Assembly (NCBI RefSeq): GCF_016793485.1
Contig: NZ_JAEULZ010000016.1
Location: forward strand, 1-64,000
Direction of reading: 5' to 3'
Length of the DNA stretch: 64,000 nt
DNA from: Mesorhizobium sp.
Lineage (GTDB): Bacteria > Pseudomonadota > Alphaproteobacteria > Rhizobiales > Rhizobiaceae
The notes under the pieces were generated by a model. The model saw only the letters and a program-made list of their open reading frames with translations. It was not told the DNA's origin and ran no database searches. Numbering within the stretch: the stretch's first letter is position 1; each line of letters starts with the position of its first letter. The position numbers and the translations under genes were made by a program. Of this stretch, positions 1-64,000 are shown piece after piece.

Positions 1-1
1 C

Positions 2-208
2 AAGAAGGGCCGCAAGAAGCCGATGGCCGGCTTCATCGCGGGCCGCACCGCCCCTCCCGGCAGGACGATGGGCCACGCCGGCGCGGTCATCTCCGGCGGC
101 AAGGGCGGCGCGGAAGACAAGATCGCGGCGATGGAAGCCGCTGGTATTCGCGTGTCGCCCTCGCCGGCACGGCTCGGCAAGACGCTGGTCGAGGCGATCA
201 AGGGTTAA
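2..208 (+). CDS. sucD: Succinyl-CoA ligase, alpha subunit (3' end only)
   Basis: This is the last part of succinyl-CoA synthetase alpha, the TCA-cycle enzyme that makes succinate and ATP/GTP from succinyl-CoA. The gene enters from outside the window, so no start is visible. The 68 visible residues include [20 protein letters not shown] and the following [10 protein letters not shown] stretch, both hallmarks of the alpha-subunit C-terminal domain, with a normal end at TAA. The frame opens at base 2. It lies 106 bp before sucA on the same strand, the usual order in Hyphomicrobiales. Confidence 0.95.
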
Positions 209-314
209 GGGAGTAAGGGATTAGGGGAGTAAGTTAGTAGGGCCGATTTTCCCCTACCCGCTATTCCCCAACTCCCCTCAAAGGAGACGGAGCGCGGCGC
301 TCCGAGAGGCAAAG
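209..314 (+). repeat. Purine-rich short-period repeat with C-rich complement in sucD-sucA spacer
   Basis: The spacer begins with a G-rich run of related units (GGGAGTAAGG, GATTAGGGGAGTAAG, TTAGTAGGG), followed by a C-rich run (TTTTCCCCTACCC, TATTCCCCAACTCCCC). The two halves are imperfectly complementary, so an irregular hairpin could form in the transcript ahead of sucA. No T-tract follows, so it does not look like a terminator. The last bases, GAGAGGCAAAG, contain the weak ribosome-binding site of sucA. Confidence 0.5.
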
Positions 315-3302
315 ATGGCACGACAAGATCAGGCCAACGACGAATTTTCGCTAACCTCGTTCCTCTACGGCGGCAACGCCGACTATTTGGAGCAGTTGCA
401 GGCTGCTTGGGAAAGCGATCCTGAGTCCGTCGATCCGCAGTGGCAGGATTTCTTCGGCGCGCTGAAGGATGACGCCATCGACGTTCGCAAGAACGCCAAG
501 GGCGCATCTTGGTCGCAGCCTTCCTGGCCGCTGCAGGCGAATGGTGAGCTGGTCTCCGCGCTGGACGGCAACTGGGGCCTCGTCGAGAAGGTCATCGAGA
601 AGAAGGTCAAGGAAAAGGCCGCTGCCAACGGCGTCGCCGCTTCGGAGACCGACGTCCTGCAGGCGACGCGCGACAGCGTGCGCGCCATCATGATGATCCG
701 CGCCTTCCGCATGCGCGGCCACCTGCACGCCAATCTCGATCCGCTGGGCATCGCGCAGGCACAGGAAGACTACAACGAACTGTCGCCCACCTCCTACGGG
801 TTTGCGGAAGCGGATTACGACCGCCGCATCTTCATCGACGGCGTGCTCGGCCTCGAATACGCGACCATCCGCGAGATGCTCGACATCCTGACGCGCACCT
901 ATTGCTCGACGCTGGGCGTCGAGTTCATGCACATCTCCGATCCCGAGGAGAAGGGCTGGATCCAGGCGCGCATCGAAGGCTCCGACAAGGAGATCAAGTT
1001 CACCGCCGAAGGCAAGAAGGCGATCCTTTCGAAGCTGATCGAGGCCGAAGGCTTCGAGCAGTTCATCGACGTCAAGTACAAGGGAACCAAGCGCTTCGGC
1101 CTTGATGGCGGCGAGGCCCTCATCCCGGCGCTGGAACAGATCGTCAAGCGCGGCGGGGCACTCGGCCTCAAGGAAGTCGTTCTCGGCATGGCGCATCGCG
1201 GCCGCCTGAACGTGCTGACCAACGTGATGGCCAAGCCGCACCGCGCCGTTTTCCACGAGTTCAAGGGCGGCTCCTATGCGCCCGACGACGTGGAAGGCTC
1301 CGGCGACGTGAAGTACCACCTCGGCGCATCCTCCGACCGCGAGTTTGACGGCAACAAGGTGCACCTGTCGCTGACAGCGAACCCGTCGCACCTGGAGATC
1401 GTCGATCCCGTCGTCATGGGCAAGGCGCGCGCCAAGCAGGACCAGTTGTATGGCCGCACCCGCGAGGAGATCGTACCGCTCGAGGAGCGCGCCAAGGTCA
1501 TGCCGCTGCTGCTGCATGGTGACGCCGCTTTTGCCGGACAGGGCGTTATCGCCGAGATTCTCGGCCTGTCGGGACTGCGCGGCCACCGCGTGGCCGGCAC
1601 GGTGCATTTCATCATCAACAACCAGATCGGCTTCACTACCAATCCGCGTTTCTCGCGTTCCTCGCCATATCCCTCGGACGTCGCCAAGATGATCGAGGCG
1701 CCAATCTTCCACGTGAACGGCGACGACCCGGAGGCGGTGGTCTACGCGGCCAAGGTGGCGACCGAGTTCCGCATGAAGTTCCACAAGCCAGTGGTCGTGG
1801 ACATGTTCTGCTACCGCCGCTTCGGCCACAATGAGGGCGACGAGCCGGCTTTCACGCAGCCACTGATGTACCGCAACATCCGCAGCCACAAGACGACTGC
1901 GACGCTCTATGCCGAGAGGCTGATCGCCGAAGGCCTCCTCAGCCAGGAAGACCTCGACAAGATGCGCGCCGACTGGCGTGCGACGCTCGAGACGGAATGG
2001 GAAATCGGCCAGTCCTACAAGCCCAACAAGGCCGACTGGCTGGATGGCGCATGGTCCGGGCTGCGCGCCGCCGACAACGAGGACGAACTGCGTCGCGGCA
2101 AGACGGCCGTGCCGGTCAAGACGCTGAAGGAAATCGGCAAGAAGCTCACCGAGGTGCCGAAGGACTTCGAAGTCCACCGCACCATCGCGCGTTTCCTCGA
2201 GACGCGCCGGACCATGATCGAGACCGGCGAAGGACTCGACTGGTCGACGGCGGAAGCACTCGCCTTCGGCTCGATCGTTCTGGACGGCAATCCGATCCGC
2301 CTGTCGGGTCAGGATTCTGAGCGCGGCACCTTCTCTCAGCGCCACTCGGTTCTCTACGACCAGCGCCACGAGGCGCGCTACATTCCGCTCAACAACCTCT
2401 CGGCCGCGCAGGCCGGCTACGAGGTCATCAACTCGATGCTCTCCGAAGAGGCCGTGCTCGGCTTCGAATACGGCTACTCGCTGGCGCAGCCCAACGCGCT
2501 GACGCTCTGGGAAGCGCAGTTTGGCGATTTCGCCAATGGCGCGCAGGTGGTCTTCGACCAGTTCATCTCGTCGGGCGAACGCAAGTGGCTGCGCATGTCG
2601 GGTCTCGTCTGCCTGCTGCCGCATGGCTATGAGGGACAGGGGCCAGAGCATTCCTCGGCGCGACTGGAGCGCTTCCTCCAGCTCTGCGCCGAAGACAACA
2701 TGCAGGTCGCCTACTGCACGACGCCGGCCAACTACTTCCACATCCTGCGCCGGCAGTTGAAGCGCGACTTCCGCAAGCCGCTGATCCTCATGACGCCGAA
2801 GTCGCTGTTGCGCCATAAGCGCGCTGTCTCGACGCTAGCCGAGATGTCGGGCGAGTCCACCTTCCACCGGCTGCTGTGGGACGACGCGCAGTTCCTTGGC
2901 GACCAGGCGATCAAGCTGGTCAAGGATTCGAAAATCCGCCGCGTCGTGATCTGCTCAGGCAAGGTCTATTACGACCTCTACGAGGAGCGTGAGAAGCGCG
3001 GCATCAACGACATCTACCTGCTGCGCGTCGAGCAGCTTTATCCCTTCCCGGCCAAGGCGCTCATCACCGAGCTGTCGCGTTTCCGTAACGCGGAGATGGT
3101 CTGGTGCCAGGAGGAGCCCAAGAACATGGGTGCGTGGTCGTTCATCGATCCCTATCTGGAATGGGTGCTCGCCCATATCGACGCCAAGCACCAGCGCGTG
3201 CGCTACACAGGTCGCCCTGCGGCGGCATCGCCCGCCACGGGCCTGATGTCGAAACATCTGGCTCAGCTGAACGCGTTCCTCGAAGACGCGCTCGGCGAAT
3301 AA
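315..3302 (+). CDS. sucA: 2-oxoglutarate dehydrogenase, E1 component
   Basis: E1 of the 2-oxoglutarate dehydrogenase complex, the thiamine-diphosphate enzyme that decarboxylates 2-oxoglutarate and passes the succinyl group to the lipoyl arm of SucB. The 995-residue length is normal for alphaproteobacteria and a little longer than in enterics. The N-terminus ([13 protein letters not shown]) is the conserved segment that docks to E2. [11 protein letters not shown] near residue 291, GDAAFAGQG near 402 and [10 protein letters not shown] near 435 are the ThDP/Mg and active-site segments. The C-terminal transketolase-like half ends with EEPKNMGAW. It lies 41 bp upstream of sucB and is probably cotranscribed. 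Confidence 0.97.
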
Positions 3303-3343
3303 CTGAAGACGGCAACTGGCAACGGACAGGCAGGACCGAAACG

Positions 3344-4636
3344 ATGGCTACCGAAATCCGCGTTCCCACTCTCGGCGAATCCGTCACGGAGGCGACTGTC
3401 GGCAAGTGGTTCAAGAAGGTCGGCGACACGATCGCGGCCGACGAACCGATCGTCGAACTGGAAACCGACAAGGTGACGATCGAGGTGCCATCGCCGGCCG
3501 CCGGAACGCTTTCCGAAATCGCCGCGAATGAAGGCGAGACGGTCGGACTCGGCGCGCTGCTCGGCCAGATCGGCGCAGGCGGCGCGGCGGCGGCAAAACC
3601 CGCGGCGAAGACCGAGGCAAAGCCCGAAGCTGTGGCGCAGGCAGCCGGCGCCTCCGGTGGCGACACAGTGAAGGAAGCCGCGAAAAAGACGGCGGCCATT
3701 GCCGGCGAGGGACCGATCGAGGAACGCAAGATGCCGCCCGCGCCCGCCGCCGCCAAGCTGCTCGCGGAAAACAACCTGTCGGCCGGTCAGGTCGCCGGTT
3801 CCGGCAAGCGGGGGCAGGTGCTGAAGGGCGACGTGCTGGAAGCGATCGCCAAGGGCGCTGCTTCCCAGCCGGTCGAGACGCCCAGGATCGCCGAGACGCC
3901 CGCTGCACCGCGTCCTGCCTCATCCGAGGGCGATGCCGTGCGCGAAGAGCGCGTGCGCATGACCAAGCTGCGCCAGACCATCGCACGCCGCCTGAAGGAA
4001 GCGCAATCGACGGCCGCCATGCTCACCACCTTCAACGAGGTGGACATGAAGGGCATCATGGACCTGCGTGCGAAGTACAAGGATGTCTTCGAGAAGAAGC
4101 ACGGCGTGAAGCTCGGCTTCATGGGTTTCTTCACCAAGGCGGTGACGCATGCACTGAAGGAGATTCCGGCGGTCAATGCCGAGATCGACGGCACCGACAT
4201 CATCTACAAGAACTACGCCCACATCGGTGTGGCCGTCGGCACCAACAAGGGCCTCGTCGTGCCGGTGGTGCGCGACGCCGACCAGATGTCGATCGCCGAG
4301 ATCGAGAAGGAGATCGGACGGCTGGGGCTGGCAGCGCGCGACGGCAAGCTTTCGGTCGCCGACATGCAGGGCGGCACGTTCACCATCTCCAACGGCGGCG
4401 TCTACGGCTCGCTGATGTCGACGCCGATCCTGAACGCGCCGCAGTCCGGCATCCTCGGCATGCACAAGATCCAGGACCGTCCGGTCGTGGTCGGAGGCCA
4501 GATCGTCATCCGACCGATGATGTACCTCGCGCTCTCCTATGACCACCGCATCGTCGACGGCAAGGAAGCGGTGACCTTCCTCGTGCGCGTCAAGGAAAGC
4601 CTCGAGGATCCGGAGCGGCTGGTTCTCGATCTCTGA
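3344..4636 (+). CDS. sucB: 2-oxoglutarate dehydrogenase, E2 (dihydrolipoamide succinyltransferase)
   Basis: Core E2 of the 2-oxoglutarate dehydrogenase complex (also called odhB). The open frame extends upstream, but the start at 3344 gives [19 protein letters not shown], the standard E2 N-terminus. Domains in order: lipoyl domain (residues 1-76, lipoylated Lys43 in ETDKVT), an Ala/Pro/Lys-rich linker, a peripheral-subunit-binding domain (about 140-175, [15 protein letters not shown]), a second linker, then the catalytic domain from about 205. The active-site motif is DHRIVDG with His401 and Asp405. Total length is 430 residues, usual for the family. Confidence 0.97.
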
Positions 4637-4755
4637 TTGGAAGCTTGCAGCCGGGAGGTTCCGGCTGGGGTGATAGCGGAAATTCGACGCTGGGAGATGA
4701 CCCGGCTGCCGCGGGCGTATATCTACCGACCGAACTATCTTTTTCGGAGAAGCTC

Positions 4756-5160
4756 ATGGAAACCGCTGCAGCATCTACCGAAATCTGGGTTCTCGGCTGG
4801 AGCGCGGTGCTCCTCATCGCGCAGGTCTGTCTGCAGGCTACGTCGAGCTATGACCTCGGTCCGAAATACCTGCTCAGCCCGCGTGACGAAAAACGCGTGT
4901 CGAGAAACGTTCTCGCCGGTCGCTTCAAGCGCGCTCTGCGAAACCTGCTGGAGACCTATCCTGCCTTTATCGCCATCGTGGTGGCGCTCGTGGTCACAGG
5001 CAAGACCGGTGGCATCGCCGCGACCGGTGCGGTCATCTGGCTCGTCGCACGCGTGGTCTTCGTGGCGGTTTACGCGGCAGGCATCCCGCTGCTGCGCACA
5101 TTGGTCTGGCTGGTTTCGACGATCGGTCTCTTGCTCATGCTGGTAAGGCTGTTGTTCTGA
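4756..5160 (+). CDS. MAPEG-family small integral membrane protein
   Basis: A 134-residue membrane protein with four likely helices. The start at 4756 (METAAAST) is preferred over an upstream in-frame ATG because the membrane domain begins directly after it. The polar loop between helix 1 and helix 2 (SSYDLGPKYLLSPRDE, then the basic RNVLAGRFKRALRNLLE segment) and the ETYPAFIAI motif match the MAPEG superfamily (glutathione- and eicosanoid-metabolism membrane proteins). Bacterial members mostly have no known substrate. It sits between sucB and a dehydrogenase gene that starts 2 bp after its stop, so the two are probably translationally coupled. Confidence 0.8.
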   Translation: METAAASTEIWVLGWSAVLLIAQVCLQATSSYDLGPKYLLSPRDEKRVSRNVLAGRFKRALRNLLETYPAFIAIVVALVVTGKTGGIAATGAVIWLVARVVFVAVYAAGIPLLRTLVWLVSTIGLLLMLVRLLF

Positions 5161-5162
5161 GC

Positions 5163-5915
5163 ATGGCCGAACGGAAAATTCTCCTCGTCACCGGCGGTTC
5201 GCGCGGCATCGGCGCGTCTGTTGCCCGACTGGCCGCCAAGGCCGGCTACCGGGTCGGAGTCAATTTCGTGTCCGATGCCGAAGCCGCCGCAGGCGTGGTG
5301 CGCGAGATCGAAGCAGAGGGCGGCGAGGCGTTTGCCATCCGCGCCGACGTTGGCGACGAGAAGGACATCCTGGCGATGTTCGAGGCAATCGATGAACGAT
5401 ATGGACGGCTGGACGCGCTGGTTAACAATGCCGGCGTGGTCGATCGCAAGTCCCGCCTCGACGAAATGAGCGCCGCGAGGCTCCGGCGCATCATGACCGT
5501 GAATACCGTGGGGACTATTCTCTGCACGCGCGAGGCGGTCCGGCGGATGTCGACCCGCCATGGCGGCAAGGGCGGCGTGATCGTCAACGTCTCGTCGATG
5601 GCGGCCGAACTTGGCAGCCCGTCGCTGTATGTCGATTATGCCGCCTCGAAAGGCGCAGTCGATACCTTCACCCATGGCCTTGCGCTGGAAGTCGCAGCCG
5701 AGGGAATAAGGGTCAACGGTGTGCGGCCTGGGATCATCGAGACGGACATCCATGCCTCGCGGGGCGAGCCTGACTGGCCGCGGGAAATGACCTCGGTCCT
5801 GCCGATGCAGCGCGCCGGCCATCCCGATGAGGTGGCGCGCGCTGTCCTGTATCTCCTTTCCGACGATGCTTCCTATGTCACCGGCAGCATCCTAAATGTC
5901 AGCGGTGGCCGCTGA
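5163..5915 (+). CDS. Short-chain dehydrogenase/reductase
   Basis: A 250-residue classical SDR, predicted to be a cytoplasmic NAD(P)-dependent alcohol/ketone oxidoreductase. The cofactor loop is TGGSRGIG at residues 10-17, NNAG is at 88-91, the catalytic serine is at 144-145, and the YxxxK pair is Tyr159/Lys163. The C-terminus ends with the usual NVSGGR. Similar proteins are often named glucose 1-dehydrogenase or FabG-like, but the substrate cannot be read from sequence. It lies between the MAPEG gene (2 bp upstream) and lpdA (27 bp downstream), so it is probably transcribed with the 2-oxoglutarate dehydrogenase genes. Confidence 0.88.
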   Translation: MAERKILLVTGGSRGIGASVARLAAKAGYRVGVNFVSDAEAAAGVVREIEAEGGEAFAIRADVGDEKDILAMFEAIDERYGRLDALVNNAGVVDRKSRLDEMSAARLRRIMTVNTVGTILCTREAVRRMSTRHGGKGGVIVNVSSMAAELGSPSLYVDYAASKGAVDTFTHGLALEVAAEGIRVNGVRPGIIETDIHASRGEPDWPREMTSVLPMQRAGHPDEVARAVLYLLSDDASYVTGSILNVSGGR

Positions 5916-5942
5916 CGCGGCAACGAAACGAGGCTTGAAAAC

Positions 5943-7346
5943 ATGGCTTATGATCTGATCGTCATCGGTTCGGGACCGGGCGGATATGTCTGCGCCATCA
6001 AGGCGGCGCAGCTAGGGCTCAAGGTCGCGGTCGTGGAGAAGAACGCAACGCTCGGCGGCACCTGCCTGAATATCGGCTGCATCCCCTCCAAGGCGTTGCT
6101 TCACGCCTCCGAGGCATTCGCCGAGGCCAGCCATTCCTTCGACACGCTCGGCGTCGAGGTGACGCCGAAGCTCAATCTCAAGAAGATGATGGCGCACAAG
6201 GACGCGACAGTGTCGTCCAACGTCAGCGGGGTCGCCTTCCTGTTCAAGAAGAACAAGATCGACTGGCTGAAGGGCGTAGGCAAGGTTCTGGCCGCAGGCC
6301 GCGTCTCCGTCACCGGAGAAGACGGCAAGACCGACGAAGTCGCGACAAAGAGCATCGTCATCGCTACGGGGTCGGATGTCGCCGGTATTCCGGGCGTCGA
6401 GGTTGCCATCGACGAAAAGGTCATCGTGTCCTCCACCGGAGCGCTTTCTCTTGCCAAGGTGCCCGAGCATCTCATCGTGGTCGGCGGTGGCGTCATCGGG
6501 CTGGAACTCGGCTCCGTCTGGGCTCGGCTTGGCGCGAAGGTCACCGTGGTGGAATATCTCGACACCATCCTCGGCGGCATGGATGGCGAGGTTGCCAAGC
6601 AGTTCCAGCGCCTGTTGGGCAAGCAGGGTTTCGAGTTCAAGCTCGGCTCAAAGGTCACCGGGGTCAAGAAGGCGAAGAAGGGTGCTTCCGTTACCTTCGA
6701 GCCGGTCAAGGGCGGCGGCGCCGAGACCATCGATGCCGACGTTGTGCTGATCGCTACCGGCCGCAAGGCCTACACCGACAAGCTCGGGCTGGCCGAGGCG
6801 GGCGTGGCGCTCGACGAGCGCGGCCGCGTCAAGACCGATGGCCATTTCCAGAGCAACGTCCCCGGCATCTATGCCATCGGCGACGTGATTGCCGGGCCGA
6901 TGCTGGCGCACAAGGCGGAGGACGAAGGCGTCGCCGTCGCGGAAATCCTCGCGGGACAGGCCGGCCACGTGAACTACGACGTGATCCCGAGCGTCGTCTA
7001 CACCAGCCCCGAGATCGCGTCGGTCGGCAAGACCGAGGAGGAACTAAAGAAGGCCGGGATCGACTACAAGGTCGGCAAATTCCCCTTCTCCGCCAATGCG
7101 CGGGCGCGGGCGACGCTGCACACGGACGGTTTTGTGAAAATCCTCGCCGACAAGGCAACCGACCGCCTGCTCGGAGCGCACATCATCGGGTTCGGCGCTG
7201 GTGAACTGATCCAGGAAGCGTCCGTGCTCATGGAATTCGGCGGCTCTTCGGAGGATCTGGCCCGCACCTGCCACCCGCACCCGACGATGTCGGAAGCGGT
7301 CAAGGAGGCCGCCCTGGCCGCCTTCTTCAAGCCGATCCACATATAG
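5943..7346 (+). CDS. lpdA: Dihydrolipoyl dehydrogenase (E3)
   Basis: FAD enzyme that reoxidises the dihydrolipoyl groups of SucB and passes electrons to NAD. The 467-residue chain opens with the FAD Rossmann loop [10 protein letters not shown]. The redox disulfide is Cys41/Cys46 in [14 protein letters not shown] second Rossmann loop, [12 protein letters not shown], binds NAD. The interface catalytic pair is His446 and Glu451 in [10 protein letters not shown]. It closes the sucA-sucB-MAPEG-SDR-lpdA run; the next gene starts 270 bp away. A hairpin-like stretch follows near 7379-7411 but has no clear T-tract. Confidence 0.97.
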
Positions 7347-7616
7347 GAGGCTGACGTAACGTAAGCATTCAAAGATGGCGGGAGCCTGTTTTTGGGCTTC
7401 CCCCGCGCAGACCTGCAATTCCCTGGCAACCGCCTGTCAGGACTGATCGGCGCATCATTTTTTGTGACTATTTTGCACTGCGAAACTGATGTAAGAGTGC
7501 GCCCGCCCCAACGTTAGCCCGGCGATGGGACGGTTGTCTCTTTGATCTTCATAAAGCTCGGGCCCATATCCGGACAGACGCGGTTATATTGGCGCCGCGC
7601 AAGCGGACAAGTGAGC

Positions 7617-8750
7617 ATGGCGAAGTTCAGGTTCCACAAACTGGCCGCGATCGCGGTACTGATCGGCGTCGGCGCCTGGGTGGCGACCGGAGAGTTCTCA
7701 TCGGTCGGCAGCGCACAGAACGAGGCGCCGCCGACTCCATCCGAGGCTGGCGAGCAGGTCAAGATTCCGTTGCGGACCGTGGCTGTCATCACGCCACCGC
7801 GGGTCGAGCACCAGCGGGCAATCCGTATTTCCGGCCGCACGGACGCGGAGAAGCGGGTGACGCTCGCGACCCGAGTGATGGGCGTCATCGAGAAACTGCC
7901 CGTCAGGCAGGGTGAACGCGTCGAGCGCGGCGATCTTGTGATGCAGTTGAACGCCGAAGACAAGGAAGCCGCCGTGCGCATGGCCGAGAGCGTCGTCACG
8001 CAGCGCCAGGCAGAGGCTGACGCGGCCGAGCGGCTCGTCGGCGGCGGCAATGCGCCCAAGCTGCAGGCTGACCAGGCGCGTGCCGCGCTGGCCACGGCCC
8101 GCGCCCAACTCGAAAGCGCCAAGGCGGAACTCGCGCAGTACAGTATCTATGCGCCTTACAACGGCGTGATCGACAAGGTGCCCGTGCAGCGCGGCAGCGC
8201 CATACTCGCCGGCACCGAGATTGCTACATTGATCAATCTCGATCCGCTGCTGGCGATCGGCCAGGTCAGCGAGCGCGACCTGAAATATGTCAACCTCGGG
8301 AGCGCCGCCGACATCCTCCTTGTGGACGGGACGGCGGTGAAGGGCACCGTGACCTACATCAGCCGCGACGCCACATCGGCCACCCGCACTTTCCCGATCG
8401 AAGTGTCGGTCCCCAACCCGGACAAGTCGCTGCCGGCAGGCATGACGGCGGAGATCACCCTGCGCGCCGCGCCGACGGATTCTGTTGTGCTGCCCCGCTC
8501 CGTCGTGACCTTGAGTTCTGGCGGCGATCTCGGCATTCGTGCCGTCGGCGACGACAACAAGGTCGTCTTCTATCCGATCGATCTGGTCGACGACACGCCG
8601 ACGGGTCTTGTGCTTGGCGGCATCCCGGCAGGAGTTCGGGTCATCGTCGCCGGGCAGGACCTGGTAAACGACGGCGACGAGGTGGTGCCCGTCGAGGCCG
8701 ATGCCGCGACGATCCAGAAGCTCATCGGCCAGGTCAGCAACGGTACCTGA
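7617..8750 (+). CDS. RND efflux pump periplasmic adaptor (membrane fusion protein)
   Basis: A 377-residue HlyD/AcrA-type adaptor that links an inner-membrane RND pump to an outer-membrane channel. The start at 7617 places a hydrophobic signal or anchor (KLAAIAVLIGVGAWVA) at the N-terminus; an in-frame GTG six bases earlier is an alternative. The first half of the lipoyl domain appears at about residues 85-105 (KLPVRQGERVERGDLV), followed by an alpha-hairpin rich in Ala, Gln and Arg, the second lipoyl half (YAPYNGVIDKVPVQRGS), then beta-barrel and membrane-proximal parts. The pump gene follows 26 bp downstream. No TolC-type channel gene is in the window. Confidence 0.9.
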   Translation: MAKFRFHKLAAIAVLIGVGAWVATGEFSSVGSAQNEAPPTPSEAGEQVKIPLRTVAVITPPRVEHQRAIRISGRTDAEKRVTLATRVMGVIEKLPVRQGERVERGDLVMQLNAEDKEAAVRMAESVVTQRQAEADAAERLVGGGNAPKLQADQARAALATARAQLESAKAELAQYSIYAPYNGVIDKVPVQRGSAILAGTEIATLINLDPLLAIGQVSERDLKYVNLGSAADILLVDGTAVKGTVTYISRDATSATRTFPIEVSVPNPDKSLPAGMTAEITLRAAPTDSVVLPRSVVTLSSGGDLGIRAVGDDNKVVFYPIDLVDDTPTGLVLGGIPAGVRVIVAGQDLVNDGDEVVPVEADAATIQKLIGQVSNGT

Positions 8751-8776
8751 TCACAAGGCAGGAAACGTCAGCCGCA

Positions 8777-11700
8777 ATGGATATCGTCAAGATTGCGATC
8801 AATAATGCGCGGCTGACGCTGTCCGTGCTCCTGTTCCTCGTCATCGCTGGGGCGCTTGCCTATCGCGCGGTGCCGAAAGAGGCGGAGCCAGACGTTGCCA
8901 TCCCGATCATGTATGTCAGCCTCGTCTATCAGGGAATCTCGCCTGAGGACTCGGAGCGACTCCTTCTGCGACCGGTGGAATCGCAGCTCAAGAACCTGAA
9001 GGGGCTGAAGGAAATGAAGTCGGCCGCCTACGAAGGCGGCGGCTACGTCCTGGTCGAGTTCGACCCCTCGACCGATCTCTCCGATGCACTGATCGACACG
9101 CGCAACAAGGTGCAGGACGCCAAGCGCGACCTGCCTTCCGGCGTAGAGGAACCGACCGTCAACGAGGTCAATCTTTCCGAGTTTCCGGTCCTTGTCGTGA
9201 CGCTCTCGGGCAACATCCCCGAACGAACGCTCACGGCCGCCGCCAAGGAGTTGCGCGACCGCATCGAGGAAGTTCCCGGGATCCTTGAAGGTACGATCCA
9301 GGGCTCGCGCGACGAACAGGTCGAGGCGATCATCGACCCGGTCAAGCTTTCGTCCTACGGCCTGCAGCTCGACCAGATGATCCAGGGCATCGGCGCCTCG
9401 AACAGCCTTGTCGCGGCTGGCGCGATTGAAGGCTCGGAGGGCAAATATGCCGTGCGCGTCCCCGCGCTCATAGAGACGCCGGAGGACATCGCGCGGCTGC
9501 CCGTGGTGGCCGGTCCCGACGCGATCGTGCGCGTGCAGGACCTCGCCACCGTTCGCTCCACTTTCAAGGACGCCGAGACAATCACGCGCCTCGACGGCAA
9601 GCCGGCCATCGCGATCGAGGTCAAGAAGCGCATCGGCGCAAACATCGTCGAGACGATCGACGGCGCCAAGGCCGTCGCCGACGCATTCCTGGCGCAGGCG
9701 CCGGAAGGTATGGAAGTCACCTACACGCAGGACAAGTCGGTCTTCGTCAACACGCTACTGAACGACCTGCAGAACCATGTGATGATCGCCGTCGTCCTGG
9801 TCTTCATCGTCATCCTCTACGCGCTCTCCGGCCGGGCGTCGCTGCTGATCGGGCTGGCGATCCCGGCATCGTTCCTGATGGGCATACTGGCGCTGGCGCT
9901 GATGGGCTACACGATCAACATGATCGTGCTTTTCAGCCTCATCCTGGCTGTGGGCATGCTCGTCGACGATGCGATCATCGTTACCGAATTCGCCGAACGA
10001 CGCATGTCGGAAGGCATGCCGAAGGAGCAGGCCTTCGAGCTTGCCGCCAAGCGCATGGCAGGGCCGGTGATCGCGGCGACGATGACCCGCATCGCCGCCT
10101 TTTCGCCGCTGCTGTTCTGGCCGGGCATTGTAGGCGACTTCATGAAGTACCTGCCGATCACCCTGATCGTGACGCTCGCGGCCTCGATGGCCTATGCGCT
10201 GATCTTCGCGCCGACGCTGGGCGCCTTGTTCGCAAAGGCGCCCGTCCACGAGGAAGGCGAAAACCGTGACGGTCTTTATATGGCTATCGTCAAGCGCGCG
10301 GTGGCCTATCCCAAGACGGTGCTCGTGCTGACCGTTGCACTTCTTGTCGCCGTGCCGGTCGCCTACTCCAAATACGGAGCCGGCGTGGAGTTCTTCCCGC
10401 AGGTCGAGCCGGATTACGGCCTGCTTTACGTGCATGCGCGCGGTAACCTTTCGCTGGCCGAGATGGACTTCGCGACCCGCGAAGCAGAGAGCCGCATCCT
10501 GAACTGGCCGGGCATCAAGTCGGTCTATACGCGTTCCGGCAAGACGCGCGGCGGCCAGGATATTCCGGAGGATGTCGTCGGCGTCATCCAGTACGAATTC
10601 ATCGACTGGCGCGAGCGCAAGTCCGCACACGAGATTCTCAACGAGCTTCGCGTCGCCATGGCGGGCATACCCGGCGTGGACGTCGAGGTGCGCGTACCGG
10701 ACGCCGGCCCGCCGACAGGCAAACCCATCCAGGTTCAGCTTTCGGCGGTCGACCCGACCAACCTGAACGAAAAGGCCGCCGAAGTCGCGGCTGCAATCGC
10801 GAAGGTGCCGGGCGTCATCGACATTTCGGACGGACTTCCGCCGCCCGGCATCGACTGGTCGCTGGAGATCGACCGCGCCAAGGCGGCGCAGTTTGGCATC
10901 AGTCCGATCGCCGTCGGCACCGTCGTGCAACTGGTCACCACCGGCCTCAAGCTCACCGACTATCGCCCGGCGGGCGCTGACGACGCCGTTGACATCAGGC
11001 TGCGCCTGCCAGAGGACCGACGCACGCTCGGCACGCTCGACCAATTGCGCATCGAAACCAGCCAGGGCTCGGTGCCGATCTCCAATTTCGTGTCGCGCAA
11101 GCCCGAGAAGACGGTTGGCATCCTGAACCGCATCGACGGCAAGCGCACCATCACCATTCAGGCCAACGTTGCTTCCGGCTATCAGGTCGCCGCGGTGCAG
11201 GGCGATGTCAGCCAGATCGTCTCCGGCATGGGGCTAGACCAGAGCGGCATCGGCTGGAAGCTCGCCGGGTCGAACGAGGACAGCGAGGAGGCGGGCGCGT
11301 TCCTGACCAACGCTTTTGGCGCCGCCATCTTCCTGATTTTCCTCGTGCTGCTTGCGCAGTTCAACAAGTTCACAAGCGTCTGGCTCGTGCTGTCCTGCGT
11401 GGTGATGGCGACAATCGGTGCGCTTCTCGGCATGATGCTGACAGGGCAGGCCTTTGTCATCGTGATGTCGGGCATCGGCGTCATCGCGCTCGCAGGCGTC
11501 GTGGTCAACAACAACATCGTGTTGATCGACACTTACGACCGTCTCCGTGAGGAAGGCTGGAACCGGCATGACGCCGTGCTGCAGACCTGCCGGGAACGTG
11601 CGCGCCCCGTCGTGCTGACGGCGCTCGCCGCGATCCTCGGCGTTTTGCCCATCGCCTTCGGCCTAGGCCTCGAGTTATTTCGCCACGAGACCACGATAAA

Positions 11701-11941
11701 TGCACCATCGACCCAGTGGTGGATTGCGCTGTCTTCGGCGATCGTGTTCGGCCTGTCCTTCGCGACAATCCTCACGCTGATCGTGACGCCTTCGATGCTG
11801 ATGGTTTTCACACGCGACGTGCCGCAGACGGGCGCGCGGCGCGGCTGGTTTCGGCGGCTTTTCGGCAAAAAAACACCCGAAGCAGACGAACCCACTGCTG
11901 CAAATGAGGCAGGCGGCGTGCTTCCGAAGGCGGCGGAATAG
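8777..11941 (+). CDS. RND-type efflux transporter, inner-membrane pump
   Basis: A 1054-residue resistance-nodulation-division pump that uses the proton gradient to expel small molecules through the periplasmic adaptor encoded just upstream. The N-terminal helix is followed by a large periplasmic loop, helices 2-6, a second large loop, and helices 8-12. The proton-relay aspartates are Asp397/Asp398 in GMLVDDAIIVTEF, at the start of TM4. It resembles the MexI/AcrB group of hydrophobe/amphiphile pumps rather than metal (CzcA) pumps. The last 35 residues are a polar cytoplasmic tail. The substrate is unknown and no regulator gene is adjacent. Confidence 0.93.
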   Translation: MDIVKIAINNARLTLSVLLFLVIAGALAYRAVPKEAEPDVAIPIMYVSLVYQGISPEDSERLLLRPVESQLKNLKGLKEMKSAAYEGGGYVLVEFDPSTDLSDALIDTRNKVQDAKRDLPSGVEEPTVNEVNLSEFPVLVVTLSGNIPERTLTAAAKELRDRIEEVPGILEGTIQGSRDEQVEAIIDPVKLSSYGLQLDQMIQGIGASNSLVAAGAIEGSEGKYAVRVPALIETPEDIARLPVVAGPDAIVRVQDLATVRSTFKDAETITRLDGKPAIAIEVKKRIGANIVETIDGAKAVADAFLAQAPEGMEVTYTQDKSVFVNTLLNDLQNHVMIAVVLVFIVILYALSGRASLLIGLAIPASFLMGILALALMGYTINMIVLFSLILAVGMLVDDAIIVTEFAERRMSEGMPKEQAFELAAKRMAGPVIAATMTRIAAFSPLLFWPGIVGDFMKYLPITLIVTLAASMAYALIFAPTLGALFAKAPVHEEGENRDGLYMAIVKRAVAYPKTVLVLTVALLVAVPVAYSKYGAGVEFFPQVEPDYGLLYVHARGNLSLAEMDFATREAESRILNWPGIKSVYTRSGKTRGGQDIPEDVVGVIQYEFIDWRERKSAHEILNELRVAMAGIPGVDVEVRVPDAGPPTGKPIQVQLSAVDPTNLNEKAAEVAAAIAKVPGVIDISDGLPPPGIDWSLEIDRAKAAQFGISPIAVGTVVQLVTTGLKLTDYRPAGADDAVDIRLRLPEDRRTLGTLDQLRIETSQGSVPISNFVSRKPEKTVGILNRIDGKRTITIQANVASGYQVAAVQGDVSQIVSGMGLDQSGIGWKLAGSNEDSEEAGAFLTNAFGAAIFLIFLVLLAQFNKFTSVWLVLSCVVMATIGALLGMMLTGQAFVIVMSGIGVIALAGVVVNNNIVLIDTYDRLREEGWNRHDAVLQTCRERARPVVLTALAAILGVLPIAFGLGLELFRHETTINAPSTQWWIALSSAIVFGLSFATILTLIVTPSMLMVFTRDVPQTGARRGWFRRLFGKKTPEADEPTAANEAGGVLPKAAE

Positions 11942-12043
11942 CCGTCGACCGACCTTCAGCCCGACCGTTAGGGACTTCCTCCAAGGAACAAGGCGGCGTC
12001 CTCGCGCATTGTCATGCCATTGCAACCCGTGCGAGGGCCCGCC

Positions 12044-12202
12044 ATGACGCTGACGACCATCCTCATCATCATCCTGATACTAATTCTTGTGGGCGCTATT
12101 CCAGCTTGGCCGCACTCCCGCTCATGGGGCTACGGACCGTCCGGCATAGCCGGCGTCATCCTCATTATCTTGCTGATTCTGCTGCTGATGGGCCGAATCT
12201 GA
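12044..12202 (+). CDS. Very small hydrophobic protein (DUF3309-like)
   Basis: A 52-residue protein consisting of a hydrophobic helix (about residues 4-20), a short loop containing PAWPHSRSWGYGPSG, and a second hydrophobic helix (about 33-50). The Pro-x-W-P-x-S-x-x-W-G-Y-x-P-S-G loop matches a family of tiny alpha- and betaproteobacterial membrane proteins annotated DUF3309, with no known function. I chose ATG 12044; an upstream in-frame ATG at 12014 would only add a polar leader. It lies 102 bp after the RND pump and ends 19 bp before the convergent MFS gene. Confidence 0.75.
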   Translation: MTLTTILIIILILILVGAIPAWPHSRSWGYGPSGIAGVILIILLILLLMGRI

Positions 12203-12221
12203 GCAGCGCGCATAGCAATGA

Positions 12222-13409
12222 TCAGATGGGCAGCACCGGATCGCTCTTCACCGGCGAGAAATCGGCGTTGCGGGTCATGTTCGCCGCCAGGAACATCGCG
12301 AACAGCAGCAACGCGATCGCAATGAAGATCGGTGAAAACCCGGTTCTTTCGCCGATGAAGCCTATCAGCGACGGGGCGACCAGTATCCCTGAATAGCCCA
12401 TGGTCGTCACAACACTCACCCCAGCCCCAGGGGTAGTGCCGGGTTGGTTGCCAGCCGAGGAGAAGAGGATCGGTACGGTATTGGCGATGCCCAGTCCCGC
12501 CACGCCGAACGCTGCGATTGCCAACCAGGGCCATGGTGAAATGCCGGCTACAAGTATGCCGGCCGCCGCCACCAGGCACGAGATACGAAAGGTCGTTACG
12601 GCGCCAAGTCGGCTGCGCACACCATCTCCCAGGAAGCGCATGACGGCCATCGTACCCGCAAACACACCGAAGGCGAGACCAGCGGTCGCGATATCGCTGC
12701 CCAGTTCCTGTTGCAGGTAGAGCGCGCCCCAATCCAGCACCGCCCCTTCCGAATTCATGCAGAGCAGCGCCATGAACCCAATGATATAGACGGCGGGCCG
12801 TCGCGGCAGAGAAAACTTCCTATGCTCCTGTGGCAGCGGCACGTCGGCAACGAGATGACGTATCGCGACGGCGGTGATGGCCCCCGCAATGACCGTCACG
12901 ATCACCGCGTGCCAAAGATGTCCCCAATAAAGGATCATCAGGCCGCCGGTGCTGCCGCCGACAAACCCCCCTAGGCTCCAGAACCCATGGGAGGACGACA
13001 TGATGGGCCGACCCAGCTTTTGCTCGACGGTGACGGCATTGGCGTTCATGGACACGTCGGTAGCGCCGAAGGTGCCGCCAAAGACACACATGGCCACGGC
13101 CGCGGTCGCCACGCCTGGCGCCAGCGCGACCAGCAGCAGCCCGAAACAGCAGGAAATCGCAAACGAGATTGTGACGATTCTCGACCCGTATTTCGGGATG
13201 AGATGGCCGGCGCCGACCATCGCGCTGACCGCACCGGCCCCGAACATGAGGAGGAGGAGGCCGACCGTGAACTCGGTGATCCCCAACCGCGTGAGAAGCA
13301 CCGGAATCTGAGGCGCCCAGCTTCCCATGACAAAACCGTTCATGAAGAAGATAGCGGCAACCGCCCAGCGGCCGCGAACGGCAATGGCGGCTGCGGTGCT
13401 GGCGTCCAT
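12222..13409 (-). CDS. MFS transporter
   Basis: A 395-residue major facilitator superfamily permease with about 12 hydrophobic helices. The start at 13409 (MDASTAAAIAVRG) is chosen over an ATG 12 codons upstream because GGAGGAG lies 8 bases before it. The loop between helices 2 and 3 (GHLIPKYGSRIV) is a degenerate form of MFS motif A. The family resembles putative sugar/fucose-type permeases, but no substrate-specific motif is visible. It faces the RND locus tail to tail and is upstream-adjacent to pyc on the same strand, with a 104-bp gap. Confidence 0.85.
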   Translation of the reverse strand: MDASTAAAIAVRGRWAVAAIFFMNGFVMGSWAPQIPVLLTRLGITEFTVGLLLLMFGAGAVSAMVGAGHLIPKYGSRIVTISFAISCCFGLLLVALAPGVATAAVAMCVFGGTFGATDVSMNANAVTVEQKLGRPIMSSSHGFWSLGGFVGGSTGGLMILYWGHLWHAVIVTVIAGAITAVAIRHLVADVPLPQEHRKFSLPRRPAVYIIGFMALLCMNSEGAVLDWGALYLQQELGSDIATAGLAFGVFAGTMAVMRFLGDGVRSRLGAVTTFRISCLVAAAGILVAGISPWPWLAIAAFGVAGLGIANTVPILFSSAGNQPGTTPGAGVSVVTTMGYSGILVAPSLIGFIGERTGFSPIFIAIALLLFAMFLAANMTRNADFSPVKSDPVLPI

Positions 13410-13513
13410 GGGGCGGTCTCCTCCGGCTCCGGAAGCGCCCTGCATTGAATCGGTTCAGCCGCGTGTCAATCTCAAGATGGAAGAAAGCTTGTGGGCCAAG
13501 CTTCCTTCAAGCG

Positions 13514-16972
<3,459 letters not shown>

Positions 16973-17110
16973 GAACACGCTCCAAGGGGCCAAAGGGCAT
17001 AAACGAAGAATGTTTAGCGTGAAAATGCTGCAGTGCAAACAAATTACGCAATCCCGTGTAACGCATTTCCAGCGCCGCCCTGAATAGGGAACAAATCATT
17101 GGTTTGAAAC

Positions 17111-17146
17111 AAAAAAAGCCCGGCGGTTTCCCGCCGGGCTTTTTCA
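17111..17146 (-). terminator. Rho-independent terminator of livK
   Basis: A perfect 9-bp GC stem (GCCCGGCGG at 17118-17126 against CCGCCGGGC at 17131-17139) with a 4-base loop and A/T tracts on both sides. On the minus strand the stem is followed by seven T residues, 20 bases after the livK stop. It would also work on the plus strand. Confidence 0.92.
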
Positions 17147-17165
17147 ATCGATATGATCTGTCAGA

Positions 17166-18281
17166 TCAACGCATGAAGTAGCTGATCTTGCCGTCGTCGC
17201 CCTTCTTCCACTCGTAGACGACGTAGTCTGCCTTGGTGATGTCGCCCTTGCTGTCGAAGGAGAGATCGCCGAGAGCGGTCGCGAACGGGCCACCTGACTT
17301 TGCTGCTTCCGCAACCTTCTGCGGGTCGAGGTCGCCGGCCTTCTTGGCGGCTTCCGCGATCACCTGAACGGCTGCGTAGGCATAGAGCGTGTAGGCTTCC
17401 GGCTCGAAGCCGGCAGCGCGGAACTTCTCGACCAGATCCTTGGCCGCCGGGTTGAGGCGCGGATCCGGAGCGAAGGTGTTCAGCGTGCCGATCACGGCGT
17501 CGCCGGCGATCGCAGCCAGTTCGTCGGAGACGATGCCGTCGCCCGAGAACAGCGGAGCCTTCAGGCCCTGGTCAGCCGACTGACGGATGATCAGGCCAGC
17601 TTCAGTGTGCAGGCCACCCCAATAGATGAGGGTCGTGCCAGCGTCCTTCATCTTGGCGATCAGCGCCGAGAAGTCCTTGTCGCCGACGTTGACGCCTTCG
17701 TAGATGACTTCCGTCACGCCAGCGGCATTAAGAGCCTTCTTGGTTTCGTCAGCGAGACCCTGGCCATAGGGCGTCTTGTCGTGAATGATCGCGACCTTGG
17801 CGTCCTTGAAGTTCTCGGCGATGTAGGCGCCGGCAACCGCACCCTGCTGGTCGTCACGGCCGCAGGTGCGGAACGTGTTCCACAGACCGCGATCGGTGAA
17901 GACCGGGTTGGTCGAAGCTGGCGAGATCTGCATGATGCCGTTCTCGACATAGACTTCCGAAGCCGGGATCGAAGCACCCGAGTTGAAGTGGCCGACCACG
18001 AACTTGACGCCGTCGGCGACAAACTTGTTGGCGACCGAGATGGCCTGCTTCGGATCGGCGGCGTCGTCACCGACGACAACCTTGATCTGCTCGCCATTGA
18101 TGCCGCCTGCGGCGTTGATGTCGGCGGCGGCCTGTTCGGCGCCGCGCTGGAGCTGCGCACCGAAAGCAGCGTTCGCACCGGTGATCGGACCGGCGACGCC
18201 GATCAGCACTTCCGCCCACGCGCTGCCGCTGAATACAACCATGGCCGACAGGGCAACTGCGGACAACAGTGATTTCTTCAT
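17166..18281 (-). CDS. livK: Branched-chain amino acid ABC transporter, periplasmic binding protein
   Basis: Solute-binding component of a LivKHMGF-type importer. The 371-residue precursor begins with a Sec signal peptide (basic MKKS, hydrophobic core, SGSAWA, likely cut before EVLIGVAGP). The mature start [17 protein letters not shown] and the later [15 protein letters not shown] segment are the ligand-binding elements of the Leu/Ile/Val-binding (type I periplasmic) fold. It is the last gene of the cluster, with 158 bp before it. That gap may hold its own promoter, which would suit the high expression usual for binding proteins. Specificity within the amino-acid/amide family is not certain. 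Confidence 0.93.
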
Positions 18282-18439
18282 TGATGACTCCCGTTAAACC
18301 GAGTGGGCGAGAAAGAAACTTTCATGCGATGCCCACCCTATCGCAGAAAAGCTAGTTTGCTTATTTTCCGGCGCTTGTCACGCCGTTTCGGATGCGTATT
18401 GCGCCGTTTCGCGCAAAAGCGCTTTCAAGGATAACGCGC

Positions 18440-18793
18440 TCAGGACGCAGCTTTCGCCTTCCAGCTGAGCAGGGAAGCGCGCTCATAGAGCCAGTGATAT
18501 TGGGTAACCATCTGGTTGGTTCGAGTATATCTGAAGCCGATAATCCCGAACGCCAGCAGGATAATGGTATCGACTAAGTAGAACTGGGGCGCGAACATCG
18601 TCCCATCAAACAGCGCGTGATGGATGAAGCGCACGGCAATGCCGAGCAGCAGAAGGAAGACCACCAGGCTGGATACCGGACGCCAGGTCTGCGCGCAGGC
18701 GCGGCCTGTCATCCAGGCTGCCCAGCCGCCGAGCAGGCAAGTGATGAAAAGGAACTGCCAGACCGACTCTTCCTCGTAGAGAATGCCGTGCAT
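18440..18793 (-). CDS. Small membrane protein of the liv operon (DUF6867-like)
   Basis: A 117-residue protein with three likely transmembrane helices: about 12-30 (FLFITCLLGGWAAWMTG), 40-60 (SSLVVFLLLLGIAVRF) and 70-88. A conserved-looking polar tail follows (TRTNQMVTQYHWLYERASLL). I associate this type with a family of unknown function (DUF6867) that occurs beside liv genes in Hyphomicrobiales; that link is from memory. It starts 15 bp after the livF stop, so it is cotranscribed with the transporter. It may be an accessory subunit, but nothing in the sequence proves this. Confidence 0.7.
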   Translation of the reverse strand: MHGILYEEESVWQFLFITCLLGGWAAWMTGRACAQTWRPVSSLVVFLLLLGIAVRFIHHALFDGTMFAPQFYLVDTIILLAFGIIGFRYTRTNQMVTQYHWLYERASLLSWKAKAAS

Positions 18794-18808
18794 GCTACGC
18801 CTCCACCT

Positions 18809-19537
18809 TCAATGCCCGCCGCCTTCGAGATACGCGGCGCGCACCTCGGGATTGGCCAGCAACTCCTGGCCGCTGCCGCTCATGGTCACGTTGCCGTTGA
18901 CCATGACATAGCCCCTGTGGGCCAGCTTCAGGGCGCCGAATGCGTTCTGCTCGACAAGGAACACGGTCAGGCCCTGCGTCCGGTTCAGTTCCTTCACGGC
19001 GTCGAAAATCTGCTTGACGATCAGCGGAGCCAGTCCAAGCGAGGGCTCGTCCAGCAGCAGCAGTTTTGGTCGCGCCATCAGGGCGCGGGCAATCGACAGC
19101 ATCTGCTGTTCGCCGCCTGACAACGTACCGCCGCGCTGAGCGATGCGCTCCTTGAGGCGCGGGAACAGGCTGAACACCTTCTCCACGTCCTCATCAAAAT
19201 ATTTGAGCTTGTCGAGGCCGGCGCCCATCTGAAGGTTTTCCATCACCGTCATGCGCGGAAAAATCCGACGCCCTTCCGGCGATTGCGCGATGCGCAGCCT
19301 CGCGATCTCGTGCGTGGGCAGGTTTGTGATGTCATGGCCGGCAAATGTGATCGTACCGGCGCGGGCGCGCGGCGTGCCGAAGATCGTCATCATCAGCGTC
19401 GACTTGCCGGCCCCGTTGGCGCCGATCAAGGTGACGATCTCGCCCTCCTTGACGTCGATCGAAACACCGTTCAGCGCGCGAATGTTGCCGTAGTAGGTCT
19501 CGACGCCATCGACCTTGAGCAGGGGTTGCGCGGTCAT
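18809..19537 (-). CDS. livF: Branched-chain amino acid ABC transporter, ATP-binding protein LivF
   Basis: One of the two cytoplasmic ATPases of the Liv importer. The start at 19537 (MTAQPLLKVDG) shares its A with the livG stop (TGATG), the same arrangement as at the livM/livG junction; a GTG one codon earlier is an alternative. The 242-residue chain carries Walker A GANGAGKST, signature LSGGEQQML and Walker B LLLLDEPSLGLAP, the last being characteristic of LivF. The length is normal. It is followed 15 bp later by the small membrane-protein gene. Confidence 0.95.
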   Translation of the reverse strand: MTAQPLLKVDGVETYYGNIRALNGVSIDVKEGEIVTLIGANGAGKSTLMMTIFGTPRARAGTITFAGHDITNLPTHEIARLRIAQSPEGRRIFPRMTVMENLQMGAGLDKLKYFDEDVEKVFSLFPRLKERIAQRGGTLSGGEQQMLSIARALMARPKLLLLDEPSLGLAPLIVKQIFDAVKELNRTQGLTVFLVEQNAFGALKLAHRGYVMVNGNVTMSGSGQELLANPEVRAAYLEGGGH

Positions 19538-20808
19538 CACTCAACCCCTCCGCTCTTGGCGGCAAACGCCTTGGCCTGACCGATCCAGTCCTCGCGGGCG
19601 ATGCGCCCGTCGAAATCCAGATACGCCTCGGCTGCCTTCACATCGGCTTCCGTCCAGCCGGCGATCTGCTCGAAATGGAAGATGCCGTGTTCGTGCAGCT
19701 TCCGCTCGTTGACTGGCCCTATGCCCTTTATCAAGGTCAGCTTGTCGGGCTTTCCACCCTTCGGCGCGGCGAGCGCATTGGAGATCGCGAGACGATGCTC
19801 GTACTGCTCCGCCTTGGAAGCACCGGGGTCGACCTTGACGACCTCGTCCTCGTCCTCGCTGTGGCCGACGGTATCGACAATCGGGCCCGCCAGCATCGAC
19901 GCCGAGTCTGCGGGTCCATGCGCCCGGTCAGGTTCGCCGTTCAGTTCCTCGGCGACCTGTTCATTGCCGGTATCCGACAGAACGTCATCGACCTCGCTGT
20001 CATCGACGCCGAGATAGGCTGCGATGACGCGCGGATCGCTTTTCACCGACGCCGGATCGCCGTCGGAAATTTTGCGGCCATATTCCAGCACCACGACATG
20101 GTCGGAAATCTTCATCACCACCGACATGTCGTGCTCGATCAGCAGGATCGACGTCCCAGTCGCCTTGATGCCGTTCAGCAGGTCGTTGAGCGCCAGCGAC
20201 TCTCGCGGGTTGAGGCCGGCTGCCGGCTCGTCCAGGCACAGCAGCTCCGGTCCGGTGCACATGGCGCGCGCGATCTCGAGGCGGCGCTGCGCACCGTAGG
20301 GCAGGTCGCCCGCCGGGTCGTCCGCGCGATCGATGAGATCGGCCCTCTCCAGCCAGTATTTCGCCAGTTCGACCGATTCTCCGGACGCCTTGCGATAGTT
20401 GCCGAGACCCAGCAGGCCAAGGATGGTGTAGCCAGAGGCGACCATCAGCTTGTTGTGCTGGGCGACGAGCAGGTTTTCCAGGACAGTCATACCCGAAAAC
20501 AGGCGGATGTTCTGGAAGGTGCGGGCCACCCGCGCCTTGGCGGGGATCTGGAAATCGGGCAGCCGCTCGAGCAGGTACTGGTTGCCCGCGCTGGTCGTCA
20601 GCGTGATCATGCCTTCGGACGGCTTGTAGAAGCCCGTGATGCAGTTGAACACGGTCGTCTTGCCGGCGCCGTTCGGCCCGATCAACGCGGTGATCTCACC
20701 GCGCCTCGCCTCGAAGGACAGGTCGCCGATGGCAACGAGCCCTCCGAATTTCATGGAGAGATGCTCGACCTTGAGGATCGGGCCGGTCATGGCGGTCTGC
20801 GCGTTCAT
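19537..20808 (-). CDS. livG: LivG-type ABC ATPase fused to a C-terminal helix-hairpin-helix-like domain
   Basis: Second ATPase of the Liv importer, starting at ATG 20808, which overlaps the livM stop by one base. Residues 1-267 are a normal LivG: Walker A GPNGAGKTT at 44-52, signature region LPYGAQRRLEIARAM, Walker B LLCLDEPAAGLNP. Unlike ordinary LivG (about 255 residues), the chain runs to 423. An acidic linker (268-355) leads to a compact domain (356-418) containing LTLIKGIGPVNERKL, GIFHFEQIAGWT and DGRIAREDWIGQAK. That pattern is the helix-hairpin-helix-like module found as an extension on some NuoE and ribosomal L21 proteins of alphaproteobacteria. There is no stop or frameshift between the parts, so this is a true fusion as sequenced. 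Confidence 0.93.
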   Translation of the reverse strand: MNAQTAMTGPILKVEHLSMKFGGLVAIGDLSFEARRGEITALIGPNGAGKTTVFNCITGFYKPSEGMITLTTSAGNQYLLERLPDFQIPAKARVARTFQNIRLFSGMTVLENLLVAQHNKLMVASGYTILGLLGLGNYRKASGESVELAKYWLERADLIDRADDPAGDLPYGAQRRLEIARAMCTGPELLCLDEPAAGLNPRESLALNDLLNGIKATGTSILLIEHDMSVVMKISDHVVVLEYGRKISDGDPASVKSDPRVIAAYLGVDDSEVDDVLSDTGNEQVAEELNGEPDRAHGPADSASMLAGPIVDTVGHSEDEDEVVKVDPGASKAEQYEHRLAISNALAAPKGGKPDKLTLIKGIGPVNERKLHEHGIFHFEQIAGWTEADVKAAEAYLDFDGRIAREDWIGQAKAFAAKSGGVE

Positions 20809-22328
20809 CAGCCGTGCCCTTCCTTGGTGAAGGAACTGTCGATCGCCTTGCGTTCGTGCAGGAAGGCGGTCGGCTCGCGGCTGCCGACGAAGCCGCGCGG
20901 CTTCCACAGCATGACGACGACCATCGCCAGGCCGAACAGCAGCATTCGATAGAGTTCAGGCGTGAAACTTTCCCCAAAGACCTGCTTGAGGAACTGAAGT
21001 TCGCGCAGGATTTCCGTGCCGCCGATCATGACGGCGGCCGCCACAGCAATGCCGACCAGAGAACCCATGCCTCCAAGCACCACGATGGCGAGGATGATCG
21101 CCGATTCGAGGAACACGAAGGATTCAGGGCTTACGAAACCCTGGCGCGCGGCAAAGAAGGAACCGGCGAAGCCGCCAAACATCGCGCCAATGGCAAAGGC
21201 GGTGAGCTTCGTGTTGGTGGTGTTGATGCCCAGCGAGCGGCAGGCGATCTCGTCTTCACGCAGAGCTTCCCATGCGCGGCCGATCGGCATGCGGCGCAGC
21301 CTGATTGTCACGAACGCCGTCAACAGCGCCAAGGCCAGGATCAGGTAGTAGAGGAATATCTTGTAGTAGACGCCCGAGATGCCGAGGTCGAAGACCTTGC
21401 CGAAATAGTTGTCATCCGAGACGTTGAAGGTGGCGAAGCCGAAGAAGGTCACCTTCGGGATGCCAGAGATGCCGGCGGTGCCGTTCGTCACCTCACGCCA
21501 GTTGATCAGCACCAGGCGGATGATCTCACCGAAGGCCAGCGTGACGATGGCAAGGTAATCACCTCGTAATCGCAGGACCGGAAAGCCGAGAATGATGCCC
21601 CAAAAGGCGGCCATGATGCCGGCGGCGGGGAGCAGGATCCAGAACGACCAGCCGAACTCCGTACCCAGCAGGGCGTAGGAATAGGCACCCACCGCGTAGA
21701 AGGCGACGTAGCCGAGATCGAGCAGGCCGGCGAGACCGACGACGATGTTCAGGCCCCATGCCAACATGACGTAGATCAGGATCTGGATGCCGAAATTGTC
21801 GACCCATTTCAGCGAACCCTGCAGGCCGGCCGTGAACAGGGAAAAGATCGGAAACAGGATCAGCAGGATAATGGCGACGGTCGAAAAGTTCTTCTTCAGG
21901 TAGGGCCGGCGGCGGTCGATGAAGATCGCCACGGCGATGATGGCGATGATCAGCCAGGTCTTCCAGTTGGTGAAGAGGCCGAACAGACCGCTGAGGTCAG
22001 GTCGCGCATAAGCGATGAAGCCGAGGAATATCGCGGCCAGACCGCCGATTATTGCGTTGCGCAACTTCGCAGTATCGCCCCGCGCCAGCATGGGCGCGCC
22101 AAAGGCGACGTAGAGGAAGCGCCCGATCATCACCAGCGCCACGACGATGGCCAGCAGGCCAAATCGTGGAACGAGGATCAGCTCGTTGCGCATGTTCTGG
22201 TCGGTCTTGACGCCGATGAACAGGACAAAGAGGCCGAACGAGATGAGGCCGGCATAGAGCGCTTCGCGGAGCGCCGATTGCAACGGCCAACGGGTTGCGG
22301 TGTCCGCTGAGACTGTTTCGACGGCCAT
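20808..22328 (-). CDS. livM: Branched-chain amino acid ABC transporter, permease LivM
   Basis: Inner-membrane permease of the Liv importer. The 506-residue chain has an N-terminal extension with extra hydrophobic segments (about residues 25-200) before the conserved LivM core. The core includes [48 protein letters not shown] and the cytoplasmic EAA-like loop [19 protein letters not shown], which contacts the ATPases. Extended LivM proteins are common in alphaproteobacteria. The gene starts 4 bp after the livH stop and ends overlapping livG. Confidence 0.95.
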
Positions 22329-22332
22329 GCGA

Positions 22333-23235
22333 TCAGACCTTTTCGACTTCTGGCCGGCCGAGGATGCCGGAGGGCAGGAAGATCAGCACGATGGCCAGGA
22401 TCGAGAACGCCGCGACGTCCTTGTAGTCGATCGAGAAATAGGCCGACCACATTCCTTCAATGAAGCCGATGAGCAACCCACCCAGCACAGCGCCTGGAAT
22501 GGAGCCGATGCCACCGAGCACAGCGGCAGTGAAAGCCTTCACGCCGGGAATGAACCCGTCGGAGAAGGACACAACACCGTAGTACATGAGGTAGAGCGTG
22601 CCGGCGACGGCTGCGAGCGACGCGCCCATGATGAAGGTGATCGAGATGGTACGGTCGACATCGATGCCAAGGAGCGCCGCCATCTTGCGATCCTGCTCGC
22701 ATGCCCTCTGAGCACGCCCGAGCGCGGTCTTGTTAACAAGGTACCAGAAGATCGTCAGAAGGAGCACGGTGACGACGACGATGACGATCTGCTTGGCGGA
22801 AACGGTGATTCCGAAAACGTTGTAGACGGTGGAGATCATCGGCGGGATCGGCTTGTTGCGCGGACCCTGCGTGACCTGCACAAAATTCGAGAGCGCGATA
22901 GACATGCCGATGGCGGTGATCAACGGCGCCAGACGGAACGAACCACGCAACGGCCGGTAGGCTACCTTTTCGATGGTCCAGCTATAGAGGCTGGTGAGCA
23001 GCATCGAGACGATCATCATGATCAACAGGAACAGCACGACCGTCACGGAAGCGAAGATGCTGACCATAAAGAGAAACACGATCAGCGCGATGAAGGCACC
23101 GATCATGAAGATGTCGCCGTGGGCGAAGTTGATCATTCCGATGATGCCGTAGACCATCGTATAGCCGATCGCGATCAGCCCATAGATCGATCCCAGCGTC
23201 AGCCCGTTAACAAGCTGCTGGATAAAATATTCCAT
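22333..23235 (-). CDS. livH: Branched-chain amino acid ABC transporter, permease LivH
   Basis: First gene of the Liv operon and the second inner-membrane permease. The 300-residue chain shows [20 protein letters not shown] at the N-terminus, [16 protein letters not shown], and the coupling loop [20 protein letters not shown], all typical of LivH. It ends with about eight helices, as usual for the family. Its promoter must lie in the 326-bp spacer upstream. A possible -35 TTGACG sits on the minus strand at 23330-23325, but I cannot pick a convincing -10. Confidence 0.95.
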
Positions 23236-23561
23236 CTATAAACGGCTCCCCGGGAAAGTCGCCCCGAAGGGCGCATTCCGTTCTTGATTTCCCCTAGTCC
23301 TAAAGTTTCGAGGCTGGATTGCAACGTCAATTCTTTGCGAAGCGGCATACCCTTGCGGCACGCTCGCTTGATGCTTCGCACTCGTTGACCCTGCCCCTGG
23401 ACCATTGCGGACGCTATCATTGGCACAAGGCAATGTCTTTGACTAATCGGTGTTGCGCAAGCCCGAAAATCGCAACTTGTTCGACAAAACATCGCCTTCG
23501 CCGCAGAAACTTGCGTCGAGGAGTCTACGCGTCATCATCCCGGCAGACCGCCCAGGCGCGC
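23236..23561 (-). other. Gene-free spacer upstream of livH
   Basis: The 326 bp between livH and the hydroxyproline epimerase gene show no ORF with convincing coding character. They include a small hairpin (CGCCCCGAAGGGCG, 23259-23272) in the likely livH leader and a weak TTGACG hexamer on the minus strand at 23330-23325. I see no terminator with a T-tract for the epimerase gene, which ends at 23562. Confidence 0.5.
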
Positions 23562-24563
23562 TTATGTGACAATGAACCCGTGCGCAAACGGATCGCGATC
23601 GTCGATGAAAATGGTGTTGAGACCAGTCTGCCTAGCCCACCCTCCGATGGAGGGGATGATAGCCGGCTTGCCGGCTACATTTGTCTCTCTTTCCACACGT
23701 CCCTTGAACAAAGAACCGATAATCGACTCGTGAACGAAACTGTCGCCGGCCTTCAGCCTGCCCTTGCCATGCAACTGCGCCATACGCGCGGAGGTGCCGG
23801 TGCCGCAGGGCGAGCGGTCGATAGCCTTGTCGCCGTAGAAGACGGCATTGCGGGCGTCCGCCTCGGGATGCTTCGGCCTGCCTGTCCAAAGCATGTGGGA
23901 AAGTCGGTTGATCTCAGGGTTTTCGGGATGCACGAAGCTGTACTTCTCATTCAGCCTCTGGCGCACCGCCGGGCTCCACGCGATCAGTTGTCCTGCGGTG
24001 TAGTCGGCCATGTCGTCATAATTCTGCTGCGGCTCGACGATGGCGTAGAAATTGCCGCCATAGGCGACGTCCACGGTGAGCTCGCCGAGATCGGGACACT
24101 CGACCGTGAGACCCTCGGCGTACAGGAAAGACGGCACGTTCGTGATCCGGACTTCCTCGACATACTCGCCCTCCTGCCGGTACTCGGCGATGACGAGGCC
24201 GGCGGGCGTGTCGAGGCGTAGCACGCCGGGTGTCTTCGGTTTCACCAACCCATTCTCGATCGCCATCGTGACCGTGCCGATGGTGCCGTGCCCGCACATC
24301 GGCAGGCAGCCGGACGTCTCGATGAAGAGGATGGCGATGTCGCAATCCGGTCTGGTCGGGGGATAGAGGATAGAGCCCGACATGACGTCGTGGCCGCGCG
24401 GCTCGAACATCAGTCCGGTGCGGATCCAGTCAAACTCGACGAGGAAATGCGCGCGCCGCTCCATCATCGTGGAGCCCTGCAGCAGCGGCCCTCCGCCGGC
24501 GACAAGACGAACCGGGTTGCCGCAGGTATGACCGTCGATGCAAGTGAAGGTGTGCCGGGCCAT
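23562..24563 (-). CDS. 4-hydroxyproline 2-epimerase (proline racemase family)
   Basis: Converts trans-4-hydroxy-L-proline to cis-4-hydroxy-D-proline, the first step of bacterial hydroxyproline catabolism (LhpA/HypRE role). The start at 24563 gives MARHTFTCIDGHTCGNPVRLV, the family N-terminus; the longer open frame upstream is unrelated. Two acid/base cysteines are present: Cys90 in MCGHGTIG and Cys253 in SPCGTGTSAR. The Cys-Cys pair separates epimerases from the related trans-3-hydroxyproline dehydratases, which carry Thr at the second position. It has 333 residues, usual length. It is the last of three same-strand genes and starts 11 bp after the oxidase gene. Confidence 0.9.
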   Translation of the reverse strand: MARHTFTCIDGHTCGNPVRLVAGGGPLLQGSTMMERRAHFLVEFDWIRTGLMFEPRGHDVMSGSILYPPTRPDCDIAILFIETSGCLPMCGHGTIGTVTMAIENGLVKPKTPGVLRLDTPAGLVIAEYRQEGEYVEEVRITNVPSFLYAEGLTVECPDLGELTVDVAYGGNFYAIVEPQQNYDDMADYTAGQLIAWSPAVRQRLNEKYSFVHPENPEINRLSHMLWTGRPKHPEADARNAVFYGDKAIDRSPCGTGTSARMAQLHGKGRLKAGDSFVHESIIGSLFKGRVERETNVAGKPAIIPSIGGWARQTGLNTIFIDDRDPFAHGFIVT

Positions 24564-24574
24564 GAGGGTCGTCC

Positions 24575-25861
24575 CTAGAAACGCTGCGGGCTGAAGGGTG
24601 AGATATCGATCGTCGGCGCTTCGCCGGAGATCAGATTGCGGATCAGGAGGGCAGTTGCCGCGGCCTGCGTCTTGCCGAGATGACCATGACCGAACGCATA
24701 GAGCACGTTGGGCGCTCGCGAGCGGCCAATGACGGGCAGTGAATCCGGCAGTGACGGACGATATCCCATCCATTCGCGCCCGCCCTCCGTCTTCAGGCCC
24801 GGCAGGAAGCGTTTCGCCTTTTCGAGCATCGCCTTCGAGCGCGCGTAATTCGGCGGCAGATCGAGCCCCCCGAGTTCCACCGCACCGCCGATTCTAAGGC
24901 CGGTGGAGAGGGGTGTGATGACGAAACCATGACTTGGAAAGACCAATTGCCGTTTGACGTCGAACGCATCGACCGGCAGCGTCGTGTTGTAGCCGCGCTC
25001 GGTCTCCAGCGGAATCCTGTCGCCGAGTTGCGCCGCCAGGCGATGCGACCACGCGCCGGCCGCGATCAGAACCCTGCCCGCGCGCGTACTGGCGCCATCG
25101 GAAAACCGAAGCGTGACGTCATTTTGGACCGCTTCCGCGCCGGTTACTTCCCTTCGCTCGAAGCGCGCGCCCAGCGTTTCCGCATAGGCCCAGACAGCCT
25201 TGCCGAGCAGCTTGGGATCGATGGACGTTTTCCAGCCGGGTATAAAAGTCGCCTTGTGGAATTGCGATGAAAGCCCAGGCTGCAGCGCGGCCAGTTCGTC
25301 GCCCTCGATGTGGCGGTAAGGGATTGCGTAGCGATCGCGCGCCTGCCAGCCGGGCAGCGATGCGCGGAACTCGGCTTCGCTTCCGTAGAGTTCCAGCGAA
25401 CCGTCCTCGCGCAGCATGTGTCTCGTGCCGGAACGGTCGAGCAGACTCATCCACTCCGGCTCTGCAAGCTTCATCATGGCGGCCTGTGCCGCCAGGCTGG
25501 CCTCGAAGTGCTTGGGCGAGCCTGCGCGCCAGAAACGCCAAAGCCAAGGCAGAAGCTTTGGCAGGTAGGATGGGCGTATGGCCAGCGGCCCGAGCGGATC
25601 GGCCAGCCACCGTGGCAGGTTCCTGATCATGCCCTTGTGGGCCATCGGCAGAACGTCGGAGAAGGCGAAGGCAGAGGCATTACCGGAACTCGTCTCCTCG
25701 CATACGCCGGTGCGGTCGTAGACCGTTACGCTGAAACCTGCCTCCGCTAGAAGTGCAGCCGCGCAAATACCAACGATGCCGGCACCGACGATGACCACAT
25801 CCCCCGCGCCATCCTGCGACGCGGGGAAGGAGCCAAGCTGGGCCAGATGGTGGGGCGGCAT
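24575..25861 (-). CDS. FAD-dependent D-amino acid dehydrogenase, probably cis-4-hydroxy-D-proline oxidase
   Basis: A DadA-family flavoprotein of 428 residues. The dinucleotide loop VVIVGAGIVGICAA lies near residues 22-35, and VLIAAGAWSHRLAAQLG and GRSRAPNVLYAFGHGHLG are further family motifs near the C-terminus. Its position between a 4-hydroxyproline epimerase and a pyrroline-hydroxycarboxylate deaminase argues that it oxidises cis-4-hydroxy-D-proline to 1-pyrroline-4-hydroxy-2-carboxylate (LhpB role). A general D-amino acid dehydrogenase cannot be excluded from sequence alone. It begins 30 bp after the deaminase gene. A 20-residue leader precedes the FAD loop and does not look like a signal peptide. 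Confidence 0.85.
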   Translation of the reverse strand: MPPHHLAQLGSFPASQDGAGDVVIVGAGIVGICAAALLAEAGFSVTVYDRTGVCEETSSGNASAFAFSDVLPMAHKGMIRNLPRWLADPLGPLAIRPSYLPKLLPWLWRFWRAGSPKHFEASLAAQAAMMKLAEPEWMSLLDRSGTRHMLREDGSLELYGSEAEFRASLPGWQARDRYAIPYRHIEGDELAALQPGLSSQFHKATFIPGWKTSIDPKLLGKAVWAYAETLGARFERREVTGAEAVQNDVTLRFSDGASTRAGRVLIAAGAWSHRLAAQLGDRIPLETERGYNTTLPVDAFDVKRQLVFPSHGFVITPLSTGLRIGGAVELGGLDLPPNYARSKAMLEKAKRFLPGLKTEGGREWMGYRPSLPDSLPVIGRSRAPNVLYAFGHGHLGKTQAAATALLIRNLISGEAPTIDISPFSPQRF

Positions 25862-25891
25862 GCGCGCTCGCGGCAGAAACAGTCCGCTTTG

Positions 25892-26803
25892 CTATGCAGC
25901 CTTCGGCAAGGAAAGTCGAGAAAGATCAGGGCGCTTCGCCAGCGCCTCGCAGACGATCTTCTCGATCGCGGCGCGCCGCTCTCCCGACAGCGGCTGACGT
26001 GGCATGCGAACGCGATCGTTCGTCCCAACTACCAGCGCCTCGACGAGCTTGAGGTTCTGGACGAGATAGGTCGAGACATCGAGGTCGAGCAGCGGGCGGA
26101 ACCAGCGGTAGATGGCCAAGGCCTCCACGCGGCGACCCTGCTTCATGAGCTGATAGATCGCCACCGTCTCTTTCGGGAAGGCGACAACCAGGCCGGCGAC
26201 CCAGCCTGTCGCCCCGACCGACAGCGCCTCGAACGCAAGATTATCGACGCCGGTGAAAAGGTCGAAGCGGTCGCCAAAGGCGTTGATGATGTCGGTCGAG
26301 CGCCGGATGTCGTCGGACGATTCCTTGATCGCCACGAAGCGCTTGTCGCGGGCCAGCTTCTCCATATCGGAGATGGTCACGTCGACGCGGTAGGCAAGCC
26401 GGTTCGAGTAGATCATGATCGGGAGATCGCCGGCCTCAGCCACTGCGGAGAGTGCGGCAACCGTCTCTTCGGGGTTCGTGTGGTAGATCGGCGACGGCAC
26501 AACCATCAGGCCGCTGGCCCCGGCCGCAGCGGCCCGCTTGGCCATAGCAGCCGCCTCGCGGGTGCCGGGCTCATTGATGGTCAGCAAGACCGGCTTCCGG
26601 CCAGCGACCTTCTGCGCCGTCTTGAGGACTGCGATCTTCTCGTCCTGGCTCAGCATCGGGCCCTCTCCGAGCGAGCCGGCGACGATCAGGCCGTCGCAAC
26701 CCGCCTCCATCTGCAGGGCGAAACAACGCTCCATCTCTGCATGATCGAGGCGATCGTCTTCAGTGAATTTGGTCGTGACTGCTGGGAAAACACCGGTCCA
26801 CAT
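25892..26803 (-). CDS. Dihydrodipicolinate synthase-family lyase, probably 1-pyrroline-4-hydroxy-2-carboxylate deaminase
   Basis: A 303-residue class I aldolase-fold enzyme. The start at 26803 (MWTGVFPAVTTKFTED) is the standard family N-terminus; the open frame adds 18 residues that would run through the operator. Catalytic residues are Tyr132 in MIYSNR and the Schiff-base lysine Lys160 in FVAIKESSDD; GSLGEGPML replaces the GTTGE loop of true DapA. With an epimerase and an oxidase behind it, the best role is deamination of 1-pyrroline-4-hydroxy-2-carboxylate to 2-oxoglutarate semialdehyde. The semialdehyde dehydrogenase that would finish the route is not next to it. It is the first gene of its operon, transcribed away from a GntR gene. 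Confidence 0.88.
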   Translation of the reverse strand: MWTGVFPAVTTKFTEDDRLDHAEMERCFALQMEAGCDGLIVAGSLGEGPMLSQDEKIAVLKTAQKVAGRKPVLLTINEPGTREAAAMAKRAAAAGASGLMVVPSPIYHTNPEETVAALSAVAEAGDLPIMIYSNRLAYRVDVTISDMEKLARDKRFVAIKESSDDIRRSTDIINAFGDRFDLFTGVDNLAFEALSVGATGWVAGLVVAFPKETVAIYQLMKQGRRVEALAIYRWFRPLLDLDVSTYLVQNLKLVEALVVGTNDRVRMPRQPLSGERRAAIEKIVCEALAKRPDLSRLSLPKAA

Positions 26804-26816
26804 GGCAACCTCCGTC

Positions 26817-26892
26817 TGATATATCAGTGATATATCTCGACACAGAGGTGGTGTCAATAAGAATTCGATTGTGATATACGAGAAATATATCA
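26817..26892. promoter_or_regulatory. Two TGATATATCA-type operators between the hydroxyproline genes and gntR
   Basis: A perfect 19-bp palindrome, GATATATCAGTGATATATC, lies at 26818-26836, 15 bases before the start of the minus-strand operon. It is built from overlapping TGATATATCA units. A second imperfect copy (TGATATA at 26872-26878, TATATCA at 26886-26892) sits directly before the gntR ribosome-binding site. AT-rich palindromes of this kind in the shared promoter of a GntR/FCD regulator and its catabolic operon are the expected binding sites; that assignment is inference. Confidence 0.75.
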
Positions 26893-26905
26893 GGAGAACG
26901 GACGC

Positions 26906-27571
26906 GTGCTGAACAAGTCACCGAATGCCGGAGAGTCTGGCGAACCCGCGGCAGCGAAGGCCTATCGCACTTTGGAGCGGATGATCGTCACGCTCGAACT
27001 TGCCCCGGGCAGCATTGCCACCGAGGGCTCGCTGATCGAGCGTATCGGTCTCGGGCGGACGCCGGTTCGCGAAGCCATCCAGCGGCTGGCTCTGGAGGGC
27101 CTCCTGGAAATACGGCCGCGCGCTGGCCTTGCCATCGCTTCGCTTCATCCCGGAGACTGGGTCCGTGTCATCGACGCGCGCTGGGGTCTCGAGCTTGTGC
27201 TTGCGCGGTCCGCCGCACGCTATGTCACCAGCGAGGCTGCCGGCCGTTTTCACGTCGCCGCCATCGGCATGCAGGATGCGGTCGTGGCAAACGAAGTGCT
27301 GGCCTATCTGGAAGCCGACAAGGCGATGGATGAAGCATTGGCGCTGGCTGCGGAAAACCCGTTTGCCGCTCGTTGCGCGGCGCCACTGCAAACGCACAGC
27401 AGGCGCTTCTGGTATCGCTACCGCACGGAAACGAGCCTGGCCGAGGCGGCCGGGCAGCATGTCCTGCTTATCCAGGCAATTCTGCACGGCGACGAAACCG
27501 CTGCTGATCAGGAAGCCGACAGGCTCATGACCCTGCTCCGCGCGCACGCCGAAGCGGTAGCGCGGCGCTAA
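26906..27571 (+). CDS. GntR-family (FCD) transcriptional regulator of the hydroxyproline cluster
   Basis: A 221-residue DNA-binding regulator with a GTG start preceded by AGGAG nine bases upstream. The winged helix-turn-helix spans about residues 15-80 (YRTLERMIVTLELAPGS, SLIERIGLGRTPVREAIQRL, GLLEIRPRAGL), the classical GntR pattern. The rest is an all-helical FCD ligand domain. It is divergent from the three hydroxyproline genes, with two palindromes in the shared 102-bp promoter. This suggests a repressor relieved by hydroxyproline or a pathway intermediate, and likely autoregulation. Confidence 0.9.
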   Translation: MLNKSPNAGESGEPAAAKAYRTLERMIVTLELAPGSIATEGSLIERIGLGRTPVREAIQRLALEGLLEIRPRAGLAIASLHPGDWVRVIDARWGLELVLARSAARYVTSEAAGRFHVAAIGMQDAVVANEVLAYLEADKAMDEALALAAENPFAARCAAPLQTHSRRFWYRYRTETSLAEAAGQHVLLIQAILHGDETAADQEADRLMTLLRAHAEAVARR

Positions 27572-27577
27572 ACGCAA

Positions 27578-27880
27578 CTAGGCGCCGTCGCCGAGCGCGG
27601 CGACATTCAATTCCCAATTCTCTCCCGCGGACAGCACGCAGCTCTGTCCGTCGGTACGCGTAGCGAGAATGGTCCATGTGCCCTTGTCCGACACGAAGAC
27701 CTCTATGACGGCCTCGCCATTGACCTGACCGAGTGCGGTCGGCGCTTCGCGATACTCGTCGGACAAGGATTTTACCATCGCTGCCCGGTCCGTGCAGAAT
27801 TCGACCGCAGGCGCCGGCGACGTTGTCACCATCATCATGCTGGTCAGGAAGGCTGGCAGAAGCACCATCTCGCGGATCAT
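27578..27880 (-). CDS. Small secreted protein of unknown function
   Basis: A 100-residue protein that I do not recognise. It begins with a probable Sec signal peptide (VLLPAFLTSMMMVTTSPAPA, cut near AVEFC). The mature part has two cysteines (in EFCTDRA and QSCVLSA), consistent with one periplasmic disulfide, and ends with WELNVAALG. Coding quality is reasonable and the stop lies 6 bp from the convergent gntR stop. No partner is suggested by the context. Confidence 0.6.
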   Translation of the reverse strand: MIREMVLLPAFLTSMMMVTTSPAPAVEFCTDRAAMVKSLSDEYREAPTALGQVNGEAVIEVFVSDKGTWTILATRTDGQSCVLSAGENWELNVAALGDGA

Positions 27881-27994
27881 CTCGGCATCTCCGTATCGCT
27901 TTGGCGCTCGGCGCCTGTCTGCGAAATCAAGGAAAAGCCTAGCCCCGTCGTTCCATCACGAAAATGTAACGGCATGTGACCAACGTGATGGAAC

Positions 27995-28027
27995 AAAAAG
28001 GCCCGACGCTGAGAGCGCCGGGCCTTT
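27995..28027 (-). terminator. Rho-independent terminator of the methylmalonate-semialdehyde dehydrogenase gene
   Basis: A 14-base arm (27997-28010) pairs with 28014-28027 with one mismatch, over AAAGGCCCG and CGGGCCTTT plus an inner CGCT/AGCG, with a 3-base loop. On the minus strand it is followed by a T-rich run. It begins 24 bp after the stop of the gene. Confidence 0.9.
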
Positions 28028-28051
28028 GGTCAATATAAGTGCAGATGCAAC

Positions 28052-29548
28052 TCAGTTCATCGTCGGGATGACAAACTCTGCGCCATCCTTGACGCCGGAT
28101 GGCCAGCGCGAGGTGACCGTCTTGGTCTTGGTGTAGAAGCGGAAGGCGTCCGGACCATGCTGGTTGAGGTCGCCGAAGGACGAGGCCTTCCACCCGCCGA
28201 AGGTGTAATACGCGATCGGAACCGGGATCGGCACGTTGACGCCGACCATGCCGACCTGCACGCGGGAAGCGAAATCGCGCGCCGCGTCGCCGTCACGGGT
28301 AAAGATCGCGACGCCGTTGCCCATCTCGTGTTCGTTGGTGATCTTCAGAGCGTATTCGTAGGTCGGCGCACGAACCACCGACAGCACCGGCCCGAAAATC
28401 TCTTCCTTGTAGATTTTCATCTCGGGCGTCACGTCGTCGAACAGGCACCCGCCCATATAGTAGCCGTTCTCGTAGCCCTGCATGCTGAAGCCGCGCCCGT
28501 CGACGACGAGCTTCGCGCCTTCCTTGACGCCCGCATCGACGTAGCCTTTGACGCGCTCGAGAGCCTGCGCAGTCACCAGCGGGCCGAAATCGGCGGAGCT
28601 GTCGGTAGACGGGCCGACCTTCAGGCTTTCGACGCGCGGGATCAGCTTTTCCATGAGGCGGTTTGCGGTGTCCTGCCCGACGGGCACGGCGACCGAGATG
28701 GCCATGCAGCGTTCGCCGGCAGAACCGTAGCCCGCGCCGACCAGCGCATCGACGGTCTGGTCCATATCGGCGTCGGGCATGACGATCATGTGGTTCTTGG
28801 CGCCGCCAAAACACTGGACGCGCTTTCCGTTGCTGCAGCCGCGCGCATAGATGTACTGCGCGATCGGGGTCGAGCCGACGAAGCCGATGGCCTTGATGTC
28901 CGGATCGTCGAGGATGGCGTCCACCACTTCCTTGTCGCCGTTGACGACATTGAGCACACCGGCAGGCAGACCGGCTTCGACGAAGAGTTCGGCGATGCGG
29001 ATCGGCACGCCGGGATCGCGCTCGGACGGCTTGAGGATGAAGGCGTTTCCGACGGCGATCGCAGGAGCGATCTTCCAGAGCGGGATCATGGCCGGGAAAT
29101 TGAAGGGCGTGATGCCCGCAACGACGCCGAGCGGCTGGCGCATGGAATAAACATCGATGCCGGGGCCGGCGCCATCGGTGAACTCGCCCTTCATCAGGTG
29201 GGGCGCGCCGATGCAGAACTCGACCACTTCGAGGCCACGCTGGATGTCACCCTTGGCGTCAGCGACGGTCTTGCCGTGCTCCCGCGCCAAGATTTCGGCG
29301 AGCTCGTCATATTCCTTGTGCACGAGGTCGAGGAACTTCATCAGCACGCGGGCGCGGCGCTGCGGATTGGTTGCAGCCCAGCCGACCTGTGCCGCCTTCG
29401 CGTTCTCCACAGCCGCGCGCAGTTCCGCAGCCGACGCCAGCGCCACCGTGCCGCGCACAGTGCCGTCGAGCGGCTGCATGACGTCCTGCTTGCGTCCGCT
29501 TGCGCCGGCGACGCGCTTGCCGCCAATGAAATGGCCGTAGTCGATCAT
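28052..29548 (-). CDS. mmsA: CoA-acylating methylmalonate-semialdehyde dehydrogenase
   Basis: Oxidises (methyl)malonate semialdehyde to propionyl-CoA or acetyl-CoA with CO2 release, at the end of valine or myo-inositol breakdown. It has 498 residues, standard for the family. The catalytic cysteine is Cys281 in GSAGERCMAIS. QCFGGAKNHM replaces the usual Glu of hydrolytic aldehyde dehydrogenases, the feature that marks the CoA-dependent MMSDH group. No other valine or inositol gene is nearby, so the pathway is open. It is divergent from a LysR gene 154 bp away, which is its likely regulator. Confidence 0.93.
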   Translation of the reverse strand: MIDYGHFIGGKRVAGASGRKQDVMQPLDGTVRGTVALASAAELRAAVENAKAAQVGWAATNPQRRARVLMKFLDLVHKEYDELAEILAREHGKTVADAKGDIQRGLEVVEFCIGAPHLMKGEFTDGAGPGIDVYSMRQPLGVVAGITPFNFPAMIPLWKIAPAIAVGNAFILKPSERDPGVPIRIAELFVEAGLPAGVLNVVNGDKEVVDAILDDPDIKAIGFVGSTPIAQYIYARGCSNGKRVQCFGGAKNHMIVMPDADMDQTVDALVGAGYGSAGERCMAISVAVPVGQDTANRLMEKLIPRVESLKVGPSTDSSADFGPLVTAQALERVKGYVDAGVKEGAKLVVDGRGFSMQGYENGYYMGGCLFDDVTPEMKIYKEEIFGPVLSVVRAPTYEYALKITNEHEMGNGVAIFTRDGDAARDFASRVQVGMVGVNVPIPVPIAYYTFGGWKASSFGDLNQHGPDAFRFYTKTKTVTSRWPSGVKDGAEFVIPTMN

Positions 29549-29702
29549 GTCTCGCTCCCTGACTGGCTGTGAGTGTTCTTAGGATTGTTTCCATTCTCCC
29601 GCTTCACGGAAGCGTTGGCAACGCGAGCGGGCACGCAACCGTTGTGCGCAGAATAGATAGCAGATACTCTCGGACTGTCATTTTCTGCAAAGGCATAGGC
29701 CC

Positions 29703-30584
29703 GTGAATTGGGACGACGTCCGCATCTTTCTTGCCGTAGCACGAGCCGGGCAAATCCTTGGCGCGGCGCGGCGCCTGGAACTGAACCACGCCACAGTCTC
29801 CCGCCGCATAGCCGCGCTGGAGGACTCGCTCGGAGCGAAGCTGTTTCGCCGACTGACGACCGGTAGCGAACTCACGCTGGCCGGAGAACGTTTTCTGGAA
29901 ATGGCCGAGCGCATTGAGGCCGACATGATCTCAGCCCGTACGGAGCTTGCCGGAGGCGACGAGGCGATCTCGGGAACCGTGCGGATCGGGGCGCCGGATG
30001 GTTTTGGCGTTGCCTTCCTTGCATCAAGATTGGGCGCGTTGACGGCGCAACATCCGGACCTGCGCATTCAACTGGTGCCGGTGCCGAGGTCGTTCTCGCT
30101 TTCCCGGCGCGAGGCCGATATCGCCATCACCACGGAGCGCCCGACAGAGGGACGTCTGGTCGCCCAGAAGCTGGTCGACTATTCGCTCGGCCTATATGCC
30201 GCACGCTCCTACGCCGAAGCACATAGCCTGCCGGAAACTGCGGCAGGCCTTAAGGCGCATCGCCTCGTCGGCTATGTGCCCGATCTCGTTTTCAGCCCGT
30301 CGCTCGACTACGCGCGGGAGTTCAGTGCCGACTGGGACGCCGCCTTCTCGATTTCCTCGGCGCTCGGCCAGGTCGAGGCTGTGCGGTCGGGCGCGGGTAT
30401 CGGCATCCTGCACGCCTTCATCGCCCGGGCGGATCCGCATCTGGTGCCGGTGAAGGCCATAAAGCCGATCCGTCGCGCCTACTGGCTGGTCTATCACGAG
30501 AGCGTCCGTTCCCTGAGTCGAATACAGGCCGCCGCCTCTTTCATCACGCAGGCGGTCGAGCAGGAAAAACGCCTGTTTCAATGA
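29703..30584 (+). CDS. LysR-family transcriptional regulator
   Basis: A 293-residue LysR-type regulator starting at GTG 29703 (NWDDVRIFLAVARAGQILGA). The N-terminal helix-turn-helix is clear (LGAARRLELNHATVSRRIAAL), followed by the coiled linker and a periplasmic-binding-like effector domain starting near residue 90 (GTVRIGAPDGFGVAFLASRL). The position divergent from mmsA suggests control of that gene; the effector is unknown. It ends 195 bp before the Rieske oxygenase gene. I see no evidence that it belongs to the operator-linked regulon downstream. Confidence 0.92.
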   Translation: MNWDDVRIFLAVARAGQILGAARRLELNHATVSRRIAALEDSLGAKLFRRLTTGSELTLAGERFLEMAERIEADMISARTELAGGDEAISGTVRIGAPDGFGVAFLASRLGALTAQHPDLRIQLVPVPRSFSLSRREADIAITTERPTEGRLVAQKLVDYSLGLYAARSYAEAHSLPETAAGLKAHRLVGYVPDLVFSPSLDYAREFSADWDAAFSISSALGQVEAVRSGAGIGILHAFIARADPHLVPVKAIKPIRRAYWLVYHESVRSLSRIQAAASFITQAVEQEKRLFQ

Positions 30585-30717
30585 ACGGAACCGGGCGCCA
30601 TCGCGGCTGAAAAACCGTCCACATCTGGCCCGACCTAACATCCGGGAATCCCGGCGTTTTTTCCGGACTGCACCATGTCGTTTTGCAGTGCGGAATTGCA
30701 AAATTCTACGTAAAGCA

Positions 30718-30747
30718 TTGCAAATCCTGCACAATTGTGCGTATATT
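30718..30747 (+). promoter_or_regulatory. Candidate sigma-70 promoter of the Rieske oxygenase gene
   Basis: TTGCAA (30718-30723) and TATATT (30742-30747) are separated by 18 bp and lie 33 bases before the start codon. The -10 overlaps the first bases of the TTGAATGAATATTCAA operator, so a bound repressor would occlude the promoter. The assignment is by eye. Confidence 0.5.
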
Positions 30748-30761
30748 GAATGAATATTCAA
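30746..30761. promoter_or_regulatory. BetI-like operator copy 1, upstream of the Rieske oxygenase
   Basis: TTGAATGAATATTCAA, an inverted repeat of TTGAAT/ATTCAA around GAAT. It ends 18 bases before the start at 30780. It matches the copies at 34566-34581 and 51226-51241 (consensus TTGAATGNNYRTTCAA). The flank ACAAT that follows is also shared with copy 3 (ACAAA). The likely binding protein is the BetI-like regulator encoded at 52140. Confidence 0.7.
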
Positions 30762-30779
30762 CAATTTCAGAGCGGCTAG

Positions 30780-31979
30780 ATGAACCCACATATGCTCAAT
30801 GTGGCGGTTCCCAACGATTGGGATCGGCGAGGACTTCCCGGCTGGGCCTATCATAGCCCGGCGCTGCTGGAGCTCGAGAAGGAGTTCGTGTTCCGCAACC
30901 ACTGGCAGATCGCCGGACACGTTTCCGACGTGCCCAATCCGGGCGACTACCTGACCATGGACGTGGTGGGCGAGCGTGCGTTGATTGTGCGCGGCAAGGA
31001 CGGCGTCGTCCGTGGCTTCCACAACATCTGCCGGCATCGTGGTTCTCGCGTCGTTGCGGAGAACCAGGGCAACTGCAAGAACGCGCTTGTCTGCCCCTTC
31101 CATGGCTGGGTCTACAACCTTGACGGCACCTTGCGCGGGGCGGCGCGCCCGCGCACCTTCCCCGAACTCGACAAGGAAGAGTTCGGCCTGATGCAGCTCG
31201 ACCTAGAAATCTGGATGGGCTTCATCTTCATCCGCTTCCATCCCGGCCCGCAGCCGTCCGTCGCCGAGCTGATGAGCCCCGTCGAGTCCGAGATCGCTCA
31301 CTACGATGTCGCCAACATGCTGCCGTCCTGGGGCATCTGGACCCAGACTTCGCCGGTGAACTGGAAATCCGTCCGCGACGTGGACAACGAAGGCTACCAC
31401 GTGGCGATGGCGCATCCCGCGTTGCAGGACCTCTACGGCGCGACCTATTTCGACGAGCCGTTCGTCAACGGCGTGTCACGCTCCTTTGCGACCTACAACC
31501 CACACGCCGGCCGCCGCTGGAGCGTGCGCAACTATGTCAAGATCGGTCCGGAGCAGCAGCGGCTGCCGGAGCATCTGCGCAAGGCCTGGATTTACTATGG
31601 TATCTTTCCCAACAACGTCATCACGCTGACGCCGGAGACCGTGCAGTTCTATCAGGAGTTCCCGCTGTCGACCGGCGAGACGGTGCTTCGCGGCGCGATC
31701 TATCGCTATGCCGACGAAAGCCGTGAGCAGGCCGCCGCCCGTTACCTCGCTTATCGTATAGATCGCGATACGATGAACGAGGACGTCCAGCTTTCCGTCT
31801 GGTCGAACGAGTCCATGCTGTCACAATCCTTCAGCGGCTTTTACCTGTCCGACCTGGAGTATGGCGTGCGCACGCACCACGATCATCTGCGCGAGATGAT
31901 CCCGGTTCTCAACCTGGAATCCGCGCCGGACGAAAAGGACATGGCCAACCTGAACGCGGCGCTGCTTAGCCACTCGTAG
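30780..31979 (+). CDS. Rieske non-heme iron oxygenase, alpha subunit (quaternary-amine/ring-hydroxylating type)
   Basis: A 399-residue oxygenase subunit. The Rieske [2Fe-2S] ligands are Cys84 and His86 (CRHRG) and Cys105 and His108 (CPFHGW). The mononuclear iron ligands are His207 and His212 in NEGYHVAMAH, with Asp335 (NEDVQ) a plausible third. This layout is shared by aromatic ring dioxygenases and by N-demethylating or C-N-cleaving oxygenases acting on betaines and carnitine. The BetI-like operator and the amine-type neighbours favour the latter. No beta subunit or reductase gene is adjacent. The promoter carries operator copy 1. Confidence 0.88.
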   Translation: MNPHMLNVAVPNDWDRRGLPGWAYHSPALLELEKEFVFRNHWQIAGHVSDVPNPGDYLTMDVVGERALIVRGKDGVVRGFHNICRHRGSRVVAENQGNCKNALVCPFHGWVYNLDGTLRGAARPRTFPELDKEEFGLMQLDLEIWMGFIFIRFHPGPQPSVAELMSPVESEIAHYDVANMLPSWGIWTQTSPVNWKSVRDVDNEGYHVAMAHPALQDLYGATYFDEPFVNGVSRSFATYNPHAGRRWSVRNYVKIGPEQQRLPEHLRKAWIYYGIFPNNVITLTPETVQFYQEFPLSTGETVLRGAIYRYADESREQAAARYLAYRIDRDTMNEDVQLSVWSNESMLSQSFSGFYLSDLEYGVRTHHDHLREMIPVLNLESAPDEKDMANLNAALLSHS

Positions 31980-32009
31980 CAGCGCAGCCCCTTCACGTCC
32001 GCGAGCGAT

Positions 32010-32924
32010 CTACTTTTTCGCTACCTTCTTCTTGGCGACGTAGTTCTCGCGATCGTTGTAGGACACAGCGACCGCGTTGCCGGCCTTGTCGTTTATCCGC
32101 TTAAGATAATTGTCCATGTGGTGGTCGGCGAGGTCGGCGCGGCCGAGCGAACGCCCCAGCTCTCCCTCGGAGATGCGGTCGGCGTCGTGTGTGGGCAGGA
32201 ACACGTAGCGCGGTCCTTCCAGCAGGATGATCTCTGGCCCTATGTGCTCGTAGATGCCGTGCTCTCGGTTGACGATGCTCGTTGGCGGCAGCATCGGGAT
32301 AATGTCGTTCTCGTCGACGACGCGAGTCAGATTCAGGAAACCGAGCTTCTGAACCCCGGCCGTCGTGGTGAATTTCGGCTGTCCGAAAGTCACCACCTTC
32401 GACACATCATAATTGTCCTCGGTAAGGTAGATCGCAATCAACACGGCGATCGCTCCACCGAGGGAGTGTCCGGTGACATAGGTCTTGTAGCCCTGCTTCA
32501 GGTAGGGCTTCATGTCGGCATAGAGCAGCTTCGCGGTATCGTCGAAGCCCATGTGCACCGGAATGGCGATCGCAAGGTCGACGCGGATCCGCATCTCCGC
32601 GTCTTCAAGGAAATTTTTCCGGTTCGCCGTTCCGCGAATGGCGATGTACTGAACCTTCGCCTTGTCGTCGCGCTCGAGAAAATATTGCGCGTCGGTCTTG
32701 TCAGGAGAGCTGACCCGGATTGTCGCCGGATATTTGCTCCTGATCGCATCCTCGGTCGCATAGGCAGCCTTGGATCGTTCCGCATAGGCGGCGAGTTCGA
32801 CGAAATCGACCTTCTCGGTCGTGACCGAGGAGCCCAAGACCTCCAGTTCCTGCTTGGATACGGTCGTGCATGCCGTCAGCGCCAGCATCAAAACGGCAAT
32901 GGTCGCCGACAAACGAAACTTCAT
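32010..32924 (-). CDS. Lipoprotein of the lipase class 3 family
   Basis: A 304-residue exported protein. The signal ends with the lipobox LTAC, so Cys19 is the predicted lipidated residue. The alpha/beta-hydrolase nucleophile is Ser154 in TGHSLGGAIAVL, and the surrounding AIRGTANRKNFLEDAE oxyanion region fits lipase class 3 (fungal-type lipases). VTFGQPKFTT follows, and DENDIIPMLPP probably supplies the catalytic Asp. The last residues are lysine-rich. It converges with the Rieske gene. The substrate is not known and no chaperone or secretion gene is beside it. Confidence 0.85.
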   Translation of the reverse strand: MKFRLSATIAVLMLALTACTTVSKQELEVLGSSVTTEKVDFVELAAYAERSKAAYATEDAIRSKYPATIRVSSPDKTDAQYFLERDDKAKVQYIAIRGTANRKNFLEDAEMRIRVDLAIAIPVHMGFDDTAKLLYADMKPYLKQGYKTYVTGHSLGGAIAVLIAIYLTEDNYDVSKVVTFGQPKFTTTAGVQKLGFLNLTRVVDENDIIPMLPPTSIVNREHGIYEHIGPEIILLEGPRYVFLPTHDADRISEGELGRSLGRADLADHHMDNYLKRINDKAGNAVAVSYNDRENYVAKKKVAKK

Positions 32925-33088
32925 GCGCCACCCTGCGGAATTACCGCGAAATCCCGATCCGGTGCGATGGATAGCACAGCTTTGTTAAGGAGCAATCACA
33001 AGCTTAAGCAGTAAAAGTGTCGGTTACTACCTCAAAAAACATCCCGCGAAGTGTCGCCGACCGTATCGATACGATCGCGACGACGGCA

Positions 33089-34504
33089 CTAGCCCCGCCA
33101 GACGCCCTCTTTCCTGAGATCGTCCATGGTACGCGAAATGCCCTCGCGCAGAATGGCGACGAGGTCGTCCACCTGTTCCTTGGTGATGACCAGCGGCGGG
33201 CTCATGACGCACATGTTGATAAGCGGACGCACCAGCAGTCCGAGTTCGTGGCAATGCTGGTCGATGCGCTTGCCGACGTCCTTGTCGAGTAGCAGCGGAT
33301 CGTTGCTCTCGCGGTCGGCGACACATTCGACGCAGCCCATCAGCCCCTCGCCGCGCACCTCGCCGACCAGCGGCAGCTCTTCTAGAGTCTTCAGACGCGC
33401 CTGGAAATAAGGGCCAACCTCGCGCGCGTGTTCCAGCAGCCCACCCTCCAGCAGCTCGAGGTTCGCCAGCGCCACCGCGCAGCCGATCGGATGGCTGGTG
33501 TAGGTCAGGCCGTGGCCGAACATCGCGTCTGGATGGTTCGAACGATTGAGATCCCGAAGCAGACGCTCCGAGATCATCACGCCGCCGAGCGGGAAGTAGC
33601 CGGAGGTGACGCCCTTCGCGAAGGTGATCATGTCCGGCTCGATTCCGAACAGTTCCTCGGATGCGAAGACGTGGCCGAGGCGGCCGAACGCCGTCACCAC
33701 CTCGTCCGACACGTAAAGGATCTCATATTCGCGGCAGAGCTCGCGGATACGCTTCAGATAGTTTTTCGGCGGCACGATCACGCCGCCCGATGCCTGGATC
33801 GGCTCGCCGACGAAGGCGCCAATCTTTTCCGCGCCAACGCGTTTCACCGTATCGCGGAACTCATCGACCAGGAAATCCTCGAAGGCCTGGAGCGTCATGC
33901 CCTTCGGCCGGCGGAACGGGTCGGGCGAGCACAGCTTGACCACTAGCGCATCGGCCGCATCCATCCAGTCGCGGTCGCGCGGCCGGCCGTTCAGCGAACC
34001 CGACAGATAGGTCGAGCCGTGATAGGCGCCACCACGCGACAGGATCAGCTTCTTTTCCGGCCGGCCGCGCACATTGTTATAAAACTGCATGAAGCGCAGC
34101 GCCGTCTCGACAGCCGATGAACCGCCGGTCGTGTAGAAAACATGATTGAGGTCGCCAGGCGCATAACCTGCGATACGGCGCGAGAGTTCGGCCGAAGGCG
34201 CATTCATCGTGTACCATGGCGTGTTGTAGGAGAGTTCCATCGCCTGGCTGTACATGACGCGCGCCAGTTCCTCGCGCCGATGGCCCGCGTTGATGCACCA
34301 CATTCCGGCCGGGCCGTCGATAAGACGATTCCCGTCGCCGTCGATCAGGTAGATGCCGTCTCCTGAGGTGACTAGTGTGCGCGCTTCCGCGCCCACATCC
34401 CCGGCATAAGGCCACGGCTGCACAAGATGGTTCTTCGCCGCCTCTATGGCCTCCGCAGCCGCATCCGATGCCCCGACCTCCCGGAAATCCCTGACAGCAG
34501 CCAT
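33089..34504 (-). CDS. Class III PLP-dependent aminotransferase (omega-amine type)
   Basis: A 471-residue fold-type I aminotransferase of the omega-amino acid/putrescine-pyruvate group. PLP residues are Asp267 in YVSDEVVTAFGRLG and the Schiff-base lysine Lys297 in FAKGVTSGYFPLGG; TTGGSSAVETALR binds the phosphate. It probably removes a terminal amino group from an amine or beta-amino acid, with pyruvate or oxaloacetate as acceptor; the exact substrate is not readable. It is divergent from a polyamine-type ABC transporter, and operator copy 2 lies 62 bases upstream of its start, linking uptake and deamination. Confidence 0.9.
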   Translation of the reverse strand: MAAVRDFREVGASDAAAEAIEAAKNHLVQPWPYAGDVGAEARTLVTSGDGIYLIDGDGNRLIDGPAGMWCINAGHRREELARVMYSQAMELSYNTPWYTMNAPSAELSRRIAGYAPGDLNHVFYTTGGSSAVETALRFMQFYNNVRGRPEKKLILSRGGAYHGSTYLSGSLNGRPRDRDWMDAADALVVKLCSPDPFRRPKGMTLQAFEDFLVDEFRDTVKRVGAEKIGAFVGEPIQASGGVIVPPKNYLKRIRELCREYEILYVSDEVVTAFGRLGHVFASEELFGIEPDMITFAKGVTSGYFPLGGVMISERLLRDLNRSNHPDAMFGHGLTYTSHPIGCAVALANLELLEGGLLEHAREVGPYFQARLKTLEELPLVGEVRGEGLMGCVECVADRESNDPLLLDKDVGKRIDQHCHELGLLVRPLINMCVMSPPLVITKEQVDDLVAILREGISRTMDDLRKEGVWRG

Positions 34505-34565
34505 CTCACTCTCCGTATTCGTTTCCGCGCCGAAGCCCGGAAATCCGGTCTCATTTCACATTATA

Positions 34566-34581
34566 TTGAATGTCCGTTCAA
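34566..34581. promoter_or_regulatory. BetI-like operator copy 2, between the aminotransferase and the ABC transporter
   Basis: TTGAATGTCCGTTCAA, with arms extended by one more base pair (ATTGAA at 34565, TTCAAT to 34582). It lies 62 bases before the minus-strand aminotransferase start and about 220 bases before the plus-strand permease start. No ORF or other clear signal was seen in the rest of this 297-bp spacer, apart from a GGAGAA ribosome-binding site for the permease. Confidence 0.7.
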
Positions 34582-34801
34582 TCAATATCGCAGAAATAGA
34601 GCTTGCTTTCAATCTCGCACTGCGCTCAAGATGAACAATACCGGCGAGCGAGACGGGAACCTCGGCTTCAGTCGGTCAATGGGAAGGCATGTCGGCGCTA
34701 GAGAACGCAGCAGAACCACCGGAAACGCTCTGTAGCAGGCGCGGGGAAGCACTTCTGTCCTCGCCCTGTAGCCGAGTCTCTCAATCCGGAGAACCGCGGT
34801 A

Positions 34802-35722
34802 ATGGCTGCGGTCGTGGAAGGGAGCAATTCGACACCAAGTGCACCCCGCGGCCGTGGCAGAGCCTTTCTCCAGTCGGAACAGGCCCAAGGTCTCGCGCTC
34901 ATAAGTCCGACGCTGCTCTATGCGCTGATCCTGCTTGTCGTTCCGGTCGGGGTCGTGATCGCCTACAGTTTCTGGACCCAGGACTATCTGTCGATCGATC
35001 GCACCTTCACGCTGGAGCAGTACAGCACAGCGCTCGGCGAACCGATCTACCGCGATCTTCTCCTACGCTCGCTCTGGGTGTCGCTGCTGGTCAGTATCTG
35101 CACCGTGGTGCTGGCTTACCCGATCGCCTACTACATTTCCTTCCACGGCGGTCGGCACAAGAGCCTATGGCTCTTCCTCATCACCATCCCGTTCTGGACG
35201 AGCTACCTCCTTCGCGTCATGTCGTGGAAAGTCATCCTCGGCTACAACGGCGTGCTCAATTCCGGCCTGATCGGACTTGGGATCATCGACGAACCTTCGA
35301 CCGCGCTGCTCTACAATACGTCGGCCGTCGTCATCACCCTCACCCACGCCTGGGCGGCTTTCGCCATCCTGCCGATCTTCGTGTCGCTGGAAAAGGTCGA
35401 CCGAACTTTGATCGAGGCAGCGCGAGACCTCGGCGACGGGCCGGTACGCTCGTTCCTGCGCGTGACGCTACCGCTGTCGCTTCCAGGTGTGATTTCGGCG
35501 CTGCTCATCGTCATGATCCCGACGGTCGGCGATTACGTCACGCCGAAACTCGTCGGCGGCAAGGACGGCGTCATGATCGCCTCGGCGATCGAGACGCAGT
35601 TCAAGCGTGGCGGGAACTGGCCTCTCGGCTCTGCGCTCTCCGTCGTCACGATGACGGTCGTCACGATGATGGCGCTGGCCGTGGTCTTCATCATCAGGCA
35701 GGCGGGGAGGCGTGTCCGATGA
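34802..35722 (+). CDS. Polyamine/opine-type ABC transporter permease (PotB-like)
   Basis: First permease of a spermidine/putrescine-type importer. It has 306 residues with six likely helices, beginning after a polar N-terminus of about 35 residues. The cytoplasmic coupling motif is EAARDLGDGPVRSFLRVTLPLSLPG, the EAA loop that docks to the ATPase. The start at 34802 is supported by GGAGAA eight bases upstream. The stop overlaps the next permease start by 4 bp. The operon has no binding-protein gene; the closest candidate lies at 52841 behind another copy of the same operator. Confidence 0.92.
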   Translation: MAAVVEGSNSTPSAPRGRGRAFLQSEQAQGLALISPTLLYALILLVVPVGVVIAYSFWTQDYLSIDRTFTLEQYSTALGEPIYRDLLLRSLWVSLLVSICTVVLAYPIAYYISFHGGRHKSLWLFLITIPFWTSYLLRVMSWKVILGYNGVLNSGLIGLGIIDEPSTALLYNTSAVVITLTHAWAAFAILPIFVSLEKVDRTLIEAARDLGDGPVRSFLRVTLPLSLPGVISALLIVMIPTVGDYVTPKLVGGKDGVMIASAIETQFKRGGNWPLGSALSVVTMTVVTMMALAVVFIIRQAGRRVR

Positions 35723-36528
35723 AGCGCCTGCTTTCCCACTGGCTGCCGGCCTATGCGTTCCTCTACATCGTCTTCCTCTATTTGCCGGTGATGTTCCTGC
35801 CGATCTTTTCGGTCAACGCCTCGCATGTACCGAAATTTCCGCTGACCGGCTTCACATGGAAATGGTACGAGGAATTGCCGCGTACGCCAGCTCTCCTCGA
35901 CGCCGCCTGGAACAGCCTTATGGTCGGCGTAACCGCAGCCATCCTCTCGACCATTCTCGGCATATGCGCGGCGCGCGCCATCACGCGCTACCGCTTTCGA
36001 GGCCGTACGGCTGCCTCCGGACTGATCATGGCGCCGCTGGTTCTGCCCGAGATCATCCTTGCCGTCTCGCTGTTGATCGTCATGCTGTCGCTTGGGCTGA
36101 AGCTGTCGCTTTTCACCGTCGTGCTCGGTCACGTCCTGATTTGTATCCCCTATTCGGTCACAGTGCTCAACGCGGGTTTCGAGGGTTTCGACCGCAGCCT
36201 CGAGGAGGCCTCGGCCGATCTCGGCGAAACGTCCTTCGGCACCTTCAGGCGGGTGACGCTGCCGATGGTCGCGCCGGCGATCATCTCGTCGCTTCTGGTG
36301 TCTTTCACCATTTCGCTCGACGAGTTCATCATGGCCTTCTTCCTTGCCGGCACGGACGCGACGCTGCCGGTCTACATCTGGGGCCAATTGCGCTTCGCCG
36401 CAAAGCTGCCGAGCGTGCTGGCGCTTGGCACGCTGCTGCTGGTGGGCTCCTTCATCCTTCTCACCATCGCCGAAATGTTGCGCCGCCGCGCCGAGCGCCG
36501 CGTCCATGGAGTGGCTACCCATGCCTGA
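35719..36528 (+). CDS. Polyamine/opine-type ABC transporter permease (PotC-like)
   Basis: Second permease, 269 residues with six helices. It starts at 35719, overlapping the previous stop by 4 bp (ATGA). The EAA loop is EASADLGETSFGTFRRVTLPM. SFTISLDEFIMAFFLAG is the PotC-type segment following it. The 3' end overlaps the ATPase gene by 8 bp, so the three genes form a tightly coupled operon. Confidence 0.93.
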   Translation: MKRLLSHWLPAYAFLYIVFLYLPVMFLPIFSVNASHVPKFPLTGFTWKWYEELPRTPALLDAAWNSLMVGVTAAILSTILGICAARAITRYRFRGRTAASGLIMAPLVLPEIILAVSLLIVMLSLGLKLSLFTVVLGHVLICIPYSVTVLNAGFEGFDRSLEEASADLGETSFGTFRRVTLPMVAPAIISSLLVSFTISLDEFIMAFFLAGTDATLPVYIWGQLRFAAKLPSVLALGTLLLVGSFILLTIAEMLRRRAERRVHGVATHA

Positions 36529-37639
36529 GTCAGCGTCCAGGCCCGAAGCAAAGCCCGAAGCCCGGCCGATGATCGAAATACGCAGCGTGACGCGCAGCTA
36601 CGGGCCGTTCAAGGCGCTCGATGACGCCAACCTGACCATTCGCGAAGGCGAATTCTTCTCGCTGCTGGGCCCGTCGGGCTGTGGCAAGACGACGCTGCTC
36701 AGGATGATCGCCGGCTTCGACAACCCGACCACGGGCTCGATCCACATCGATGGACAGGCAATGGACGGCATCCCGGCCAATCGTCGGCCGACCAATATGG
36801 TGTTCCAAAGCTATGCCATCTTTCCGCATCTCAATGTCGAGCAGAACGTCGCCTACGGGCTGAAGCGACAGAAACTCGGTGCTTCTGAAGAAAAACGCCT
36901 TGTCGAGGAAGCCCTTGGACAGGTCTCGCTATCCGGACTCGGCAAGCGGGGCGCGACGGAGCTTTCCGGCGGACAGCGCCAGCGCGTCGCACTTGCGCGC
37001 GCGCTCGTCATGCGGCCGAAGGTGCTGCTGCTCGATGAGCCGCTCTCCGCGCTGGACAAGAAGCTGCGCGAGCAGATGCAGGTCGAACTGCGCCGCCTGC
37101 AACAGGCGGTTGGCATTACCTTCATCCTCGTCACCCACGACCAATACGAAGCGCTGGCTCTTTCCGACCGCATTGCCGTCATGTTCGGCGGCAAGATCGC
37201 CCAGGTCTCCTCGCCAAAGGAAATCTACCAGCGGCCAGTAAACCGCCAGGTCGCGGATTTCGTCGGCGGCATGAATTTCATGAAGGGCGAGGTGGTCGAG
37301 GTCAACGGCTCCGCCATAACGCTCGACACGGCAGGCTTCGGCCGCGTGAGGACGGACAAGCCGGCCGGTTTCGCGGCGAACGGTCATGCCACACTCGGCA
37401 TCCGGCCGGAGCGGCTGCGTGTTCTTTGGGACGACGCCAAGGCCAGCCACGAGGTGGCGGGCAAGGTGGTCGAACGGCACTATTTTGGCGAGATCACGCA
37501 GCTCGTTGTTGAGGTGCCCGGTTTCGAGAAGCCGCTGTCGGTGACCGAGACCAACAATTTCGGCGCGGACGACCTCCCCGTCGGCGCGCAAATCCGCCTC
37601 GCCTACGATCCCGACGCGCTTGTGGCGATGGCAGACTGA
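36521..37639 (+). CDS. Polyamine/opine-type ABC transporter ATPase (PotA-like)
   Basis: A 372-residue ATPase. The start at 36521 overlaps the upstream gene by 8 bp; an internal ATG at 36569 (MIEIRSVTRSYG) is an alternative. Walker A GPSGCGKTT begins near residue 50, signature LSGGQRQR near 148, Walker B VLLLDEPLSALD follows. The C-terminal regulatory TOBE-type domain begins near residue 245 and includes TLGIRPERLRV. The family includes importers of spermidine, putrescine, opines, iron and 2-aminoethylphosphonate, so substrate identity depends on the missing binding protein. No terminator is obvious downstream. Confidence 0.93.
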   Translation: MPESASRPEAKPEARPMIEIRSVTRSYGPFKALDDANLTIREGEFFSLLGPSGCGKTTLLRMIAGFDNPTTGSIHIDGQAMDGIPANRRPTNMVFQSYAIFPHLNVEQNVAYGLKRQKLGASEEKRLVEEALGQVSLSGLGKRGATELSGGQRQRVALARALVMRPKVLLLDEPLSALDKKLREQMQVELRRLQQAVGITFILVTHDQYEALALSDRIAVMFGGKIAQVSSPKEIYQRPVNRQVADFVGGMNFMKGEVVEVNGSAITLDTAGFGRVRTDKPAGFAANGHATLGIRPERLRVLWDDAKASHEVAGKVVERHYFGEITQLVVEVPGFEKPLSVTETNNFGADDLPVGAQIRLAYDPDALVAMAD

Positions 37640-37801
37640 GTAGCCGGCTCGCAGCCGACTCGTCCCCGGTTGAGACAGAACCGTTAACGGCGAAGAAAAT
37701 ACCAACCCTGCAGAACGGCGTTGGCCTGTTGCTGTTAGTCGCTTGCGCAACCAGACCCACCACATGTTGTATGGAACAAACTGAGAAATCGGCCCGAACA
37801 G

Positions 37802-37823
37802 TGATTCGTCGCCGATTCGTTCC
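37802..37823 (+). repeat. 22-nt direct repeat, copy A
   Basis: Matches 38085-38106 at 21 of 22 positions (C/T difference at the 12th base). Each copy contains two GATTC sites 11 bp apart, about one helical turn. Both copies are followed by a TTAACGC motif (after 16 bases here). Confidence 0.8.
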
Positions 37824-38084
37824 GCCTTTGGCCCGAACGTTAACGCCAGCCGATCGGCGAGCACATCATGAGGGCAATTGCCCGGTACGAAAGATTAACG
37901 AATTCATAACGTTGCAGGCAGGCGGTGCGCCAAACGCTTCATGCTTTCGCCACGCGTTAACTCTTTCACGGGAAGCTCGGCAGATTCCTTTGGCGCACCA
38001 AAATGTCGATTCAGCATGTGGTGACGGCCCTGATGACTCAATCAACATCTAGCGGCGAACAAAACCTGAATCATCCGGAGTCAC

Positions 38085-38106
38085 TGATTCGTCGCTGATT
38101 CGTTCC
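38085..38106 (+). repeat. 22-nt direct repeat, copy B
   Basis: Second copy of the repeat at 37802-37823, 283 bp downstream and 169 bp before the helicase start. A further GACTC two bases later extends the 11-bp periodic series to three sites. TTAACGC follows after 16 bases. Confidence 0.8.
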
Positions 38107-38274
38107 AGACTCGTTCCAAGCCTTAACGCTGGGCAGTTTTTTGCTTTCGCTTCCGCGACCGAAATCCTATGTGTGGCTTGTACCGGCTGCTCTTTCCCGG
38201 CGGCTGGAAGCCAGGCCAGCGTGATCGAAGTGGCCCCCGACTGATCCGAGCCAGGAAGGCCCGTTCTCCTTACG

Positions 38275-41200
38275 ATGTCCATCCACCTGAAGACGACCGA
38301 ACCGCCGCGCGGACCTCTGGTTCTTTCCGGACGCGATGTGACCGCCGTGCTCGGCCCAACCAATACGGGCAAGACCCATCTCGCCATCGAACGCATGGTG
38401 GCGCACGAGAGCGGCTTGATCGGTCTGCCGCTGCGCCTGCTCGCCCGCGAGGTCTATGGACGCGTCTGCGAGAAGGTCGGTGCGCACAAGGTCGCGCTGA
38501 TCACAGGCGAGGAAAAGATCGTTCCGCCCGGCGCGCGCTATTCGGTCTGCACCGTCGAGGCGATGCCGCGCGAGACCGACGCCGCCTTCGTCGCCATCGA
38601 CGAGGTGCAACTGGCGGGCGACTTCGAGCGGGGGCACATCTTCACCGACCGCATCCTGCACCTGCGCGGCAGGCAGGAGACGCTGCTGCTCGGCGCCGCC
38701 ACCATGCGCGGCATCCTTGAAAAGCTGCTGAAGGGCATTTCGGTCGTCACGCGCCCTCGCCTCTCTCATCTCGCCTATGCGGGACAGAAAAAGCTTACCC
38801 GGCTGCCGTCGCGCTCGGCCATCGTCGCCTTCTCGGCCGACGAGGTCTACGCAATCGCCGAACTCGTGCGACGCCAGCGCGGAGGCGCTGCCGTCGTCCT
38901 CGGCGCGTTGTCTCCACGCACCCGCAATGCCCAGGTCGAGCTCTTCCAGTCCGGTGACGTCGAATATCTCGTCGCGACGGACGCGATCGGCATGGGGCTC
39001 AACCTCGACCTCGACCATGTCGCCTTCGCGCAGAACAGGAAGTTCGACGGCTACCAGTTCCGCGACCTGTCCGCCGCCGAACTCGGCCAGATCGCAGGAC
39101 GTGCCGGACGCCACATGCGCGACGGCACGTTCGGCGTTACCGGCCAGGTGGACCCGCTCGACGACGAACTCGTCCACAAGATCGAGGCGCACGACTTCGA
39201 TCCCGTAAAGGTCCTGCAGTGGCGTACCGTCGGCTTCGACTTCTCGAGCGTCGATGCGCTCAAGCGCTCGATCGACACACCCGCGCCTGTGGAGGGCCTG
39301 ACGCGCGCGCTTCCTGCGGTCGATCAGCAGGCGCTGGAACATCTGACACGCGATCCGTCGATACGAGACCTCGCCGTCGGACGTGAAAGGGTAGCTCTCT
39401 TATGGGAGACATGTGCGCTACCTGACTACCGGCGCATTGCGCCGGCTCAACATGCCGACCTGATCGCATCCATGTATGACGATCTCGCGCGCAAGGGCCA
39501 TGTCGACGAGAATTACATGGCCGAGCAGGTGCGCCGGGCCGACTCCACGGAGGGCGACATCGACACGCTCTCCCAGCGCATTGCTCAGATCAGGACATGG
39601 ACCTTCGTCTCCAACCGCCCGGGATGGCTTGCCGATCCGACACACTGGCAGGAAAAGACGAGGGAAATTGAAGACAGATTGTCGGATGCGCTGCATGAAA
39701 GGTTGACGAAACGCTTCGTTGATCGCAGGACTTCCGTCCTTGTCCGCCGCCTCCGGGAAAACACTATGCTTGAAGCCGAAATCAGCCCGTCCGGGACGGT
39801 CCTCGTGGAGGGCCACCATGTCGGCGAATTACAGGGCTTTCGCTTCACTGCCGACCAGAGCGCCAACGGCGAGGACGGCAAGGCCATTCGTACTGCCGCG
39901 CAGAAGGCGCTGGCCGCCGAATTCGATGCGCGCGCCGAACGCTTCTCTGCCTGCGCCAATGGCGATATCGCACTCGGCTCCGACGGCGTGCTGCGCTGGA
40001 TCGGCGCGCCGATCGCGACGCTCACCGCTGGCGACGAGCCGCTGAAGCCGCGCGTCATCCTGCTCGCCGACGAACAACTCACCGGTCCTGCCCGCGACAA
40101 GGTTGCGGCGCGCGCCGAACGCTTCGTCAATTTCCAGATCGAGACCTTGCTGAAGCCGCTGGTCGACCTCAAGTCGGCAGACCAGATCACCGGCATCGGA
40201 CGCGGCATCGCCTTCCGGCTCGTGGAAGAGTTCGGCCTGATCAATCGCCGCGAGATCGCCGAGGATGTGAAATCGCTCGACCAGTCCGGCCGCGCCGCCC
40301 TGCGGCGCCTCGGCGTACGCTTCGGGGCCTATCATGTCTTCGTGCCGGCGCTGATCAAGCCGGCGCCCGCCGGTCTGATCACCCTGCTTTGGGCACTGGT
40401 TCATGACGGCAAGGACAAGCCGGGCTTCGGCGACGTGGTCCATGCGCTGGCGTCTGGGCGTACCTCAGTCGTGGTCGATCAGGCCTTCGACCGGGCGTTC
40501 TACAAGCTCGCCGGTTTCCGTCCGCTCGGCCGCCGCGCGGTGCGCGTGGATATTCTCGAACGCCTTGCCGACCTGATCCGGCCCACTTTGGCCTGGAAGG
40601 CCGGCGTCGGGACGCGACCCGATGGCGCCTATGACGGCCAGAGCTTCCTCGTCATTCCGGCGATGATGTCGATCCTCGGCGCCAACGCCGAGGACATGGA
40701 GGAAATTCTCAAGGGGCTCGGCTATCGCGCCGAGCCGAAGCCGGCAGCCGACGTCAAGGCAAAGCTCGACGCGCTCGACCAGGCGGCGCGGGAGGCGGCA
40801 GAGAAGGCAGAAGCCGAAAAGGCAGCGAAGGCCGCTGCCGAAGCGGAAGCCGCTGCGACGGCATCCGAAGCAGCCACGGCCGCGCTCGAAATTCCCGAGG
40901 GCTCCGCCGAGGTCGCCGCACCGGCACCGGTCGAAAGCGAGACTTCGGCGGAAGTCGAGGCAAGCGCAGAAGAAGCGTTGACTCTCTCCCCCGTCGAGGG
41001 GGAGGTGTCGCCGCAGGCGACGGAGGGGGCAGCCGGCGACGCGCTCGACGCTGAATCTGGTGAACAGTCCTCCGAAGTCGAAGCCCCCGAAAGCGTCGGC
41101 GCGGCGAAGGTTACCCCACCCGAGCAGCCTTCGGCTGCCCACCCTCCCCGCGAGGGAGACGGGGACACCGCACCCGCCGAGACGACTTCCGAAACGCCCG

Positions 41201-41628
41201 CCGAAGAACCCAAACCCGTGCTGCTCTGGCGTCCGGGCCGCTTCGATCGCCCGGCCGGTAACCGTCGTCATGACAACCGCCAGCGTCATGGCCGTGGGTC
41301 GCAAGGCCAGGCTTCAGGCGACAACGCCGGCGAACGTACTCAGGGCAACCGCCCGCCCTTCCAGGGCCGCCGCGATGGCAAGGATGGCGAAGGCAAACCA
41401 CGCTTCGACCGCAACAAGGGCCGCACCGAAGGTGGTCGTCCCGAGCGCGAAGGCGGACGTCCCGACTTCCGCAAGGGCAAGCGCGACGGCGAACGCGGCC
41501 GCGATGGCAACCGTGACCAGAAGCCCGCCTTCCAGGCGCGGCCGCCGCGCGAGGAGCGTCCCGCCAAGATCGACCCGCTTTCGCCCTTCGCCAAGCTCGC
41601 CGCCCTGCGCGACCAGCTCAAGAAGTAG
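38275..41628 (+). CDS. SUV3-like ATP-dependent RNA helicase with long low-complexity tail
   Basis: A 1117-residue superfamily 2 helicase of the mitochondrial SUV3 type that alphaproteobacteria carry. Walker A GPTNTGKTH is at residues 27-35, the DEVQ box (a SUV3 hallmark in place of DEAD) at 109-112, and motif VI QIAGRAGR near 271. SUV3 unwinds RNA for degradation in mitochondria; a similar role in RNA turnover is inferred. From about residue 830 the tail is Ala/Glu-rich, then Arg/Gly/Asp-rich (RNKGRTEGGRPEREGG), suited to RNA binding. An in-frame palindromic repeat lies inside the tail. The S4-domain gene starts at the base after the stop codon. Confidence 0.9.
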   Translation: MSIHLKTTEPPRGPLVLSGRDVTAVLGPTNTGKTHLAIERMVAHESGLIGLPLRLLAREVYGRVCEKVGAHKVALITGEEKIVPPGARYSVCTVEAMPRETDAAFVAIDEVQLAGDFERGHIFTDRILHLRGRQETLLLGAATMRGILEKLLKGISVVTRPRLSHLAYAGQKKLTRLPSRSAIVAFSADEVYAIAELVRRQRGGAAVVLGALSPRTRNAQVELFQSGDVEYLVATDAIGMGLNLDLDHVAFAQNRKFDGYQFRDLSAAELGQIAGRAGRHMRDGTFGVTGQVDPLDDELVHKIEAHDFDPVKVLQWRTVGFDFSSVDALKRSIDTPAPVEGLTRALPAVDQQALEHLTRDPSIRDLAVGRERVALLWETCALPDYRRIAPAQHADLIASMYDDLARKGHVDENYMAEQVRRADSTEGDIDTLSQRIAQIRTWTFVSNRPGWLADPTHWQEKTREIEDRLSDALHERLTKRFVDRRTSVLVRRLRENTMLEAEISPSGTVLVEGHHVGELQGFRFTADQSANGEDGKAIRTAAQKALAAEFDARAERFSACANGDIALGSDGVLRWIGAPIATLTAGDEPLKPRVILLADEQLTGPARDKVAARAERFVNFQIETLLKPLVDLKSADQITGIGRGIAFRLVEEFGLINRREIAEDVKSLDQSGRAALRRLGVRFGAYHVFVPALIKPAPAGLITLLWALVHDGKDKPGFGDVVHALASGRTSVVVDQAFDRAFYKLAGFRPLGRRAVRVDILERLADLIRPTLAWKAGVGTRPDGAYDGQSFLVIPAMMSILGANAEDMEEILKGLGYRAEPKPAADVKAKLDALDQAAREAAEKAEAEKAAKAAAEAEAAATASEAATAALEIPEGSAEVAAPAPVESETSAEVEASAEEALTLSPVEGEVSPQATEGAAGDALDAESGEQSSEVEAPESVGAAKVTPPEQPSAAHPPREGDGDTAPAETTSETPAEEPKPVLLWRPGRFDRPAGNRRHDNRQRHGRGSQGQASGDNAGERTQGNRPPFQGRRDGKDGEGKPRFDRNKGRTEGGRPEREGGRPDFRKGKRDGERGRDGNRDQKPAFQARPPREERPAKIDPLSPFAKLAALRDQLKK
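40983..41168. repeat. In-frame pair of rhizobial-type palindromic repeat halves inside the helicase gene
   Basis: Half one has two perfect hairpins: CTCCCCC/GGGGGAG (40986-41004) and GTCGCC/GGCGAC (41007-41021). Half two has the mirror order: GCAGCC/GGCTGC (41124-41138) and CTCCC/GGGAG (41144-41158). Sequences of this style (LSPVEGEVSPQATEG and its partner PPEQPSAAHPPREGDGD when translated) look like the short mosaic repeats normally scattered between genes in rhizobia. Here they are read as codons (about residues 903-965) without breaking the frame. Confidence 0.7.
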
Positions 41629-42021
41629 ATGGAAGACTTCTCCCGCCAGCGCATCGACAAGTGGTTGTTCTTTGCGCGGGTGGTGAAATCGCGCTCGCTG
41701 GCGGCGAAGCTCGCCATTGCCGGTCGGGTTCGCATCAATCGCGACAAGGCGTCGCAGGCGTCGGACTTCGTAAAGCCGGGTGATGTGCTCACGATCACAC
41801 TCGACCGGCGCATCCTCGTCTACAAGGTCAACGCTTGCGGGACACGTCGAGGTCCAGCCGAAGAGGCGCGGAAACTCTTCGAGGATATGTCGCCGCCACC
41901 AGCCCCCAAGGAAGACACGTCGGCGAACTTCATGGTTCCCTTACGCGAGGCAGGTTCGGGCCGGCCGACCAAGCGCGAGCGACGCGAGACGGATCGTCTG
42001 CGCCGGCCCGACGGGATGTAG
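41629..42021 (+). CDS. S4-domain RNA-binding protein (Hsp15/HslR-like)
   Basis: A 130-residue protein whose first 60 residues are an S4 RNA-binding domain (RIDKWLFFARVVKSRSLAAK, GRVRINRDKASQASDFVKPGD). Hsp15 proteins of this kind bind stalled 50S subunits carrying nascent chains; that role is by analogy. The C-terminal half is basic and polar. The ATG directly follows the helicase TAG with no spacer and no clear ribosome-binding site, so translation probably depends on ribosomes finishing the helicase. Confidence 0.88.
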   Translation: MEDFSRQRIDKWLFFARVVKSRSLAAKLAIAGRVRINRDKASQASDFVKPGDVLTITLDRRILVYKVNACGTRRGPAEEARKLFEDMSPPPAPKEDTSANFMVPLREAGSGRPTKRERRETDRLRRPDGM

Positions 42022-42142
42022 AGGGCGAGCTATGGTGTCGGTCCTTCGTAGAAAGCTGTTTCGCCTTTGACCGCAGGCGCGAACCGGCCAACCTTGCACG
42101 CCCCCGGCAAACGGGATAACTGACCCAAAACTCTTGTAAAAG

Positions 42143-42156
42143 CGGGAAAATTCCCG
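42143..42156. promoter_or_regulatory. Inverted repeat just upstream of fdxA
   Basis: CGGGAA-AA-TTCCCG lies nine bases before the fdxA start and merges with the ribosome-binding site (CGGAG, 42155-42159). It could be a small operator or a leader hairpin that affects translation. No regulator is suggested by the context. Confidence 0.35.
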
Positions 42157-42165
42157 GAGTCCGGC

Positions 42166-42504
42166 ATGACCTACGTCGTCACTGACAATTGCATAAAGTG
42201 CAAATACACCGACTGCGTCGAGGTCTGTCCGGTGGACTGCTTCTATGAAGGCGAGAACATGCTCGTCATCCATCCGGACGAGTGCATCGACTGTGGCGTC
42301 TGCGAACCCGAATGCCCGGCGGACGCCATCAAGCCGGACACTGAGCCGGGGCTGGAGAAGTGGCTCGAAATCAACACCGAGTATGCGGTCAAGTGGCCCA
42401 ACCTGACCGTCAAAAAGGACGCTTTGGCCGAGGCCAAGGAGTTCGACGGCATCGAAGGAAAATTCGAGAAATACTTCTCGGCGGAGCCCGGAGACGGCGA
42501 CTGA
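42166..42504 (+). CDS. fdxA: Seven-iron ferredoxin FdxA
   Basis: A 112-residue ferredoxin closely matching the 7Fe FdI type, which binds one [3Fe-4S] and one [4Fe-4S] cluster. Nine cysteines are visible in the first 50 residues (9, 12, 17, 21, 25, 40, 43, 46, 50), including [17 protein letters not shown] and [12 protein letters not shown]. The polar C-terminal tail (about 55-112) is the usual FdxA extension. It acts as a cytoplasmic low-potential electron carrier; the partner is not known. It sits between the S4-domain gene and carD on the same strand. Confidence 0.96.
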
Positions 42505-42873
42505 TTTCCGTAGCGGCAGCCATCGTCCAGTTCGGAAAAAGCGGAAGCCTCGGTTAACCAGTTCGCGCCGCGGACCGGAACTGGCTTGCTCGCTAATGCA
42601 GCAAATTGTTGATTCTTGCCGCTTTTTGTGCTAGGTGTAGCAAATATGCCAATGGCACAACGTCAATCAAGGCGCGCAAGCCCTAATCATTGAAAGGCGC
42701 AAACTGACTGCGGACCAGAGTTTTCTGGGCCAGGCGGACCTATTGATGCGTCGCCGGCTTGGAACTGTCTCGCAACTGCGCTCGTTGGCCCTTTGCATTG
42801 GGTTTGGCCTTGCGGCCAACCACATCAGGTTCGCCGGGCTTCCGGCTACCGCAACTAAGGAGTTCAGGGCGTA
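42505..42873 (+). other. 369-bp spacer: carD promoter and leader region
   Basis: No ORF with coding character. A stem CCAGTTC/GAACTGG (near 42560-42588) may end the fdxA transcript but has no T-tract. An 8-bp stem with one bulge (GGTTTGGCC 42801-42809, GGCCAACC 42814-42821, loop TTGC) lies in the probable carD leader. AAGGAG 11 bases before the ATG is the ribosome-binding site. A promoter was not placed with confidence. Confidence 0.45.
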
Positions 42874-43452
42874 ATGGCAACCACCACCCAGCAGAAAAAG
42901 TCGGCGCAGCGTCAGGGTTTCAAGACTGGCGAGTTCATCGTCTATCCGTCGCACGGCGTTGGCCAAATCGTGGCCATCGACGAGCAGGAAGTGGCGGGAC
43001 ACAAGCTCGAACTCTTTGTCATCGATTTCCAGAAGGACAAGATGCGGCTGAAGGTGCCGGTCGCCAAGGCCACCTCCATCGGCATGCGCAAGCTTTCCGA
43101 GACGGATTATGTCGATCGCGCGTTGAAGGTCGTGCAGGGCCGCGCCCGCGTGAAGCGCACCATGTGGTCGCGCCGCGCGCAGGAATATGACGCAAAGATC
43201 AATTCCGGCGACCTGATCTCCATCTCCGAAGTCGTCCGCGACCTCTATCGCGCCGACAACCAGCCGGAGCAGTCCTATTCCGAGCGCCAGCTTTATGAAG
43301 CCGCGCTCGACCGCATGGCCCGCGAGATCGCCGCCGTCAACAAGATGTCCGAGACCGAGGCCGTTCGCCTGATCGAAGCGAACCTCGCCAAGGGACCGAA
43401 GCGCGGCGCCAAGGCTGACAACGAGGAAGCCGAGCAGGAAGAAGCTGCCTGA
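42874..43452 (+). CDS. carD: CarD-family RNA polymerase-binding regulator
   Basis: A 192-residue CarD/CdnL-type protein. The N-terminal RNA-polymerase-interacting (Tudor-like) domain covers about residues 10-75, with FKTGEFIVYPSHGVGQI as the conserved start. The helical C-terminal domain contains VKRTMWSRRAQEY, including the Trp that in mycobacterial CarD wedges into the promoter upstream fork, and a Lys/Glu-rich acidic end. It stabilises open complexes at rRNA and other promoters in species where it was studied. It ends at a strong terminator. Confidence 0.95.
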   Translation: MATTTQQKKSAQRQGFKTGEFIVYPSHGVGQIVAIDEQEVAGHKLELFVIDFQKDKMRLKVPVAKATSIGMRKLSETDYVDRALKVVQGRARVKRTMWSRRAQEYDAKINSGDLISISEVVRDLYRADNQPEQSYSERQLYEAALDRMAREIAAVNKMSETEAVRLIEANLAKGPKRGAKADNEEAEQEEAA

Positions 43453-43473
43453 TCTCGCTTTCCGGACCGATAA

Positions 43474-43509
43474 GAAAAAGGCCGCCTCGCAAGGGCGGCC
43501 TTTTTCTTT
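43474..43509 (+). terminator. Rho-independent terminator of carD
   Basis: A 13-bp stem (43474-43486 with 43494-43506, core AAGGCCGCC/GGCGGCCTT), 7-base loop, and a T-rich tail, 21 bases after the carD stop. Confidence 0.93.
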
Positions 43510-43531
43510 GGGCGAAATCCGAAGCCTTCAA

Positions 43532-43569
43532 AAACAAAAGGGCCCCGCCACGGCGGAGCCCTTTTGTTT
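43532..43569 (-). terminator. Rho-independent terminator of rpmE (bidirectional)
   Basis: A long stem, AAACAAAAGGGC (43532-43543) with GCCCTTTTGTTT (43558-43569), plus an inner CCGCC/GGCGG. On the minus strand it lies 14 bases after the rpmE stop and is followed by T residues. Confidence 0.9.
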
Positions 43570-43583
43570 AAAGGCGGAAAATA

Positions 43584-43805
43584 TCAGATCGACAGGCCGG
43601 CGTAGCGGTTCTTGAACTTCGACAGGCGGCCGCCGCGGTCGAGCAGGTTCTGCTGGCCGCCGGTCCACGCCGGATGCGTGTTCGGGTCGATATCGAGGTT
43701 CAGCGTGTCGCCGGCAGCGCCGTAGGTCGAACGCGTCTCGTAGCTGGTGCCGTCCGTCATCACGACGGTGATCGTGTGGTAGTCGGGATGGATCTTCTCT
43801 TTCAT
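43584..43805 (-). CDS. rpmE: 50S ribosomal protein L31
   Basis: A 73-residue ribosomal protein with [12 protein letters not shown] at the start and HPAWTGGQQ and RLSKFKNRY near the end, the standard L31 pattern. It has no cysteine, so it is the form without the zinc-binding CxxC. Such cysteine-free L31 is normal in alphaproteobacteria. It is monocistronic, facing carD tail to tail across two terminators. Confidence 0.97.
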
Positions 43806-43999
43806 CGTCTCGTCCTTTGCCGGCGCGTGTCGGCCACTGGCCTGCGTCGATGCGTCTCTTTTGAAAAATCAAAGCCGCAGCTATCACCCAGCCACGGCTT
43901 CTAAAACGGTTGGCGAGCCTATACATCAGCCGGAATTGAATCACAAGGCTGCGATGCGCATGGCATAACGGCCCTGTGCGGACAGAGGAAACGCTGGAA

Positions 44000-45805
44000 A
44001 TGGCATTCACGGCGAACGCCGCCGCCGACCAGTCAAGACAGGCCTTGCGGCCGCTTCGCCGCATCTTTCCGTACGTCCTGCGTTATCCGGTCCTGCTCGT
44101 CGCGGCGCTGATCTCGCTGACGATCGCGGCTGCGACGACGCTGGCGCTGCCGCTGGCGGTGCGCCGCATGATCGACCACGGCTTCACTAGCGCCGACACC
44201 ACCTTCGTCGCCAATTACTTCTCGATGCTGATCGCCATAGCGGGCGTGCTCGCGCTGGCCTCGGCCTGCCGCTATTACTTCGTCATAACGCTCGGCGAGC
44301 GCGTCGTCGCAGACCTGCGTCGCGACGTCTTCTCGCATGTGACGACACTCTCGCCCGCGTTCTTCGATGCCTCGCTTTCCGGCGAGATCGTCTCGCGCCT
44401 GGCGGCCGACACGACGCAGATCAAATCGGCGGTTGGCGCGACGGCGTCGGTCGCCCTACGCAACGTGATCCTCGGCCTCGGCGCAGTCGGCATGATGGTG
44501 GTGACAAGCCCCAAACTGTCGGGCCTTGTGCTGATCGCCATTCCGGTCGTCGTGCTGCCGCTCGTCGCGTTCGGAAGGTCGGTCCGTCGCAAGGCAAGGC
44601 AGGCACAGGACACACTGGCGGGCGCCACGGCCTATGCAAGCGAGCAGATCTCAGCGGTTCGCACGCTTCAGTCCTTCACCAACGAAGGCCTCGTCACGAA
44701 GCGGTTTGCCAACACGGTCGAGGCGGCATTCGACGCGGCGCGCTCGTCAACGCTGGCGCGCGCCGGTCTGACCTTCTTTGCTATCTTCACAATCTTCACG
44801 TCCGTCGTCATGGTGCTGTGGTTCGGCTCGCACGACGTCCTGACCGGGACGATGTCGGCAGGCGCGCTCGGTCAGTTCCTGCTCTATTCGGTTTTTGCGG
44901 CAGGCGCGCTGGGTGCGCTCTCAGAGGTCTGGGGCGAACTCTCGCAGGCCGCGGGCGCAGCCGAGCGCCTGACCGAAATCCTGGCGGAAAAGCCAGCAAT
45001 TGCACCGCCCCCGAACCCGAAGCCCCTGCCCGTCGACGGCAAGGGAGCCGTTGCGTTCAAAGGTGTCACCTTCGCCTATCCTGCACGGCCCGATTTGCCG
45101 GCGCTGCACGAGGTCAGCTTCCGGATCGAGCCCGGCGAGACGGTCGCTATCGTAGGCCCGTCCGGTGCGGGCAAGAGCACGATCTTCTCGCTTCTGCTGC
45201 GCTTCTATGACCCCACCGGCGGCGTGATCGCCATCGACGGTGTCGACATAAAGGAAGCCGATCCGCTCGCGGTTCGCTCGCGCATCGCCATCGTTCCGCA
45301 GGACGTGACCATCTTCGCGGCCAGCGTTCGCGACAACATTGCCTTCGGCCGGCCGGGCGCGAGCAAGGCCGAGATCGAACAGGCGGCGAAAGATGCGCTG
45401 GCCGACGAGTTCATCGACCGGCTAGACAACGGCTTCGAGACTGAAGTCGGCGAACGCGGTGTCACGCTCTCGGGCGGCCAGCGCCAGCGCATCGCAATCG
45501 CGCGCGCCATACTGCGTGATGCGCCCATCCTGCTGCTGGACGAGGCGACTTCGGCGCTCGACGCCGGCAGCGAAACGCTCGTCCAGTCCGCTCTGGAGCG
45601 GCTGATGCGCAACCGTACCACCATCGTGATCGCGCATCGGCTGGCGACCGTGCTGAGCGCCGACCGGATTTTGGTCATGGATGGCGGCCGCATCGTCGAG
45701 GAAGGCACGCACCAGAGCCTCGTGGCGAAGGGCGGCCTTTACGCGCGACTCGCAAAACTCCAGTTCGAGAACGGCGCCAGCGCGTTCCGCGGCGCGGCGG
45801 AATAG
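44000..45805 (+). CDS. ABC exporter, fused membrane and ATPase domains
   Basis: A 601-residue half-transporter of the MsbA/lipid-multidrug exporter type that acts as a dimer. The start at 44000 (MAFTANAAADQS) has AGAGGA upstream; a GTG at 43976 is in frame but less likely. Residues 1-340 form a six-helix transmembrane domain, and the ATPase follows: Walker A GPSGAGKST near 386, signature LSGGQRQR near 490, Walker B ILLLDEATSALD, and H-loop IVIAHRLATV. The substrate is unknown. It lies 194 bp from rpmE, divergently, and ends 2 bp from a convergent gene. Confidence 0.92.
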   Translation: MAFTANAAADQSRQALRPLRRIFPYVLRYPVLLVAALISLTIAAATTLALPLAVRRMIDHGFTSADTTFVANYFSMLIAIAGVLALASACRYYFVITLGERVVADLRRDVFSHVTTLSPAFFDASLSGEIVSRLAADTTQIKSAVGATASVALRNVILGLGAVGMMVVTSPKLSGLVLIAIPVVVLPLVAFGRSVRRKARQAQDTLAGATAYASEQISAVRTLQSFTNEGLVTKRFANTVEAAFDAARSSTLARAGLTFFAIFTIFTSVVMVLWFGSHDVLTGTMSAGALGQFLLYSVFAAGALGALSEVWGELSQAAGAAERLTEILAEKPAIAPPPNPKPLPVDGKGAVAFKGVTFAYPARPDLPALHEVSFRIEPGETVAIVGPSGAGKSTIFSLLLRFYDPTGGVIAIDGVDIKEADPLAVRSRIAIVPQDVTIFAASVRDNIAFGRPGASKAEIEQAAKDALADEFIDRLDNGFETEVGERGVTLSGGQRQRIAIARAILRDAPILLLDEATSALDAGSETLVQSALERLMRNRTTIVIAHRLATVLSADRILVMDGGRIVEEGTHQSLVAKGGLYARLAKLQFENGASAFRGAAE

Positions 45806-45807
45806 CT

Positions 45808-46386
45808 CTAGCTTTCCGCGTGCAGGTCGCGCGCGATCGGCGGCCCGACCAGGATATCACGGAAGCGCGCGGCAAAGCCCGCCCGCTGCGGTGAGCAAGC
45901 CATCACGCCGACCCGGGCATCAGTTGCCGGGAAAGGACAAAGACGCGCCATCTGCCATGGCGCTCCGGCGATCGAGAACTGCACGCGCACGGCGTCATCG
46001 TGCCGGGTGAGGCGCACTGAAACGGGATCAGACGGCGACGCCTCGCGAAGCGGGATGACCGACCAATCGGAGACGCCGTTGGTCACCACCACGCTGAAAT
46101 GCATCAGGCCGTCGGTGAACTCGATGCCCGTCTTGATCCACTGCGTTTCATCGATGCGCAGGAACAGACCGGCCTGATCGTAGAGCGTCTGGTAGTCGCC
46201 GAGAACGACCGCAGAGGCAGTAAAATCGCCCGACACGGGTTGCAGGTATGCGTGACCGTTGTCGCGGATGAAGCCGTAGAAGGTCTCGCGCCAGAAATCC
46301 GTGGTGTCGCCTGTCCGGAACGTGAGTTGGGAGGCGTTGCCTTGCCATTCCGCAGGCTCGTTCAACCATTGATAGGCACTCTGCAT
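45808..46386 (-). CDS. DUF1349 concanavalin A-like domain protein
   Basis: A 192-residue protein made of one DUF1349-type beta-sandwich. Recognisable segments are TDFWRETFYGFIRDNGHAY, DQAGLFLRIDETQWIKTGIE and LMHFSVVVTNGVSDWS, which match the family once linked to enolase regulation in yeast. No signal peptide or catalytic motif is visible; carbohydrate binding is possible. It lies 65 bp after the 81-residue gene on the same strand, so read-through from the flavoprotein operon is possible but not shown. Confidence 0.82.
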   Translation of the reverse strand: MQSAYQWLNEPAEWQGNASQLTFRTGDTTDFWRETFYGFIRDNGHAYLQPVSGDFTASAVVLGDYQTLYDQAGLFLRIDETQWIKTGIEFTDGLMHFSVVVTNGVSDWSVIPLREASPSDPVSVRLTRHDDAVRVQFSIAGAPWQMARLCPFPATDARVGVMACSPQRAGFAARFRDILVGPPIARDLHAES

Positions 46387-46451
46387 CGGCGTCCTCCTGT
46401 CGCCGCATAGCTAGCAGATCAGGAGACGAAGTCGATGCGATGCACTTCTGT

Positions 46452-46697
46452 TTAGGCGCTTTTCGACGCCTCGATGCGCTTCAGCCAATCCTTGCCTACC
46501 CCGCGATCCCTGATGATCGGTAACGGATCGTAGCTGTCGAGGCGAGAGCACAGGCGATAGACCTCCAGCACTTCGGCCGGGAGCTCGCCGCGCTTGTAGA
46601 AATACATGGCGGCAGCATAGCGCGTGCGACCGGACCACGCCTCACCCAGGGGCGTGTTGACCAGTTCCCACTGCTCCGCTGCCTCGTCGTCGTCCAT
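46452..46697 (-). CDS. Small conserved-looking protein in the flavoprotein operon, function unknown
   Basis: An 81-residue acidic-then-basic protein that I do not recognise. It has no signal peptide, membrane helix or cysteine pair. It contains an aromatic core (TRYAAAMYFYKRGELPAEVLEVYRL, read in two halves) and a C-terminal RGVGKDWLKRIEAS segment. The ATG lies 2 bases after the stop of the GcvT-like gene, so the two are almost certainly translated together. That coupling suggests an accessory or partner protein for the upstream enzymes. Confidence 0.7.
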   Translation of the reverse strand: MDDDEAAEQWELVNTPLGEAWSGRTRYAAAMYFYKRGELPAEVLEVYRLCSRLDSYDPLPIIRDRGVGKDWLKRIEASKSA

Positions 46698-46699
46698 GA

Positions 46700-47941
46700 T
46701 CAGAAATCCGCCGGCGGATTGGCCATGCGCCGGGGCAGCTTGACGAAGGGGCGTTCCACGACTTTCGCGCGCTTCATCATCTTTTCGTACTTCAGCTCGC
46801 GCAGTGCATAGATTTCCACCCAGAGGTCGTCGTTCACCGTATCGCCATAGGGACGGGACAGGCTGGCAATCGCGATGTTCCGCTTAGCCAGTGGCGACCA
46901 GCCGGCGGCGCTGACCAGCCCGACTTCCTTCTTCTTGTTGTGATAGACGATCGCGTGTTCGGCGGGAATGTTACCCTCGATCTCCAAGCCAACGAGGATA
47001 TGGCCAAGCTTCCTGGTCTTGCGGGCTGCCTCGATGGCGCGGCTGCCGTTGAAATGGCCCTTCTTGAGATCGACCATGAAGCCGAGGCCGATCTCGTCGG
47101 GCATGCGGGCGCGGTTGGCGCGGAGCGCGTGTTCGGCTGTCGTGAAATCGGCATTGGCGACTATAAGGCCGGCCTCAAGTCGCGCGCGGTTGAGCGCCGT
47201 ATAGCCGATGGCGCGGATGCCGCGCATCTGCCCGGCCTCCATCAGTCGGTCCCAAAGGCTGAGCGCAAGGTTCGCCGGAACGAAAAGCTCATAGCCGAGG
47301 TCGCCGGTAAAACCGGTACGGGAGATCGTGACGGTGCCGCCCTGATGGTCGAAGCCGGCCAGATCGAAGATCTTCAGATGCTCCACACCTTCAAAGCCCG
47401 CGTCGCGCAGAACCGCGAATGAAGTCGGCCCCTGCAGCGCCAGCCCGGCAATCTCCTCGGTCTCTTCGACGACGGAGACATCGTAGCCAATCGCGGAATC
47501 GAGCAACCACGGCAGATGCCGCTCCTGGCAGCACAGGCGGAAGGCATCGTCGGTCAGCCTGAAGAGCGTGCCGTCGTCGAGTACATGGCCCTCGTCGTCG
47601 CACCATGCCGTATAGTGGACGCGGCCGGGTCGCAGCTTTGAGACGTCCCGCAGCGTGACTCGGTTGAGGAACGCCTCGGCATCCGACCCCTGGATCAGGT
47701 ATTTCACCATCGGCGAAATGTCGAAGAGCGCGGCCTGGCTGCGGATCGCGAAATACTCCAGTTCCTCGTCCCACAGCGAGGCCGGTGCACGATAGCCGGC
47801 CCAGGAATACCAGTCGTTCTGCTTCATCAGCGCGTCGATGCGCGGCTGGAACGGGGTGTCCAGACGCAGCGTGCGGAAGTGACCGCGCGCAGCGATGCGT
47901 CCGGCATAGGGTGAACTCGTCTTCTTTGCCGTCTTCGTCAT
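46700..47941 (-). CDS. GcvT-like aminomethyltransferase family protein
   Basis: A 413-residue protein of the glycine-cleavage T/YgfZ superfamily, whose members move one-carbon groups from N- or S-methyl compounds to tetrahydrofolate. Visible features are VHYTAWCDDEGHVLDD and LALQGPTSFAVL in the first domain, SRTGFTGDLGYELFV (the conserved folate-pocket segment), and NRARLEAGLIVANADF, a variant of the GcvT RxExG region. Glycine cleavage P and H genes are absent, so glycine cleavage itself is unlikely. Demethylation of a substrate is a better fit with the neighbours. Its start overlaps the preceding flavoprotein gene by 4 bp. Confidence 0.85.
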   Translation of the reverse strand: MTKTAKKTSSPYAGRIAARGHFRTLRLDTPFQPRIDALMKQNDWYSWAGYRAPASLWDEELEYFAIRSQAALFDISPMVKYLIQGSDAEAFLNRVTLRDVSKLRPGRVHYTAWCDDEGHVLDDGTLFRLTDDAFRLCCQERHLPWLLDSAIGYDVSVVEETEEIAGLALQGPTSFAVLRDAGFEGVEHLKIFDLAGFDHQGGTVTISRTGFTGDLGYELFVPANLALSLWDRLMEAGQMRGIRAIGYTALNRARLEAGLIVANADFTTAEHALRANRARMPDEIGLGFMVDLKKGHFNGSRAIEAARKTRKLGHILVGLEIEGNIPAEHAIVYHNKKKEVGLVSAAGWSPLAKRNIAIASLSRPYGDTVNDDLWVEIYALRELKYEKMMKRAKVVERPFVKLPRRMANPPADF

Positions 47942-49554
47942 GACTGGCGCTCCATGGCGATGATGCGCCGCGCTGCATTCAGCCCGGGCGCTCCGGACAC
48001 GCCGCCACCCGGATGCGAGCCCGCGCCGCAGAGGTAGAGCCCATCGATCGGCGTGGAATAACCCTCGGCGCCGAAGGCCGGACGCGACATGAGCATCTGA
48101 TCAGCCTGCAACTCGCCGTGGTGCCAGTGGCCGCCCGGCATGCGGTAGCGGGCTTCGATGTCCGCAGGCGTCAGCAGTTCGGCGTGACGGACCGTCTTGC
48201 CGATGCCCGGCGAATGCTTTTCCAGCGCGCCCATGATCGCCTTGAGAAACTTTGGCTTTCCGCTCTCCCAACCTTCGCGCAGCCGATACGGCGCATACTG
48301 CACGACAGCCGAGAGGACACAGGCGCCGTCCGGCGCGAGCGAGGGATCGGCAAGGCTAGGAAGCGTGATCTCGAGGACGGGTTCGGCAGAGAACTCGCCA
48401 TATTTGGAGGGATTGAAGGCTCGCTCCACATGATCCGTCGAGGGCGCTATGACCAGCCTTCCCTTGAGACCAACGGCATCAACGCCCGCGAATTCGGGCA
48501 GGCGGTCAAGCGCCAGATGCAGCTTGGCCGCATCGCCGTGGTTGCGGATATTGCTGATCTTGCGCACGAACCCCGTGTCGAGTTCGCGCGGCCCGACTAG
48601 GTCGAGGAAGGTCGTGGACGGATCGGCTGCGGAGACCACAGTGGTTGCCGCAATCTCCTCCCCGTTTTCCAGAACGACACCAGTCGCACGTCCATTCTCG
48701 ACGAGAATCTTTATGATCGGCGCATCTGTTCGCAGGACCACTCCCGCCTTTGATGCCGCATCCGCAATCGCGGCGACGACACTGCCCATGCCGCCCTTGG
48801 GCACGAGTTGGGAGCCCGGCGCGCCGCCGATCTCGCCGGCAAAGCGATAATAGAGGCCGAGCAGGGAAGTCGGCGACCGCGGGCCGAGATGGCTGCCGAG
48901 CACCGCGTCGAAGGCGAGCAGCCCCTTCAACCTGTTGTCCGTCAGTTGTTCGTCGAGCAGGTCGGCGACATTCATCAGGATGACACGCAGGAAATCGCGC
49001 ATGTCTTCCTTGCCGAGCTTCTTCAGCGCCAGCACCGTTTGGCCCAGCGCCAAAGTCTCGGTAATCGACATCTTTCCGCGCAGGTCAGGCGGCCGACGCG
49101 AAAGGAAGGGCTTCAGGATTCCAGCGTAGCGAAACAGCTGTGCGCGAAGGTCCTTCCAGGCCGCTGCTTCGGCGGACGACGCGCCGACGAGCCCTTCGCC
49201 ATAAGCGCCGGTCAAAGTCAGCGGGCCGTCTTTAGCCGACAAAGAGACCGACGGAACTGCGTCTGCAGGTGCGAATTTCAGACCGTGCTTTTCGAGGTCC
49301 AGTTCCTTGACGACATCCGGGTGAAGCCGGTTGAGCAGATGCGCCACCGAGGACACGCGGAAGCCCGGCGCAAGCTCCTCGGTCCGGGCGCCGCCACCGA
49401 ACTCGGAAGCAGCTTCGAGAACCAGGACCTTGCGGCCCGACTTGGCAAGAAGCGCTGCACAGACGAGCCCGTTGTGCCCGCCGCCGATGACGATGACGTC
49501 ATGCCTGGCGGTCCAGCGCGAAGCCACCTGCTGTTGAGCATCAGATGACGTCAT
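47938..49554 (-). CDS. PYROXD2/phytoene-dehydrogenase-like FAD oxidoreductase (second copy)
   Basis: A 538-residue flavoprotein. The FAD loop VIGGGHNGLVCAALLAKSG lies near residues 21-40, followed by VLVLEAASEFGGGARTEE. The C-terminal FAD-binding end is LYLCGAGSHPGGGVSGAPG. It belongs to the group of amine/carotenoid-type dehydrogenases that includes human PYROXD2; substrates are mostly unknown. It is a paralogue of the gene upstream, whose stop it overlaps by 14 bp, and it overlaps the GcvT-like gene downstream by 4 bp. Carotenoid genes are absent, so carotenoid desaturation is unlikely. Confidence 0.88.
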   Translation of the reverse strand: MTSSDAQQQVASRWTARHDVIVIGGGHNGLVCAALLAKSGRKVLVLEAASEFGGGARTEELAPGFRVSSVAHLLNRLHPDVVKELDLEKHGLKFAPADAVPSVSLSAKDGPLTLTGAYGEGLVGASSAEAAAWKDLRAQLFRYAGILKPFLSRRPPDLRGKMSITETLALGQTVLALKKLGKEDMRDFLRVILMNVADLLDEQLTDNRLKGLLAFDAVLGSHLGPRSPTSLLGLYYRFAGEIGGAPGSQLVPKGGMGSVVAAIADAASKAGVVLRTDAPIIKILVENGRATGVVLENGEEIAATTVVSAADPSTTFLDLVGPRELDTGFVRKISNIRNHGDAAKLHLALDRLPEFAGVDAVGLKGRLVIAPSTDHVERAFNPSKYGEFSAEPVLEITLPSLADPSLAPDGACVLSAVVQYAPYRLREGWESGKPKFLKAIMGALEKHSPGIGKTVRHAELLTPADIEARYRMPGGHWHHGELQADQMLMSRPAFGAEGYSTPIDGLYLCGAGSHPGGGVSGAPGLNAARRIIAMERQS

Positions 49555-51160
49555 GGGCAGGGCTCATATGTCTGGTGGGCTTGGAAAGATCGCGCAGGAT
49601 TTCGGCTGCGGCGTTGCGGCCGGGAGCGCCCATGACGCCTCCGCCGGGATGGGTCGACGAACCGCAGATGTAGAGACCGCCGATCGGTGAACGGTATTGC
49701 GCATAGCCGGGTACGGGGCGGTTGAACAGCAACTGGTCGAAGGTCAGCTCGCCCTGGAAGATGTTGCCTTCGGTGAGACCGACCTCCGCCTCCAGTTCGC
49801 GTGGGGTGCGCACCTCCATGTGGATGATCCGGTCGCGGAAGCCCGGCGAATAGTCCGCGATCTGCGAGATCACCGTTTCGGCGAAGGCGTCGCGGTCGGC
49901 GTCCGTCCAGTCGCGCCCCTCGACCTTGGGCGGGCAGTACTGCACGAAGCAGGACATGAAGTGCTTGCCCGGCGGCGTCATGGTGGGATCGAGCGTGGTC
50001 GGGATCATCATGTCGAGGAACGGATCGGCCGACCAGCGCCCGGCCTTCCAGTCGTCGTAGGCACGTTCCATGCGCTCGACGGAGTCGGTGAAATGCAGGT
50101 CGCCGCGGATCGACGGCGCGTCCTTCGGCAGCGCGGGGAATTCCGGCAGCGAATCCAGCGCGATGTTCACCTTGCCGGACGAGCCCCTGATCTTGAAGTT
50201 CTTCACACGGCGCAGGAAGACGTCGGGCAGTTCCTTTTCCTCGACCAGTTTGAGGAAGGTGCGCTTCACGTCGGCATTGGAGATCACCAGCTTGCCACGG
50301 ATTTCCTCGCCGTTCGCAAGCACGATGCCTGTCGTCCGGCCATCCTTGACCAGAACCTTGTCCACTTCGGCACCGATGCGGATGGTGCCGCCGGAGGCCT
50401 GGAAGCTTTCCGAAAGCGCCTTGGTGATCGCGCCCATGCCGCCGCGCGCATAGCCCCACGCGCCGACCGAGCCATCAACCTCGCCCATATAGTGGTGGAG
50501 CAGCACGTAGGCCGTGCCGGGAGACATCGGACCCAGCGCGGTGCCGATGATCCCCGAGATCGAAAAATTCGCCTTGATGACGTCGGTCTCGAAATATTCG
50601 TCGAGGAATTCGGAGATCGACATGGTCCAGAAGCGGAGCGTCTCGGCCATCTGGCTTGGCCCGAGGTCGTGGAATTTCTTCGCGAGATACATGAGTTCGC
50701 CAACGTCGCGCGGCTTCAGGCTGGTCGGGTCGGGCGCGGTTCGCATCAGCAGCGGCTGGATGAAGCGGCACTGCCGCGTCACGTCGCGTGCGTAGCGATC
50801 GTAGGCCTCGGCGTCGCGCTTCGAGAAGCGGGCGAACTCCCGGCGATGCGCGTCGTGGTCGCGGTAGTTGGCCAGATAGTCGCCGTCGCGAGTGAAGACC
50901 GCGCCACCCTCGTAGGCGATGACTTGCAGGCCGAAGCGCGGCAGCTCCAGATCGCGCATGATCTCGGGGCGGAACAGCGAACAGACATAGGAACAGTTCG
51001 AGTAGAGAAAGCCCGGCGTCAGCGACCGGCTGACGGCCGCGCCGCCCACCCAGTCGTTCTTCTCGACCACCAGCACGTCCAGACCCGCCCGCTGCAGGTA
51101 GCAGGCGTTGACAAGTCCGTTATGGCCGCCGCCGATGACGATAGCGTCCCAAGTCTTCAT
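49541..51160 (-). CDS. PYROXD2/phytoene-dehydrogenase-like FAD oxidoreductase (first copy)
   Basis: First gene of the minus-strand operon, 539 residues. The FAD loop is IVIGGGHNGLVNACYLQRAG at residues 7-26, followed by VLVVEKNDWVGGAA. The C-terminal FAD end is LYICGSSTHPGGGVMGAPG. It is clearly related to the downstream flavoprotein and almost the same size, so the two may form a heteromeric enzyme or act on successive intermediates. The promoter region to its right holds operator copy 3, shared with the divergent methyltransferase gene. Confidence 0.88.
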   Translation of the reverse strand: MKTWDAIVIGGGHNGLVNACYLQRAGLDVLVVEKNDWVGGAAVSRSLTPGFLYSNCSYVCSLFRPEIMRDLELPRFGLQVIAYEGGAVFTRDGDYLANYRDHDAHRREFARFSKRDAEAYDRYARDVTRQCRFIQPLLMRTAPDPTSLKPRDVGELMYLAKKFHDLGPSQMAETLRFWTMSISEFLDEYFETDVIKANFSISGIIGTALGPMSPGTAYVLLHHYMGEVDGSVGAWGYARGGMGAITKALSESFQASGGTIRIGAEVDKVLVKDGRTTGIVLANGEEIRGKLVISNADVKRTFLKLVEEKELPDVFLRRVKNFKIRGSSGKVNIALDSLPEFPALPKDAPSIRGDLHFTDSVERMERAYDDWKAGRWSADPFLDMMIPTTLDPTMTPPGKHFMSCFVQYCPPKVEGRDWTDADRDAFAETVISQIADYSPGFRDRIIHMEVRTPRELEAEVGLTEGNIFQGELTFDQLLFNRPVPGYAQYRSPIGGLYICGSSTHPGGGVMGAPGRNAAAEILRDLSKPTRHMSPAHDVI

Positions 51161-51225
51161 CGTGGTTCAATTCCCCGTCGAATGCCGCAAATCTGGCACG
51201 CAGCAGGCAAAGCTGTCCAGCCATT

Positions 51226-51241
51226 TTGAATGAATGTTCAA
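51226..51241. promoter_or_regulatory. BetI-like operator copy 3, between the flavoprotein and methyltransferase operons
   Basis: TTGAATGAATGTTCAA, 65 bases before the minus-strand flavoprotein start and 87 bases before the methyltransferase start. It differs from copy 1 by a single base in 16 and shares the ACAA flank. The BetI-like gene itself lies in the plus-strand operon, so autoregulation is expected. Confidence 0.7.
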
Positions 51242-51328
51242 CAAATGAGGTTGCATTTTCCTGCGGCGGGGATAGGCTTGCGCCATGATCGCAAGTCCGA
51301 TCCGGGCTTGCCGCTTGGGAAGCGATCG

Positions 51329-52123
51329 ATGATCGACACGGCGGACGCCGCGCCGGAATATGACGACGAGGCCATTCGCTTCCTGGAGGCGCTGTGGGGT
51401 GATGGCTATCTGTCGCCGGGCGGCCCCGATGAGGTGGACCGCGTGGTCGAGGGCCTCGATCTCCGGGGCAAGACCATCCTCGACATCGGCTGCGGCTCCG
51501 GCGGAATAACCCTGCATCTTGTCGAGAAGCACAACGCGGCGCATGCAACGGGCTTCGACGTCGAACTGCCGGTCATCGAGGCTGCGCGACTGCGCGCGCG
51601 GAAACGCAGCCTGTCGGATCGCGCCATCTTCGTCCATGCCGCACCAGGGCCTCTTCCCTTCGCCGACGGCACGTTCGACATGGTGTTCTCCAAGGACGCG
51701 CTGCTGCACGTGCCAGACAAGGATGCGCTATTTGCAGAAATCTTTCGGGTCCTGAAGCCGGGCGGCGTGTTCGCGGCCTCGAACTGGATGATCGGTCACG
51801 ACAATGAGCCGTCACCCGACATGAAAGCCTATGTCGCCGCGGAAGGGCTGTCGTTCGCCATGGCGTCGCCAGTTCGCTACGCCGCGGCAATGAAGAGAGC
51901 AGGTTTCGAGGACGTCGAGACGCGCGACCGAAACCCCTGGTATCGCGACGTGGCGCGCAGGGAATTGGAGCAGTTGAAGGGGCCACTCTACGACAAGGTG
52001 GCGGCTGCGGTTGGCGCGCCCTATGTGGACAAGAATATCAAGACCTGGGAGGCCATGCAGAAGGTGCTTGACTCGGGCGAACATCGCCCCACCCATCTGC
52101 GCGGCTGGAAGCCCCTAAAGTAG
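51329..52123 (+). CDS. Class I SAM-dependent methyltransferase
   Basis: A 264-residue methyltransferase. The start at 51329 ([18 protein letters not shown]) is preferred over an upstream frame that would run into the operator. SAM-binding motif I is [10 protein letters not shown] near residue 50, the acidic motif follows in ATGFDVEL, and the post-motif [20 protein letters not shown] is typical of ubiquinone/sarcosine-type small-molecule N-methyltransferases. The C-terminal half includes a region like phosphoethanolamine or glycine N-methyltransferases, but the substrate is not determined. It is the first gene of an operon with the BetI-like regulator, which begins 16 bp after its stop. Confidence 0.88.
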
Positions 52124-52139
52124 CTGGAACATGTGAACG

Positions 52140-52817
52140 ATGACCGTCGAAACCCTGAAGCCGCCGACAGTCGAGACGGAGAAGCGCGGGCGGAAGGCCT
52201 CGAAGGAAACGCGACGCCATCAGTTGATCGAGGCGACGATCGATTCGCTCGCCAAACGCGGGTTCGCCGAGACGACCATGGCCGATGTCGCCGACGGCGC
52301 CGGCCTTTCCCGGGGCATCGTGAACTTTCATTTCGAGAGCAAGGAAAAGCTGCTCGTCGCCACGCTTCAGTACATGGCCGACGAATATGCCGCGCATTGG
52401 CGTTCAGCCCTTATGAAGGCAGGTGAAGATCCAGCGCGACAGCTTGCGGTGCTGGTGGCGGCGGACTTCGACCGCGCCATCTGCAACAAGCGAAAGCTCG
52501 CTGCCTGGTGCGCCTTCTGGGGCGAGGCGAAGTCGCGGCCGACCTACCAGGCGCTTTGCGGCGCCCGCGACCAAGCCTACCAGGATGTTTTCGTCGATAT
52601 CTGCAGCAGACTGCAGGCGGACGGCAATTACGACCTCGATCCGCAGAGCACGGCCCTTGGCCTTTCGGCAATGCTGGAAGGCCTTTGGCTGCGCCTGATG
52701 ATGGGCACCGAGGACCTGACCCGGGAAAGCGCGCATCGCGCTGCCGAGGACTTTCTGGCGTCCGTCTTTCCGAAGCATTTTTTGCGCAACGGCCGGCGCT
52801 CATCGACGGCGGCATAA
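52140..52817 (+). CDS. BetI-like TetR-family transcriptional repressor
   Basis: A 225-residue TetR-family protein. The DNA-binding domain spans about residues 24-75: RRHQLIEATIDSLAKRGFAE, then TTMADVADGAGLSRGIVNFH, whose recognition helix and NFHF motif match BetI, the choline-responsive repressor. The C-terminal ligand domain also resembles BetI (LAAWCAFWGEAKSRPTYQAL). No choline or betaine aldehyde dehydrogenase gene is in the window, so the effector may differ. I infer that it binds the three TTGAATGNNYRTTCAA boxes, one of which sits in its own operon promoter. Confidence 0.88.
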   Translation: MTVETLKPPTVETEKRGRKASKETRRHQLIEATIDSLAKRGFAETTMADVADGAGLSRGIVNFHFESKEKLLVATLQYMADEYAAHWRSALMKAGEDPARQLAVLVAADFDRAICNKRKLAAWCAFWGEAKSRPTYQALCGARDQAYQDVFVDICSRLQADGNYDLDPQSTALGLSAMLEGLWLRLMMGTEDLTRESAHRAAEDFLASVFPKHFLRNGRRSSTAA

Positions 52818-52840
52818 CAACAACGACACAAGGGGAAAAG

Positions 52841-53926
52841 ATGATGAAAGCTAGGAAGAGCAGAATCGCAATCACGCTTGCCGTGGCAACCGCGCTGCTG
52901 GGTTCGGTGGCGGGCGTTGTGACGGCGCAAGACAACGAACTGGTGATCTTCGACTGGTCCGGTTACGAGGCGCCGGAATTCCATCCCGGCTACGTCGCCA
53001 AATACGGACAGTCGCCAACCTTCACCTTCTTCGGCGACGAGGACGAGGCGTTCGAAAAGATGCGGGCGGGCTTCAAGACCGATCTCGCCCACCCTTGTTC
53101 GCAAAGCGTGGTGAAGTGGCGCGAGGCCGGCCTGCTGCAGCCGCTCGACACGTCGAAGATCACCGGCTGGAACGATCTCAACCCCGGCATCATGGCGATG
53201 AAGAACCTCGCCACCGACGCGAGCGGCGTCGCCTGGTTCATGCCCTGGGACTGGGGCAACACGCTCCTGACCTACAACAGCGAGAAGGTGCCGGCCGAAG
53301 ACATCAAGTCGCTCAAGATCCTGGCCGACCCGAAGTACAAGGATCGCATTTCCCTCCCCGACAATGTCGACGATGCCTATGCGCTCGGATCACTGGCCAT
53401 CGGCTTGAAGGACTGGACGGCGATGACCGACGAGCAGTTCAAGCAGGCTTCGGATTTCCTGCGTGAGGTTCACAAGAACGTACGGCTCTATTGGACTGAC
53501 AATACCGACATCGTCCAGGCGCTGAGCGGCGGTGAGATCGACCTGGCATGGGCCTGGAACGACGCCGCGGTGCAGTCGGCGCTGGCTGGCGCGCCTATCA
53601 AGAATACGCGCGACACCGAGGAGGGTCAGTCCACCTGGGTCTGCGGCTACGTTCTGTTGAAGGACGCGCCTGGCAGCACCGAGAAGGCCTATGACTTCCT
53701 GAACTCGATCAACACGCCGGAAGTGGCTAGCTTCCTGCTGTCGGATTGGGGTTACGGCCACGCGGACTCCAAGTCCATGGCGACGATCGACCCCGCGGTG
53801 GTCAAGGCGCAGGGATATGGCGACGTCGAGAAATTCGTCGACAAGACGTTGTTCCAGTCGCCTGTTCCGGCAGAACTGAAGCAGAAGATGATCGAGGAAT
53901 TCGAGAAGATCAAAGCCGGCTACTGA
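52841..53926 (+). CDS. Polyamine-type ABC transporter periplasmic binding protein (PotD-like)
   Basis: A 361-residue precursor with a Sec signal peptide (basic start, hydrophobic core ending VVTAQ, mature chain from about DNELVIFDWSGYE). AGGGGAAAAG precedes the start. The mature protein resembles spermidine/putrescine binding proteins, with ligand-site stretches such as WFMPWDWGNTLLTYN and RLYWTDNTDIVQALSGGEI. No permease gene is adjacent, whereas the permease-ATPase operon at 34802-37639 has no binding protein. Both are downstream of matching operators, so they probably form one importer. Confidence 0.9.
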   Translation: MMKARKSRIAITLAVATALLGSVAGVVTAQDNELVIFDWSGYEAPEFHPGYVAKYGQSPTFTFFGDEDEAFEKMRAGFKTDLAHPCSQSVVKWREAGLLQPLDTSKITGWNDLNPGIMAMKNLATDASGVAWFMPWDWGNTLLTYNSEKVPAEDIKSLKILADPKYKDRISLPDNVDDAYALGSLAIGLKDWTAMTDEQFKQASDFLREVHKNVRLYWTDNTDIVQALSGGEIDLAWAWNDAAVQSALAGAPIKNTRDTEEGQSTWVCGYVLLKDAPGSTEKAYDFLNSINTPEVASFLLSDWGYGHADSKSMATIDPAVVKAQGYGDVEKFVDKTLFQSPVPAELKQKMIEEFEKIKAGY

Positions 53927-53950
53927 CCGGATTGATAAGGAGCCGGCCGC

Positions 53951-55213
53951 ATGGCGAAAATCGTCGTGATCGGGGCCGGCTTCTGTGGCCTGAGCGCCGC
54001 GCTGGCGCTCAGGCAGGCAGGGGTTGATGTCACCGTCCTGGAGGCACGCGGTCGTGTCGGCGGCCGCGTAGAGGCTCAGCCGAACGGGCTGGGTGAAATC
54101 GTCGACACCGGCGGCCAGTTCATCTGCGACGACATGCCGGAGGTGATGAAGCTGGCGCGCCGCAATGGTGCTACGCTCGTCGAGTCCGACTTTACCGGCA
54201 ATTACGTCACGCAACCACAGACGTCGCTCGAACAGGCGGAGCGCGCCCGCTCGGGATCGACGGCGTTGCGCGAGCGCATGAGCGCTCTACCGCCGGACGA
54301 CCCATCGCTGTCCGGACTGACTGTCGCAGGCTGGCTGGCCCGTCAGGACGAATCGGAGGACGTGAAGGCGGCCTTCAGGACAATGATCGAAGGCCTGTGG
54401 TGCGTCAGCCTCGAGATCATGCCGGCCTGGTATCTCATTGACAACGACAGACGCATCACGAACGAGGTCGGCGAATTGCAATATTCGCTCGCTGGCACGA
54501 TGCAGGCTTTGGCCGACCAGTTGGCAGAAGAACTGGGCGCAAGCATTCGGCTGTCGGAACCTGCAATTAGAATCGAACATGGCTCGAGCGGCGTTCGCGT
54601 GCTGACCGACAAAGCCGCCTACGAAGCCGATGCAGCGCTGGTCGCTGTGCCTCCGATGACGGCGCGACGGATCGACTATGAGCCGGCCCTGTCTCTGCGA
54701 TTGAGCAAGGCTCTTGGCGCATGGCAAAGCGGCGCGGTCATCAAGGTGCTGGCACGCTACGCAAAACCGTTCTGGCGCGAGAAGGGCGTGAGCGGCATGG
54801 TGATGTGGCGGGAGCCTTCGGGGCTGTTCGCCTTCGATTCCAGCCGTGACATCAACCACCCGCAGCTTACCTTTTTCGTCGGCGGCCCTCTTGCCACGGA
54901 ATGGACCCGGTATGGCGAGCAGGCGATCCGTGACGCAGCCAAGGCAAAGCTTGTCACCGCGCTCGGGCCCGAGGCCGCCGATCCGCTCGACATGACAGTC
55001 CGCGACTGGACCGGCGATCGCTGGAGCGGCGGTGCCTATAGCGACGTGATCGTGGACATGGCGGCCCGGGACGCCGAAAGCGTCATCCGGACGGGGGCAC
55101 CGCCGCTTTTCTTCGCTTCGTCGGAATTGTCGCCGTCCTTTCCCGGCTACGTCGAGGGGGCGATCGTTTCGGGACGGCAGGTGGCGGCCAGGATCGTATC
55201 CGCCCTCGGCTAA
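53951..55213 (+). CDS. Flavin-containing amine oxidase family protein
   Basis: A 420-residue FAD amine oxidase. The dinucleotide loop is IVVIGAGFCGLSAALALRQAG, read from residue 4, followed by VTVLEARGRVGGRVE, the characteristic second FAD segment. The C-terminal FAD part is FFASSELSPSFPGYVEGAI. It probably oxidises a primary, secondary or tertiary amine to imine with H2O2 or another acceptor. It starts 24 bp after the binding-protein gene and closes the operator-linked operon. There is no signal peptide, so it is cytoplasmic. Confidence 0.88.
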   Translation: MAKIVVIGAGFCGLSAALALRQAGVDVTVLEARGRVGGRVEAQPNGLGEIVDTGGQFICDDMPEVMKLARRNGATLVESDFTGNYVTQPQTSLEQAERARSGSTALRERMSALPPDDPSLSGLTVAGWLARQDESEDVKAAFRTMIEGLWCVSLEIMPAWYLIDNDRRITNEVGELQYSLAGTMQALADQLAEELGASIRLSEPAIRIEHGSSGVRVLTDKAAYEADAALVAVPPMTARRIDYEPALSLRLSKALGAWQSGAVIKVLARYAKPFWREKGVSGMVMWREPSGLFAFDSSRDINHPQLTFFVGGPLATEWTRYGEQAIRDAAKAKLVTALGPEAADPLDMTVRDWTGDRWSGGAYSDVIVDMAARDAESVIRTGAPPLFFASSELSPSFPGYVEGAIVSGRQVAARIVSALG

Positions 55214-55289
55214 TCCGCTGATACGTCAGCCACCATGGACAAGCCTCGACAGCCGTGGCACGAACGCCGGGCGAGCGGGGGGTTTCGAC

Positions 55290-56714
55290 ATGTCCGTCAC
55301 ACAGCAATCCAACTCCACAAAGTCACCGGGAACCGAGACTTTGACCGGCCCCTTGCTGGTCGTGTTGGCGGTGGTCGTCGTCGCCGGACTGCTGTTTGGC
55401 TATGACCAGGGCGTCATATCGGGCGCGCTCGACGGCATAAAAAGACAATTCAGCCTGAGCGCCATCCTGGTCGAGGTGGTGACAAGCTGGGTTACGCTCG
55501 GCGCGCTTGTCGGGTCGCTGGGCGGAGGCTGGTTGGCCGACCATTACGGGCGCCGCCGCGCGGTGCTCATCGCGGGTGCCCTGTTCGTGGTCGGCGCACT
55601 GCTACAGGCCACCGCACCGGACGTGACGCTGCTCGTGTTCGGCCGCCTCGTCGTTGGCTTCGGCGTCGGCGTCGCGGCGGTGGCGGCTCCGCTTTACGGC
55701 TCGGAACTCGCGCCCGCAGCGCATCGTGGACGCTTTGTCGCTGCGTACCAGCTCGCGATCACCATCGGCATCTTCCTTGCCTACCTGGTGAATGCGGGGC
55801 TCGCCGCCGATGGCGACTGGCGCTGGATGCTTGGAATTTCGCTGGTCCCCGGCGTGCTGCTCGTTCTGGTCGGCTCGCTTGGCGTGGAATCGCCACGCTG
55901 GCTGGTGAAGATGGGCCGGCGCGACGAGGCGCGGGCCGTGCTTGGCAAGGTCTGGCCCGGAGAGGACAATACGGCGCGGCTCACAGCGATCGAGCACACG
56001 CTGGACGAAGAAGCCGGCAAGGCGTCATGGCGCGAGGTCTTCGACCCTGCATGGCGCAAGCCGTTGGTGATTGCGCTCGGGCTCGCGATCTTCCAGCAGA
56101 TCACCGGCATCAACGCGATCATCTACTACGCCAACCAGATTTTTGCGGCCGCCGGCTTTTCCACCGCCGCGCAGCAGACGACCGCCACCACTTGGGCTGT
56201 AGGCGGCGTGAATGTCGCCGCAACCTTCATCGCCATCGCCTTCATCGACAAGCTCGGTCGCCGGCCTCTGCTTCTTGTCGGGCTTGTCGGCATGGGCCTG
56301 GCACTGCTCGTGGTGGGTCTCGCCTTCCTGTCGATCGACGGCGAACCCGCTGGACAGGGGCCAACAACGGCCGGCATCGTGACGCTCATCGCGCTGGTGG
56401 TCTTCATTGTCTCGTTCGCCTTCTCGCTTGGGCCTGTCGTATGGACCGTCATCAACGAGATATTCCCGGGCAAGGTGCGTGGTCGCGCGGTTGCGGTGGC
56501 GACGGCCGTAAACTGGGGCTCGGCCTTCCTAGTCAGCCAGTTCTTCCTGACCCTGATCGAAGCCATCGGAAAATCCACCACCTTCTGGCTGTTTGCCTTC
56601 TTCTGCGCGGTCGGATGGGTCTGGGTTTACCGTACCGTGCCGGAGACGAAGGGGCGATCGCTTGAGGAGATCGAGCGTAGCTGGACCGGGCAAGCCGCCC
56701 CGGCGGCGGTCTAA
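55290..56714 (+). CDS. Sugar-porter MFS transporter
   Basis: A 474-residue permease with 12 helices of the sugar:proton symporter type (XylE/GalP/AraE). Family signatures are FGYDQGVISGAL after helix 1, GGWLADHYGRRRAVL (motif A), the PESPRWL-like variant GVESPRWLVKMGR at the end of helix 6, LAIFQQITGINAIIYYA in helix 7, and VPETKGRSLEEIE at the C-terminus. The substrate is a sugar or polyol, not further defined. It lies 76 bp after the amine oxidase and 87 bp before gnd, so it may form a sugar-use pair with gnd. Confidence 0.93.
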   Translation: MSVTQQSNSTKSPGTETLTGPLLVVLAVVVVAGLLFGYDQGVISGALDGIKRQFSLSAILVEVVTSWVTLGALVGSLGGGWLADHYGRRRAVLIAGALFVVGALLQATAPDVTLLVFGRLVVGFGVGVAAVAAPLYGSELAPAAHRGRFVAAYQLAITIGIFLAYLVNAGLAADGDWRWMLGISLVPGVLLVLVGSLGVESPRWLVKMGRRDEARAVLGKVWPGEDNTARLTAIEHTLDEEAGKASWREVFDPAWRKPLVIALGLAIFQQITGINAIIYYANQIFAAAGFSTAAQQTTATTWAVGGVNVAATFIAIAFIDKLGRRPLLLVGLVGMGLALLVVGLAFLSIDGEPAGQGPTTAGIVTLIALVVFIVSFAFSLGPVVWTVINEIFPGKVRGRAVAVATAVNWGSAFLVSQFFLTLIEAIGKSTTFWLFAFFCAVGWVWVYRTVPETKGRSLEEIERSWTGQAAPAAV

Positions 56715-56801
56715 AAACTGGTCGGATGTCCGCATTGTCAAATTGCTGAATCTGGTTTCGACTAGACGCTGACAGGCGGAACGCAAAAAGAGGTCATGAA
56801 A

Positions 56802-57803
56802 ATGCAGCTCGGCATGATGGGACTTGGCAGGATGGGCGCGAACATGGTGCGCCGCCTGATGAAGGATGGCCACGAATGCGTCGTGTTCGACATCAACGCC
56901 GGTGCGGTCGCCGATCTTGCCAAGGAGGGCGGTGTCGGCGCGTCATCGCTCGAAGATTTTGTCGGCAAGCTGGCAAAGCCCCGGGCGGTCTGGCTGATGC
57001 TGCCGGCAGCCATCACCGGTAAGGTCGTGCACCAGGTCGCCGCGCTTCTGGAACCCGGCGATACCATCATAGACGGTGGCAACTCCAACTACCGTGACGC
57101 CGTTGATCTCGGTGCGGAACTCGCCAAGATCGGCATCAGTTTCGTTGACGTCGGCACTTCGGGTGGCGTGTGGGGCCTGGATCGCGGCTACTGCCTCATG
57201 ATCGGTGGCCCGGAGGATGCCGTGAAACGGCTCGACCCGATCTTTGCGTCACTTGCACCAGGTGCGGACAAAGGCGCGGCTCCACCGGCAGCAGCCGGGA
57301 CCGCCCCCTACGGTTACCTGCATTGTGGGCCGAGCGGCGCGGGACATTTCGTGAAGATGGTGCACAACGGCATCGAATACGGCTTGATGGCCGCCTATGC
57401 AGAGGGTTTCAACATCCTGCAGGCTGCCGATTCCGGCAAGAAGGCGCGCACGGCCGACGCCGAGACGACACCGCTCGACCAGCCGCAATACTACCAGTTC
57501 GATATCGATCTGCCGGCGGTCGCCGAGGTCTGGCGGCATGGCTCCGTGGTCGGCTCATGGTTGCTTGACCTGACAGCAGGAGCACTTGCCGCCGACCCGA
57601 CCCTGAAGAACTTCGGCGGCCGTGTCTCGGACTCCGGGGAGGGTCGTTGGACGCTGAAAGCCGCGATCGACACTGGCGTGCCGGCGCCCGTACTCTCCAC
57701 GGCGTTGTTTGATCGCTTCTCCTCGCGCGGCGAATCCGAATTCGCTGACAAGCTGCTTTCGGCGATGCGGTTCGCCTTCGGCGGACACCTGGAGAAGAAG
57801 TAG
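56802..57803 (+). CDS. gnd: 6-phosphogluconate dehydrogenase (decarboxylating), short form
   Basis: Oxidises 6-phosphogluconate to ribulose 5-phosphate and CO2. The start at 56802 (MQLGMMGLGRMGANMV) has GAGG eight bases upstream; an ATG two codons earlier would be too close to it. The 333-residue length is the short-chain form (YqeC/GndA type), not the 470-residue enterobacterial form. The NAD(P) loop is GLGRMGANM, the substrate-binding GTSGGVWGLDRGYCLMIGG follows, and GPSGAGHFVKMVHNGIEYG holds the catalytic lysine. A proline/alanine insert (APPAAAGTAPYGY) precedes it. The isoform often prefers NAD; that is not decided here. Confidence 0.93.
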   Translation: MQLGMMGLGRMGANMVRRLMKDGHECVVFDINAGAVADLAKEGGVGASSLEDFVGKLAKPRAVWLMLPAAITGKVVHQVAALLEPGDTIIDGGNSNYRDAVDLGAELAKIGISFVDVGTSGGVWGLDRGYCLMIGGPEDAVKRLDPIFASLAPGADKGAAPPAAAGTAPYGYLHCGPSGAGHFVKMVHNGIEYGLMAAYAEGFNILQAADSGKKARTADAETTPLDQPQYYQFDIDLPAVAEVWRHGSVVGSWLLDLTAGALAADPTLKNFGGRVSDSGEGRWTLKAAIDTGVPAPVLSTALFDRFSSRGESEFADKLLSAMRFAFGGHLEKK

Positions 57804-57938
57804 GTCGCCGCATAGACCCGCGTTCGTCAAAATAACTGTGACTTACGTGGCGTCAACGACTGGTTAGGACACGTCGCGGATTGCCAGACGAGTTCAGCGG
57901 GTATTCTCCTCGAATTGGCTTTTTGAGGAGGGACCATT

Positions 57939-58628
57939 ATGTCTAAAAAGCTGATTGCGGAGTTTCTAGGTACATTCTGGCTTGTATTCGGCGGTTGCGG
58001 CAGCGCGGTACTGGCCGCAGGCTTTCCGGAATTGGGAATCGGATTTACCGGCGTGGCGCTGGCGTTCGGGTTGACGGTGCTGACCATGGCCTATGCGGTC
58101 GGCGGCATTTCGGGCGGACATTTCAATCCGGCAGTGTCTGTCGGCCTGATGGTCGCCGGGCGTTTCGACGCCAAGGATCTGATCCCCTACGTCATAACGC
58201 AGGTGGTCGCCGCCATAGCGGCATCCGCCGTGCTCTATATCATTGTCAGCGGCAAGGCGGATTTCGCCGGCATCGGCGGATTTGCCACGAACGGCTACGG
58301 CGAAGCCTCGCCCGGCAAGTTCGGGCTGGGTTCGGCCCTGCTGATCGAGGTCGTCCTCACATTCGGGTTCCTGATCGTCATCCTGGGCTCGACCCATGGC
58401 CGCGTCCCGGCAGGGTTTGCGCCGATCGCCATCGGCCTCGCCCTGACGCTCATTCACCTCATCTCGATCCCAGTTACCAACACGTCGGTCAATCCGGCGC
58501 GTTCCACCGGCCCAGCGCTCTTCGTGGGTGGCGTGGCGTTGCAGCAGCTCTGGCTGTTCTGGGTCGCGCCGATCGTCGGTGCGGCGCTTGCCGGCTTCGT
58601 CCACAAGTCCCTGCTCGAAAAGGACTGA
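57939..58628 (+). CDS. aqpZ: Aquaporin Z
   Basis: A 229-residue water channel with six helices and two NPA half-helices: NPA at residues 63-65 ([11 protein letters not shown]) and 185-187 ([10 protein letters not shown]), with the selectivity-filter Arg188. The sequence around the first NPA and the short loops favour a water-selective AqpZ over a glycerol facilitator, which would carry an Asp after the second NPA. GAGGAGG precedes the ATG. It stands alone, ending at a strong terminator. Confidence 0.95.
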
Positions 58629-58651
58629 CGCTGGCTACGGCTGGAAAAATA

Positions 58652-58681
58652 ACGGCGCCCTGGAGGCGCCGTTTCTTTTTT
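58652..58681 (+). terminator. Rho-independent terminator of aqpZ
   Basis: A perfect 9-bp stem AACGGCGCC (58652-58660) / GGCGCCGTT (58666-58674), 5-base loop, then TTTCTTTTTT. It starts 24 bases after the aqpZ stop and 20 bases from the phbB stop, and may also serve the minus strand. Confidence 0.93.
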
Positions 58682-58701
58682 GGTCTGCGGAAAACGGCGT
58701 A

Positions 58702-59427
58702 TCAGGCGAAATACTGCCCGCCATTGGCGGTGATTGTCGATCCCGTGATGAAGCCGGCTTCATCCGAAGCCAGGAAGACGACGCAGCGTGCGATCTCTTC
58801 CGGTTCGCCCAACCGGCCGACCGGTATCTGCGGAATGATGCGTTCGTTGAGCACCTTCTCGTCGATGGCCTTCACCATCTCCGTCGCGATGTAGCCAGGC
58901 GCGATCACATTGACGGTGATGCCGGCACGAGCCCCTTCCTGCGCCAGCGCCTTGGTGAAACCGATGTCGCCGGCCTTCGCAGCCGAATAATTGGCTTGGC
59001 CTGCCTGACCCTTCTGGCCGTTGATCGAGGAGATCGTGATCACGCGGCCAAATTTCCTGTCGCGCATGCCGCTCCACAGCGGATGCGTCATGTTGAAGAC
59101 ACCAGAGAGGTTGGTGTCGATGACCTCTTTCCACTGCTGGGGCGTCATCCGATGGAACATGGCGTCACGCGTGATGCCGGCATTGTTGACGAGGACGTCG
59201 ACAGGACCGAGATCGGCCTCAACCTGCTTGATACCCGCCGCGCAGGCTTCGTAGTCAGCCACAGACCATTTGTAGACAGGAATGCCTGTGTCCGCCTTGA
59301 ACTTTGCCGCAGCTTCGTCGTTGCCGGCATAGTTGGCCGCAACCTTATATCCCGCTGCCTTCAAGCCGATCGAAATGGCTGCGCCAATACCACGCGAACC
59401 TCCGGTAACGAGTGCGACCCGTGTCAT
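58702..59427 (-). CDS. phbB: Acetoacetyl-CoA reductase
   Basis: NADPH-dependent SDR that reduces acetoacetyl-CoA to (R)-3-hydroxybutyryl-CoA for polyhydroxybutyrate synthesis. It has 241 residues. The cofactor loop is TGGSRGIG at 8-15, NNAG at 81-84, catalytic Ser133/134, and Tyr147/Lys151 in ANYSAAKAG. DAMFHRMTPQQW and TISSINGQKGQ are hallmarks of PhbB/PhaB rather than FabG. It lies 109 bp after phbA on the same strand. The polymerase gene phbC is not in the window. Confidence 0.96.
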   Translation of the reverse strand: MTRVALVTGGSRGIGAAISIGLKAAGYKVAANYAGNDEAAAKFKADTGIPVYKWSVADYEACAAGIKQVEADLGPVDVLVNNAGITRDAMFHRMTPQQWKEVIDTNLSGVFNMTHPLWSGMRDRKFGRVITISSINGQKGQAGQANYSAAKAGDIGFTKALAQEGARAGITVNVIAPGYIATEMVKAIDEKVLNERIIPQIPVGRLGEPEEIARCVVFLASDEAGFITGSTITANGGQYFA

Positions 59428-59468
59428 GCTTTCCTCCCCTTGGGTGGGGTCAATTGTGAATGGAAAAA

Positions 59469-59520
59469 CGGTGAATGGAAAGCGGCAGAAGGATCGTTGC
59501 CGGCACTATTCCATTCACCG
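59469..59520. repeat. Inverted repeat in the phbA-phbB spacer
   Basis: CGGTGAATGGAA (59469-59480) and TTCCATTCACCG (59509-59520) form a perfect 12-bp stem around a 28-base loop. A partial extra unit (GTGAATGGAAA at 59456-59466) precedes it, so the region looks like a short tandem repeat with an inverted copy. No T-tract follows. Confidence 0.7.
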
Positions 59521-59536
59521 CTGACAGTTACCGGCT

Positions 59537-60715
59537 TCAGAGCGCCTCGACACACATGGCGACGCCCATGCCGCCGCCGATGCAGAGCGTAGCCAGGCCC
59601 TTCTTGCCACCGCGACGCTTCAGCTCATAGACCAGCGTGTTGAAGACGCGCGCGCCCGACGCGCCCACCGGATGGCCGATGGCGATGGCACCGCCATTGA
59701 CGTTGACGATATCCGGGTTCCAGCCCATGTCCTTGTTGACCGCGCAAGCCTGCGCGGCGAAAGCTTCGTTGGCCTCCACGAGGTCGAGATCACCGACCGA
59801 CCAGCCCGCCTTCTCAAGCGCCTTGCGCGAGGCCGGTATCGGGCCGGTGCCCATGATCGCCGGATCGACGCCAGCGGTCGCCCAGGACACGATCCGCACC
59901 AATGGAGTGAGGCCACGGCGAGCCGCTTCCTCCTCCGTCATCAGCACGACCGCGGCAGCGCCGTCATTGATGCCTGAAGCATTGGCTGCCGTAACCGTGC
60001 CATCCTTGTCGAAGGCCGGCTTCAGCTTCGCGACGGTCTCCAGCGTCGTGCCCACCCTGATATATTCGTCCTGATCTACGATCGTGTCGCCCTTGCGGCC
60101 CTTGATCGTGACCGGGACGATCTCGTCCTTGAAGCGGCCGGCGTTCTGTGCAGCTTCCGCCTTGTTCTGCGAGGCGACGGCGAAGCGGTCCTGCTCCTCA
60201 CGGGTCAGCTGCCATTTGCGTGCGACGTTCTCGGCCGTGATGCCCATGTGATAGCCGTGGAATGCATCGGTCAGACCATCCTTGATCATGGTGTCGACCA
60301 GCTTCAAGTCGCCCATCTTCACACCGGCGCGCAGGTACTGCGCGTGGGGGGCCATCGACATGGATTCCTGTCCACCCGCGACGATGATCTTGGCATCGCC
60401 TGATGTGATCTGCTGCATGCCGATCGCGATTGCGCGCAAGCCTGAACCGCAGAGCTGGTTCAGGCCCCAGGCCGTTGCCTCCTGCGGGATGCCGGCCGCC
60501 ATGGCTGCCTGCCGAGCAGGATTCTGGCCTTGGGCTGCGGTCAGGATCTGGCCGAGGATGACCTCATCAACCTCTGAAGCCTCGACCTTGGACCGGACCA
60601 GCGCTTCCCTGACGGCGACGGCTCCGAGCTCGTGCCCAGGCACATTCGCGAAGGCTCCGTTGAAAGAACCAACCGGGGTACGGGCGGCGCCGGCGACGAC
60701 AATGGAAGCGGACAT
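59537..60715 (-). CDS. phbA: Acetyl-CoA acetyltransferase (beta-ketothiolase)
   Basis: Condenses two acetyl-CoA to acetoacetyl-CoA, the first step of polyhydroxybutyrate synthesis. It has 392 residues, and the catalytic residues Cys89 (QLCGSGLRA), His348 ([10 protein letters not shown]) and Cys378 (CIGGGMGVA) fall at exactly the same numbers as in the Zoogloea biosynthetic thiolase. The gene is the first of the phbA-phbB pair and is divergent from phaR across a 274-bp region rich in TGC/GCA elements, the expected PhaR control region. Confidence 0.97.
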
Positions 60716-60815
60716 GGCGTTCTCCAGAAGAAAGCAGCGGAAAGGCTGGATTTATGCACCTTTCTTCCGCGTTTCCATGCCCCAAGTCAAATCGGATGCC
60801 GCGTCCCATCTGGAG

Positions 60816-60893
60816 TGCTGCGCTATGCTGCAGCCATGCTGCGCAGCATGAATTGACCGCGTTGCAGCATAAGGATTCTTCTGCACTGCACAA
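60816..60893. promoter_or_regulatory. TGC/GCA-rich region, probable PhaR operator
   Basis: A cluster of TGCTGC and GCAGCA elements lies between phbA and phaR. It contains a perfect 16-bp palindrome CATGCTGCGCAGCATG (60835-60850), GTTGCAGCAT (60861-60870) and CTGCACTGCACAA (60881-60893). PhaR proteins of this family are known to bind TGC-rich sites and to repress their own gene and phasin genes. Placement within the shared promoter supports that role here. Confidence 0.65.
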
Positions 60894-60989
60894 AGCGCTT
60901 GGAATCGCGTCGCTTTTAGGCCTATCCTGAACTTTCAGGCGCAATCGTTACCGGGGGCAAAGGGCTGCCGGTCTTCTGGGAGGATGTCG

Positions 60990-61589
60990 ATGCCCGCCAA
61001 GGACGAACCGGTGGTAATCAAGAAATACGCAAATCGCCGCCTCTATAATACGGGCACCAGCACCTACGTGACGCTCGAAGACCTTGCCGGCATGGTAAAG
61101 CGTGGCGAGGAATTCACCGTGCAAGACGCCAAGTCGGGCGAGGACATCACGCACCCCGTCCTGACCCAGATCATCTTCGAGCTGGAGAACAAGGACGGGC
61201 AGAACATGCTGCCGATTCCCTTCCTGCGCCAGTTGATCGCCTTCTATGGCGACCAGATGCAGATGGTGGTGCCAAGCTTCCTCGAGCAGTCGATGATCGC
61301 CTTTGCCAAGGAGCAGGAGCGTTTCCGCGAGCAGATGAAGTCGGCCATGGGCAAGGGACCGATGGACATGATGCAGATGGCTACGCCGATGAAAGCGCTG
61401 GAGGATCAGACCCGCCGCAACATCGAGCTGTTCCAGAACGCCATGCGCATGTTCACGCCATTCCCGAATGGAGGGGTGACAGCAGCGTCTCCCGAACCGG
61501 CGCGCAAGGAATCGGAAAAGTCCGACGAGCTTTCGGAGCTGAAGCAGCAGATCGCCGCGATGCAACGCAAGATCGATTCGATGAACTGA
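60990..61589 (+). CDS. phaR: Polyhydroxyalkanoate synthesis repressor PhaR
   Basis: Senses the polymer granule and represses phasin and its own gene until polymer appears. The start at 60990 (MPAKDEPVVIKKYANRRLYN) has GGGAGG five bases upstream; ATG 60984 directly abuts that site and is less likely. The 199-residue chain has the conserved N-terminal DNA-binding domain (about 8-70, KKYANRRLYNTGTSTYVTLE), the PHB-accumulation regulatory domain (about 75-120, HPVLTQIIFE), then Met/Gln-rich helices and a C-terminal coiled coil (ELKQQIAAMQRKIDS). It is divergent from phbA. Confidence 0.95.
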   Translation: MPAKDEPVVIKKYANRRLYNTGTSTYVTLEDLAGMVKRGEEFTVQDAKSGEDITHPVLTQIIFELENKDGQNMLPIPFLRQLIAFYGDQMQMVVPSFLEQSMIAFAKEQERFREQMKSAMGKGPMDMMQMATPMKALEDQTRRNIELFQNAMRMFTPFPNGGVTAASPEPARKESEKSDELSELKQQIAAMQRKIDSMN

Positions 61590-61619
61590 CCGCGTATCGA
61601 CGGCGCGGCCTGTTGCCGC

Positions 61620-62027
61620 TCAATTGATGCTGATGTCACGGCCTGCGGCGCGCAGCGATACCGAGAAGCCGGCCAGGACGTCGATCAGCGCGATGACCAT
61701 CAGCACGAAGAAGACAGGGTGCGCCGCGCCCTGCACCAGCAGGAACTGGACCAGGAACGCGACGAACACGAAGGTCGACAGAAGATGATCGATCACTGAC
61801 GCATTCGAGGTGCGGGTCGCCTTCACGATCTCGACGAAGAAGAACAAAAGCGCGATGACGATCATGAGGATGCCAAGCGTCATCGAAAAGTTGCCGCCCG
61901 ACATCATGCGGAAAGAAAACAGTTCCGTCTGCCAGGGATCGCCGTTGGGCCCATCGCCGAAAAAACCTGCCAGCCCCAGGTTGTAGAGGATGAAGGGCAC
62001 GATCATCAGCGGGATACTCTTCAGCAT
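61620..62027 (-). CDS. Small four-helix membrane protein, function unknown
   Basis: A 135-residue protein with four likely transmembrane helices: about 5-22 (LMIVPFILYNLGLAGFF), 45-67, 76-96 and 102-122. The start at 62027 (MLKSIPLMIV) has GGAGA six bases upstream. Conserved-looking elements are the first-helix FILYNLGLAGFFG and FFFVEIVKATRTSNASVIDH, where a Glu sits within a helix. I recognise no functional family. It converges with phaR and lies divergent from glmM, with no suggested partner. Confidence 0.75.
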   Translation of the reverse strand: MLKSIPLMIVPFILYNLGLAGFFGDGPNGDPWQTELFSFRMMSGGNFSMTLGILMIVIALLFFFVEIVKATRTSNASVIDHLLSTFVFVAFLVQFLLVQGAAHPVFFVLMVIALIDVLAGFSVSLRAAGRDISIN

Positions 62028-62252
62028 GGCATTCTCCTGATTCCCTCGCACTCTGTAGAAAACGCCATCTGCACCCCGTCAAGGCCGCCTGCGGGCTTCT
62101 TGCCGCCGCACCAAATCCCGATCATACGGGTCGACAATGATTTCGAAGGTTTCGTAACATAAACTCACCAAATGTGATGCAAGGCAGGACCTGTTCTGTG
62201 GCAAAAACCGCGCCTTGAGAGCGGAACGCAAGGCTGTTTGGGGACGACGACT

Positions 62253-63605
62253 ATGGCTGGCAAATATTTCGGGACCGACGGCATCCGTGGGAAAGCCAAT
62301 ACATTTCCGATGACTCCGGAAGTGGCGATGAAGGTCGGCATGGCTGCCGGTCTCTCGTTCCAGCGCGGCAACCATCGGCACCGCGTCGTACTCGGCAAGG
62401 ATACCCGGCTTTCCGGTTACATGATCGAGAACGCCATGGTGGCCGGCCTGACGGCCGCCGGCATGGATGTCTTTCTTCTCGGCCCGATCCCGACGCCCGC
62501 GGTCGCCATGCTCGCACGCTCGCTGCGCGCGGACATCGGCGTGATGATCTCGGCATCACACAATCCCTATCATGACAACGGCATCAAGCTGTTTGGCCCG
62601 GACGGCTACAAGCTCTCGGACGAGATCGAGACCAACATCGAGGCCATGCTGGAGAGCGGTCTGGACATGGCGCTGGCCGATTCCGAAAGCCTCGGCCGCG
62701 CAAAGCGCATCGACGGCGTTCACGACCGCTACATCGAGTTTGCCAAACGGACGCTGCCGCGCTCCATGTCGCTGGCTGGATTGAGGGTCGTGGTCGATTG
62801 CGCCAATGGCGCCGCCTACAAGGTCGCGCCGGAAGCGCTCTGGGAACTCGGCGCGGAGGTGTTTCCGATCAATGTCGAACCCAACGGCTTCAACATCAAC
62901 CACGAATGCGGCTCGACGCACCCCGTTGGGCTGTCAAAGAAGGTGCATGAGGTGCGCGCCGACATCGGCATCGCGCTCGACGGAGATGCCGACCGCGTGG
63001 TTATCGTCGACGAGAACGGCAATGTGATCGACGGCGACCAGATCATGGGGCTTGTCGCGGAATCCTGGCAGCAATCCGGCAGGCTGGTCGGAGGTGGCGT
63101 TGTCGCCACCGTCATGTCCAACCTCGGGCTGGAGCGCTTCCTGTCGGGCATCGGCCTCGAACTCCACCGCACCAAGGTAGGCGACCGCTACGTCGTTGAG
63201 CATATGCGGGCGCACGGGTTAAATGTCGGCGGCGAACAGTCGGGCCACATCGTGCTTTCCGACTTCTCGACCACCGGCGACGGGCTCGTCTCCGCACTGC
63301 AGGTGCTTGCCTGCGTGAAACGGCAAGGCAAGCCGGTAAGCGAGGTGGCGAAGAAATTCGAGCCCGTGCCACAACTTCTGAAAAACGTTCGCTTCTCCGG
63401 TGGGAAGCCGCTCGAAGAGGCCCCAGTCAAGGCGGCGATCGAAGAGGCGCGCAGCCAGCTCGGCAAGTCGGGCCGGCTCGTCATTCGTCCGTCGGGAACC
63501 GAACCCTTGATCCGCGTCATGGCGGAGGGCGACGACCCAAGCCTTGTCCGCAAGGTGGTCGACGACATCGTTGGCGTGATCGCCGAGACGCGCAGCGCGG
63601 CCTGA
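62253..63605 (+). CDS. glmM: Phosphoglucosamine mutase
   Basis: Converts glucosamine 6-phosphate to glucosamine 1-phosphate for peptidoglycan and lipopolysaccharide precursors. The start at 62253 gives [16 protein letters not shown], the canonical N-terminus. The 450-residue length is standard. The phosphoserine is Ser102 in [13 protein letters not shown], the Mg-binding loop is ALDGDADRV, the sugar-specificity loop GGEQSGHI, and the C-terminal phosphate loop [12 protein letters not shown]. No ftsH-folP pair is upstream, but single placement is common in Hyphomicrobiales. Confidence 0.97.
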
Positions 63606-63679
63606 CGCCTTCGCATTTCTTTGCGACGGCAGGCGCGCGGCACTATATCAGGGTAAACTTCTGCCCGCGAGGAAATGCC

Positions 63680-64000
63680 ATGGACGCGAAGACATATCCC
63701 GTCACCCGTACCGATGCCGAGTGGCGCGCCAAGCTGACGCCCGAACAGTACCAGATCATGCGCAATCACGGCACAGAGCGGCCGGGAAGCTGCGCCCTGC
63801 TGTACGAAAAGCGCGCAGGCACCTTCAGTTGCGTCGGCTGCGACCAACCGCTGTTCGAATCCACGCTGAAATTCGAGAGCGGCACCGGCTGGCCAAGCTT
63901 CAATGACCCAGTCGCGGGATCGGTCGAGACCACCGAAGACCGGAGCTATGGAATGGTCCGGGTCGAGGTGCATTGCGCGCGCTGTGGCAGCCACCTTGGC
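63680..64000 (+). CDS. msrB: Peptide-methionine (R)-S-oxide reductase MsrB (5' part)
   Basis: Reduces the R form of methionine sulfoxide in proteins, with thioredoxin as the usual donor. The first 107 residues are present and the gene runs off the window. AGGAAA precedes the ATG. The conserved elements seen are PEQYQIMRNHGTERPGS, the first zinc pair in FSCVGCDQPLF, SGTGWPSFNDP, and the second zinc pair in VHCARCGSHLG. The catalytic cysteine (usually in an RYC/RFC motif) would lie beyond base 64000, so catalytic competence cannot be checked here. Confidence 0.95.
   Translation, partial: MDAKTYPVTRTDAEWRAKLTPEQYQIMRNHGTERPGSCALLYEKRAGTFSCVGCDQPLFESTLKFESGTGWPSFNDPVAGSVETTEDRSYGMVRVEVHCARCGSHLG

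Follow-up and report, generated by a model that had tools for sequence, protein, structure and literature searches.

In TMAO demethylase and in dimethylglycine dehydrogenase/oxidase, a demethylase domain that is not of the GcvT type is fused to a GcvT-type folate domain. The locus described here, from Mesorhizobium sp. (assembly GCF_016793485.1; 5,213,963 bases in 52 contigs), encodes a GcvT-like protein that best matches the folate domain of TMAO demethylase and keeps the folate-site aspartate, but this protein is free-standing and is encoded beside two flavoproteins of the CrtO/CrtI type, FAD1 and FAD2. Its score against the TMAO demethylase model NF053776 is 238.1 bits (cut-off 1100), over profile positions 386-726 of 763 only. 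Throughout, "the window" is the whole stretch of DNA analysed, 64,000 nt (contig NZ_JAEULZ010000016.1, positions 1-64,000, forward strand).

Other described systems resemble parts of the locus. In the E. coli-type choline regulon, in which BetI acts on betIBA and betT, a BetI-type TetR regulator with a TetR_C_6 domain is likewise paired with a palindromic operator in a divergent promoter. The window regulator, however, falls under the choline-BetI cut-off and has a different recognition helix, its three operators serve one catabolic gene set, and betA and betB are absent among the cluster genes identified in the window and the genes named in annotated clusters of relatives. The group V Rieske oxygenases GbcA, CntA, and Stc2, of glycine betaine, carnitine, and stachydrine demethylation systems, share with the window oxygenase a broad Rieske group, a bridging glutamate, and an association with one-carbon removal, whereas the window protein scores 135 bits against the GbcA model NF058607 (cut-off 670; best stretch residues 18-217 only), does not have the Cys-X-X-Cys pair, and has FAD1, FAD2, the GcvT-like protein, and an aminotransferase as partners. 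Likewise, the importer has the permeases, ATPase, and binding protein of the PotABCD/PotFGHI architecture and keeps the aromatic box, but scores under the curated Pot equivalog cut-offs (PotA, 370.3 of 482; PotB, 202.8 of 348; PotD, 84 of 582), and glycine and cysteine replace two PotD carboxylates. A description of this cluster was not found in the open-licence PMC literature among the matches listed, subscription papers and preprints lying outside that scope.

Layout and distribution of the gene set

The first-pass annotation had described three box-bearing promoters that flank a Rieske oxygenase gene, a class-III aminotransferase gene divergent from a Pot-type ABC transporter, and a set of flavoproteins and a GcvT-like protein divergent from a methyltransferase and a BetI-like TetR, and the flanking genes are as it described (Table 1). 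Its gene list was without the PotD-like binding protein, and the amine oxidase lies at its stated end. The gene set spans 25 kb of the window, with one unrelated 9-kb block separating two halves. In other genera the same genes are contiguous, in one cluster of ~12-19 kb, and the split is a feature of the window's genus. The idea of a dispersed regulon that gene-neighbourhood methods alone would miss is thus rejected, as the contiguity in other genera would be found by just such methods. The genes, about a dozen in number, quite probably belong to one alphaproteobacterial catabolic cluster that is split locally and repressed by a BetI-type TetR.

Of 398 genomes from the phylum, 11 have a fad1 ortholog, and in the samples searched such orthologs were seen in Alphaproteobacteria only, the class to which all 11 belong. 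Mesorhizobium and its relatives often carry the cluster. Conserved genes that are annotated merely as generic oxidoreductases or transporters would in this way be joined in a regulon whose regulator and operator can be named and whose chemistry can be tested, and the identity of the inducer would show a nitrogen and one-carbon source of soil and root-nodule bacteria.

Table 1. Features of the window, with positions, strand, and basis of assignment
Feature	Position	Strand	Basis or remark
Sigma-70-like promoter, Rieske gene, TTGCAA-18-TATATT	30718..30747	+	consensus match only
Operator box 1, TTGAATGAATATTCAA	30746..30761	.	overlaps -10-like TATATT (30742-30747); 18 bp before Rieske ATG; kept at Rieske orthologs
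Rieske non-heme iron oxygenase alpha subunit; distant GbcA/CntA relative without Cys-X-X-Cys pair	30780..31979	+	profile search, alignment
Class-III aminotransferase, NCBIfam PRK07036 family (NF005447)	33089..34504	-	709.7 bits, above cut-off of 618
Operator box 2, TTGAATGTCCGTTCAA	34566..34581	.	just downstream of -10-like GATATT (ends 34584), aminotransferase promoter
Sigma-70-like promoter, aminotransferase gene, TTGAAA-17-GATATT	34584..34612	-	consensus match only
PotB-like ABC permease	34802..35722	+	profile search, orthologs
PotC-like ABC permease	35722..36528	+	92-95% identity to orthologs in genus
PotA-like ABC ATPase (start codon inferred)	36560..37639	+	profile search, orthologs
GcvT-like aminomethyltransferase, closest to folate domain of TMAO demethylase	46700..47941	-	profile search; folate-site Asp conserved
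FAD2, CrtO/CrtI-type flavoprotein	47938..49554	-	profile search
FAD1, CrtO/CrtI-type flavoprotein, best conserved cluster member	49541..51160	-	profile search, fold matching
Operator box 3, TTGAATGAATGTTCAA	51226..51241	.	between fad1 and methyltransferase/TetR operon
SAM-dependent methyltransferase	51230..52123	+	closest solved relatives phosphoethanolamine N-methyltransferases
BetI-type TetR regulator (TetR_C_6), presumed repressor	52140..52817	+	profile matches
PotD/PotF-like periplasmic binding protein (ORF opens upstream at 52508)	52838..53926	+	profile search, alignment
Flavin amine oxidase, MAO/putrescine oxidase type	53951..55213	+	profile search, ortholog counts

The operator boxes and their conservation

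The three boxes are present with the sequences and positions first reported, copies 1 and 3 differing at one base. At no more than two mismatches the window has 6 strand-hits, a number reached by 0 of 100 shuffles (mean 0.71). In the window's own 5.2-Mb genome, exact TTGAATGNNNNTTCAA occurs at three places, which are the three reported promoters and no unrelated ones; the expectation is 0.31 per genome under a first-order model with the window's composition. Five further places match with one mismatch, two of them (L004, L005) inside a confident reading frame, one (L006) in a weakly coding-like frame, and two (L007, L008) near gene starts.

Conservation was followed in a set of 80 loci whose fad1 genes are 88-95% identical to that of the window; they are the loci listed out of 564 candidates confirmed at any level of identity. 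Most come from Mesorhizobium, so that the counts do not represent independent events, and three genomes belong to two of the sets. A relaxed form of the box lies upstream of fad1 in all 80 and, where the upstream DNA was covered, upstream of the aminotransferase gene in 71 of 71 and of the Rieske gene in three of five (absent in L065 and L098). Among 15 stretches from nine family relatives, the corresponding counts are 9/9 for fad1, 7/7 for the aminotransferase, and 9/9 for the Rieske gene, and in the four plasmid records each of the three genes is preceded by the box in 4/4. The 2.09 Mb of loci contain 196 boxes, 191 of which were assigned to fad1, the aminotransferase, or the Rieske gene; the other five lie before potB or the Rieske gene at locus edges, and strays number 0. 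Twelve further clusters include four (L206, L207, L215, L216) with the relaxed box at cluster promoters and eight without it, one of which, L205, ends at the start of fad1, and this form of the box is absent from two Rhodobacterales clusters, L136 and L137.

Short AT-rich palindromes are common, and the three promoters might accordingly have been unrelated sites of chance palindromes. The restriction of the exact box to these promoters genome-wide, the retention of boxes at every target without stray copies, and the 46 strand-hits of the box pattern in 61 relatives, against 5 for a reversed control, refute this reading at the level of sequence and leave it a vanishing probability. The proposal that three linked promoters form a real regulon is supported by both the genome-wide exact matches and the conservation at orthologous genes, two checks that the first-pass annotation had itself suggested and that could have refuted it; as far as sequence can tell, the switch, in the sense of the box set, is confirmed and the original observation strengthened.

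A candidate regulator

The predicted presence of a BetI-type TetR gene inside a target operon was borne out by domain matches at 52140 (TetR_N, 48.8 versus a gathering threshold of 24 bits; TetR_C_6, PF13977, 71.4 versus 27). The protein lies below the choline-BetI model TIGR03384 (123 versus a cut-off of 201.3 bits) while reaching the looser PRK00767/NF001978 model (122.2 versus 118). Its ortholog, at an identity of at least 60%, accompanies the cluster in 79 of the 80 loci, the 80th (L095) being interrupted by a contig end. Nine TetRs were aligned from clusters with the relaxed-form box, and in eight the recognition-helix segment is LSRGIVNFHFESK; the ninth, from G040, has MSSGIVNFHFESK in its place. 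These observations suggest that the 52140 protein is likely the regulator acting at the boxes.

A competing explanation, which we consider improbable, is that the boxes are bound by some other BetI-family protein, such as one of two choline-type BetIs or a BetI-like TetR ~20 kb beyond 52140 on the same contig, with the cluster forming part of a choline/betaine response. Elsewhere the genome does encode two proteins that exceed the choline-BetI cut-off, as well as a weaker match at C46:72757, and the E. coli betI-betT intergenic region has TTGATTGGACGTTCAA, one mismatch from the consensus first proposed. In relatives, moreover, other genes for BetI-like TetRs have a box of this type immediately upstream, in G022, in G028, and at a second place in G005. 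Among the 61 relatives, a fad1 ortholog (at least 75% identity) is present in 13, the strict box in 20, and both in 11 (Fisher p 2e-5), and nine have the strict box without the ortholog. Because of these nine, and because the box precedes other BetI-like TetR genes, the regulator cannot be identified from the motif by itself. Two of the 11, G005 and G045, have the strict box elsewhere than at the cluster, that of G005 having the relaxed form, so that the strict box lies within the cluster in 9/13. Against the competing explanation, the choline-type BetI at C34 has a different palindrome just upstream, ATTGACCGGTCAAT, and the strict box is absent from both 3.6-kb loci around the choline-type BetI genes, whereas the 52140-type TetR and its helix stay with the cluster. 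The label "BetI box" is to be used with caution: the E. coli operator is one mismatch away, but the window regulator is not above the choline-BetI cut-off and the genome's own C34 BetI appears beside another sequence.

Enzymes and a proposed pathway

In the Rieske oxygenase, C84, H86, C105, H108, E204, H207, H212, and D335 are invariant in 8/8 aligned sequences, and their catalytic roles (Cys/His pairs, His/Asp, bridging Glu) are assigned by position and so are presumptive. A glutamate is kept at the position of the bridging residue E205 of CntA, used here for comparison (PMC10952381). The same paper describes a Cys-X-X-Cys next to the mononuclear iron in some group V Rieske oxygenases; the window protein has NEGYHV where ECxHC is expected, and a second Rieske protein of Fuscovulum has ECLHC. 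An ortholog was found in only 17/80 loci, counted within the stretches covered, and none of the cluster genes identified could be recognised as encoding a Rieske reductase; both observations count against the pathway proposed below.

Both fad2 and gcvT accompany fad1 in 80/80 loci. The GcvT-like protein has both expected domains (PF01571, 193.6 versus 25.6 bits; PF08669, 33.4 versus 25.9), and its D122, invariant in 11/11 aligned sequences, aligns with D96 of 1woo, which we take to be a catalytic residue. The flavoproteins score below the CrtO cut-off of 1000 bits (FAD1, 307.1; FAD2, 226.7) and the crtI_fam cut-off of 238.1 (132.8 and 123.4). In fold matching, FAD1 has the carotenoid-desaturase-type flavoprotein fold, with carotenoid desaturases at the top and amine/nicotine oxidases, renalases, and protoporphyrinogen oxidases lower. 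The match is compatible with C-C or C-N oxidation alike and does not decide between them. A role in carotenoid metabolism is not supported, as both proteins fall far short of the cut-offs and their partners are out of keeping with it, although the fold of FAD1 is of that type.

The product families support the earlier view of a plausible set for import, oxidation, deamination, and demethylation, and also the view that no known pathway is complete, as no characterised pathway fits. The cluster was not assigned to a choline, carnitine, glycine betaine, or stachydrine pathway because the regulator and the Rieske protein fall under curated cut-offs. Homarine and trimethyllysine were also considered as substrates, but for neither did the first 10 literature matches listed yield such a gene combination. 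The products point to a methylated amine that is imported, demethylated, and deaminated. Judged by homology, this substrate is probably a diamine, polyamine, or amino acid in N-methylated or quaternary form, and distant versions of the cluster have neighbouring genes of quaternary-amine type.

In the mechanism proposed, the 52140 TetR without ligand would bind the 16-bp palindrome and block transcription. At the Rieske and aminotransferase genes the palindrome overlaps the -10-like element or follows it immediately, and the third copy lies between fad1 and the operon of the TetR itself. The Pot-type importer would bring in a cationic amine, and this amine or an intermediate derived from it may bind the TetR and release it. 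Oxidation of an N-methyl or neighbouring carbon by the Rieske oxygenase could come next. Further N-methyl groups would be stripped by FAD1 and FAD2 together with the GcvT-like protein, tetrahydrofolate accepting the one-carbon unit, while nitrogen would be taken off by the aminotransferase and the amine oxidase. These roles are suggested by protein families and fixed association. We tentatively raise the possibility, to which we give well under even chances, that FAD1, FAD2, and the GcvT-like protein constitute an oxidative, folate-linked N-demethylase of a new kind, with two flavoproteins of the carotenoid-desaturase type replacing the demethylase domain of dimethylglycine dehydrogenase or TMAO demethylase. 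The BetI-type regulon around them would then be a pathway, widespread in Alphaproteobacteria, for some methylated natural amine that is not yet known to serve bacteria as a nutrient.

An alternative that we regard as unlikely is degradation of an ordinary unmethylated polyamine such as spermidine or homospermidine, with different roles for the Rieske and GcvT-like proteins. Such a substrate would fit the PotABCD-like importer, a class-III aminotransferase akin to polyamine aminotransferases, and an amine oxidase akin to putrescine oxidase. It accords poorly with the constant presence of the GcvT-like protein beside fad1-fad2, with the sub-threshold Pot scores, and with the loss of the two PotD carboxylates from the binding protein. 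The amine oxidase, moreover, has orthologs in 71/80 loci but none was found in the four plasmid-record clusters, and it is considered accessory for that reason. The PRK07036 family of the aminotransferase assigns no substrate.

Presence of an N-methyltransferase-like protein within the proposed demethylation operon has no evident explanation and counts against the pathway proposed above. Its ortholog occurs in 74/80 loci. The first in-frame ATG of its reading frame (51230) falls inside box 3, so the true start of the methyltransferase is probably downstream.

Conservation of the box at three promoters

The first-pass annotation had proposed a BetI-type regulon from three copies of a 16-bp palindrome at 30746, 34566 and 51226, and a pattern search of the window recovered all three with the positions and sequences it had claimed. 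In the whole genome (5,213,963 bases) these are the only zero-mismatch matches to TTGAATGNNNNTTCAA, of which 0.31 per genome would be expected under a first-order model fitted to the window sequence. Across 61 relative genomes, the pattern TTGAATGNNNRTTCAA gave 46 strand-hits as compared with 5 for the reversed control, and the strict form of the box was present in 20 of the 61.

Box 1 covers part of the -10-like TATATT in a promoter-like site, with 18 bp between its end and the Rieske ATG. Box 2 comes directly 3' of the -10-like GATATT in the aminotransferase promoter, which was identified by its match to the sigma-70-like consensus. Box 3 is located between the flavoprotein gene fad1 and the methyltransferase-TetR operon, a region in which a sigma-70-like site was sought and none found. 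Judged from sequence, these placements would suit repression. In the methyltransferase ORF, the earliest in-frame ATG (51230) falls within the operator itself (51226-51241), so that automatic annotation may place the start of this gene too early.

Conservation of the box was examined with the relaxed pattern [CT]TGAA[TC][GA]NN[CT][AG]TTCA[AG], counted within 400 bp 5' of each gene. A scan of contigs by fad1 alignment provided at least 80 loci of 88-95% identity, mainly from Mesorhizobium, together with Phyllobacterium, Pseudaminobacter and Mycoplana. The relaxed box was found 5' of fad1 in 80/80 of the scan loci and, where the stretch includes upstream DNA, 5' of the aminotransferase in 71/71 and of the Rieske gene in 3/5 (the exceptions being L065 and L098, with none within 400 bp); in 15 stretches from nine family relatives at fad1 (9/9), aminotransferase (7/7) and Rieske (9/9); and at each of the three genes in four plasmid records (4/4; Shinella, Rhizobium and Ensifer), counts that are not independent events because most of the loci are from Mesorhizobium and three genomes occur in two sets. 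Among the 196 relaxed boxes in 2.09 Mb, 191 were assigned to fad1, the aminotransferase or the Rieske gene, with the other five lying 5' of potB or Rieske at locus edges. We conclude that the regulon is real.

Gene content and organization of the cluster

Gene identities were assigned from Pfam and NCBIfam profiles, supplemented by sequence matches to the PDB.

Features of the proposed amine-catabolism cluster in the window
Feature	Position	Basis or content
Rieske oxygenase	30780	Pfam/NCBIfam/PDB matches
Class-III aminotransferase	33089	Above PRK07036 cut-off
Pot-type permease pair and ATPase	34802-37639	Pfam/NCBIfam/PDB matches
Block separating the two cluster halves	37640-46699	Suv3-like helicase, CarD protein, DUF1349 protein and ABC transporter of fused membrane/ATPase domains, among its genes
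GcvT-like protein	46700	Pfam/NCBIfam/PDB matches
Two CrtO/CrtI-type flavoproteins	47938, 49541	Pfam/NCBIfam/PDB matches
Methyltransferase, nearest to phosphoethanolamine N-methyltransferases	51230	Pfam/NCBIfam/PDB matches
BetI-type TetR	52140	Pfam/NCBIfam/PDB matches
PotD-like binding protein	52838	Pfam/NCBIfam/PDB matches
MAO-type amine oxidase	53951	Pfam/NCBIfam/PDB matches

Both fad2, the second flavoprotein gene, and gcvT are present in 80/80 of the fad1-scan loci, and the TetR gene in 79, the exception (L095) being cut by a contig end. Also widely retained are potD (78), potA (75), potB (73), the methyltransferase (74), the aminotransferase (71) and the amine oxidase (71), while the Rieske gene was found in 17 within the stretches read, a low count due in part to the many stretches that stop close to the aminotransferase gene. 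Among the open-licence PMC papers listed by literature searches, none was found to describe the pathway or its substrate.

The label 'dispersed' is incorrect for this regulon across the family: in other genera, the genes are contiguous. Mapping of the window proteins onto 20 stretches places the box 5' of the Rieske, aminotransferase/potB and fad1/TetR genes in these genera. Contiguous clusters span ~19 kb in G034, ~16 kb in G033 and ~12 kb in G006, the last without the methyltransferase and amine oxidase; the G014 cluster is contiguous over the part read, and the annotated clusters of Shinella and Rhizobium SL42 span ~13 kb. The 35 kb read for G018 yielded neither the aminotransferase nor potABC. 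Within the window's own genus, other genes lie between the two halves in G001 and G003, and the halves are on two contigs in G002.

Several flanking genes also recur. Next to the Rieske gene are genes for an aldehyde dehydrogenase and a LysR protein (28052-30584), as in G002 and G003, with the box on the Rieske side. A class-3 lipase gene (32010-32924) in the Rieske-aminotransferase interval and a sugar MFS transporter 3' of the amine oxidase are common to G001, G002 and G003; in the window and G001, the transporter is followed by a gene that, by its sequence alone, was termed 6-phosphogluconate-dehydrogenase-like, and in the window the two genes lie within 55290-57803. Beyond gcvT in locus L085 lies a membrane dipeptidase of family M19 (14850-15920), whose ORF cluster is represented in 59 of 106 clustered loci (L085 and 58 others).

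Range and variants of the cluster

Orthologs of fad1 were found in 13/61 relatives (>=75% identity), 17/297 genomes of the order (E 1e-160), 10/385 of the class (E 1e-200) and 11/398 of the phylum (E 1e-160), all 11 of these within the class. In several more distant clusters, a glutamate-1-semialdehyde-aminomutase-like aminotransferase substitutes for the usual one, with acyl-CoA ligase, acyl-CoA dehydrogenase, BKACE or aldehyde dehydrogenase genes close by; other distant clusters include a second Rieske gene, a DMSP-lyase-family cupin and an amidohydrolase. Among 12 further stretches, the relaxed box was found at cluster promoters in four (L206, L207, L215 and L216, of which L216 comes from the same family as the window) and not found there in eight. 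The Rhodobacterales clusters L136 and L137 are without this box.

Regulators associated with the box

The recognition segment LSRGIVNFHFESK is identical in eight of nine aligned TetRs from clusters with the relaxed box (the window, L048, L046, L044, L050, L138, L139 and L144); the ninth, from G040 (L145), has MSSGIVNFHFESK. Escherichia coli BetI differs from the window TetR in this segment, with VSTGIISHYFRDK in place of LSRGIVNFHFESK, and the E. coli betI-betT operator has one mismatch to the window consensus. In the distant cluster of G076, the interval separating the TetR gene from the aminotransferase gene contains a perfect palindrome of 24 bp, CATTGATTGAACGTTCAATCAATG.

The same kind of box also occurs directly 5' of a different BetI-like TetR, typified by the helix AGVSxGLAHHYF, in G022 (L150), G028 (L054) and a second site of G005 (L025), suggesting that operators of the BetI-like type form a broader family. 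Strict boxes without a fad1 ortholog occur in 9/61 relatives. Thus, the box is not exclusive to the cluster TetR but is shared by a group of BetI-like TetRs. In the window's own genome, only the cluster carries the box; two proteins above the BetI cut-off are located elsewhere, and that on contig C34 has ATTGACCGGTCAAT just upstream in place of the window box.

Further amine-related genes were observed near these loci. Some 9-12 kb past the window end (L161, C46:64000-80000, at 8683-11810), another BetI-like TetR (88.8 bits against TIGR03384, cut-off 201.3) has as a neighbour a trimethylamine methyltransferase-like gene of the MttB family (283 bits against TIGR02369, cut-off 525); the region is possibly a further quaternary-amine locus. 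One of the distant versions of the cluster likewise has an MttB-family protein (L177:2673-4181; 189 bits against TIGR02369) encoded ~4 kb away.
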